Shown piece after piece: positions 1-38,548 of a stretch of DNA of 38,548 nucleotides. The stretch comes from Tannerella sp. (lineage in GTDB: Bacteria > Bacteroidota > Bacteroidia > Bacteroidales > Tannerellaceae): the NCBI GenBank assembly GCA_031265585.1, contig JAISCL010000159.1, positions 1 to 38,548 on the forward strand, read 5' to 3'. Below the pieces are notes generated by a model. It was not told the DNA's origin. It was given only the letters and a program-made list of their open reading frames with translations, and did no database searches. How positions within the stretch are numbered: the stretch's first letter is position 1; every line of letters begins with the position of its first letter. A program made the translations under genes and the position numbers.

Positions 1-95
1 CACCAAACGAAAATTTGTAGTGCACAAATCGGAATTTGAAAAAATGGACTTGACCGATTTACAGCTTTTTATAACCTGAAAGGTTGCAACTTGGG
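1..95. repeat. IS end repeat, copy 1 (partner at 510-604)
   Basis: Bases 1-95 match 510-604 with one difference (position 80 A, position 589 T). The shared block holds the last 25 codons of a transposase, its stop and about 16 bases of non-coding IS end that finish in TTGCAACTTGGG. After the block the two flanks differ completely, which places the IS boundary near 95 and 604. The window opens inside this copy, so its full extent is unseen. Confidence 0.85.
2..79 (+). pseudogene. 3' end of IS1634/IS4-type transposase (copy 1, enters from left)
   Basis: The window starts inside this reading frame, which encodes 25 residues ending KMDLTDLQLFIT before a TGA at 77-79. The same residues end the longer fragment at 145-588, so this is a second copy of the same transposase tail. 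Whether the gene is intact upstream cannot be seen. Placing it in IS1634/IS4 rests on the longer copy. Confidence 0.6.
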
Positions 96-125
96 TTAAA
101 CTACCGGAGGTTTAGTACAAAACAT

Positions 126-147
126 CTTATGTAAAGCTTTACATAAG
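126..147. repeat. Perfect 22-bp palindrome at the transposase breakpoint
   Basis: The half-site CTTATGTAAAG is followed immediately by its exact reverse complement, with AGCT at the centre. It lies exactly where similarity to the transposase begins, between the IS end at 95 and the fragment at 145-588. It may be the trace of a rearrangement or a target preference; no function is assigned. Confidence 0.8.
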
Positions 148-588
148 TTTTTTCGAATTTCGAAAACTGACCTGGACCTTCGCCCGATTTATCACAAGAA
201 GGATGCCTCCACCATGGCACACCTGCATCTGGGCTTGTTGGCCTATTGGGTAGTAAACACGGTTCGCTATCAACTCAAAGGAAAGGAAAATGAAACGGCC
301 TCTCGTTCTCAAAACACGGAGAACAACACGGACACACCGCCTGTTCATTTCCGATGGAAAGAAATCATACGCATCATGAACACCCAAAAAGCCGTAACAA
401 CTGTTTCTCAAAATCGCTACGATGAGGTCATCATTTCCCGCCGGTGCAGCGACCCCACACCCAAGGTCGAGGCAATTTACCGACGTCTCAACTATAAACC
501 ACAACCTTTCACCAAACGAAAATTTGTAGTGCACAAATCGGAATTTGAAAAAATGGACTTGACCGATTTACAGCTTTTTATAACCTGA
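145..588 (+). pseudogene. IS1634/IS4-type transposase, C-terminal fragment (copy 2)
   Basis: The frame is open from about 100 to the TGA at 586-588, but transposase-like sequence starts near 145. It reads FFRISKTDLDLRPIYHKKD, then MAHLHLGLLAYWVVNTVRYQL and a basic tail. This is the typical C-terminal end of Bacteroidetes IS1634/IS4-type DDE transposases, holding the region around the last catalytic acidic residue and the block after it. The N-terminal two thirds, including the first two DDE aspartates, are missing, and no plausible start lies before the fragment. It is therefore a dead remnant. An ATG at 214 is internal to the conserved block and is not a real start. The family call is from remembered motifs. 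Confidence 0.75.
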
Positions 589-604
589 TAGGTTGCAACT
601 TGGG
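510..604. repeat. IS end repeat, copy 2
   Basis: This is the second copy of the 95-bp transposase-tail and IS-end block described at 1-95. Immediately after it a formyltransferase reading frame resumes in the middle of its active-site motif, so this edge marks the insertion or deletion that destroyed that gene. Confidence 0.85.
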
Positions 605-996
605 GTAATATTCATGGTGGTTATTTGCCTGATTATCGTGGTAATCATTGTTTTTTCTTTGCTCTATACAACTGCGATTTTAATAAAATAGGCTCAACTA
701 TCCATTCTATTAACACAGGCATTGATAAAGGAGATATTATTTCACATGTTGTTCCTGATATTTTTAAGGAAGATAATCCAGAGACTCTTTATTCAAAAGC
801 AGAAAAAGAAGCTATTCATAAATTATCACAACTTATCAACACTTATGAACAAGGTGAAGAATTTCCTAAATTACAACAACAATTTTATGGTAAATTGTAT
901 AAGACAAGAGATAGAGGCTTGCGAGATGATATAATGTATTTTGTTAAAAGATGCATTGGTAGATACAATAATCTTCCATCGGAAAAGAAGGTTTAG
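604..996 (+). pseudogene. Formyltransferase-like protein, 5' end lost at IS edge
   Basis: Reading from 604 the frame gives GNIHGGYLPDYRGNHCFFFA, which matches the N-x-H...LP-x-x-RG active-site motif of the Fmt/ArnA formyltransferase superfamily. It is followed by GIDKGDIISHVVPDI, the usual 'one of several substrates, given in D-G/T-G-D-I' block. These enzymes move a formyl group from 10-formyltetrahydrofolate to a tRNA-bound methionine or, in the small stand-alone forms seen here, to an amino sugar of a surface polysaccharide. About 130 residues remain; the folate-binding N-terminal half is gone, replaced by the IS end at 604. The TTG at 625 is internal. The gene is AT-rich compared with the housekeeping genes, which suits a horizontally acquired polysaccharide gene. 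Substrate unknown. Confidence 0.75.
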
Positions 997-1116
997 TCCG
1001 TTAGATTTTGGATAATTCCTATTTTTTCTTTTTTCGGTGATCCCCGGTAATCCCCAATTTTTCGGCACTCCGTATTTTTATAGTTGTGTGCAAATTGTGT
1101 ATCCCTATAAAACAAA

Positions 1117-1144
1117 AAGGACTTACAATTTCTCATAAGTCCTT
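1117..1144 (-). terminator. Rho-independent terminator of tRNA-Val
   Basis: On the minus strand a perfect 9-bp stem (AAGGACTTA / TAAGTCCTT on the plus strand, 1117-1125 and 1136-1144) encloses a 10-base loop and is followed by a T-rich run (1104-1116 read on the minus strand). It sits 11 bases after the tRNA. Confidence 0.85.
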
Positions 1145-1154
1145 CATTCTCAAG

Positions 1155-1229
1155 TGGGCGTTGACGGATTCGAACCGCCGACCCTCTGCTTGTAAGGCAG
1201 ATGCTCTGAACCAGCTGAGCTAAACGCCC
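1155..1229 (-). tRNA. tRNA-Val (anticodon TAC)
   Basis: On the minus strand a full cloverleaf can be folded: 7-bp acceptor stem GGGCGTT/AACGCCC, D-stem GCTC/GAGC, anticodon stem TCTGC/GCAGA with loop CTTACAA (anticodon TAC, reads GTA and related valine codons), T-stem GGCGG/CCGTC with loop TTCGAAT, and discriminator A. The 3' CCA is not encoded and must be added after transcription. It has its own promoter (1274-1304) and terminator (1117-1144), so it forms a single-gene unit. Confidence 0.97.
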
Positions 1230-1273
1230 TGAAAAAGTAACAATCTTGTATGTCCTTTCTTTAAAAGACGATG

Positions 1274-1304
1274 CAAAGATATGGATTTTTTTTTTACCTC
1301 CAAA
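1274..1304 (-). promoter_or_regulatory. Promoter of tRNA-Val
   Basis: On the minus strand TTTG (plus 1301-1304) is followed after 19 bp by TATCTTTG (plus 1274-1281), an exact fit to the Bacteroidetes -33/-7 consensus. The tRNA starts 44 bases downstream of the -7 box. Confidence 0.85.
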
Positions 1305-1405
1305 TTTTTCGACAAAAAAACAGCGATTCTGTGATTATTTTTTAATTATGATGCGTTAGCCCGGATTTTTTTTCTTTTTGATATGCATTTATATAAATAA
1401 TGTAT

Positions 1406-1413
1406 TATCTTTG
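1406..1413 (+). promoter_or_regulatory. -7 promoter element upstream of purB
   Basis: TATCTTTG lies 33 bases before the purB ATG. A TTTG at 1377-1380 is 25 bp upstream, longer than the usual spacing, so the -33 element is uncertain. Confidence 0.65.
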
Positions 1414-1446
1414 TACCTGCTAAGGCATAAGGCATTAAGATTATAT

Positions 1447-2790
1447 ATGAAATTCTCGATTTTAACAGCAATTTCTCCGGTAGACGGACGATATAGAGAT
1501 AAAACAGAAAACCTTTCCGAATATTTTTCTGAGTGGGCATTGATACGTTACCGCGTTCGTGTTGAGATAGAATATTTTATTTTTCTTTGTGAGCTTCTTC
1601 CACAATTAAAGTCACTCCATACCGAAAATACAAAGGAAAATCTCCGGAATATTTACCGTGCATTTTCCGTAGATGATGCCACGCGCGTCAAAGAGATTGA
1701 AAAAATAACCAATCATGATGTAAAAGCGGTTGAGTATTTTATCAAGGAGCGTTTCGATGCACTTTCATTACAGGCGTATAAAGAATTTATCCATTTCGGA
1801 CTGACATCCCAGGATATAAATAACACCGCCGTTCCTTTGATGATCAAAGAGGCGTTGAAAGAAATCTATTATCCGGGAATACAGTCAGTGATTGATATCC
1901 TGAAAAGAAATGCCGAAGAATGGAAAGATCTGCCTATGCTGGCGAAAACACACGGACAACCCGCCTCCCCTACCCGACTGGGTAAGGAAGTAACGGTTTT
2001 TGTTTACCGGCTGGAGCAACAGTTAAAGCTTCTGAAAACGATACCCATATCTGCTAAATTCGGTGGCGCTACCGGAAATTTCAACGCACACAAAGTGGCT
2101 TTTCCGGCATACGACTGGCGCCAGTCAGGTAACCGGTTCGTAAAGGAGTTCTTAGGACTGGAACGCGAAGAATGGACGACACAGATATCCAACTACGACA
2201 ATCTGGCTGCATTATTTGATGGATTAAGCCGTATAAACACCATATTAATAGATATGTGCCGCGATTTCTGGCAGTATATATCGATGGAATATTTCAAGCA
2301 AAAAATAAAAGCCGGGGAAGTCGGATCATCTGCCATGCCGCATAAGGTAAATCCGATTGATTTTGAAAATGCGGAAGGTAACCTCGGCATCGCAAATGCA
2401 ATACTGGGACACTTAAGCTGCAAACTGCCCATATCACGTCTGCAACGAGACCTGACGGATTCGACAGTCATACGGAATGCCGGAGTCCCCCTGGCGCACA
2501 TTGAGATCGCCTTCAAAAGTATGGTCAAAGGCCTGAACAAACTGCTATTGAACAAAGACGCGATTATACATGAGCTGAACAATCACTGGGCTGTTGTAGC
2601 AGAAGCCATCCAGACTGTTTTACGCCGCGAGAATTACCCGAAACCGTATGAGACGTTAAAGGAACTGACCCGTGTAAACGAAGAAATAACAGAACAGTCA
2701 ATACATAACTTTATTGATTCGTTAGATTTGGAGGAAGGTATTAAAAATGAACTGAAAGCAGTTACACCACAAAATTATGTAGGGATATAA
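1447..2790 (+). CDS. purB: Adenylosuccinate lyase
   Basis: PurB catalyses two beta-eliminations of fumarate in purine synthesis: SAICAR to AICAR and adenylosuccinate to AMP. It is a cytosolic homotetramer of the aspartase/fumarase superfamily. The 447-residue protein starts MKFSILTAISPVDGRYR, the usual PurB opening. It contains AKTHGQPASPTRLGKE with the conserved His169, TSQDINNTAVP around residue 120, and the superfamily signature loop GSSAMPHKVNP at 293-303. I chose the ATG at 1447 because the open frame upstream to 1378 runs through the promoter and adds residues unlike PurB. The length fits the long PurB type of Bacteroidetes and E. coli. A promoter -7 box lies at 1406-1413, and rluB follows after 69 bases. 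Confidence 0.96.
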   Translation: MKFSILTAISPVDGRYRDKTENLSEYFSEWALIRYRVRVEIEYFIFLCELLPQLKSLHTENTKENLRNIYRAFSVDDATRVKEIEKITNHDVKAVEYFIKERFDALSLQAYKEFIHFGLTSQDINNTAVPLMIKEALKEIYYPGIQSVIDILKRNAEEWKDLPMLAKTHGQPASPTRLGKEVTVFVYRLEQQLKLLKTIPISAKFGGATGNFNAHKVAFPAYDWRQSGNRFVKEFLGLEREEWTTQISNYDNLAALFDGLSRINTILIDMCRDFWQYISMEYFKQKIKAGEVGSSAMPHKVNPIDFENAEGNLGIANAILGHLSCKLPISRLQRDLTDSTVIRNAGVPLAHIEIAFKSMVKGLNKLLLNKDAIIHELNNHWAVVAEAIQTVLRRENYPKPYETLKELTRVNEEITEQSIHNFIDSLDLEEGIKNELKAVTPQNYVGI

Positions 2791-2814
2791 AATTATTAAT
2801 GTATATATATTCAG

Positions 2815-2832
2815 TGCAATCGTGAGATTGCA
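2815..2832 (+). terminator. Small hairpin between purB and rluB
   Basis: TGCAATC and GATTGCA form a 7-bp stem with a GTGA tetraloop 24 bases after the purB stop. No clean T-run follows, so it may be a processing or stability hairpin rather than a terminator. No TAnnTTTG box is seen before rluB, which allows read-through from purB. Confidence 0.35.
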
Positions 2833-2859
2833 ATTATTCAAATTAAAAAAATTAAAAAC

Positions 2860-4323
2860 ATGGATTTTACAGAACAAAACGAACCGAAAGCCACATCGGG
2901 AAATGAAAATGGAGATCACGGAAAAAACGATCCTGAAAGTACAGGTGAAAAACCTAAAGGAAAACGTTTACGTATTAAAGACACCCGCAAGGTAGACTAC
3001 AACCGGTCATCTATGCCGGCAGGCCGTCCCAGTCAGCCGATATATGGACAGACAAGGCAGTCGTCATCCTACCAGCAGCGTCCCTATCAGCCGAGAGACG
3101 GAGATGATATGAGGCCAAGACGTCAACTGTCGAGTGATACTGATTCGGAAAACAGGTATCACTCCGGAGACGGCGGATACCAGCAAAGGCGTAACTATAA
3201 CCAAACGGGAGAATCTTCCGGGTATCAGCAACGTAACTACCCTCCCCAGGAAGGCGGTCAGGGCGGCTATCAGCAGAGGCGCAGTTACAGCAGTAACAGC
3301 CAGCAGGGCGGCTATCAGCAACGGAGAAGTTACAACCAGGGAGGAGGCAACAGGCAGGGAGGATACCAGCAAAGAGGATATAATCAGGGAGGCGGCTACA
3401 GTCAGGGTGGCGGCGGATATAACCAGAGAGGCGGCTACAACCAGGGCGGCGGCGGTGGATATAATCAGGGTGGATACCAGCCAAGAAGACCCGGAGGAGG
3501 AGGCGACTCCAGTATGCGCAGGCCACAGCAGGGCCAGCGTAGCAGTTATCCAAGGCAAAGCTTTCCAAGGCCCGTAAAATACCAGGAAATTGTAACCGAT
3601 CCGACGGCTCCGATACGTTTGAATAAATACCTGGCAAATGCCGGGGTTTGCTCGCGCCGTGAAGCGGATGAGTTCATACAGGCCGGTGTTGTAAAGGTAA
3701 ACGGTGAAGTTGTAACAGAACTCGGCACTAAAATAACGCGCATGGATAAAGTGACATTCCATGATCAGCCGGTACAGATAGAAAGTAAAGTTTATATCCT
3801 GTTGAACAAACCGAAAAACTGTGTAACGACATCCGACGATCTGCAGAACCGGCAAACGGTAATGGATCTGGTTAAAAACGCCTGCCAGGAGCGGATCTAT
3901 CCGGTAGGCCGCCTGGACCGTAATACGACCGGGGTATTATTACTTACCAACGACGGAGAAATGGCCGCAAAACTGACACATCCTTCTTTCAAAAAGAAAA
4001 AGATCTATCATGTATGGCTTGATCATGAAGTAACGGTCGAAGACATGGAAAAACTGGCTAACGGCATCGAACTGGAAGACGGGGATATACATGCCGATGC
4101 GATCAGTTATGCAAACGAAGACGACAGGACGCAGGTCGGCATTGAGATCCATTCGGGAAAAAACCGTATTGTAAGACGTATGTTTGAAACGCTTGGGTAT
4201 CATGTAATCAAACTGGATCGTGTCTATTTCGCCGGATTGACAAAGAAAAACCTGGGACGCAGCAAATGGCGCTACCTCTCGGAACATGAGGTAAACGCGC
4301 TCCGGATGGGAGCATACGAATGA
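2860..4323 (+). CDS. rluB: 23S rRNA pseudouridine synthase, RsuA/RluB type, with RGG-like N-terminal extension
   Basis: This enzyme isomerises uridine to pseudouridine in rRNA; RluB acts on a 23S position near the peptidyl-transferase centre. Of its 487 residues, about 1-60 are charged, and about 60-245 are low-complexity Gly/Gln/Tyr/Arg/Ser with many GGYQQR, GGYNQ and RRSYN units. An S4 RNA-binding domain spans about 250-310 (IRLNKYLANAGVCSRREADEF). The catalytic domain has YPVGRLDRNTTG with catalytic Asp353 and ends with the family's SGKNRIVRRMFE block. The long disordered front roughly doubles the usual ~250-residue enzyme; similar extensions occur in other Bacteroidetes and could bind RNA or ribosomes. 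RluB rather than RsuA or RluE/F is the likely subtype but is not proven. It lies 22 bases before asnS, probably in the same operon. Confidence 0.88.
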   Translation: MDFTEQNEPKATSGNENGDHGKNDPESTGEKPKGKRLRIKDTRKVDYNRSSMPAGRPSQPIYGQTRQSSSYQQRPYQPRDGDDMRPRRQLSSDTDSENRYHSGDGGYQQRRNYNQTGESSGYQQRNYPPQEGGQGGYQQRRSYSSNSQQGGYQQRRSYNQGGGNRQGGYQQRGYNQGGGYSQGGGGYNQRGGYNQGGGGGYNQGGYQPRRPGGGGDSSMRRPQQGQRSSYPRQSFPRPVKYQEIVTDPTAPIRLNKYLANAGVCSRREADEFIQAGVVKVNGEVVTELGTKITRMDKVTFHDQPVQIESKVYILLNKPKNCVTTSDDLQNRQTVMDLVKNACQERIYPVGRLDRNTTGVLLLTNDGEMAAKLTHPSFKKKKIYHVWLDHEVTVEDMEKLANGIELEDGDIHADAISYANEDDRTQVGIEIHSGKNRIVRRMFETLGYHVIKLDRVYFAGLTKKNLGRSKWRYLSEHEVNALRMGAYE

Positions 4324-4345
4324 GGTCTATAAATAAACAGTTGCA

Positions 4346-5746
4346 ATGATGAGAAGAACGAAAATTATTGACGTTTTGAAGATGGATGCGTACGGCACAG
4401 ACATGAACGTTAAAGGCTGGGTACGCACGCGGAGGGGAAGTAAACAGATTGCGTTCATCGCATTAAACGACGGTTCGACAATACGCAATATCCAGATTGT
4501 CGCCGATATGGACAGGCTGAGTGAAGACTCGCTCAAACCGGTTACGACCGGAGCCTGTCTCAGCGTAGACGGCAAACTGGTACAGTCGCAGGGAAAAGGA
4601 CAAAGTATGGAAATCCGGGCAGACCGGATAGAAATCCTCGGAACGGCAGACCCGAACACCTATCCGCTGCAGAAGAAAGGACACACAATGGAGTTTCTGC
4701 GTGAGATCGCCCATCTGCGTCCCCGGACGAACACATTCGGCGCCGTACTGCGTATCCGTCATCACATGGCCATCGCGATCCACACCTTCTTTCATGAACG
4801 CGGTTTCTTTTATTTTCATTCACCCGTCATCACGGCTTCCGACTGCGAAGGCGCGGGACAGATGTTTCAGGTTACAACGCAGAACCTGTACGATTTGAAA
4901 AAAGACGAAAAAGGCGCCATCCTCTATGATGACGACTTCTTCGGCAAACAGGCCAGCCTGACGGTATCCGGCCAGCTGGAAGCCGAGCTGGCCGCCATGG
5001 GCCTGGGAGCGGTCTACACATTCGGCCCGACATTCCGCGCGGAAAATTCAAATACGCCACGCCACCTGGCAGAATTTTGGATGATTGAGCCGGAAGTTGC
5101 ATTCAACGGGATAACGGAAAACATGGATCTTGCCGAAGAATTCATTAAATACTGTGTGCAATGGGCGCTGGACAACTGCCGTGACGACATACAGTTCCTC
5201 AATGACATGTTCGACAGTGAACTGACCGGTCGCCTGGAAGGAGTGCTGAAAGAGGAGTTCATCCGCCTGTCGTATACGGAAGGCATCAAAATCCTTGAAG
5301 AAGCCGCAGCCGGAGGACACCGATTTGAATTTCCGGTATACTGGGGAGCAGACCTGGCGTCCGAACATGAACGTTATCTGGTTGAAAACCACTTCAAACG
5401 CCCGGTTATCCTGACGGATTATCCGAAAGAAATAAAAGCGTTCTACATGAAGCAGAATGATGACGGGAAAACGGTGCGCGCCATGGATGTCCTGTTCCCG
5501 AAAATCGGCGAGATCATAGGCGGTTCCGAACGTGAATCCGATTTTGACAAGCTTCTTGCACGCATCGGGGAAATGAATCTTCCGATGAAAGACATGTGGT
5601 GGTATCTGGATACCCGCAAGTACGGAACCTGTCCACATGCCGGATTTGGCCTGGGATTTGAACGCCTGCTCCTATTCGTGACCGGTATGGCGAACATCCG
5701 TGATGTCATACCCTTCCCGCGGGCGCCGAAAGCTGCAGAATTTTAA
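4346..5746 (+). CDS. asnS: Asparagine--tRNA ligase
   Basis: AsnRS charges tRNA-Asn with asparagine using ATP; it is a class IIb synthetase acting in the cytosol as a homodimer. The 466-residue protein begins with the OB-fold anticodon-binding domain ([20 protein letters not shown], about residues 16-35). The class II core carries motif 2 [15 protein letters not shown] from residue 230 and motif 3 [10 protein letters not shown] at 433-442. The AENSNT... and MIEPE sequences favour AsnRS over AspRS. Start: ATG at 4346, with a second ATG directly after it that is equally possible. The stop codon shares one base with the ATG of the next gene, so translation of the two is probably coupled. Confidence 0.96.
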
Positions 5747-6918
5747 TGAAAAAAAACATCTTCCGCATCATTACAGTCCTGCTTGCATGGAATTTTTCCT
5801 CCTGTTCCGACTCCGGGAAACAGGAAAAAATCATACGGGACACGCTCGGAAGCGGAATATTACAACGGGCTTCGGAACAGTTGAACGAAACGCCCGTCAC
5901 CGTAACGTCTTTTATCGCCGAACGTTCTGCGGGAGGCATCCATGACTTCTTCTCGGAAGGCGATTACTGGTGGCCTGACCCGGACAACCCGGAAGGCCCC
6001 TACATCCAAAGGGACGGGGAAACGAATCCGGATAACTTTGTGGCGCACCGGCATGCGATGATACGCTTCAGTATGATTGTCGGCAACCTGACCTCAGCTT
6101 ATCTGCTGACGAAGGATCTGAAATATGCGGAAGCGGCTCTCCGGCACATACGCGCATGGTTTATCAGCGAGGAGACAAAAATGAACCCGAACCTGCTCTA
6201 TGCACAGGCCATTCAGGGCATTGCAACCGGCCGCGGCATCGGAATTATAGACACGATCCATCTCATAGAAGTCGTCCGGTCGCTTCTCAGGATGCAGGAA
6301 GCAGGCATCCTTCCGGAAGCAGACCGGCTCGGAACAAAAAAATGGTTTTCGGATTACCTGGAATGGATCTCTACGCATCCGTACGGAATAAAAGAGATGA
6401 ACGCAGCCAACAACCACGGTACCTGCTGGGCTATGCAGGCAGCCGTTTTTGCGGAATATACAGGCAACCGCGAGATAACGGCATACTGCACCGACCGTTT
6501 TAAAAACGTATTCCTGGCCGAACACATGGCGGAAGACGGCAGCTTTCCCCGCGAGATAAACCGGACCAAGCCGTATGGATATTCTCTTTTCAACCTGGAC
6601 GCCATGGCCGTTCTTTGCCACATACTTTCCACGCCCGAACAAAATCTCTGGAATTACACAACCCCGGACGGCAAAAGTATGCAGAAAGGCATTGAGTTCC
6701 TCTATCCATCCGTCACCGACAAAAGCAAATGGCCCGGCAAACGGGATGTTATGTACTGGGACGAATGGCCTGTTGCGCAGCCGTTCCTCCTGTTCGGAGC
6801 GATCCACCTGCATCGCGGCGAATACCTGGACACATGGGCGCGGCTGGAACATTTTCCCGCTGTTGATGAAGTATTACGCAACTTACCGGTTCGCAACCCG
6901 GCTATCTGGTTGTTGTGA
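5746..6918 (+). CDS. Alginate lyase-fold lipoprotein (PF05426-type)
   Basis: The 390-residue protein has a lipoprotein signal peptide with a probable lipobox ending at Cys20 (NFSSC), so it is likely anchored to an outer or inner membrane leaflet. The body resembles the alpha-toroid alginate lyase family: YWWPDPDNPEGPYIQRDG (about 74-91), NPNLLYAQAIQG (147-158) and NNHGTCW (222-228). The Asn-His pair of the last motif (N223, H224) corresponds by analogy to the catalytic Asn/His of PL5-type lyases. The substrate could be alginate or another uronate polymer and is not determined. Its ATG overlaps the asnS stop by one base (TAATG), an unexpected partner for a tRNA synthetase. The gene ends 20 bases before the convergent DUF6261 gene. 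Confidence 0.8.
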   Translation: MKKNIFRIITVLLAWNFSSCSDSGKQEKIIRDTLGSGILQRASEQLNETPVTVTSFIAERSAGGIHDFFSEGDYWWPDPDNPEGPYIQRDGETNPDNFVAHRHAMIRFSMIVGNLTSAYLLTKDLKYAEAALRHIRAWFISEETKMNPNLLYAQAIQGIATGRGIGIIDTIHLIEVVRSLLRMQEAGILPEADRLGTKKWFSDYLEWISTHPYGIKEMNAANNHGTCWAMQAAVFAEYTGNREITAYCTDRFKNVFLAEHMAEDGSFPREINRTKPYGYSLFNLDAMAVLCHILSTPEQNLWNYTTPDGKSMQKGIEFLYPSVTDKSKWPGKRDVMYWDEWPVAQPFLLFGAIHLHRGEYLDTWARLEHFPAVDEVLRNLPVRNPAIWLL

Positions 6919-6938
6919 GATCTTATCCAAAACGCAGG

Positions 6939-7670
6939 TTATTCATTTTCGTCTACCGGTTTCGGTTTTCTGCCTGCCGCCTGGGCGAGCTGATTTTTGT
7001 AGCGTTCGCTGACGGCGTTCAGTTCGTTGAGGAAAGGCCTGTACTCTTCGGCGCCATTCACCTTCACCAGTGCATCGACCAGATCGAGCATCGTGCGTAA
7101 AGTCCTGTCGGTTTCGGCGCGGGCGGCTTTCATGCGTGTTGCCGGACGGCGGGCCACTTCGGCATAACGCTCGGACATCAGTCGCTTGAAAGTCCGGTTT
7201 TCGGTGTCCAGCTGCATCAGCCAGTCGTTCAGCCCCAGCAGTACGATGTCGGATTCGTAGTGGTCGTAGAGTTCGCGCAGCAGGTCGTCGATGGCAGCGG
7301 TTTCCTGGTCGAATGTCTTGGCGGCGATGTTGCCGTAATTCTTCAGCACGATGTTGATTTTTTCGGCAGACTTGCGTTTGTCGGCATTAAAATGATGGCG
7401 CACCGACTGTACCGCGTCGTCAAGTCCGCGGAAAATGCCGTCGCGCACATGGTCCTGAACGCTGATTTCGCCGGTGTACCCGCTTTTCCGGATGACGTCG
7501 AGCACACTGACTTCAACGTTCAACGCGGATTTATAGGCGCTGTACTGCGGCTGAATCCCCAGCGTTTCCGCATCATGCTTAATAACAAGACCGTCTACCG
7601 TCTCGTTATACTCTACATGGGTTTCATTACGGAGATTCTCGTAACTCAAACGGATAATTGAATTTTTCAT
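6939..7670 (-). CDS. DUF6261 family protein
   Basis: This is a 243-residue soluble, mostly helical and charged protein starting MKNSIIRLSYENLRNETHVE. It resembles the Bacteroidetes DUF6261 proteins, which have no established function; this assignment is from memory and moderate in certainty. There is no signal peptide or membrane segment. The middle (about 85-170) and the end (about 180-235) look like long amphipathic helices. Upstream on the same strand lie a large imperfect hairpin (7733-7792), the 42-bp palindrome array (7886-8137) and a possible promoter at 8211-8218. If that promoter drives this gene, the mRNA has a leader of about 530 bases containing the whole array. No clear Shine-Dalgarno is seen, as is usual in this phylum. 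Confidence 0.65.
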   Translation of the reverse strand: MKNSIIRLSYENLRNETHVEYNETVDGLVIKHDAETLGIQPQYSAYKSALNVEVSVLDVIRKSGYTGEISVQDHVRDGIFRGLDDAVQSVRHHFNADKRKSAEKINIVLKNYGNIAAKTFDQETAAIDDLLRELYDHYESDIVLLGLNDWLMQLDTENRTFKRLMSERYAEVARRPATRMKAARAETDRTLRTMLDLVDALVKVNGAEEYRPFLNELNAVSERYKNQLAQAAGRKPKPVDENE

Positions 7671-7732
7671 ACAGAATAATTTTTGATGTTAATAATTAGT
7701 TGTTTGTCGGAATATACTGTGATTTCACACGG

Positions 7733-7792
7733 CCTGTTTTATTCCCCGCAGGAGATTCAATAAGAGATGAATCCTCTGCGGGGAATAACAGG
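7733..7792. repeat. Large imperfect inverted repeat
   Basis: The arm 7733-7759 (CCTGTT..ATTCCCCGCAG..) and the arm 7768-7792 are reverse complements apart from a two-base bulge and a two-base mismatch; the loop is ATAAGAGA. Nearby, TTCCCC..GGGGAA at about 7824-7841 repeats the core. It could be a stable RNA hairpin in the DUF6261 leader or the remains of a small mobile palindrome. Confidence 0.75.
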
Positions 7793-7885
7793 CGAGCGGC
7801 GTACGTCTTTCTATTGATCCGGTTCCCCTCCTGCCGGGGAATGTACAAAACCGCCCGCCCGCAGGATAAAAGCCCTGGCGAGGCG

Positions 7886-8137
7886 GTCCCGGACATGCTT
7901 CCAAAATGTGCTGAAAGTCCCGGCGAGGTCTCGGACATGCTTTCAGAACGTACTGAAAGTCCCAACGAGGTCTCAGGCAAGCTTTCAGAATATACTGAAA
8001 GTTCCGGCGAGGTCTCAGGCATATTTTCAGAATGTACTGAAAATTCCAGCGAAGTCTCAGGCATACTTTCAGAATATACTGAAAGCTCCGGCGAGGTCTC
8101 GGACATACTTTCAGCATGTATTGAAAGTCCGGCATGA
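7886..8137. repeat. Tandem array: six 42-bp units, each with a CTTTCAG-N6-CTGAAAG palindrome
   Basis: Six contiguous units start at 7886, 7928, 7970, 8012, 8054 and 8096, each exactly 42 bp. Units begin GTCTCGGACAT or GTCTCAGGCAT and end with a GGCGAG-like block. Each central unit has CTTTCAG, six bases, CTGAAAG; the outermost units have mutated arms. A partial unit precedes the array at about 7869-7882. Because 42 is a multiple of three and the unit lacks stops in several frames, long open frames exist on both strands. On the plus strand these give a 14-residue repeat such as VSGILSEYTESSGE, and on the minus strand a repeat around FQYILK. I do not call any of these a gene. There are no variable spacers, so it is not CRISPR. 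Confidence 0.9.
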
Positions 8138-8210
8138 ATCCTGAACGGGTGTTATATACGCTTTTATGACGTTTGTATATTCTCATGATTTAACTTTCGA
8201 GTATCCGCTG

Positions 8211-8218
8211 CAAATATA
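8211..8218 (-). promoter_or_regulatory. Possible minus-strand promoter reading into the 42-bp array
   Basis: On the minus strand TATATTTG fits the -7 consensus. A TTTG lies only 16 bp upstream (plus 8235-8238), shorter than usual. Transcription would run through the array toward the DUF6261 gene. An ATG at 8186 opens a 153-codon frame across the array, with no recognisable product. The AT-rich stretch 8219-8382 between here and the IS66 remnant shows nothing else. Confidence 0.45.
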
Positions 8219-8382
8219 GCAAAAAACTTCTATACAAAAAAAATGTTTTTCTATTTAAGATAAATTATTTGAGTTTTTTCAGGGAAATAAATTTTAACAT
8301 CCGGTTGTTTATTATCTTATTTATTTCAAAATTATGATATTTGGTGGTAATCAACAGGATGACCTGATAAATCATCAATTGG

Positions 8383-8556
8383 TCATACTCCATGTGCACC
8401 CGTACAACAGCGGTTAATGAAAATGACCACGCTGCCGCTACGAATATCTTTGCCCGCCACATCATGCACCAGTCCGCTCAGGGAACAGAAGTCACGCCGC
8501 ATATCGGCAGGACAGGGATACAGGTAATAGTTCATCGAAGGCGTCAGGTTCAGCAT
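8383..8556 (-). pseudogene. IS66 TnpB, truncated after 57 residues
   Basis: The minus strand from the ATG at 8556 encodes MLNLTPSMNYYLYPCPADMR, then FCSLSGLV and SGSVVIFINR. This matches the first half of the IS66 accessory protein TnpB (YLYPGPVDMRKGFDGLCGLV...FINRRRN type). After FINR it diverges and stops at 8383-8385, so about half of the normal ~115 residues are gone. It begins one base after the TnpA stop, the usual IS66 arrangement. The large TnpC transposase is absent, so this element cannot move by itself. Confidence 0.8.
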
Positions 8557-8557
8557 G

Positions 8558-8875
8558 TCAACGGGATTTTAACAGCGTAAGGATATCTTCCACGGTAATG
8601 TTCCCGCGCAAACGCAAGGTGGTTCCCTCCGGATAAGTGATCTCCAACCGGTTCTCCGTACCGGGTGAACCGGAAGATGGATAAGCCGGAGGATCAATGG
8701 ACAGAGACAGGAACCCATTGCTAACAAGTGGATGAGAAGACGAACAGATGCGTTTTTGCCGGTAATAAAATTTGCTTTGGGAAAGGCCTTCATTTGAGCA
8801 GAAGTCATTCACCGTTAAGCCCGATTCATGGTAGCGGGAGTAAATCTCTCCAAATCGTTTACGATCTAATTGCAT
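8558..8875 (-). CDS. IS66 family accessory protein TnpA
   Basis: The 105-residue protein has an N-terminal helix-turn-helix-like segment (FGEIYSRYHESGLTVNDFCS, then EGLSQSKFYYRQKR, residues about 7-43). A Ser/Pro-rich linker follows, then a C-terminal block (LEITYPEGTTLRLRG, then VEDILTLLKSR) typical of IS66 Orf1/TnpA. In functional IS66 elements it is needed for transposition together with TnpB and TnpC. The frame is intact but the rest of the element is not, so it is probably an orphan. Confidence 0.82.
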   Translation of the reverse strand: MQLDRKRFGEIYSRYHESGLTVNDFCSNEGLSQSKFYYRQKRICSSSHPLVSNGFLSLSIDPPAYPSSGSPGTENRLEITYPEGTTLRLRGNITVEDILTLLKSR

Positions 8876-9094
8876 AAATCAATCTCTTTATTTTAGGTAA
8901 AGGTACATACTACCGGCAAGCACTAAAAGACGGGATTTACCGAAGGGATACGTTATTTTGCCTCTACCCTAAATTAGGATGAAGGAAAAATAGTTATTTT
9001 GCCTTTTTCCCATCAGGATTCCGGCACAAAAGAAAAAAGCAAGTAGCATCCCCTCCTGTTGTTGGGTAATATATTTCCTTGATTGCCTCTTTTA
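8876..9094. other. IS66 flank and 3' end of the STAND gene: no gene seen
   Basis: This stretch holds the probable outer end of the IS66 remnant. A short direct repeat, GTTATTTTGCC, occurs at about 8950 and again at about 8992; it resembles a -7 element on the plus strand but leads into no open gene. No convincing terminator for the minus-strand gene was found. Confidence 0.4.
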
Positions 9095-12073
9095 TTATCT
9101 TCTGCGGGCAGCCAAAGCTTTCAGATAGTATTCCGAAGCTTTTGAATGGTTCCCCATAGATTCGTAAATGTATCCGATATTGCTGTGGAACATAGCGGTA
9201 GTAAAGTGGTCGGTTCCTAAAACACGTTCACAGATAGCTAAGGCTTTCAGAAGGTATTCCAGTGCTTTTGGATAGTCCCCCATAGACTTGTAAACGGACC
9301 CGATATTGTTGTAGAAAGTAGCGGTAGTAGGGTGGTCGGTTCCTACACGTTCACAGATAGCTAAGGCTTTCAGGTGGTATTCCAGTGCTTTTGGATAGTT
9401 CCCGATAGAATTGTAAGTGGATCCGATATTGTTGTAGGAATTAGCGGTATGCGAGTGTTCAGTACCTAAAACACGTTCATAGATAGCTATGGCTTTCAGA
9501 TAGAATTCCAATGCTTTTGGATAGTCCCTCATATAATCGTAAGCAAGACCGATATTGTTGTAAGAATTAGCGGTACGCGGGTGTCTATTTCCTAAAATGC
9601 GTTCACGGATATCCAAGGCTTTCAAATAGTATTCCAATGCTTTTGGGTATCCTTTCATGGAATTGTAAGCAAGACCGATATTGTTGTAAGAATTAGCGGT
9701 ATGCGGGTGTCTATTTCCTAAAACATGTTCACGGATAGCTAAGGCTTTCAAATGGTATTCCAATGCTTTTGGATAGTCCCTCATAGAATCGTAAGCAAGA
9801 CCGATATTGTTGTAGAAAGTAGCGGTAGTAGGGTGGTCGGTTCCTACACGTTCACAGATAGCTAAGGCTTTCAGATGGTATTCCAGTGCTTTTGGATAGT
9901 TTCCCATAGAATAGTAAGTGGTTCCGATACTGTTGTAGGAAGTAGCGGTATCAGGGTGGTTGGTTCCTAAAACACGTTCATTGATAGCCAAGTTTTTCAT
10001 CTTGTATTCCAACGCGAGCGAATCATCCCAGGATAATTCCCCAATAAAGTTTCCTATATTATTATACAACCCGGCAATATCTCTTTCTTCCCAGTTATTA
10101 GTCTTTAATTCTAAATACATTCTTAACTGATATTTCTCTTTATTTTCATTAATCAGTGCCCGCCAGTATTTGCCTAGTTCGTAGATGTCTTTATTATTAA
10201 TATAATCAAACACACCAAAATTGAGCAGGAAAGAATAAAGCCGTTCGTACCGGTGTGATTGGTGGAGTTGGTAGGGGAATTCGTCGTATATTCGACTGGA
10301 AGAATTTCCCTGCAACAATTCTTTTTCGCAATACGCTACGATGCGGTTGCGGTAGGTTTGTTCGTTCTGCGGGCTTAGGTATCGTTTCAGGATTGATTCT
10401 CTGAAATAACTGTGCGAAAAGGTAATCAATCCGTTTTTTACCGTTAGATGTGACGCTACGGCGTGGTATAGTTGAACCCAGTATAAGGGAGGGGCGCCGG
10501 TTAATTTCAATAGTTCGGTTTCGGAAAGCCCGGCGCGTGATACGGCAATCAGGGAGAAGACGTCTCCCACGAAATTGGTAATATCATTATAGTTATATGA
10601 CGATTCGATGCGAGTTAATACTTTATCGAAAAACAGGAGTATGCTGGCAGCCGAGAGGTAATCGTCTATCCGGTGGTCGATTTCCTCGTGTTCGCCGAAT
10701 ACTCGCAACTCATCCAATAGAGTACGGAGCACTAAGGTGTTTTCACATTCCTTATCCGAGGCAATGCGTTTTATCTGCACCGGCGACAGCGACTTGCCAT
10801 AGGATTTCAGATAAATGCGGATCAACTCTTCTCTTTTTTCCACATCCAGCGGTTGCAAAGTGAAAACGTCATATCCTCTTCGCTTGAAAACCGTCATGGT
10901 AGCATCGTTTGGGAGGGTGGAATAGATCACTTTTACGTTCTGCGGAAATGTTGGCAGCCAGGTCAGGAGCTTTGCATTGTCGCGCTCCGCTAATTGATTG
11001 ATGCCGTCTAAAATAATCAGCAAAGGTTCTTTAACAGCTATGGATAAAAGCAGTTTTTGCAGTTCTTCCTTTTGTTTGTCTGAGTCAACGGAGGGAGTGT
11101 TGCTAAGTGCCTCCAGTTCATCTTTTTTATCAAGTAGCTCATACATCCACTTGATTTCATTGATTAACCGCTGGGTAATCTTGCGGTAGTCTCCTTCCAA
11201 ACCGGAATTGCCTACGAAATGGTAGATTAATTTACCGTTCATTTTTCCTTCATTCGCAGTGATCCAGTTGGCAATCAAAGCGCTTTTGCCCATGCCGCTT
11301 GCGCCGGTTATCACCAAAGCGGACGAATCGTCTGTCATAAAATTGTTCAGTTGTCTATCGTTCTCCGGGTCAGGGATATAAACGCCTGTGCGGCTTTTCA
11401 GGAACGCTTTTTGCAGCAACCGCTCTCTTTCCACTTCCGATAACCGGCCCTGCGGAAAAAGGGCGTCTGTCATTTCTTTTAAATCCGCTTCTACCTGCCG
11501 GCCTAATTCTTCATTGGAAGTATAATTTCTCACCGGATATTTGTCCTGCGAGCCTATCTGTTCTTTTAACAAGTTCAGTTTGCTTTCTTCCTTGCTGCCT
11601 GCTTCCTCTTTAAAATCTTTGGGAACGACCACCCCGGGCGAACGCAGGTAGAAATAGGCGTTGGCGTCTCCGAAGTGCAATGCTCCGTATTGCATCTCAA
11701 TATCGGTAAAGCTCCGCCCGTCGGAAAGATAGGACTTTATCAACGAATACCGTTCCAGTATCTGTGGATTCTTAGTTATTTCTTCCGGCGATGGCATCGA
11801 GCCATACCGGTAACCTAACAAACCGATAAAGAAAGGGTGTGTATTGTCAATTTCCTGCAGGCAAATTTCCAATGCCTTGCCTTGCTTGGAGGCGTCTTCA
11901 CTGATTCCCCAACGCAAATCAAGTTCAATAAGCGTCACATCCCTTTCCTGACAATACCTTTTGAGCGTCGGGAATATTTTATCTACCAGATAATTCCGTT
12001 CCGACTGCATATCACGGAACGTGGAGGAAATAAAAATACGGATTTGTCTGTTTTCAATTAAATTTGTTTTCAT
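9095..12073 (-). CDS. DUF4062 - STAND NTPase - TPR protein (NLR-like)
   Basis: The 992-residue protein has three parts. Residues about 10-130 match DUF4062 (IRIFISSTFRDMQSERNYLV, LRWGISED, GLLGYRYG). About 235-560 form a P-loop NTPase of the STAND/NACHT type with Walker A GASGMGKS (257-264), Walker B LLIILDG (351-357) and a winged-helix-like part. About 665-990 are eight kinesin-light-chain-like TPR units of 41-42 residues (NNIG..Y.SMG.YPKALEYHLKALAI.ERVLG..HP.TA). This layout (effector or sensor front, switch ATPase, superhelical sensor tail) is that of animal nephrocystin-3 and of bacterial NLR-like proteins, some of which are anti-phage defences. A defence role here is inference. There is no signal peptide. 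It is AT-richer than its neighbours and lies between an IS66 and an IS1 remnant, which suggests transfer. The start ATG at 12073 directly precedes the DUF4062 motif. Confidence 0.85.
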   Translation of the reverse strand: MKTNLIENRQIRIFISSTFRDMQSERNYLVDKIFPTLKRYCQERDVTLIELDLRWGISEDASKQGKALEICLQEIDNTHPFFIGLLGYRYGSMPSPEEITKNPQILERYSLIKSYLSDGRSFTDIEMQYGALHFGDANAYFYLRSPGVVVPKDFKEEAGSKEESKLNLLKEQIGSQDKYPVRNYTSNEELGRQVEADLKEMTDALFPQGRLSEVERERLLQKAFLKSRTGVYIPDPENDRQLNNFMTDDSSALVITGASGMGKSALIANWITANEGKMNGKLIYHFVGNSGLEGDYRKITQRLINEIKWMYELLDKKDELEALSNTPSVDSDKQKEELQKLLLSIAVKEPLLIILDGINQLAERDNAKLLTWLPTFPQNVKVIYSTLPNDATMTVFKRRGYDVFTLQPLDVEKREELIRIYLKSYGKSLSPVQIKRIASDKECENTLVLRTLLDELRVFGEHEEIDHRIDDYLSAASILLFFDKVLTRIESSYNYNDITNFVGDVFSLIAVSRAGLSETELLKLTGAPPLYWVQLYHAVASHLTVKNGLITFSHSYFRESILKRYLSPQNEQTYRNRIVAYCEKELLQGNSSSRIYDEFPYQLHQSHRYERLYSFLLNFGVFDYINNKDIYELGKYWRALINENKEKYQLRMYLELKTNNWEERDIAGLYNNIGNFIGELSWDDSLALEYKMKNLAINERVLGTNHPDTATSYNSIGTTYYSMGNYPKALEYHLKALAICERVGTDHPTTATFYNNIGLAYDSMRDYPKALEYHLKALAIREHVLGNRHPHTANSYNNIGLAYNSMKGYPKALEYYLKALDIRERILGNRHPRTANSYNNIGLAYDYMRDYPKALEFYLKAIAIYERVLGTEHSHTANSYNNIGSTYNSIGNYPKALEYHLKALAICERVGTDHPTTATFYNNIGSVYKSMGDYPKALEYLLKALAICERVLGTDHFTTAMFHSNIGYIYESMGNHSKASEYYLKALAARRR
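9100..9990. repeat. In-gene TPR-coding DNA repeats, period 126 bp (123 bp in two units)
   Basis: The TPR region consists of nearly identical DNA units. The segments 9300-9373 and 9801-9874 are identical over 74 bases, and after one mismatch the identity continues for 26 more. They are 501 bp apart and share a one-codon deletion (ERVGTDHP instead of ERVLGTDHP) absent from the units between them. Confidence 0.85.
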
Positions 12074-12170
12074 TTTCGCCTATATTTTTAGTTAGTTTTT
12101 CGGGTGGGGATGTAAAAAGTATGCTGATATAAAAATTTAGAAATCAGACAAAAAAGAGTAATTTTATAAA

Positions 12171-12420
12171 ATGAAAATAACAATAACCCTCCATTTCTCC
12201 AATTGCCAAAGTACAAAGGTAAAGAAAAATGGTAAAAAAATATCAAAAAAGCAAAATTATTTATTCAAAGCATGTACCCGTCAATTTATTGGCGAACATG
12301 CGCTGAATTGCAAAGGTTGTCATTCATCCCTGACACAGAATGCCTGTCTGCGGTATAAGGGTCTGGGAGGTAGATGAATTTGAGAAAATCAGTATCAAAA
12401 AGGTGTTGTCGGGATGCACT
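12171..12420 (+). pseudogene. IS1-family InsA-like fragment, degraded
   Basis: From the ATG at 12171 the translation includes NCQSTKVKKNGKKISKKQNYL, then CTRQFIGEHALNCKGCHSSL, which is the zinc-ribbon front of IS1 InsA-type proteins found in Bacteroidetes. The first Cys pair is damaged (FSNC instead of a CPHC-like motif). After about residue 60 a frameshift leads to a stop at 12375-12377, while another frame continues with EFEKISIKKVLS, the expected next block. The fragment ends within a few bases of the prfC stop codon. There is no InsB/transposase part. It is a dead remnant bordering the STAND-gene island on the right. Confidence 0.72.
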
Positions 12421-13996
12421 AAAATTCCGAAGTGAAATGGAAACGGATGCCCGGGAAATCCTGCTGCGCCATTGTCAGGACGTAGGCCGAATCGGCTAAA
12501 TAGACATCGCGCCCTTCGCGATCCAAAGCCATGTATTGGGCCTTGCGCTTCCTGAAATTCTCGAAGGCGACAGGGTCATCGCTCTCTATCCAGCAGGCTT
12601 TATAAAGGCTGACGGGTTCCCAGCGGCACTGTGCGCCGTATTCGTTCAGCAGACGGTACTGAATTACCTCAAACTGCAACTGCCCGACCGTGCCGATGAT
12701 CCTGCGGCCATTGAACTGATTGAAAAATAGCTGCGCAACCCCTTCGTCCATCAGCTGGTCGATGCCCCTGTTCAGCTGTTTTGCCTTCATCGGGTCGGCA
12801 TTCTCTATGTACTTGAACATTTCCGGGGAAAAGCTCGGCAAGCCTTTAAAGTTCAGGTCTTCGCCGTCGGTCAGGCTGTCGCCTATCTTGAAATTGCCGG
12901 TATCGGGCAGGCCGACAATGTCGCCGGCAAAGGCTTCGTCGACGATTTCCTTCTTCTGGGCCATAAAAGCGGTAGGACTGCTGAAACGCATCATTTTACC
13001 GAAACGGACGTGCTTATAGTTCACATTCCGCTCAAAACGCCCCGAACAGATTTTCACAAAGGCAATGCAGCTGCGATGGTTCGGATCCATATTGGCATGT
13101 ATTTTGAATACAAATCCCGAAAAATGATTCTCCTCCGGTTCGACAATACGCTCTACAGCCTGTACCGGACGGGGTGACGGCGCAATATGCACAAAGCAGT
13201 CCAGCAATTCGCGCACTCCGAAATTGTTCAGCGCCGAACCGAAACAGACGGGAGCCACCTCGCCGCTCAGGTAGGTCTTCTCCTCAAACGCCGGATAGAC
13301 TCCGTTGATCAGTTCCACATCGGCGCGTAGTTTATCCGCCGGCTTTACATCAATATGATGTTCCAGTTCGGGACTGTTTATGTCCTTGAACTCGATACTC
13401 TCCGTTACCGTCTGTTTGCTCGGCATATACAGGTCAAGCTTCTGCTCGTAAAAATTGTAGACGCCCTTAAAGCGCTGCCCCATATCAATCGGCCAGCTCA
13501 GCGGACGCACCCTGATCTTCAGCTCGGCTTCAATTTCGTCCAGCAGGTCAAAGGGATCCTTCCCTTCCCTGTCCATTTTATTGACAAACACAATCACCGG
13601 CGTACGGCGCATCCGGCACACCTCCATGAGCCTTCGCGTCTGCGCCTCCACGCCCCTGGCCGCATCTATCACGATAATCACACTGTCTACCGCAGTCAGC
13701 GTACGGAACGTATCTTCCGCAAAGTCCCGGTGGCCGGGCGTATCCAGGATATTGACCTTATACCCCCTGTAGTCAAACGCCATGACGGACGTTGCAACCG
13801 ATATGCCGCGCTGTTTCTCTATTTCCATCCAGTCGGACGTGGCCGTGCGGCGGATCTTGTTGGACTTGACAGCTCCGGCGACATGGATCGCCCCGCCAAA
13901 CAGCAGCAGCTTTTCGGTCAAAGTGGTTTTACCCGCATCCGGATGACTGACAATCGCAAATGTACGGCGACGTTTTATTTCTTCAGATAAAGACAT
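12419..13996 (-). CDS. prfC: Peptide chain release factor 3
   Basis: RF3 is a translational GTPase that removes RF1/RF2 from the ribosome after peptide release. The 525-residue protein has G1 SHPDAGKTT (17-25), the G2 region with RGISVATSV (63-71), G3 DTPGH (85-89) and G4 NKMD (139-142). RF3-specific sequence includes [17 protein letters not shown]. The length fits the usual ~525-530. The start at 13996 lies inside the end of rfbD: the two genes overlap by 14 bases in different frames, so prfC is probably translated from the rfbD transcript. At its 3' end an IS1 remnant abuts the stop codon and no terminator hairpin is visible. Confidence 0.96.
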
Positions 13997-14867
13997 TTTC
14001 CTGTTGTTTAATCATTATATGATGCTGCAGGCACTTGCGCAGGCTTTCTTCCCACGGGGGCGTGATCACCCCGTATGTATCTCTTATTTTTGTTTTATCC
14101 AGTACGCTGTAAGCCGGGCGTACGGCGCGCGTGGGGTATCCGGCTGTCGCAAGCGGATCCACAGAACACTTCAGGCCTGCAATTTCAAAGATCCTGACGG
14201 CAAAGTCGTACCACGTGCAAACCCCTTCATCCGTATAGTGATAGATTCCGGGAACAAACGCGCCCGATGCGAGCACTTTCAGGATCGCATCCGCCAGATC
14301 TCCCGCATACGTGGGAGTACCCTGCTGGTCAGCTACCACGCCTACCCTGTCACGCTCCATCCCCAGACGCAGCATCGTCTTCATAAAGTTAGCGCCCGTT
14401 TCCGAATAAAGCCAGGCCGTGCGGATAATGACGGCATCCGGACATGCAGCCGTCAGCGCCTGCTCGCCGGCCAGCTTGGACTTTCCGTAGACGGAGACGG
14501 GATTTGTCGCATCTTCTTCACGGTACGGACGCGCACCCTTTCCGTCAAACACATAATCCGTAGATACGTGGATCACCCTGACGCCCAGCGATGCGGCAAC
14601 CTCCCCGATATTGCGCACGGCATCACAGTTAATGCGAATGCATCGCTCCGCATCATCTTCCGCTTTGTCTACCGCCGTGTATGCGGCGCAATTCACAACC
14701 GTATCAATCCCGGATGATTTGATATACGATTCGACAGCCGGCTTATCCAGTATGTCCAACGTATCAATATCCGTGAAATACAGCTTAAATCCCTCGAAAC
14801 ATTCGGAGCCGGCGCGTAAAGCCATCCCTAACTGCCCGTTCGCCCCGGTAATCAAGACTGAGTTCAT
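13983..14867 (-). CDS. rfbD: dTDP-4-dehydrorhamnose reductase
   Basis: RfbD (RmlD) uses NADPH to reduce dTDP-4-dehydro-L-rhamnose to dTDP-L-rhamnose, the last step of rhamnose donor synthesis for surface polysaccharides. The 294-residue protein is an extended short-chain dehydrogenase with the nucleotide-binding GANGQLG at 8-14, STDYVFDG at 102-109 and the catalytic Tyr127-x3-Lys131 (SVYGKSK). I chose the ATG at 14867 because [14 protein letters not shown] is the standard opening and the longer upstream frame runs into the -7 box at 14887-14894. The rest of the rhamnose pathway (rfbA, B, C) is not in the window. It is probably co-transcribed with prfC. Confidence 0.93.
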
Positions 14868-14886
14868 TCTTTTTATTTTTGGGGGA

Positions 14887-14894
14887 CAAAGATA
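14887..14894 (-). promoter_or_regulatory. -7 element of the rfbD-prfC transcript
   Basis: TATCTTTG on the minus strand lies 20 bases before the rfbD ATG. The nearest TTTG (plus CAAA at 14921-14924) is 26 bp upstream, longer than usual. It faces away from the identical box at 14908-14915. Confidence 0.6.
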
Positions 14895-14907
14895 GCGCAA
14901 ATATTTT

Positions 14908-14915
14908 TATCTTTG
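14908..14915 (+). promoter_or_regulatory. -7 element of the DUF4924 transcript
   Basis: TATCTTTG lies 20 bases before the ATG at 14935. A TTTG at 14878-14881 is 26 bp upstream. Together with 14887-14894 it forms a nearly symmetric back-to-back promoter pair whose -33 regions overlap the opposite promoter. Confidence 0.65.
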
Positions 14916-14934
14916 CGCGACAAAAGCAATTTTC

Positions 14935-15480
14935 ATGATTACAGCACGGCAAACAAAGAAAGAAAACATCGTCGAGTACCTGCTCTATATGTGGCAGGTA
15001 GAAGACCTTATACGCGCCTGCCATTTCAGCATGGACGAAATCGAATCCCGCATCATCTCCCAGTATGAGCAGCCCGAAGAAATAAAACGGGAAATACGCC
15101 AATGGTATCAGGAACTGATCGACATGATGCGCATCGAGGGAGTGAAGGAAACGGGACATATCCGGATAAACAAAAATGTAATGGCCGAACTGACGGATCT
15201 GCATCTGAGGTTATTAAAATCCCCGCAGGAAGCCGCCGTTTACGGCGCCCTCTATCAGAAGACGCTGCCCGCGATTGTGCAGCTGCGTTCCAAATCCGGA
15301 GGAAAGGAAGTAAGTGAAATTGAAACCTGCCTGACCGCCGTTTACGGGTATGTGCTGCTTAAAATGCAGCGAACGGAAATAAGTGCGGAAACAGGGGAGG
15401 CGATCCGGCAAATCAGCAATCTGCTGGCTTTCCTGGCAGCCGGATTCCGGGAAGAAAGGAACGGTACATGTTTAAACTGA
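14935..15480 (+). CDS. DUF4924 family protein
   Basis: This 181-residue soluble, largely helical protein begins MITARQTKKENIVEYLLYMW and contains QVEDLIRACHFSMDEIE and VYGALYQKTLPAIVQLRSKS. It matches the Bacteroidetes-specific DUF4924 family, which has no known function. There is no signal peptide or membrane segment. Its promoter -7 box lies at 14908-14915, divergent from rfbD. The last 13 bases overlap the start of the following metallo-hydrolase gene in another frame, so the two are probably translated from one mRNA. Confidence 0.8.
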   Translation: MITARQTKKENIVEYLLYMWQVEDLIRACHFSMDEIESRIISQYEQPEEIKREIRQWYQELIDMMRIEGVKETGHIRINKNVMAELTDLHLRLLKSPQEAAVYGALYQKTLPAIVQLRSKSGGKEVSEIETCLTAVYGYVLLKMQRTEISAETGEAIRQISNLLAFLAAGFREERNGTCLN

Positions 15481-16337
15481 TCACAACCGGCTATTTTTAC
15501 GCGGACGGCGGAGCCATGTTCGGCGCCATCCCGAAAGTGTCATGGAGCCGCAGCTATCCCGTCAACGAACGAAACCTGTGCGTGCTGGCCATGCACGCCG
15601 GAGTGGTCAAAACCGCCGACGGACGTATCATTATTGTGGATCCGGGCGTCGGACAGGATCGGTTGAATGAGTCGCCGGCCGTTTTTTACCGCTTTTACGA
15701 TACGACAGATCTGTGCGAAGAACTGAAACGGACCGGCATAAAACCGGAAGAAGTGACGGATGTGATATTCACGCACCTTCATTTCGATCATTGCGGAGCA
15801 GCCGTGCGGAAAAACGCACACGGGACGCCGGAACCGGTTTTCCCGAACGCCGCGCACTGGGTAAGCCGCGCACAGTACGAGAGCGAACGTTCACCCCACC
15901 CGCTTGAAGCAGCGTCGTTTCTGCCTGAAAACACAGCGCTGCTGGAAAAGGCCGGCCTCCTGCGCCTCGTCGAAGCAGCTATCGAACCGGCTGAAAGCTT
16001 ACGCATGCAACTGTATGACGGACATACGCTCGGACAGATCGCGGTAACTGTAAAACCCGCCCTGTCGCCGGACGAACCGTCTCCGGCCAACGCGGGGAAT
16101 ATAACAACCGTCGTTTTTCCGGGAGACATCCTCCCGCTGGCTTCGCACATCGTTCCCGAACGCATTTCGGCTTACGACCTCTATCCGACCCTTTCCTACA
16201 ACGGAAAAACAGAGATCCTCGAAAAGGCGGCTTCCGGGGAACATCTCCTGGTGTTTTTCCATGATGCATACACCGCCTGTGCGACCGTTAAAAAAGCCGG
16301 TTCCTCCTTTAAAATCAATAAAAAAGTCGGTTTATAG
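15468..16337 (+). CDS. Metallo-beta-lactamase-fold hydrolase
   Basis: The 289-residue protein has the di-zinc signature THLHFDHCG, with H103, H105, D107 and H108. Later possible ligands are His in NAAHWVSRAQYE, DG-H in YDGHTLGQ and His in FFHDAYTA. This layout, with MHAGVVKTADGRIIIVDPG at about 42-60, resembles the lactonase-like/N-acyl homoserine lactonase branch of the superfamily, but substrate cannot be inferred. No signal peptide is present, so it is likely cytosolic. It begins inside the end of the DUF4924 gene (13-base overlap), suggesting translational coupling. It ends 117 bases before parA. Confidence 0.85.
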   Translation: MFKLITTGYFYADGGAMFGAIPKVSWSRSYPVNERNLCVLAMHAGVVKTADGRIIIVDPGVGQDRLNESPAVFYRFYDTTDLCEELKRTGIKPEEVTDVIFTHLHFDHCGAAVRKNAHGTPEPVFPNAAHWVSRAQYESERSPHPLEAASFLPENTALLEKAGLLRLVEAAIEPAESLRMQLYDGHTLGQIAVTVKPALSPDEPSPANAGNITTVVFPGDILPLASHIVPERISAYDLYPTLSYNGKTEILEKAASGEHLLVFFHDAYTACATVKKAGSSFKINKKVGL

Positions 16338-16364
16338 AATTTTTATTGTAATTTTGGGAGTTTT

Positions 16365-16380
16365 TCAACAAATTTGTTGA
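16365..16380. promoter_or_regulatory. Palindrome TCAACAAATTTGTTGA upstream of parA
   Basis: This is a perfect 16-bp palindrome in the parA leader. Five bases after it lies TTATCAACA (16382-16390), one base away from the DnaA box TTATCCACA. A hairpin TCCGGC-AACTTC-GCCGGA follows at 16393-16410. It could be an operator for the parAB operon; no binding protein is known. Confidence 0.5.
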
Positions 16381-16418
16381 GTTATCAACACGTCCGGCAA
16401 CTTCGCCGGAAAAGTGTC

Positions 16419-16426
16419 TATTTTTG
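16419..16426 (+). promoter_or_regulatory. -7 promoter element of the parA operon
   Basis: TATTTTTG lies 28 bases before the parA ATG and follows directly after the TCCGGC/GCCGGA hairpin. No TTTG at the proper distance was found; the palindromic region covers the -33 zone. Confidence 0.55.
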
Positions 16427-16454
16427 CATGCGAATTTAATTAACAGAATAAAAA

Positions 16455-17228
16455 ATGGGTAAAATTATTGCTTTGGCAAATCAAAAGGGAGGGGTAGGTA
16501 AAACTACCACAACCATTAATCTGGCAGCTTCCCTGGCTGCCCTCGAGAAGAAGGTGTTGATCGTGGACGCCGACCCGCAGGCGAATGCTTCGTCCGGTTT
16601 CGGCATTGATGTGAAATCTCTTAAACATTCCATCTATGAAAGTTTGATCAACGGGGTGGAACCCGACGCGGCCATCGTACATTCGGAAATGAGCGGCCTG
16701 GACATATTTCCGTCGCATATCGACCTGGTCGGAGCCGAAATTGAAATGCTGAACCTCGACAAACGCGAACATATACTGCGTAACCTGCTGCTGCCTTTAA
16801 AAGAAAAATATGATTACATACTGATCGACTGCTCGCCGTCGCTGGGACTTATAACGGTCAATGCGCTTACGGCTTCGGATGCGGTGATCATCCCGTTCCA
16901 GTGTGAATATTTTGCGCTCGAAGGGATCAGCAAACTGCTGAACACGATTAAAATTATCAAATCGAAACTGAATCCGTCCCTCGAAATAGAAGGGTTCCTG
17001 ATCACCATGTACGATTCGCGCCTGCGCGTGGCAAACCAGTATTATGAAGAAATCAAACGGCTGTTCCAGGATCTGGTATTCACGACCGTCATCCAGCGCA
17101 ATATCAAACTGGTCGAGGCGGCCGGGTCGGGCAAACCCGTCCTCCTGTACGAAGTAGACTCCAAAGGGTCTATCAATCACATGCAGCTGGCGAAAGAATT
17201 AATAGAAAAAGACGCAAACAGAAAGTAA
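16455..17228 (+). CDS. parA: Chromosome partitioning ATPase ParA/Soj
   Basis: ParA is a Walker-type ATPase that binds DNA as an ATP dimer and, together with ParB-parS, separates chromosome origins. The 257-residue protein opens MGKIIALANQKGGVGKTTTT with the deviant Walker A KGGVGKTT (11-18). DADPQANASSG (about 36-46) is the switch I/A' region and DYILIDCSPSLG (about 119-130) is Walker B. It lacks the N-terminal helix-turn-helix of plasmid ParA, so it is the chromosomal Soj type. parB follows after 8 bases. The upstream region holds a palindrome and a hairpin that may regulate the operon. Confidence 0.95.
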   Translation: MGKIIALANQKGGVGKTTTTINLAASLAALEKKVLIVDADPQANASSGFGIDVKSLKHSIYESLINGVEPDAAIVHSEMSGLDIFPSHIDLVGAEIEMLNLDKREHILRNLLLPLKEKYDYILIDCSPSLGLITVNALTASDAVIIPFQCEYFALEGISKLLNTIKIIKSKLNPSLEIEGFLITMYDSRLRVANQYYEEIKRLFQDLVFTTVIQRNIKLVEAAGSGKPVLLYEVDSKGSINHMQLAKELIEKDANRK

Positions 17229-17236
17229 GACAGTAC

Positions 17237-18112
17237 ATGACAACGAAAAGAAAACCGATAGGACGCGGACTGGAAGCGCTCCTCACAAGCGATGGACTGA
17301 ATACAAGCGGATCATCCTCCCTGAACGAGATCGAATTAACCCGGATTCAAACGAATCCGAACCAGCCGCGTACTGTTTTTGAAGAAGAATCACTGGAAGA
17401 ACTGACCGTATCTATCCGTAATTTCGGGGTGATACAGCCGATCACGCTGCAGGAAACCGACGGGGAAAAATATATGATTATATGTGGTGAACGCCGTTAC
17501 CGCGCCGCAATGAGAGCAGGACTGGAACGCATCCCGGCCTATATCAAGACCGCAGCCGACGAGAATATCATGGAAATGGCGCTGCTCGAAAACATACAGC
17601 GCGAGGATCTGAGCGCCATCGAAACGGCGCTGGCTTACCAGAAACTGCTCGACGGTTCGGGACAGACACAGGAACAGCTAAGCGAACGTGTCGGCAAGAA
17701 ACGTACCACCATCTCCAATTACCTGCGCCTGCTCAAACTGCCTGCGGAAATACAGGTCTGCCTGAAAAACAGGACGATCGACATGGGACATGCGCGGGCG
17801 CTATTGTCCGTTGACGACCCCGAAATGCAATTAGCCCTGAATGACCGGATCCTCAAAGAAGGACTGTCCGTCCGCAGCGTGGAAGAAATAGCGAGACAGG
17901 TAAACCAAACAGAAACCCGCCAAAAGACGGACAGGACGCAGGGAAAGAAACTGCCGGAAGAATTTAAAATCCTGAAAGAACACCTTTCCGGATTTTTCGA
18001 TACAAAAGTGCAGTTAAGCTACCATGCCGACGGCAAAGGTAAAATAACCATTCCCTTCGATTCCGACGAGAAGCTGGCATCTATCATGAGTTTGTTGGAC
18101 CGAATGAAATAG
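17237..18112 (+). CDS. parB: Chromosome partitioning protein ParB/Spo0J
   Basis: ParB binds parS sites, spreads along DNA as a CTP-dependent clamp and stimulates ParA. The 291-residue protein has the N-terminal ParB/sulfiredoxin-like CTP-binding domain (about 30-125, with NPNQPRTVFEEE and the GERRYRA motif, in which the arginines contact CTP). The central helix-turn-helix carries LSERVGKKRTTISNYLRLLKLP (about 150-172), and a C-terminal dimerisation region follows. The start MTTKRKPIGRGLEALL is typical. No parS-like TGTTNCACGTGAAACA sequence was noticed in the window. Confidence 0.95.
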   Translation: MTTKRKPIGRGLEALLTSDGLNTSGSSSLNEIELTRIQTNPNQPRTVFEEESLEELTVSIRNFGVIQPITLQETDGEKYMIICGERRYRAAMRAGLERIPAYIKTAADENIMEMALLENIQREDLSAIETALAYQKLLDGSGQTQEQLSERVGKKRTTISNYLRLLKLPAEIQVCLKNRTIDMGHARALLSVDDPEMQLALNDRILKEGLSVRSVEEIARQVNQTETRQKTDRTQGKKLPEEFKILKEHLSGFFDTKVQLSYHADGKGKITIPFDSDEKLASIMSLLDRMK

Positions 18113-18114
18113 AG

Positions 18115-18975
18115 ATGGGTAAGGGTAGAAAGCTAAAATATCTCCGCATCATTATAGGAACCGTATGCCTTCTCCCGACAGGTATTGCAGGCACAGTATA
18201 TGCCCGGGACACGATTCTCGAACTGACAGGATTACCGAACGACACCGTTTTACAGCCGGACAGCCCCGCGGAAATACAGTCCCTGACCGACTCCATTATC
18301 CGGGAAGCATCGCTTTTGACTGACGATACGGTCATCATCTCAAACGACCGTATCGACAGCCTGACCGTTCTGCTTCCGAAGGATTCGGCCCGGATCGCCG
18401 TCATGTCCCCGAAAAACGGAGGATATATAGCTATAAAAGATGTGACAGCTTTCAAACCCAACCCCAAAACAGCATACCTGATCGCTACCATATTTCCGGG
18501 ATTCGGACAGGCCTACAACCGCCAGTACTGGAAATTACCGATCGTATACGGAGGCCTGGTGGGTTTCATGTACGCCATCACCTGGAACAACAAGGTATAC
18601 CAGGATTATAAAAAAGCTTATTTTGATATGCGGATCGACTATAACAATTACAGGGCGGATCCCGAAAGATATGGCCCGGAGACCTGGAGTGCCAGCTGGC
18701 AGGATTTCACAAACGATCCCCTGAATTTTATGACCAATCAAAATAATCATACCCGGTTGCAAAAGGGCCGGGACTATTTCCGCCGGTACAGGGACTTGAG
18801 TATTATTCTCAGTGTGGTATTCTATGCGATATGCATAGCGGACGCTTATGTAGACGCACAGATGTTTGACTTCGACATATCCCCGGATCTGTCCTTCCGT
18901 GTAGCGCCGGAGTTTTATCCGTCAACACTCGCGAACTCCCGAAGTTTCGGACTGAATATTTGTATGACTTTTTAA
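18115..18975 (+). CDS. DUF5683 domain protein, envelope
   Basis: The 286-residue protein starts with a signal-like hydrophobic stretch (residues about 10-30). A linker of about 80 residues follows, then the DUF5683 domain from about 120: PNPKTAYLIATIFPGFGQAY, then KLPIVYGGLVGFMYAITWNN. A final hydrophobic stretch is near 240-260. The family occurs in Bacteroidetes next to parAB; its role is unknown. It starts 2 bases after parB and is 11 bases from the transglycosylase gene, so it belongs to the same operon. The GFGQ-Y motif with a YW-x-x-P is what identifies the family for me. Confidence 0.82.
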   Translation: MGKGRKLKYLRIIIGTVCLLPTGIAGTVYARDTILELTGLPNDTVLQPDSPAEIQSLTDSIIREASLLTDDTVIISNDRIDSLTVLLPKDSARIAVMSPKNGGYIAIKDVTAFKPNPKTAYLIATIFPGFGQAYNRQYWKLPIVYGGLVGFMYAITWNNKVYQDYKKAYFDMRIDYNNYRADPERYGPETWSASWQDFTNDPLNFMTNQNNHTRLQKGRDYFRRYRDLSIILSVVFYAICIADAYVDAQMFDFDISPDLSFRVAPEFYPSTLANSRSFGLNICMTF

Positions 18976-18986
18976 AACCGGATACA

Positions 18987-20513
18987 ATGAAAAAATTAAT
19001 CCTTATCCTGTTCATTCTTGTTCCGCTGACCTCCCCGGCAGCGCAGGAAAATGACACCCTGCCCGGCAGCGGGCGGCAGTTCTATGATTCAATTATCGGT
19101 TTTTTGCCCGAAAGCCTTGATGCGGATATGCATAAGCTGCTCGAAGGATGGCATGTAAAACATTTTTCAAAACCGGAAGACTTTTGTGAAGACGAAGATC
19201 AGAATCCGTATTTCCCGGATTCCGTATACCGGATGAGGATGAAAAGGATGCCCTGCATTGTCCCCATGACATACAACGAGACCGTACGCAAATGCATCGA
19301 CCTGTACGCGGGTCGCCTGCGCAATGTGGTACGTTACATGATGGGAATGGCTGATTTTTACTTTCCGATGATCGAAGAAAAACTGGATGCAAACGGATTA
19401 CCCCTGGAACTGAAATACCTGGCGGTGGTTGAAAGCGCACTGAATCCGACCGCCCAGTCGCATAAGGGAGCGAGCGGACTGTGGCAATTCATACTGTCTA
19501 CAGGCAAAGTTTACGACCTGGAAATAAACAGCTTGATTGACGAGCGCCTCGACCCGGAAAGAGCAACCGAAGCAGCCTGCAAGTATTTTGAAGAAATGTA
19601 CAACCTGTACGGCGACTGGCACCTGGTAATGGCCGCCTACAACTGCGGCCCCGGAAATGTCAACAGGGCGATCCGCCGTTCCGGGGGAAATACCGATTTC
19701 TGGAAAATATACCCTTACCTTCCACGCGAGACCCGTTCGTACGTCCCCCTGTTTATTGCAGCCGCCTATGTCATGACATACCACTGCGAACATAACATCT
19801 GCCCCGTACAGGCCAATTTCTCGGTAGCAACCGACACCCTCATGGTTGAAAGAGCGCTTCATTTTGAACAGATCGCAGACATTCTCCAAATGGACAAAGA
19901 AGCCATCCGCTTTTACAATCCGCAGTATAAACGCGAAATAGTACCCGGAAACATACGGCCTTCGGTATTGCGCCTGCCGGTAGACAGGACATTTGCCTTC
20001 ATTGAATACGAAGACAGCCTGTTCGCGCACCGCATGGATGAACTGCTGGCAAACAGCATCCCGGTAGATGCAAACGAACCGGAAAAACGCAAAGAAAAAA
20101 TAACACATACGGTACAGACCGGGGAAAACGTCTATACGATCGCCAATTTATACGGCGTAACAACGCAGAACCTGAGACGGTGGAACAGCCTCAGTGGCTC
20201 GCGCGTGCCGAAAGGACGCAAACTGACCGTATATATTGATAACGGCGGACTTGCCTACGCTGCAGGAAACAGGAATCAAACGGCACAGGCTTCCACCACC
20301 ACCGCCGCCGCGACAAAGGAACAGCCCAAACCATCCGTCGCCACTGTGGCAAAGGAACAGGATTTTATATCCTACAGGGTAAAAGCCGGCGATTCCCTTT
20401 ATGCGATTGCAAAAAAGTACCCCGGCATATCCGTAAAAAAAATACAGGAAGCAAACGGATTGACAAACTCCAATCTGCGCATCGGCCAGGTATTAAAAAT
20501 TCCACAGGGATAA
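18987..20513 (+). CDS. mltD: Membrane-bound lytic murein transglycosylase D-like, with two LysM domains
   Basis: This enzyme cuts peptidoglycan between MurNAc and GlcNAc, forming 1,6-anhydro-MurNAc, in the periplasm. The 508-residue protein has a signal peptide (MKKLILILFILVPLTSPAAQ). A family 1 transglycosylase (SLT) domain covers about 125-260, with the catalytic Glu149 in VVESALNPTAQS, GASGLWQF and MAAYNCGPGNVNRAI. Two C-terminal LysM domains bind glycan: HTVQTGENVYTIANLYGV (about 373) and YRVKAGDSLYAIAKKYPGIS (about 462). I chose the ATG at 18987 rather than an earlier one at 18960 because it starts the signal peptide directly. It follows DUF5683 by 11 bases and precedes the Rel gene by 18. 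Confidence 0.9.
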   Translation: MKKLILILFILVPLTSPAAQENDTLPGSGRQFYDSIIGFLPESLDADMHKLLEGWHVKHFSKPEDFCEDEDQNPYFPDSVYRMRMKRMPCIVPMTYNETVRKCIDLYAGRLRNVVRYMMGMADFYFPMIEEKLDANGLPLELKYLAVVESALNPTAQSHKGASGLWQFILSTGKVYDLEINSLIDERLDPERATEAACKYFEEMYNLYGDWHLVMAAYNCGPGNVNRAIRRSGGNTDFWKIYPYLPRETRSYVPLFIAAAYVMTYHCEHNICPVQANFSVATDTLMVERALHFEQIADILQMDKEAIRFYNPQYKREIVPGNIRPSVLRLPVDRTFAFIEYEDSLFAHRMDELLANSIPVDANEPEKRKEKITHTVQTGENVYTIANLYGVTTQNLRRWNSLSGSRVPKGRKLTVYIDNGGLAYAAGNRNQTAQASTTTAAATKEQPKPSVATVAKEQDFISYRVKAGDSLYAIAKKYPGISVKKIQEANGLTNSNLRIGQVLKIPQG

Positions 20514-20531
20514 GAAGGGAAAACTGAACTT

Positions 20532-22787
20532 ATGAGTGAAAAAAATACGGGAGAACAGGAGCGGATGAAAGGTGAACTGATGGTACAAAAAGAGTTTGAA
20601 GCTCTTATGTGCGAATATCTGAACTCCAATCACCGCCGGAAAGTAGAACGCATACTGAAAGCGTTTAACTTCGCCAAGCAGGCGCACGCCGGGGTGAAAC
20701 GCCGCGACGGCGACCCGTATATCATGCACCCGCTCGCCGTAGCCCGTATCGTATGCGGGGAAATGGGGCTTGGCTCCACCTCCATCTGCGCGGCCCTGCT
20801 GCACGATGTCGTCGAAGACACGGAATATGAAGTGGAAGATATCGCGAATATGTTCAACCGCAAAATAGCGCAGCTGGTAGACGGGTTGACGAAAATATCC
20901 GGGGGGATATTCAGTGAAACGGATTCTAAACAGGCCGAAAACTTCAGGAAACTGCTCCTTACCATGAGCAGCGACATCCGTGTGATCCTGGTAAAAATGG
21001 CAGACCGCCTCCACAACATGCGCACACTCGGTGCGATGCGCACCGACAAGCAGTTTAAGATTGCGGGCGAAACGATGTTTATCTATGCACCCTTAGCGCA
21101 CCGCCTGGGACTGTTTGCCATCAAAACGGAACTGGAAGACCTGAGCTTCAAATACGAGCATCCCGAAGAATACCGCGTCATCAACGAAAAACTGAAAGAT
21201 TCGGAAGAATCGCGCCAGCGCCTGTTCGATAATTTTGCCCGGCCGGTAAGGCTTCGCCTGCAGGAGATTGACCTGGTCTATGAGATGAAGACCCGCGTCA
21301 AGTCTGCCTTTTCGATCTGGAACAAAATGAATACCAAAAGCGTTCCTTTCGACGATATCTATGACATCTTCGCCGTACGCATCATCTTTGAACCGACCGG
21401 CGATGTGGATGAAAAGAACCTCTGCTGGGACATCTATGCGACCATCACGGACATCTACCGGACGCGCCCCGACCGTCTGAGGGACTGGGTCAGCCGTCCG
21501 AAAGCAAACGGCTACCAGGCCCTTCACCTGACGGTCATGGGACCGGACGGACAGTGGATCGAGATACAGATCCGCAGCAAGCGGATGGATGAAATCGACG
21601 AAAAAGGTTTTGCCGCCCACTGGAAATATAAGGAAAGCCATGTGGAAGAAGATACGGAACTGGACAAATGGCTGCAAACCATTACCGAAATACTGGAAAA
21701 CCCGAATCCGAATACGCTCGACTTTCTGGATACGATCAAAATGAACCTGTTCTCGGCGGAGATCTTCGTCTTCACCCCCAAAGGCGAACTGAAAACATTG
21801 CCCAAAGGAGCTACGGCGCTTGACTTTGCATACAATTTGCATACGGATATCGGCGATACCTGCATCGGCGCGAAAGTAAACCACCACTTGGTACCGTTAA
21901 GCCACAGGCTGGAAAGTGGAGACCAGGTGGAAGTGCTGACCTCCAAATCCCAGTATCCGACGGTCGAATGGCTCAACTTCGTAACGACAGCCAAAGCCCG
22001 GACAAAAATAGAAGCCGTCCTGAAACGCGAACGGAAAGAACGCGCCAAAGCCGGCGAGGAAAAGGTGAAAGAGGCCTTTCAAAAAGCATCCCTCGAACCG
22101 ACGCAGTCATTTTTAGACAAACTGGCCACCTACTTCGGTTTCCCCAGGCGGGAAGATTTTTATTATGCGATAGAAAAGGGAGACGTAACGATCCCGGATA
22201 ATATACGCAAGATCCTGAAAGAGAAAAATGGCAATGTCATCCTGAAATACGTAAAAAAAGCATTCGGTGTAGGCAAGAAGAAGCCCCTGGTAATAACTTC
22301 CACGAACACACTTCCCGGCAAACCGGTATTCGACAAAACAAAACCGTATGAATTAAGGGAAGAAACATTCGGCCGCAACTACGTCGTGGCAAGCTGCTGC
22401 AAGCCGATCCCGGGAGATGACGTATTCGGCTTCATCAACGACGACAACAGCGTGATTGTACATAAACGCTCCTGCCCTATCGGCATACGTCTGAAAAGCA
22501 ACTTCGGCGACCGCATCCTGTCAACCGTCTGGAGCAGCCACACGAGCAGTTCCTTCGAAGCGACACTGCAGATCACCGGCATCGACGAAGTAGGCATCCT
22601 AACCGGCATCGCCCAAACGATCTCGGGTTTCCACGTAAACATCATCCGCCTGTTAATCGAGACAAAAGACGGCGTATTCGAAGGAAAAATAAACATGATG
22701 GTTCACGACGTAGAAGATATCCAAAAGATGTGCATCGCCCTGTCCAAAATCAAAAACATACAGTCCGTCTCCCGCATCGTAGGCTAA
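20532..22787 (+). CDS. Bifunctional (p)ppGpp synthetase/hydrolase, RelA/SpoT family
   Basis: Rel enzymes make (p)ppGpp from ATP and GDP/GTP under starvation and also degrade it. The 751-residue protein has an HD hydrolase domain (about 45-200) with the HDxxED motif intact (H91, D92, E95, D96). A synthetase domain (about 240-370) has RLRDWVSRPKANGYQALHLT near 312-331, the position of the RxKD motif of bifunctional enzymes, here RxRD. A TGS domain lies at about 405-470 (EIFVFTPKGELKTLPKGATA), followed by a helical region, a CC motif near VVASCCKPIPGD (about 616) and a C-terminal ACT domain from about 675. The intact HD residues support both activities. It is the last gene of the parAB cluster; a weak terminator follows at 22825. 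Confidence 0.95.
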   Translation: MSEKNTGEQERMKGELMVQKEFEALMCEYLNSNHRRKVERILKAFNFAKQAHAGVKRRDGDPYIMHPLAVARIVCGEMGLGSTSICAALLHDVVEDTEYEVEDIANMFNRKIAQLVDGLTKISGGIFSETDSKQAENFRKLLLTMSSDIRVILVKMADRLHNMRTLGAMRTDKQFKIAGETMFIYAPLAHRLGLFAIKTELEDLSFKYEHPEEYRVINEKLKDSEESRQRLFDNFARPVRLRLQEIDLVYEMKTRVKSAFSIWNKMNTKSVPFDDIYDIFAVRIIFEPTGDVDEKNLCWDIYATITDIYRTRPDRLRDWVSRPKANGYQALHLTVMGPDGQWIEIQIRSKRMDEIDEKGFAAHWKYKESHVEEDTELDKWLQTITEILENPNPNTLDFLDTIKMNLFSAEIFVFTPKGELKTLPKGATALDFAYNLHTDIGDTCIGAKVNHHLVPLSHRLESGDQVEVLTSKSQYPTVEWLNFVTTAKARTKIEAVLKRERKERAKAGEEKVKEAFQKASLEPTQSFLDKLATYFGFPRREDFYYAIEKGDVTIPDNIRKILKEKNGNVILKYVKKAFGVGKKKPLVITSTNTLPGKPVFDKTKPYELREETFGRNYVVASCCKPIPGDDVFGFINDDNSVIVHKRSCPIGIRLKSNFGDRILSTVWSSHTSSSFEATLQITGIDEVGILTGIAQTISGFHVNIIRLLIETKDGVFEGKINMMVHDVEDIQKMCIALSKIKNIQSVSRIVG

Positions 22788-22824
22788 CTCCGTTGATTCA
22801 TTAAGATTAAAAATTTAACAGTAT

Positions 22825-22855
22825 AGAAGAAAGAGGATATTTCTTCTTATATTTT
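22825..22855 (+). terminator. Possible terminator after the Rel gene
   Basis: AGAAGAAA and TTTCTTCT form a perfect 8-bp, AT-rich stem with a 7-base loop (22825-22847), followed by TATATTTT. It lies 38 bases after the stop. The low GC of the stem makes it a weak candidate. Confidence 0.4.
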
Positions 22856-22950
22856 ACACGGTTTAACATCTCAAACATGGAATCCGAGGCCGCGGAAAGC
22901 GTAAATCACATCTGCAACATGAAATCCCCCACCGAAATGAGAAACAAAAG

Positions 22951-22978
22951 GTAGAGACGCGAGGCATCGCGTCTCTAC
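22951..22978. repeat. Dispersed palindrome, copy 1 (arms GTAGAGACGCGA)
   Basis: Arms GTAGAGACGCGA and TCGCGTCTCTAC flank GGCA, 28 bp in all. The same element with TGCA at the centre (fully palindromic) is at 38038-38065. It sits between convergent genes, 49 bases before the M28 peptidase stop, and could act as a hairpin in both transcripts. Confidence 0.9.
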
Positions 22979-23027
22979 AAGAATCCGTCCGGGATTGCAT
23001 CGCCCGGTAGCGACAGGAGGATAATTT

Positions 23028-24506
23028 TCAATTTTCAACTCTTAAAGCTGCATGGACAATTAAATCATAAACCAGGTCAAGCAGGTATTTTTCTCCGGCA
23101 TAGTTCAGGGTTCCTGCCGTATCGTTCGGGGTATGGTAGTCTTTGTGCGGGCCGGTGGTGAACATGACTACCGGGATGTTTTTCTCATAAAAGGGATAAT
23201 GATCGGAGTTCCGCATCTTATTGGGAGAAAATATCAAACGCAGGTCTGTATAGGGGGCGCTTAGCATCTTTACGGTTTTTTCTGCGGGCACGCCGCTGTC
23301 GACCGTATTGACAAACAGTTTGTAGGAGTCCAGTCTCCCGATCATGTCCAGGTTGACCATCAGCTTGATTTTCGACGCCGGCACGGGCAGGTTTTCACAA
23401 AGGTGACGCGAGCCTTTCAAGCCTTCCTCCTCCGCTCCGAAGGTCATGAAGATGACGCTTCGTTTCAAAGGCTCTCCGCCGGATGCAAGCTTTTCGGCAA
23501 TTTCCAGGATCCCGGCAACGCCCGAAGCATTGTCGTCGGCCCCGTTATAGATAAACTGTTTTTCATCAAAAACGGTATAGGCCTTAACAATCCCCAAATG
23601 GTCATGATGCGCCCCGATTACAATGTATTCGTCTTTCAGCACCGGATCCTGCCCTTCCAGACAGGCAATGATATTATTCGAATGAATGGTATCCTGCCTT
23701 GTGTAAACGGATGCGCTTACGTTGACAGGTATATATTGATATACGTTATTTAATGTATTAGCCGGTGCATTTGCACGATTCAACAGGCTGTCGGCTGTTT
23801 TTTGGGAAATCCGGATAACCGGTATGGTATAATCCGCAGAAGAATAGCCGAAATTGCGATTTACCAGCGCGCCGCCGGAGGCTTTATCCGTGTGAATGGC
23901 CAATATGCCTGAAGCGCCCTTTTTCTTTGCCATTTCGTACCGGTTCAACAGGTTCTGCTTTAACCGGGGATGCGCATCAGGGAGTGAACTCTCCTCAAAA
24001 AGCATAAGCCATTTATTTCTTACGTCAATATCCGCATAATCATCCAAAACAAGCTGTTTGTCCGAATACTTGTAGCCGAATCCCGCGAAAATGACTTCGG
24101 CGGAAACATTCGAGGAATCAACGGGCACAATGGGAATAAAGTCCCTTCGGTATACGGCTTCCACGCCATCAATAAACAAGGTCCCCTCAATGGCTTTCAT
24201 ACGCGACAAAAAGGAAAAAGGATGGTCGTAATCTCCCGAAAACTTACCCAGCCCCCATCCGGCAAATTTGTTTTTAATATATTCGCCGGCTTTCCGCTCG
24301 CCTGCGCTTCCGGCCTTCCTGCCCTCCAGTGAATCGGAGGCCAGCAGGCTGATGTGATACCTGACATCGTCCTCCAAAATATCCGGCGCTGTCCGGTAAA
24401 CGCTGTCGCGTTCTTCATGCACAACCGCTCCCTTATTTTTACCCTCACAGGAATAAAAAAAGGCAAGAAACATTATAATCCATATTTTTCCCATTATACT
24501 TTTCAT
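23028..24506 (-). CDS. M28 family peptidase lipoprotein with PA domain
   Basis: M28 enzymes are di-zinc exopeptidases, usually aminopeptidases. The 492-residue protein has a lipoprotein signal ending in FYSC (Cys20 from the ATG at 24506). A protease-associated domain lies between about 100 and 260. The catalytic domain has zinc-ligand motifs IGAHHDHLG, NGADDNASG (Asp), FGAEEEGLKGS (catalytic and ligand Glu pair) and NLDMIGR. The M28 hydrolase probably works at the cell surface or in the periplasm on peptides. A further in-frame start at 24494 (MGKIWIIMF) is also plausible; the frame upstream to 24569 runs through a non-coding repeat. The NIPSNAP gene lies 72 bases upstream on the same strand. 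Confidence 0.9.
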   Translation of the reverse strand: MKSIMGKIWIIMFLAFFYSCEGKNKGAVVHEERDSVYRTAPDILEDDVRYHISLLASDSLEGRKAGSAGERKAGEYIKNKFAGWGLGKFSGDYDHPFSFLSRMKAIEGTLFIDGVEAVYRRDFIPIVPVDSSNVSAEVIFAGFGYKYSDKQLVLDDYADIDVRNKWLMLFEESSLPDAHPRLKQNLLNRYEMAKKKGASGILAIHTDKASGGALVNRNFGYSSADYTIPVIRISQKTADSLLNRANAPANTLNNVYQYIPVNVSASVYTRQDTIHSNNIIACLEGQDPVLKDEYIVIGAHHDHLGIVKAYTVFDEKQFIYNGADDNASGVAGILEIAEKLASGGEPLKRSVIFMTFGAEEEGLKGSRHLCENLPVPASKIKLMVNLDMIGRLDSYKLFVNTVDSGVPAEKTVKMLSAPYTDLRLIFSPNKMRNSDHYPFYEKNIPVVMFTTGPHKDYHTPNDTAGTLNYAGEKYLLDLVYDLIVHAALRVEN

Positions 24507-24537
24507 ATTTCCGGCAAATTTAGGAGAAAAAACTTTA

Positions 24538-24557
24538 ATAGTTGAAAGTTGAAAATT
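24538..24557. repeat. Copy of the AGTTGAAAGTTGAAAAT repeat
   Basis: AGTTGAAAGTTGAAAAT lies in the gap between the NIPSNAP and M28 genes. Another copy is at about 32992-33008, ending the second AraC gene. A related inverted form (ATTTTCAATTTTCAACTC) lies at about 23025-23042, and a partial one is near 31804. Confidence 0.7.
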
Positions 24558-24578
24558 ATTAACTTTCATCTTTCAATT

Positions 24579-25355
24579 CTATAACTGTGAATAAGGCATC
24601 GGTGAGAGGAAGATGCTTTGGTTATTGGTCGCCGTATTTGCATATTCGGGCAGTGAGGACATCCGTTTCCAGTCCGGATGGCTAACGAATTTCTTCCATG
24701 CTTCGCTACGTGTTTCTTCGTCATGATACCATGTCAGGTATAACAATGCCGGCATACGCGGCCCGGCCAGGATGTTCCCGTAAAGAACGGAATTTATCGC
24801 TACCTTGTCAAAGAGGTCAATTTCTTCTTTGTTAAACATCCGAACCTTTCGCAGATTGGCTTCTTCGTTAGGGCTGTGATAGATGCGTATTTCAAACAGG
24901 GTCCGCGAAGGATCCGGCAGGCGGTGAGCCGGTATTTTATCAAAAGCTTCGCTCAGGTAAGATTCGAAATTCGAATAAACAGGATCGGATGCCGTCAGCC
25001 TGTAAAATGCGTCCGATTCACGGCGGAAGACCGCATCTTCCCAGATTGTTTTTTTCATCATCAGAAAGGCCTCAATATCCGGATAAATAAACAGGACATG
25101 CCGCTGTTCCTTTTCCCCGTCTTTATAGAGCCGGAAAGCGCCGGCTTTTATATTTTTACGGTTATAGGCCGGTATGAGCACATCTTTCAAAAAAGAGTCC
25201 AGCACATTTCCGTCACCGGTAAGCGTATAGATGCGCCATTCATATATTTCCTTTGCACCGGAAGATACCGTATAGCCTTTCAATGAGGAGGCCATACCCA
25301 TAGCAGGAACCATCGATAACGCGCCTGCCGCTTTCATAAAATTTCGTCTTTTCAT
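24579..25355 (-). CDS. NIPSNAP family protein with Tat signal
   Basis: The 258-residue protein begins MKRRNFMKAAGALSMVPAMG, a twin-arginine signal (RRNFMK) followed by a hydrophobic stretch, so it is likely exported folded. Two NIPSNAP-type ferredoxin-like alpha/beta halves follow: YEWRIYTLTGDGNVLDSFLK (about 40-59) and FEIRIYHSPNEEAN (about 155-168), each with the family's E-x-R-x-Y motif. The molecular function of bacterial NIPSNAP proteins is not established; they are often placed in stress-responsive dimeric barrel-like folds. The ATG at 25355 is chosen because it starts the Tat signal. A well-formed promoter lies at 25391-25421. The M28 peptidase gene follows on the same strand. Confidence 0.87.
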   Translation of the reverse strand: MKRRNFMKAAGALSMVPAMGMASSLKGYTVSSGAKEIYEWRIYTLTGDGNVLDSFLKDVLIPAYNRKNIKAGAFRLYKDGEKEQRHVLFIYPDIEAFLMMKKTIWEDAVFRRESDAFYRLTASDPVYSNFESYLSEAFDKIPAHRLPDPSRTLFEIRIYHSPNEEANLRKVRMFNKEEIDLFDKVAINSVLYGNILAGPRMPALLYLTWYHDEETRSEAWKKFVSHPDWKRMSSLPEYANTATNNQSIFLSPMPYSQL

Positions 25356-25390
25356 CGTATAAGTAAATTTATTTAGTAAAAAAAACGCCA

Positions 25391-25421
25391 CAAATATAAT
25401 ACAAGACGCGTATTATGCAAA
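25391..25421 (-). promoter_or_regulatory. Promoter of the NIPSNAP-M28 transcript
   Basis: On the minus strand TTTG (plus 25418-25421) is followed after 19 bp by TATATTTG (plus 25391-25398), an exact Bacteroidetes fit. The NIPSNAP ATG is 36 bases past the -7 box. Confidence 0.85.
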
Positions 25422-25544
25422 ATAAACGGAAAGATAATTTTAAGGAAAGCGCTGTTTACGCCTGTGGCGTGATGCGACATAATAACTTTACCGGCAAACG
25501 TTGTCGCGTAAAAAATAATTCTATTGAAAATAATAAGAGAAAAA

Positions 25545-25575
25545 TTTGTGGAATAAATATTTCCTGTTAATTTTG
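25545..25575 (+). promoter_or_regulatory. Orphan promoter of candidate small RNA
   Basis: TTTG (25545-25548), 19 bp, TAATTTTG (25568-25575). The spacing is optimal but no gene starts after it; instead a hairpin and a strong terminator follow within 135 bases. Confidence 0.8.
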
Positions 25576-25582
25576 CAGCGAT

Positions 25583-25712
25583 TTAAAAAATCAATAATAG
25601 AAGCGTCAGCCCCTGGTGAGGGGCGAACTTTTATTACACACTGTATTATTAACAACAAGTTTTAAGCCGTAAGGGAGTTGTGACAACTGAGCCTTGCGGC
25701 TGATTTTTTTAC
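25583..25712 (+). ncRNA. Candidate small RNA, about 130 nt
   Basis: A consensus promoter (25545-25575) predicts a start near 25583. The transcript would contain a GC-rich hairpin GCCCCT-GGTG-AGGGGC (25609-25624), an AU-rich middle, and a large terminator hairpin ending in T7 at 25704-25710. No open frame of credible size lies in it. It could also be a leader whose terminator controls the UDP-glucuronate decarboxylase gene 186 bases downstream, but that gene appears to have its own -7 box at 25866. Not matched to any known family; a 6S-like or trans-acting RNA is possible. Confidence 0.5.
25665..25710 (+). terminator. Strong rho-independent terminator
   Basis: AGCCGTAAGG (25665-25674) pairs with CCTTGCGGCT (25692-25701) with one G-U pair. 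Inside, AGTTG/CAACT forms a further stem with a TGA loop (25676-25688). Seven T residues follow at 25704-25710. Confidence 0.85.
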
Positions 25713-25744
25713 TGCACAATATACATATCAAAAATCCCGGGATG

Positions 25745-25808
25745 AGATTTACGTCGTAAATGTTCGGAATTGGCTCCGGTTCTAAAGATTTACGTCGTAA
25801 ATGTTCGG
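25745..25808. repeat. Two units 41 bp apart, each with palindrome ATTTACGTCGTAAAT
   Basis: The 23-base block AGATTTACGTCGTAAATGTT plus CGG occurs at 25745-25767 and again at 25786-25808, an exact repeat with a 41-bp period. The rest of each unit is only loosely similar (GGAATTGG / GGGATCGG). Each block has arms ATTTACG and CGTAAAT around a single T. It lies between the small-RNA terminator and the -7 box of the next gene. Confidence 0.9.
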
Positions 25809-25865
25809 GATCGGGTCTCATGGAATTATTCGGATGGAAATCTTCAATAATTGAAAAATAAGACT

Positions 25866-25873
25866 TACTTTTG
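25866..25873 (+). promoter_or_regulatory. -7 promoter element of the UDP-glucuronate decarboxylase gene
   Basis: TACTTTTG lies 22 bases before the ATG at 25896. No clear TTTG is found at -33. The duplicated palindrome ends 57 bases upstream, within reach of a regulator. Confidence 0.65.
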
Positions 25874-25895
25874 CACAGTTTTTCGGAAAAATCTT

Positions 25896-26843
25896 ATGGA
25901 AAGAGTATTAGTGACCGGGGGAGCCGGTTTTATCGGATCGCACCTGTGCGAGCGGCTTATCAAGGAAGGATGTGATGTAATCTGTATGGATAATTACTTC
26001 ACAGGGAGTAAGGACAATGTGCGGCATTTACTGGGTAACGACCGGTTTGAACTGGTGCGTCACGATGTGACAAGCCCTTATTATGCGGAAGTGGACAAGG
26101 TGTACAACCTGGCATGTCCCGCCTCCCCGGTTTATTACCAGTATAATCCCATAAAGACGCTTAAGACGTCGATATACGGCGCGTTGAATATGCTCGGACT
26201 GGCAAAGCGCGTGAATGCAAAAATACTGCATGCATCAACCAGTGAAGTTTACGGAGATCCGGTCGTCCACCCGCAGGTGGAGGCCTATTGGGGAAATGTC
26301 AACCCGATAGGCATACGTTCCTGCTATGATGAGGGGAAACGGGCCGCCGAAACGCTCTGTATGGATTACCACCGCCAGCACCGTATCCGGATAAAGATAA
26401 TCCGTATTTTTAATACCTACGGTCCCCGGATGAATAAAAACGATGGCCGCGTGGTGTCGAATTTTATCGTCCAGGCGTTGACGGGGAAAAACATCACGAT
26501 CTATGGGGATGGAACACAGACACGCAGCTTCCAGTACATAGACGATCTTGTGGAAGGAATGATCCGGATGATGAACACCGGGGATGATTTCACGGGCCCT
26601 GTCAATATCGGCAATCCCGGGGAATTTTCCATGGTCGAACTGGCCCGTGAGGTGATACGCCTGACAGGTTCCGGATCCGACATTATTTTTGAACCGCTGC
26701 CGCAGGATGATCCGAAACAGCGTCAACCGGATATATCCCTGGCCTGCGAGAAACTGTCCGGCTGGAAACCGTCCGTAAAACTGGAAGAGGGATTGAAAAA
26801 AACAATTGCCTATTTTGATGAGTTGCTCAGGAAAGGAGAATAA
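25896..26843 (+). CDS. UDP-glucuronate decarboxylase-type SDR (UXS)
   Basis: The best match is UDP-glucuronic acid decarboxylase, which makes UDP-xylose from UDP-glucuronate for surface glycans. The 315-residue extended SDR has GGAGFIG at 8-14 for NAD binding, STSEVYGDP at 114-122 and the catalytic Tyr144-x3-Lys148 in [33 protein letters not shown] (69-88) and [12 protein letters not shown] are characteristic of UXS rather than of GalE or dTDP-glucose dehydratase. I start at the ATG at 25896, whose [15 protein letters not shown] is typical; the frame upstream to 25851 overlaps the -7 box. mfd follows after 7 bases. Substrate was not tested here. Confidence 0.88.
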
Positions 26844-26850
26844 ATAACCG

Positions 26851-29800
26851 GTGGATATTCAGGAGATAAAATCCGTATATGACAATCACCCGTATGTAAA
26901 CACGGTGGTATCCTCGCTGGAGAAGAACAACAGCACGCATCTCCTGTCCGGCCTGAACGGTTCGAGCCGGGCCGTTGTGACCGCCTCTGTTTTTGAAAAA
27001 AAGGGAGGCGTTTTTGTATGTATACAAAACGATGCGGAAGATGCCGGCTATTTCTATAACGACCTGATGCAGCTGATGACGGGAAAAAATGTTTATTTCT
27101 TTCCGTCCGCTTACCACAGGCATATAAAATACGGGCATACGGATCCGGCCAATGAGATACTGCGGACAGAGGCGCTCGGTTTACTGCAGGAAGCAAGCCC
27201 TTCCTGCATCATCGTCTCCTACCCCGAAGCGATGGCGGAAAAAGTGCTTTCAAAAGCCGTATTAAAGGAAAATACACTTACGATCCATACCGGCGAACAG
27301 ATAGATCCCGTATTCGTCTCCGAGGTTCTTGAGAGTTACGGATTCGAGCAGACGGATTATGTTTACGAACCCGGACAGTATGCGATACGCGGAAGCATTG
27401 TCGACGTCTTTTCTTTTTCCGGCGAATATCCTTTCCGCATTGACTTCTTCGGGAATGAGGTGGAAACCATCCGCCGTTTTGATGTGGAAACACAGCTTTC
27501 CAAAGACAAACCGGAAGAAATCCGCATCATACCGGAAGTAAGTAAACAGAGCGATCCTGATTCTTCCCTGCTTGATTTGCTGCCGGAAAATACCTGCCTT
27601 CTATACCGGGACATGAAATGGTGTACGGAACATATCCGGGGCTTGTGGAACGAAATGCCGGTGAACCGTGACCGGGAGGGTTTCCCGGACGTGGAAGCGA
27701 TGAGGAAAAAGCTGATTACGGCAGAAACATTCGTAAACTCAACGGCCCGCTTTTGCAAACTGCATTTTCAGGGGAAGAAAAATGCGACCGTACAGTTCGA
27801 GACCTCCCCGCAACCGTTATACATGAAAAATTTTGACCTGGTAAGCGAATCTTTTAAAGACTACCTGTCGAAAGGTTATGCCCTTTACCTGTTGACCGAC
27901 AGCAGCAGGCAGGCCGAACGGATACAGGATATATTCAGGGACCGGGGAGATCATATTCCGTTTACAGCCGTCAACCATACGCTCCATGAAGGATTCGTTG
28001 ATCATACGCTCAAGATTTGCATGTTTACCGACCATCAGATCTTCGGGCGCTTTCATAAGTATAACCTGAAAAGCGACCGGGTAAGAAGCGGCAAGATCAC
28101 ACTGTCGCTGAAAGAACTGAATCAGTTTTCAACGGGTGATTACATCGTACATATCGATCATGGCATCGGATATTTCGGCGGACTCGTGCGAATGGATGTA
28201 AACGGCAAATTGCAGGAAGCCGTCAAACTGATTTATAAAAACAACGACATCATTTTTGTCAGTATCCATTCGCTGCACAAACTGTCGAAATACAAAGGAA
28301 AGGATGGTGAACCTCCCGCACTGAACAAGCTCGGAACCGGCGCATGGGAAAAGATAAAAGACCGTACCAGGGAAAAGGTCAAAGACATCGCCCGCGACCT
28401 GATCCGGCTCTACGCGCAACGGAAAAATGAAAAGGGCTTCGCTTTCAGTCCGGACAGTTTTATGCAGGATGAACTGGAAGCGGGTTTTATTTATGAGGAT
28501 ACGCCCGACCAGCTGAAGGCTACAACGGAAGTAAAAGCCGACATGGAAAGCTCGCGCCCGATGGACCGCCTTATCTGCGGCGATGTCGGGTTCGGGAAAA
28601 CGGAAGTCTCTATCCGCGCCGCATTTAAAGCGGTAGCGGATAATAAACAGGTGGCCGTCCTCGTTCCGACCACCGTCCTCGCATTCCAGCATTACCAGAC
28701 GTTTACAGAGAGGCTTCGGGATTTTCCCTGTACAATAGATTATATAAGCCGGGCGCGCAGCAGCGGGGATATCCGGAAAATACTGGAACGCCTCAAAAAC
28801 GGGGAAGTAGACATCCTGGTCGGCACGCACCGGCTGGTCAGCAAAGACGTCGTATTCAAAGACCTGGGACTGCTCGTCATTGACGAGGAACAGAAATTCG
28901 GGGTATCGGTCAAAGAAAAGCTCCGCCGGATGAAAACGAACGTAGATACCCTGACAATGACCGCTACGCCGATCCCGCGGACGCTGCAATTCTCGTTAAT
29001 GGGCGCGCGCGACCTGAGTAACATACACACGCCGCCGCCTAACAGGTACCCGATTCAGACGGAAATAGAACGGTTCAATACCGACATCATACGTGAAGCG
29101 ATTGAATTTGAGATGAGCCGTAATGGGCAGGTCTTTTTCATCCATAACCGGATACAGAATATCTATGAAATAGAAGCGCTTATCCGCCGTGAAATACCGG
29201 ATGTACGCATTGTCACCGGCCACGGACAGATGGAACCGGAAAAACTGGAAAAGGTGATCCTTGATTTTGTCAACTACGAATATGACGTACTGATCTCGAC
29301 CACCATCATAGAAAACGGCATTGACATACCGAATGCAAACACCATCATAATCAATGACGCACACCGGTTCGGACTGTCCGAACTGCACCAGCTGCGCGGA
29401 CGGGTCGGGCGGAGTAACCGGAAAGCATTTTGTTACCTGCTCTCCCCTCCCCTCTCTACGGTGACGCCCGAATCCAGGCGGCGTCTGCAGGCCATCGGAA
29501 ATTTTGCGGAGCTTGGCAGCGGCATACATATCGCCATGCAGGATCTTGATATCCGTGGAGCAGGGAACCTGCTGGGCGCCGAACAAAGCGGATTTATCGC
29601 AGACCTCGGCTATGAAACGTATCAAAAAATACTGGAAGAAGCGGTTGACGAACTGAAAACCGGTGAATTTGCCAGCCTCTATGCTTCCGCTCCGGACACC
29701 TCCGGACGGACGTTTGTCCGGGAAACCTTTATAGAAAGCGACCTGGAAATCCTGTTCCCGCCGACCTATATACCGAACGATTCCGAACGCGTAAGCATCT

Positions 29801-30180
29801 ACCGCGAACTGGACGCCATCGAAGACGACGACCGGCTCGAGGCGTTCATTTCCCGCTTAAAAGACCGTTTCGGTGCGATACCGGTGCAGGGAATGGAACT
29901 GATCCGGATCGTACAGCTGCGCCGCCTCGGAAAACAGGCAGGGTTCGAAAAGATCATGCTGAAAAAAGGCATGATGAACCTCCACCTCGTCAAAGAAAGC
30001 GACCACCCCTACTATCAAAGCAAAACATTCGGCAAACTGCTATCCTATATCCAGAAACACGCGAAGAACTGCATCCTGCGCGACCAGTCCGGAAAACGAA
30101 GCCTGATCATTAAAAACATCCCCGACGTACAGGCCGCCTGCCGCTGCCTGACAGAAATACTGAATGAAAATCCCGGATAA
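26851..30180 (+). CDS. mfd: Transcription-repair coupling factor
   Basis: Mfd removes RNA polymerase stalled at DNA lesions and recruits UvrA for repair. The 1109-residue protein has a UvrB-like N-terminal part (about 1-330) and the RNA-polymerase-interacting CarD-like domain (LNQFSTGDYIVHIDHGIGYF, about 423-442). The superfamily 2 translocase has Walker A GDVGFGKT (577-584), motif II DEEQ (678-681) and motif VI near QLRGRVGRS. The C-terminal TRCF domain is near 970-1080. The start is GTG at 26851: an in-frame stop lies 2 codons upstream, no ATG is near, and GGAG sits about 13 bases before it. It directly follows the UXS gene and probably shares its transcript. Confidence 0.96.
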   Translation: MDIQEIKSVYDNHPYVNTVVSSLEKNNSTHLLSGLNGSSRAVVTASVFEKKGGVFVCIQNDAEDAGYFYNDLMQLMTGKNVYFFPSAYHRHIKYGHTDPANEILRTEALGLLQEASPSCIIVSYPEAMAEKVLSKAVLKENTLTIHTGEQIDPVFVSEVLESYGFEQTDYVYEPGQYAIRGSIVDVFSFSGEYPFRIDFFGNEVETIRRFDVETQLSKDKPEEIRIIPEVSKQSDPDSSLLDLLPENTCLLYRDMKWCTEHIRGLWNEMPVNRDREGFPDVEAMRKKLITAETFVNSTARFCKLHFQGKKNATVQFETSPQPLYMKNFDLVSESFKDYLSKGYALYLLTDSSRQAERIQDIFRDRGDHIPFTAVNHTLHEGFVDHTLKICMFTDHQIFGRFHKYNLKSDRVRSGKITLSLKELNQFSTGDYIVHIDHGIGYFGGLVRMDVNGKLQEAVKLIYKNNDIIFVSIHSLHKLSKYKGKDGEPPALNKLGTGAWEKIKDRTREKVKDIARDLIRLYAQRKNEKGFAFSPDSFMQDELEAGFIYEDTPDQLKATTEVKADMESSRPMDRLICGDVGFGKTEVSIRAAFKAVADNKQVAVLVPTTVLAFQHYQTFTERLRDFPCTIDYISRARSSGDIRKILERLKNGEVDILVGTHRLVSKDVVFKDLGLLVIDEEQKFGVSVKEKLRRMKTNVDTLTMTATPIPRTLQFSLMGARDLSNIHTPPPNRYPIQTEIERFNTDIIREAIEFEMSRNGQVFFIHNRIQNIYEIEALIRREIPDVRIVTGHGQMEPEKLEKVILDFVNYEYDVLISTTIIENGIDIPNANTIIINDAHRFGLSELHQLRGRVGRSNRKAFCYLLSPPLSTVTPESRRRLQAIGNFAELGSGIHIAMQDLDIRGAGNLLGAEQSGFIADLGYETYQKILEEAVDELKTGEFASLYASAPDTSGRTFVRETFIESDLEILFPPTYIPNDSERVSIYRELDAIEDDDRLEAFISRLKDRFGAIPVQGMELIRIVQLRRLGKQAGFEKIMLKKGMMNLHLVKESDHPYYQSKTFGKLLSYIQKHAKNCILRDQSGKRSLIIKNIPDVQAACRCLTEILNENPG

Positions 30181-30240
30181 CAATCTTCATAGGATCTGCA
30201 CCCCGGCTACCACCGGATGACATTGGGATATTGTCTACGG

Positions 30241-30421
30241 CATATGAGTAAAATCTGCTGTATATGAAGTGAAATCTGTGAGGCATTGGCTTACATGAGC
30301 CAAAATCCATGATCCGCAGGCTAAAGCCCATGACACGCAGGCTAAAACCCAACACCCGTGGGCTAATATAACCTGTAACACCCGGGCTAAAGCCTGCGGC
30401 ACATGAACCAAAACCCGTGGA
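30241..30421. repeat. Degenerate tandem array, about eight 21-bp units
   Basis: Units of 21 bp resemble CATGAGCTAAAATCCATGAC. Clear starts are at 30241, 30262, 30294, 30315, 30336, 30357 (24 bp), 30381 and 30402; about 11 extra bases lie before 30294. Several units contain GGCT...AGCC. Minus-strand frames across it show a 7-residue pattern (for example FSLRVMG), which is a by-product of the 21-bp period, so no gene is called. It lies 60 bases after mfd. Confidence 0.75.
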
Positions 30422-30861
30422 ATAAAAATATGCGCGATTTTCGGTAATAGAATTGTTTGCTGTAATATAATTAAAAATCCGTGGCCTGTTTTCTGCCGGA
30501 CTATAAAAAAACGGCGCCGGAACAGACCCGGTATGGCTACATATAAATGTATGTTTGTATACATCCCCCTCCCCCGCAAAATTCGGAGTGCACGGCAGGC
30601 TGGCAGCGATTCGGCTGTCTTCGGGATGCAATGGGGACGATTGGTATGTCATTCTTTGTAAATTTTAAATTGTTCCGTTCTTCGGTTTTCCTTAAAAAAC
30701 AGCGGCAAAAGTATGTGGAAAAATAATAAGTATAAGGACAAAAAAGCAAATTATCATCTGCCAAATCGTAATCAGGGACTTTTTTCAGGTGACAAATCAG
30801 CAATTCCTCTCCCTTCATTACCATTTGGAATAAAGAAAAGTAAAAAAACGGGATGATTTTT
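30422..30861. other. Intergenic DNA between array and AraC promoter: no gene seen
   Basis: AT-rich sequence with no open frame that looks coding. A minus-strand TACTTTTG (plus 30706-30713) resembles a -7 box but has its TTTG 25 bp upstream and leads to nothing recognisable. Confidence 0.4.
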
Positions 30862-30893
30862 TTTGTTTTTTCTAATGGATTGATATAATTTTG
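30862..30893 (+). promoter_or_regulatory. Promoter of the first AraC-type regulator
   Basis: TTTG (30862-30865), 20 bp, TAATTTTG (30886-30893), 31 bases before the ATG at 30925. Confidence 0.8.
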
Positions 30894-30924
30894 CACGCTG
30901 TAAATAAATATTCAAAATGCGGTA

Positions 30925-31794
30925 ATGGATTTCCTGCTGTATCTTAATATGCTGATAATGCTTGTCCCTGTGATGGTTGCCGGTTGTTGCATGACGCTGG
31001 CAGGGATCTCGCGCAGGGATTGCCGGACGCGACAGGAAAGGCGGCTGAAGGACGTTGTGAACCTGTATCTGGCCACGACATTCCCGCTGTGGCTTGCGCT
31101 GTTCTGCCGTGTATTCTTTCCCGAAGCGTCTGTTATCATAAATATTTCCGGGCTTGCGGGCTTCGTGCCTGCTGTGGTGCTTTTTTGCCGCACCGTCCGC
31201 TTCTACCGCCAGGCAGGCGGCGAGGAGGGCCTGACGCGCCGACTGGCCTTCCGGATTATATTCATGGCGCTTCTTTCGCCGGCGTTCCTGTTTATGACCG
31301 TATTCACCGGCCTGCTGCCGGTAAGCGGCATCGGTTCGCCGGTATGGACGACGGTCACGGCTTTTTGCCTGTCGGGACAATGTATCGCGCTGACTTTCCA
31401 TATTATCCGCCGGGAATATCCGTCTCTTGCCGTATATGTAGCAGAGGAGGAGACGGAGAAAAGTGCGGAGGGACGCAGGCTGCATGAGGGTAAACTGACG
31501 CGCCGGCGGCTGGAGGCGTGGTTTCGCAAAAAAAAACCTTACCTCCGGGTGGATTTCAAAATTACCGACGCCGCGAAGGCAATGGATGTGAACCGTTCCG
31601 TTATCTCCGCTTTTATCAACAAAAATTACGGCATGAACTTCAACCGCTTTGTGAACCGGTGGCGGCTGGAGGAACTTGAACGCCTGCGCCTCCTGCCTTC
31701 CAACAAAGGGAAAAGCATTGCCCAGCTGTTTGCCAAAGCCGGATTTACGGAAGCGCGCCAGTATCGCCGCGCTGTCGCGAACGGACGGGGATGA
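30925..31794 (+). CDS. Membrane-anchored AraC-family regulator 1
   Basis: The 289-residue protein has an N-terminal half of about six hydrophobic segments (residues about 3-25, 45-62, 70-90, 108-130, 138-155). A C-terminal AraC-type DNA-binding region follows (about 190-285: ITDAAKAMDVNRSVISAFIN, then YGMNFNRFVNRWRLEELERL, then AKAGFTEARQYRRAV). Bacteroidetes have many such integral-membrane AraC proteins, and the segment FIN.EYGMNF is typical. It resembles the next gene in layout and motifs, so the pair likely arose by duplication. Together with the following regulator it may control the TonB receptor operon downstream; this is inferred from position. It has its own promoter at 30862-30893. 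Confidence 0.82.
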   Translation: MDFLLYLNMLIMLVPVMVAGCCMTLAGISRRDCRTRQERRLKDVVNLYLATTFPLWLALFCRVFFPEASVIINISGLAGFVPAVVLFCRTVRFYRQAGGEEGLTRRLAFRIIFMALLSPAFLFMTVFTGLLPVSGIGSPVWTTVTAFCLSGQCIALTFHIIRREYPSLAVYVAEEETEKSAEGRRLHEGKLTRRRLEAWFRKKKPYLRVDFKITDAAKAMDVNRSVISAFINKNYGMNFNRFVNRWRLEELERLRLLPSNKGKSIAQLFAKAGFTEARQYRRAVANGRG

Positions 31795-31894
31795 AAGCGG
31801 TTTAAGAGTTGAAAGTGAGTATTTACAATTTTGAATTAAAGACTGATGTTACGCAGTACAGTAGAGATAAAATTTTACAGATAAATTATAAAAT

Positions 31895-33004
31895 ATGATA
31901 AGCAAAGAATTTATACAGGCACTGGTGTTTTCCACGCCTGCCGTCTGTGCGCTGGCGTGTATGGCCATGATGCTGCTCGACGTATTATACACTGAAAAAA
32001 TCCGTCATGAAAAGTCGCTGCGGCTTTTCCTGGCGCTTACTTTTATGGTTGCGGCTATACTGTGGCTGTGCCTGGTGCTTCAGGTGATCAACCACCGGGC
32101 GTTTGTCCGGTGTTTCACCCTGTTCACGCTTGCATTGATGCTTGATCAGGTTTTGATTTTCCGCTTTGTGCACATTATAACGGCTACGGAGCGTGGAAGC
32201 GGTTTCAGCCGGCTGCATTTTGTTATACCCGTCCTGCTGACGGCCGCTTCGACAGCGATCACCCTGACCGTCCCCATCGACCGGCAAATAGAAGTGGTAT
32301 ATGGCAACGGAGAGGGCAACCGCCTGTTCGCCGTGCTAAATTCGCTGACGAGCATCGTTTTTGTCATATACAACATACTTTATCCCCTTCTCGGCATCTT
32401 ACGGATACGCCGCTACAGGCGCAATGTTACGGACTATTCCGCCGACGTGCAGCGCACATCCCTGAACTGGCTCCTGCTTATGCAGCTGCTTACGCTCATT
32501 ACGATCCCCCTTCCAATCGCCGGTTTGCTGCTGAACATCGACGTTTTCTCCTCCTCTTCCTGGCTTTCCACCCAGGGTGCACTCCCTACCTTCTTCGTTT
32601 ACCCCATACTGTGCTACAACCTGCTATCGGACAACTACGTCATCATCGCCCCTGCACACGACAACGTCCCCGCACCGGGCAACACCTTCGTAATCGACCC
32701 GAATCGCTTCTCCCAATACCTGCAGGACAAAAAACCGTACCTGAATCCGCGACTGCGCATCACGGACGTAGCCGCCGACCTGTGCACCAACCGCAATTAC
32801 GTATCCACGTTCATCAACAAAGAGTACGGAATGAATTTCAGCCGCGTCATCAACCGCTGCCGCCTGGAAGAACTCGCCCGCCTGCACCTCCTGCCCACCC
32901 ACAAAAACAATTCCAATACCGAACTCATACTCTCTGCCGGCTTCAGCAGCTACCGCAATTATTTACGCGTGAAAAGCAGTGAAGACAGATTAGTTGAAAG
33001 TTGA
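31895..33004 (+). CDS. Membrane-anchored AraC-family regulator 2
   Basis: The 369-residue protein has about seven hydrophobic segments in residues 10-250 and a C-terminal AraC helix-turn-helix region (about 265-360: ITDVAADLCTNRNYVSTFIN, then YGMNFSRVINRCRLEELARL, then LSAGFSSYRNYLRV). It is longer than its neighbour in the membrane part. The layout suggests a sensor that binds DNA from the membrane; ligand unknown. It starts 100 bases after regulator 1, with no clear separate promoter, so the two may be co-transcribed. The stop codon lies within a copy of the AGTTGAAAGTTGAAAAT repeat. The TonB receptor starts 138 bases downstream. Confidence 0.85.
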   Translation: MISKEFIQALVFSTPAVCALACMAMMLLDVLYTEKIRHEKSLRLFLALTFMVAAILWLCLVLQVINHRAFVRCFTLFTLALMLDQVLIFRFVHIITATERGSGFSRLHFVIPVLLTAASTAITLTVPIDRQIEVVYGNGEGNRLFAVLNSLTSIVFVIYNILYPLLGILRIRRYRRNVTDYSADVQRTSLNWLLLMQLLTLITIPLPIAGLLLNIDVFSSSSWLSTQGALPTFFVYPILCYNLLSDNYVIIAPAHDNVPAPGNTFVIDPNRFSQYLQDKKPYLNPRLRITDVAADLCTNRNYVSTFINKEYGMNFSRVINRCRLEELARLHLLPTHKNNSNTELILSAGFSSYRNYLRVKSSEDRLVES

Positions 33005-33008
33005 AAAT
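32992..33008. repeat. Copy of the AGTTGAAAGTTGAAAAT repeat
   Basis: The repeat supplies the last codons and stop of regulator 2. It is identical to the copy at 24538-24557. Confidence 0.75.
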
Positions 33009-33063
33009 CCGGCCATATCCCAATTAATAATTAGGAACCGGAAAAAAATACCTAAAAATAAGG

Positions 33064-33095
33064 ATTGCCCATTAATTCCGAAGGATCTACCTTTG
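33064..33095 (+). promoter_or_regulatory. Promoter of the TonB-receptor operon
   Basis: ATTG (33064-33067), 20 bp, TACCTTTG (33088-33095), 47 bases before the ATG at 33143. The -33 differs from TTTG by one base. Confidence 0.7.
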
Positions 33096-33142
33096 CAGGC
33101 GATTTATTCTTGCAAAATAACATATCCTAACTGATTTTTTTG

Positions 33143-35515
33143 ATGAAAAAAGCAATTCTTATTTATATATTCCTTTTCTCTTTGACCGCTTATTCACAGG
33201 TCCGTGTAAACATATCCGGGAAAGTGACTTCTACGGAAGACGAAACGTTGAGTTATGGAACCGTCTTACTGAAGGGCACTTCTTTTGGAGGAGCGACAAC
33301 TGCTGACGGAGAATATTCGTTTGATGCGCCGGCAGGCGAGTATACATTAGTTACCTCTTTTCTCGGATACGAAACGTATCAAAAGAAGATAAAACTGGTA
33401 GCCGGGAAAAACGAGCGGCTGAATATTGTGATCGCTCCCAAAGTATCGGAGCTGGATGAGGTCGTTGTTATCGGCAGCAATATAAAGCGGATAAAAGAAT
33501 CGGCATTCAATGTGGTAGCGCTGGACGTGAAAGGGCTGCACAACACGGCGGCCGAAATCAAGGACGCCCTGGCCAAAGCGCCGGGCGTAAAGGTACGGGA
33601 GTCGGGAGGCGTCGGGTCTGATATAAACTTTTCATTAGACGGGTTTAGCGGACGGCATGTCCAGTTTTTCCTTGACGGCATTCCTTTAGACACCCGTAAT
33701 TCATCCTTTAACATCAGCAACATTCCGGTTAATTTTGCCGAACGCATTGAAGTTTACAAAGGCGTCGTCCCGGTGGAATTTGGAGCCGATGCGCTGGGAG
33801 GCGTTGTCAACATTGTCACCGGCAGGAATAAAGAGCGGACGCTGGCGGATGCTTCCTATTCGTACGGGTCGTTCAATACACATAAAACGTCCGTCCTGGT
33901 AAATCACACAACGAAGCGCGGATTTACGATGGAACTGAATGTCTTTCAAAACTATTCGGATAATAACTATGCTACATACACCCCGGTAGAAGACTTGGGA
34001 AACGGACAGATTGATAAGAGCAAAACCGAAAAAGTGAAACGTTTCAATGACACTTACCATAACGAGGCTGTTATAGCGAAAGCGGGTTTTGTCAATAAAT
34101 CCTTTGCCGACCGCCTGCTCTTCGGCGCCAATTTATCACAGAGCGATAAGGAAATCCAGAACGGCGTCCGCCAGGAAATCGTTTACGGGCAGAGACGCCG
34201 GAAGGCAACCTCCTTCATGCCTTCCATTGAATACTTCAAAAGAAATCTGTTCACAAAAGGGCTGAACGCCTCCCTGACCGCCAATTACAATTACAGCCGG
34301 ACGCATACGCTGGATACGGCCACATATAAATACAACTGGCGCGGAGAATCGGTTTACAATGGCGGAAAACTGGGAGAACAAAGCTATCAGAACACTAAAA
34401 ACGACAATAAAAACGGGAATGTGACGGCAAACCTGAATTACCGGATCGGCGAAGCGCACAAGATTGTACTGAACCATGTACTGACGGTCTTCGACCGCAA
34501 AAACAACAGCCGTTCGGAGACACAGACACAAAACGGAATTGCCAATAAATCGCGTAAAAACATTACCGGGCTTTCTTACCAGTACAACCACGAAAACAGA
34601 TGGAACGTCTCATTCCTGGGAAAATACTACAACCAGTACAACTCGGGGCCGCAAAACCTGTCTTCCGACCCAACGCGGTTCGACTATGTAAAAGCCGGCC
34701 ACCATACCGACGCCTTCGGTTACGGCGCAGTGGCCTCCCTTTTCCTGTTAAAAGACATCCAGCTGAAAGGCTCGTATGAAAAAACGCTCCGGCTTCCGAC
34801 CAACGATGAACTTTTTGGAGACGAAGACCTTGAACTGGGAAAGCTGGAATTGAAACCGGAACACAGCGACAACCTGAACTTCAACGTAAATTACGGATAT
34901 AACAGGAACAGGCACGGGATCTACCTGGAAGCCGGCCTGATCTACCGCAATACCACCGATTATATTCGCCGCGTAACAAACCGCTACTCGGGAGGACTCT
35001 ATTTCGGCTCCTACGAAAATCACGGCAACGTAGTCACCAAAGGCATCAGTGCGGAACTGCGGTACAACTATTCGAACCGGCTCTCGATCGGAGGAAACCT
35101 GACACACCAGAATATCCGCAACAACGAGCGATACATAAACGGCTACGAAGGCAGGGAAAGCTCCACATACAAACAGCGTATGCCGAATACTCCCTACTTC
35201 TTCTTCAACACCGATGCAACCGTCTATTTCCATAACCTGGCAGGAAAAGGAAATGTACTGACCGTAACTTATTTCCACACATACGTCCACGAATTTTCAC
35301 TTTACTGGGAAAACGAGGGAAGCAGCACCTCCAAGCTAAAAGTCCCGGAACAGTTTTCGCACGATATAACCATCAACTACAGCCTGAAAAACGGACGGTA
35401 TAACCTGTCGTTCGAATGCCGGAACCTGACGGACGAAAGACTGTACGACAATTTCAGCCTGCAGAAAGCAGGACGGGCCTTTTACGGAAAGATCCGCTAT
35501 ACCTTCGGCAACTAA
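33143..35515 (+). CDS. TonB-dependent outer-membrane receptor (XusA-like)
   Basis: These beta-barrel receptors bring large ligands such as siderophores, haem or vitamins across the outer membrane using TonB energy. The 790-residue protein has a signal peptide (MKKAILIYIFLFSLTAYSQ). A carboxypeptidase-regulatory-like domain (about 23-105) contains ISGKVTSTEDETLSYGTVLL and FLGYETYQKKI. The plug (about 110-235) contains DALAKAPGVKVRESGG, GFSGRHVQFFLDGIPLD and EFGADALGGVVNIVTG. The barrel ends in IRYTFGN. A leading TTG three bases before the ATG is ignored. With the DUF4374 gene after it, the pair resembles Bacteroides XusA/XusB, which bind foreign siderophores. The substrate here is inferred, not shown. 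It is likely iron-regulated, but no Fur box was identified. Confidence 0.85.
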   Translation: MKKAILIYIFLFSLTAYSQVRVNISGKVTSTEDETLSYGTVLLKGTSFGGATTADGEYSFDAPAGEYTLVTSFLGYETYQKKIKLVAGKNERLNIVIAPKVSELDEVVVIGSNIKRIKESAFNVVALDVKGLHNTAAEIKDALAKAPGVKVRESGGVGSDINFSLDGFSGRHVQFFLDGIPLDTRNSSFNISNIPVNFAERIEVYKGVVPVEFGADALGGVVNIVTGRNKERTLADASYSYGSFNTHKTSVLVNHTTKRGFTMELNVFQNYSDNNYATYTPVEDLGNGQIDKSKTEKVKRFNDTYHNEAVIAKAGFVNKSFADRLLFGANLSQSDKEIQNGVRQEIVYGQRRRKATSFMPSIEYFKRNLFTKGLNASLTANYNYSRTHTLDTATYKYNWRGESVYNGGKLGEQSYQNTKNDNKNGNVTANLNYRIGEAHKIVLNHVLTVFDRKNNSRSETQTQNGIANKSRKNITGLSYQYNHENRWNVSFLGKYYNQYNSGPQNLSSDPTRFDYVKAGHHTDAFGYGAVASLFLLKDIQLKGSYEKTLRLPTNDELFGDEDLELGKLELKPEHSDNLNFNVNYGYNRNRHGIYLEAGLIYRNTTDYIRRVTNRYSGGLYFGSYENHGNVVTKGISAELRYNYSNRLSIGGNLTHQNIRNNERYINGYEGRESSTYKQRMPNTPYFFFNTDATVYFHNLAGKGNVLTVTYFHTYVHEFSLYWENEGSSTSKLKVPEQFSHDITINYSLKNGRYNLSFECRNLTDERLYDNFSLQKAGRAFYGKIRYTFGN

Positions 35516-35542
35516 CTAACCAATCATATAATTTTAAACAAA

Positions 35543-36961
35543 ATGAAACAGAAAAATTTACTATGGATTTTAATAGCCTTTGCATGCGCAGGCTTTTTTA
35601 CGGCATGTAGTGACAACGCTTCAGGCGACGGCGACGACGACGGCAACGGCCCGGAAGACCGTATCGAAAAATATATCATAGCAGCATCCGGCGCGGAAGC
35701 GATCTATCTACTGGAAACCGACAACATCGACGAAGGCACCCTCACAACACAGGGCGCAGCCGCAGAAGTAGAAGCGGCAACCGCCTGGCTGTTCCCCCAA
35801 AACAAATACGCCTACCGCCTGGTATATGCACAGGGCAACGCAGGAACAGGCTCCTCCTACAAGCTTGACCAAAGCGGGCGCCTGGCAGAGCGTGAAATTG
35901 CATTCAGCATCACCGACCGCTTCACGACCTACGGAATCTACGGGGACTACATCATCTGCGCCGCATCAGGCGCAACGGCCCAGTACGACGCTGCGGACAC
36001 GGAAAAATCCTATCCCCGCTACGGCGTAACATTTACGTACCTGAACATAGAAGAACAGACAAAGCAAACCAAAACAATCATAACCGAAGACCTCATGGGC
36101 ACCGGCGAACGTTACACGGTATCCGGCATCGTAGAATCCAACGGGAAATTCTTCACGGCGCTCTGCTCGGAGGGATACAGCCCGTACGGCGTCTGGCAAA
36201 ACCACGATGCGATTGTAGAAAAGCTAACCGCCGCAGGCGAAGACGTAGACGCCACGGTCAAAAAAACGGAAGCAGGACTCTACGCCAGCATCGGATCCAC
36301 CATGTATCCCAACCAGGTAGCAGTAGCCATCTACGAAGGAACCGGCTTCGAAAACCCGCTAATCATCACCGACGACCGCCTGAGCATGGCAACCTCCCTT
36401 TTCCGCTCACAATACTATTCAACCATTGGCGTGACGGACAACGGCGATGTATACGTATTCTCCGCGAACAACACCGGAGCAAGGGCCGGAATCTACAAAT
36501 CCGACAAGCCGTCGGGAGCCATCCGCATCAAATCCGGCACAACCGTCTTCGACCCGGCCTATTTCTGCGACATAACGGCGCTCTCGGGCGGGCACAGCCT
36601 GTTCAAAGTATGGCATATCTCCGAAAACTACTTCCTGCTGCAAATGTTTGCCGTTCCGGGATTCTATACAAGCGGCATGAACCAGAACACAAACCGCCTG
36701 GCGATCCTGAAAGCCGACAGCAAAGAATTCCGCTGGGTAACGGGAATGCCTTCCGACAACACCATCAGCAGCCTGGGATCCTCCCCCTACTTCGAAAACG
36801 GAAAAGCATACATGCCCGTCGTCTTCAGCGCCGCATCCGAAGGAGGCGTTGCCGACTCCCCTGCCGTTTATACCGTCAACGCAGCCACGGCCACCGCCAC
36901 GAAAGGCCTCATCATAAAAGCCGACAACGGAGTCAGCGCCATCGGGAAACTGCACAATTAA
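35543..36961 (+). CDS. DUF4374 surface lipoprotein (XusB-like)
   Basis: The 472-residue protein has a lipoprotein signal ending at Cys22 (GFFTAC). The cysteine is followed by SDNASGDGDDDGN, an acidic stretch like the lipoprotein export signal that moves Bacteroidetes lipoproteins to the cell surface. The body has repeated beta strands (for example FTAL..., GVTDNGDVYVFSANNTG) consistent with a beta-propeller. DUF4374 includes XusB of Bacteroides thetaiotaomicron, which binds ferric siderophores for its partner TonB receptor. The gene lies 27 bases after the receptor gene and 31 before the reductase-like gene, so all three probably form an operon. Confidence 0.85.
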   Translation: MKQKNLLWILIAFACAGFFTACSDNASGDGDDDGNGPEDRIEKYIIAASGAEAIYLLETDNIDEGTLTTQGAAAEVEAATAWLFPQNKYAYRLVYAQGNAGTGSSYKLDQSGRLAEREIAFSITDRFTTYGIYGDYIICAASGATAQYDAADTEKSYPRYGVTFTYLNIEEQTKQTKTIITEDLMGTGERYTVSGIVESNGKFFTALCSEGYSPYGVWQNHDAIVEKLTAAGEDVDATVKKTEAGLYASIGSTMYPNQVAVAIYEGTGFENPLIITDDRLSMATSLFRSQYYSTIGVTDNGDVYVFSANNTGARAGIYKSDKPSGAIRIKSGTTVFDPAYFCDITALSGGHSLFKVWHISENYFLLQMFAVPGFYTSGMNQNTNRLAILKADSKEFRWVTGMPSDNTISSLGSSPYFENGKAYMPVVFSAASEGGVADSPAVYTVNAATATATKGLIIKADNGVSAIGKLHN

Positions 36962-36992
36962 AAACGCTCACCGCCTAAAAAAAACATATCGC

Positions 36993-38012
36993 ATGATTAA
37001 AGTACTCATCGACCTGCTGTCCTTCCTGAGGACAACATTCCCCCTGCTCTTTTGCACCGCCGTTCTCGCGCTGCTCTCCATCCTGCTGGCAAAATCCATA
37101 AAGAAGTATTACTACATCTATTACACCCTCTTTGCCATACCGTTCCTGATGGTTGTCATACCCTCCATCCTCCGGATGTGCGGACTCGAAACATCCCTCA
37201 ACTTCAACCGGATCCCGGTCCTGGGCGAAATCCTCCGCGACTACATACACGTAGCCGCCCTGGGGCATCCGCTGCTGATCATCATCATGTACATAGGTGC
37301 GCTCAACGCCTCCAACCCGCACGTAAAGAAACTGATGAGCATCCGCAAAGAACTCTCCATCCTGTCCGGATTCCCGATCCTGACCCACTCCTGGATCCGC
37401 ACCCTGCACAATTTCCCGGAATCCCTCAAATACTTCACCGCCCACGCCGAATTTATCGAAAACCGGGAAATCACAAATGCATGGGGCGCCGGCATTACCC
37501 ACGCGGCGCTGGTACTTGGCATCGTGATGCTCGCCCTGTTCCTCATCCTGTGGATCATATCATTCGACGCCCTGCACAAGCGCCTGGGCGGACGCAAATG
37601 GAAACAGATACAAAAATGGTCGTATGTCCTTTACGCCCTGCTCTTCATCCACGCAATGGGCCTGCAGGCCGGACGCATGGTGACCGGCAGCGCATCCGGC
37701 CCCCGCACGGAAATAACAGCTCATGCACCGGCTGCCGGAAATATCCCGGACAGCCGCGACGGCGAGCGCCGGCAGGAAAACGCTGCCGCCCCTGCCGCCC
37801 GCAGAGGAGAAGACCGGAACGCACAGGCCGCTCCCCGGGGACACGGCGGCGGCGGCGGCGGACGCACCCCCGCGATAAGCCTCGCCGACATCCAGCCGGG
37901 CCAAGCCGCAAGACAGTGGATCGCCGTCTCCTCACTCCTGCTGATATACGGATCCTACCTCATCCTCCGCATACGGAAAGCAAGGAAAAAACCCGCACAT
38001 CGCCCTCAATAA
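36993..38012 (+). CDS. Ferric-reductase-like transmembrane protein
   Basis: The 339-residue protein has six predicted membrane helices (about 9-29, 38-58, 81-101, 166-190, 205-227 and 308-325). The sequence KRLGGRKWKQIQKWSYVLYA, with histidines near HVAALGHP, THAALV and FIHAMG, matches haem-binding ferric-reductase/YedZ-like membrane domains. Between the fifth and last helices, residues about 230-305 form a Pro/Ala/Arg/Gly-rich, low-complexity insert (including APAARRGEDRN and GHGGGGGG), GC-richer than its surroundings. In the known Xus system the third gene encodes a PepSY-type membrane protein; here a reductase-like protein occupies that place. Its likely job is to reduce siderophore-bound iron in the periplasm (inference). 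No separate FAD domain is present. Confidence 0.75.
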   Translation: MIKVLIDLLSFLRTTFPLLFCTAVLALLSILLAKSIKKYYYIYYTLFAIPFLMVVIPSILRMCGLETSLNFNRIPVLGEILRDYIHVAALGHPLLIIIMYIGALNASNPHVKKLMSIRKELSILSGFPILTHSWIRTLHNFPESLKYFTAHAEFIENREITNAWGAGITHAALVLGIVMLALFLILWIISFDALHKRLGGRKWKQIQKWSYVLYALLFIHAMGLQAGRMVTGSASGPRTEITAHAPAAGNIPDSRDGERRQENAAAPAARRGEDRNAQAAPRGHGGGGGGRTPAISLADIQPGQAARQWIAVSSLLLIYGSYLILRIRKARKKPAHRPQ

Positions 38013-38037
38013 CCGGTGTCACGCGCCGGGCCGGGTT

Positions 38038-38065
38038 GTAGAGACGCGATGCATCGCGTCTCTAC
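38038..38065. repeat. Dispersed palindrome, copy 2 (arms GTAGAGACGCGA)
   Basis: A perfect 28-bp palindrome: arm GTAGAGACGCGA, centre TGCA, arm TCGCGTCTCTAC. It lies 25 bases after the ferric-reductase-like gene. Copy 1 at 22951-22978 has the same arms with GGCA between them. Confidence 0.92.
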
Positions 38066-38101
38066 GGCAGACGTCCGCCCCGGCAACAGGCACAGGAAAC
38101 C

Positions 38102-38147
38102 CGGCAGGGCTGCACGGCGACCGGAAATCCGGCACGCAGCCCTGCCG
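38102..38147 (+). terminator. Nested hairpin after the Xus-like operon
   Basis: CGGCAGGGCTGC (38102-38113) pairs exactly with GCAGCCCTGCCG (38136-38147). CCGGA-AA-TCCGG (38121-38132) is nested inside. No T-run follows, so transcript stabilisation or pausing is more likely than classic termination. Confidence 0.55.
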
Positions 38148-38203
38148 CAAATGTGAAATAAACATAAATATTCCCGGATTATCCATATTTATAAAAAAAA
38201 CAT

Positions 38204-38211
38204 TACCTTTG
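38204..38211 (+). promoter_or_regulatory. -7 promoter element before the terminal array
   Basis: TACCTTTG fits the consensus. No proper -33 TTTG is seen. It lies 35 bases before an ATG at 38247. Confidence 0.5.
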
Positions 38212-38246
38212 CACACATATTCTGTAACTTAAGCACGGGTAATACA

Positions 38247-38548
38247 ATGAACACATGCAGCCATAAGGCAAATCACTCTCTCGGACAGGCGGAATCACCG
38301 GATCCCGGCGCACAGCCGCGCGGAAACGGCACGGCAGATCAGTTCCCCGGCGTTAGCGCTACCCCCCTCCCCCATCACATAAGCAACTTACGCACATACG
38401 GCAGGCAGTCGCCGGACGCTCCGGAAAGTCACTGTCTGCTGTCAGTCCGTTCCCGGAAGTTCCGGGAAGCCACTGTCTGCTGTCAGTCCGTTCCCGGAAG
38501 TTCCGGGAAGCCACTGTCTGCTGTCAGTCTGTTCCCGGAAGTTCCGGG
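38247..38548 (+). CDS. Possible partial ORF running through the 41-bp array
   Basis: The frame from the ATG at 38247 stays open for 100 codons to the window edge, starting MNTCSHKANHSLGQAESPDP. It has a -7-like element upstream, but the residues do not resemble any protein I know. From 38426 it runs through a 41-bp repeat, which because of its length is read in a different frame in each unit, so the protein would not repeat. I consider a chance open frame at least as likely as a real gene; the end lies outside the window. Confidence 0.2.
   Translation, partial: MNTCSHKANHSLGQAESPDPGAQPRGNGTADQFPGVSATPLPHHISNLRTYGRQSPDAPESHCLLSVRSRKFREATVCCQSVPGSSGKPLSAVSLFPEVP
38426..38548. repeat. Tandem array: three 41-bp units with palindrome CCCGGAAGTTCCGGG (continues beyond window)
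   Basis: Units at 38426-38466, 38467-38507 and 38508-38548 begin AAGYCACTGTCTGCTGTCAG and are almost identical. Each ends with the 15-bp palindrome CCCGGAAGTTCCGGG. A degenerate unit precedes them (GCCGGACGCTCCGGA, 38411-38425). The window cuts the array exactly at a unit boundary. There are no spacers. Confidence 0.92.

Follow-up and report, generated by a model that had tools for sequence, protein, structure and literature searches.

Four short tandem arrays with periods of 42, 41, 21, and 41 bp lie in separate gaps between genes of one stretch of Bacteroidales DNA, and the question they raise is what kind of element keeps its period so closely while its sequence differs from one array to the next. 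The window, that is, the whole stretch analyzed (38,548 nucleotides), is the entire contig C160 of a draft Tannerella-like genome (4,876,742 bases in 383 contigs; 91% complete), whose Mfd protein has as its closest named relatives the proteins of two Tannerella MAGs (83% and 82% identity). The original prediction held that the arrays share no primary sequence, that their behavior is not that of a single transposing repeat, and that they could represent a genome-wide class in which the period is the conserved property.

Each array is present where it had been placed (Table 1). Over the coordinates of the original prediction, autocorrelation peaks at a lag of 42 for array 1 (identity 0.80), 41 for array 2 (identity 1.00), 21 for array 3 (identity 0.48), and 41 for array 4 (identity 0.98), each peak exceeding those of all 1000 composition shuffles, and the palindromes named for the arrays are found in them. 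The predicted copy numbers hold for arrays 1 and 4 but not for the other two: array 2, called as two copies, is 64 bp long and comprises one unit followed by an exact 23-base second copy and is unlisted by TRF at a score of 40, and array 3, called as about eight copies, does not contain eight clean copies, TRF detecting its core only, with 2.4–2.5 copies. The contig ends within array 4, whose right side lies outside the sequence.

Table 1. Tandem arrays of the window and elements bounded by family A ends.
Feature	Contig	Coordinates or size	Composition
Array 1	C160 (window)	7885..8130	TRF 42 bp x 5.9; palindrome CTTTCAG-N6-CTGAAAG in each unit
Array 2	C160 (window)	25745..25808	41-bp unit, about 1.6 copies; palindrome ATTTACGTCGTAAAT and half-unit common to family B arrays
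Array 3	C160 (window)	30241..30421	Degenerate array of 21-bp units with GGGCTAAAGCCC-like palindromes; TRF core 30302-30366
Array 4	C160 (window)	38412..38548	Family A unit with a pair of dyads separated by half a period; TRF 41 bp x 3.3
Family A element	C374	211 bp	Encloses 41 bp x 2.3
Family A element	C59	336 bp	Encloses 41 bp x 6
Family A element	C69 (L324)	194 bp	Encloses 21 bp x 6.2
Family A elements, four		55-290 bp	Without array

The absence of shared sequence is confirmed among the four arrays but does not extend to the genome: array 4 belongs to a dispersed family (family A), array 2 has a half-unit in common with another (family B), and array 3 has a sibling on C124 that is 74% alike and likewise built of 21-bp units (5.7 copies). 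Array 1 is single-copy, having no other genomic match better than E 0.5 and thus no relative found in the genome, and its reading frames are open on both strands, so that a coding origin is conceivable for this array. Immediately to its left, at 7739–7788, is an inverted repeat of 21 bp, 90% complementary and with a loop of 8 nt, perhaps a terminator. Array 2 is missing from the two nearest relatives (L032 and L033), and the gap before the sugar-nucleotide gene at its site is, by ORF calls, 459 bp here versus 171 and 183 bp there.

A CRISPR array was rejected, since family A repeats the entire 41-bp unit, including the part between the palindromes, and has no unique spacers. A known structured RNA was rejected, since Rfam at gathering thresholds yields nothing but a tRNA in the window, and a coding origin was rejected for the 41-bp units, which cannot hold a reading frame. 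Coding repeats are found separately. The 992-residue ORF at 9095–12073 of the window (minus strand) carries TPR-like repeats of about 126 bp (TRF 9110–10012), a coding tandem array unlike arrays 1–4, and an apparent RNA pseudouridine synthase (2860–4323) has, at its start, repeats rich in glycine, tyrosine, and asparagine (3376–3455). Elsewhere in the genome, long coding arrays comprise 102-bp TPR-like repeats on C59 (L159, 11894–17364) and 99-bp repeats, which we take to be ankyrin-like, on C312 (L201, 242–1285).

Periods were tabulated in 80 contigs of the same genome taken at regular steps and blind to repeats (906,515 bases); contigs chosen by similarity to arrays 2 and 4 were excluded from these unbiased counts. 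The noncoding arrays with a period of at least 18 comprise one at 18, one at 20, ten at 21, five at 23, one at 24, two at 41, two at 42, one at 62, and one at 102, that is, 17 at 20–24, four at 41–42, and none at 25–40, coding status being assigned by a crude longest-ORF caller that labelled two clear class members as coding (L163 and L235) and under which one 42-bp array counted as noncoding (L082) may be coding. The second commonest period in this genome is 23. These counts support a genome-wide class of noncoding repeat arrays with periods clustered at 20–24 and 41–42, in agreement with the original prediction, which a broad spread of periods would have contradicted.

Wider samples give the same two clusters. 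Twenty same-genus stretches (272,585 bases) contain 14 noncoding arrays at 20–24 and none at 25–42, and 80 Bacteroidota loci around mfd (1,407,291 bases) contain 26 at 20–24, seven at 25–40, five at 41–42, and two at 43–60. With the three samples pooled, there are 57 noncoding arrays at 20–24, seven at 25–40, nine at 41–42, and two at 43–60; the rate at 25–40 predicts 0.9 arrays at 41–42 versus the nine observed (Poisson p ~4e-7). Among these nine, the units of L191 and L201 are alike (score 14.5; null maximum 12) and those of L076 and L201 are borderline (12.0), and with alike pairs counted once (n = 7) the excess has p ~3e-5, calculated by hand. Shuffled sequence (481,250 bases) yields no arrays. 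In five stretches of E. coli K-12 (250,000 bases), noncoding arrays number three, of which one has a period of 20 and another a period of 21, so the shorter period class may not be specific to Bacteroidota.

Most 41–42-bp units are dyad-symmetric over their whole length. Two tests were applied to arrays with a TRF score of at least 80 and at least 2.4 copies, as was the folding analysis described below. The first compares a unit's best palindrome with shuffles of that unit; at p ≤ 0.05 it is passed by 19 of 28 noncoding arrays at periods 40–43 and by 14 of 35 at 18–25, and, among coding arrays, by one of two and none of ten, respectively. The second fits one reflection axis over the circular unit, which entails two dyads exactly half a period apart; at p ≤ 0.05 it is passed by 23 of 28 noncoding arrays at 40–43 and 11 of 34 at 20–25, and by two of two coding arrays at 40–43 (both of which look misclassified) and none of ten at 20–25. 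The palindromic units foreseen in the original prediction are thus borne out, and the outcome that would have refuted them, palindromes no commoner than in shuffles, did not occur, although units of 21–24 bp often have no palindrome.

Many of the 28 noncoding arrays at 40–43 are search-picked copies of one family, and the symmetry was therefore also counted by family. Merging of related units by eye gives 13 families, nine of which pass the whole-unit test: seven of the eight in this genome, the exception being array 1 (whole-unit p = 0.077; best palindrome p = 0.010), and two of the five elsewhere. Single linkage at a loose threshold reduces the 28 arrays to seven clusters, with passing units in three. 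The four noncoding 41–42-bp arrays of the unbiased contigs all pass the whole-unit test and one of the four passes the single-palindrome test, whereas none of the five same-genus arrays tested passes either. Array 4 itself has whole-unit symmetry at p = 0.005.

The claim that the arrays are not a transposing repeat is contradicted by the family of array 4 and by the relatives of array 2, which are dispersed in small elements with terminal inverted repeats. Family A matches 16 contigs of the genome at E ≤ 1e-4 and is matched in one of 36 other same-genus genomes. The flanks of many copies are alike over about 23–70 bp beside the array, and the ends read approximately TATACT..GCGCGG.ATGGTTTTGTGCAT. 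A 22-base pattern of these ends has 67 matches at ≤3 mismatches, versus 0 for a reversed control; inward-facing pairs, sought in 30 of the 67 match loci, number seven distinct ones (Table 1), and a looser scan adds one further pair without an array, on C240. The same ends enclose a 41-bp array, a 21-bp array, or no array. In the enclosed 21-bp array on C69, two 21-bp variants alternate, which suggests a route from a 21-bp to a 42-bp unit. Any target duplication would be consistent with TA, and no autonomous partner element was found for family A. Separately, 41-bp arrays lie at contig ends in C374 (L158, 1–507), C86 (L152, 8532–8736), and C160 (array 4), and such arrays may be one cause of broken assemblies in this draft genome.

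Paired positions of the family A unit change together. We read 76 units from 15 arrays, keeping those that match the reference at 21 or more of the 41 positions. Pair 7–13 occurs as G–C, C–G, and A–T, and pair 24–37 as C–G and A–T. Two-sided changes number 54 across 15 pairs and 65 distinct units, whereas 300 shuffles average 30.7 and never exceed 40, a comparison that overstates the covariation because related units are not independent; with partners slid, the number falls to 13–29. Correspondingly, 76% of cells pair, versus 68% when shuffled and 14–37% when slid. Paired change is expected under a selected structure and also under template switching without selection, a process that can create and repair hairpins (PMC8794818). 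The two halves of a unit also turn over: the arrays on C67, C59, and C239 retain TTCCCGGAAGTTCCGGGAA and have the other half altered. Likewise, array 2 keeps a family B half-unit joined to a different partner half. In both families, halves are replaced separately at constant length.

The 22-bp half-unit of array 2 is common to arrays on C318, C311, C282, and C241, at 41-bp spacing, and array 2 also has a match on C44. Family B ends are 25 bp long and resemble GGCTAATTCTTTTTTTGAGGTGCTA. The elements on C282, C311, and C365 are about 340–380 bp long and have 41-bp arrays inside and 8-bp target duplications (read by eye); an element on C239 with the same ends is 134 bp long and has neither array nor target duplication; and L225 has a family B tail but a different 41-bp unit. 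A 1502-bp element on C214 has family B ends and encodes a DDE_Tnp_ISL3 protein (E = 3e-41); its second frame has no Pfam match, and it stops at the contig end, so that its own target duplication is not readable. Target duplications of 8 bp are typical of ISL3. Family B is thus like ISL3 in its 25-bp ends, common to the C214 element, and in its 8-bp duplications, but unlike an ISL3 insertion sequence in that its miniatures hold a 41-bp array where the transposase would be. The matching ends indicate miniature elements whose partner would be an ISL3-type transposase.

Terminal repeats reach only part of the class. No terminal inverted repeat was found in either flank of arrays 1–3, or on the left of array 4, the right flank of which lies beyond the contig end. 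When 90 arrays were screened in general for inverted ends lying no more than 160 bp away, the outcome (TRF score of at least 60, as in the proximity and gene-orientation comparisons) was p ≤ 0.05 for five of 29 arrays at 40–43 and for three of 55 at 18–25, the latter being the chance level. Two of these three look convincing: a 22-bp array in Tannerellaceae (L044), with ends that begin GAGACCTTAC / GAGACCTTACC..., and a 21-bp array (L041), with ends ...ACGTGAGTCCGATATAA...; both sets of ends are similar to those given for BrickBuilt and MITE239 in PMC4596501. The strongest pair, perfect 32-bp inverted repeats, surrounds a 38-bp array at a Prevotella locus (L089, 135–254 plus flanks), indicating that such elements are not limited to the two period classes. 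Of the 21 unbiased noncoding arrays (18–25 or 40–43 bp), one is close to an end of family A or B, compared with ten of 27 hit-chosen arrays and 97 of 4000 random segments. Transposition accordingly accounts for the spread of some families and not for the whole class.

The closest known systems are in Porphyromonas gingivalis. Specifically, BrickBuilt is a MITE with 23-nt tandem repeats at 19 intergenic sites, many copies of which lack one or both ends (Klein and colleagues, PMC4596501), and MITE464/PgRS is a small element with 41-nt tandem direct repeats, terminal inverted repeats, and many intergenic copies; the two have almost identical ends, and repeats of 41, 23, and 22 nt had been noted earlier in P. 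gingivalis W83 (PMC4596501). The portions of that paper on BrickBuilt and PgRS report matches in P. gingivalis and P. gulae only and state no general period rule. The open-licence literature yielded nothing on a common period or on symmetry of the entire unit, and PMC4596501 is the only direct precedent in it. Compared by period, ends, and host, families A and B are like PgRS in carrying 41-bp tandem arrays in small elements with terminal inverted repeats, but have other terminal repeats and another host family. As in BrickBuilt and PgRS, one end type carries two periods (41 and 21 in family A); unlike the IS5-type ends of BrickBuilt (GAGACC...; PMC4596501), those of families A and B are of other kinds. 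In the window, the intergenic periods correspond to the 22–23 or 41 nt of these elements, array 1 being 42 bp and array 3 being 21 bp, and ends are present on family A and B copies elsewhere in the genome and on none of arrays 1–3. By this analogy, the arrays would be MITE-borne minisatellites, in close parallel to BrickBuilt (23 nt) and PgRS (41 nt). REP, REPIN, and BIME elements, which go with RAYT transposases, are likewise short palindromes that lie between genes in many copies (PMC3733652, PMC3116915) but differ from the entire tandem arrays of fixed period seen here; an origin from them seems unlikely, the 91% complete genome giving one partial Y1_Tnp (RAYT) match (positions 61–121 of 121) in a 74-residue open frame.

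We consider it probable that the arrays belong to a class of intergenic minisatellites that is common among Bacteroidales and is in part borne by MITEs and spread by transposase. The unit would be about 20–24 or 41–42 bp long and often an imperfect palindrome, and at least two 41-bp families (A and B) would form the cores of miniature inverted-repeat elements copied genome-wide by transposase. Hairpin-forming units would change in number by slippage or unequal exchange, the palindrome would be renewed by template switching between its arms or retained by selection, and arrays 1–3, together with many arrays without visible ends, may be members of this kind that persist as relics or were amplified locally. 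This explanation draws on the period clustering, the dyads, the family A covariation, the dispersal, the terminal inverted repeats, the family B duplications, and the P. gingivalis precedent presented above; the window copies without terminal repeats, the lack of ends at most unbiased arrays, the chance-level result for inverted ends at 18–25 bp, the failure to find an autonomous partner for family A, and the five same-genus arrays without symmetry run counter to it.

An explanation that we regard as unlikely is that the arrays are helically phased DNA sites, in which dyads one or two turns apart would present a dimeric or architectural protein with one face of the DNA, selection would keep spacing and symmetry, and mobility would be incidental. 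The peaks of this genome at 21 and 41–42, between which there is a gap near 31, the two dyads exactly half a period apart, and the covariation of paired positions in family A are all as such sites would have them. However, the sequence differs from family to family, as the sites of a sequence-specific protein would not, and the phasing put forward in the original prediction suits 21, 41, and 42, which fit whole turns, better than 23, which is common yet off phase. By gene context, nine of 21 placed 40–43-bp arrays lie in divergent gaps, versus 47 of 205 gaps overall, an excess that is only mild, and arrays of 20–25 bp show nothing clear (five divergent, 11 tandem, two convergent, and three at an edge).

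We do not favor arrays of RNA hairpins, transcribed with one hairpin per unit and acting on transcript stability, termination, or a protein, an explanation that is possible but more doubtful still. Many 41-mers do fold as one low-energy, unit-spanning hairpin (mean best z -3.10 for the 28 noncoding arrays at 40–43 bp), one strand shows a strong gain in some units (L191, with three G–T versus no A–C mismatches), and BrickBuilt segments have promoter activity (PMC4596501). Against this, wobble-type mismatches are divided between the strands across arrays and favor neither, orientation relative to genes is not fixed, and the only Rfam match in the window is the tRNA. That the arrays are ordinary minisatellites without any rule, clustered through sampling, related families, or the repeat finder, is highly improbable: E. 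coli K-12 also has one array each at 20 and 21 among its three in 250 kb, and the loose clusters of 40–43-bp arrays with symmetry number only three of seven, but nine noncoding arrays at 41–42 against seven over the sixteen periods 25–40 (significant also with alike pairs counted once), the empty shuffled sequence, and the independent occurrence of periods 22, 23, and 41 in P. gingivalis (PMC4596501) all argue for a rule.

For the minisatellites themselves, our guess is that unit length is fixed by dyad axes one (21 bp) or two (41–42 bp) helical turns apart, a spacing that would explain both peaks and the gap between them, with 23 off phase. More broadly, and tentatively, Bacteroidales may follow a sequence-independent rule, with periods of two or four turns, dyad axes separated by one or two turns, and paired turnover of sequence, in which the geometry is what is maintained. 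If true, either a shared protein or the replication machinery would keep the geometry, which would have been captured again and again by different transposable elements. Both period classes of P. gingivalis recur in other Bacteroidales with other sequences and other transposon ends, and dyad symmetry persists as the unit sequence changes, so that the control of minisatellite length in bacteria becomes a testable question.
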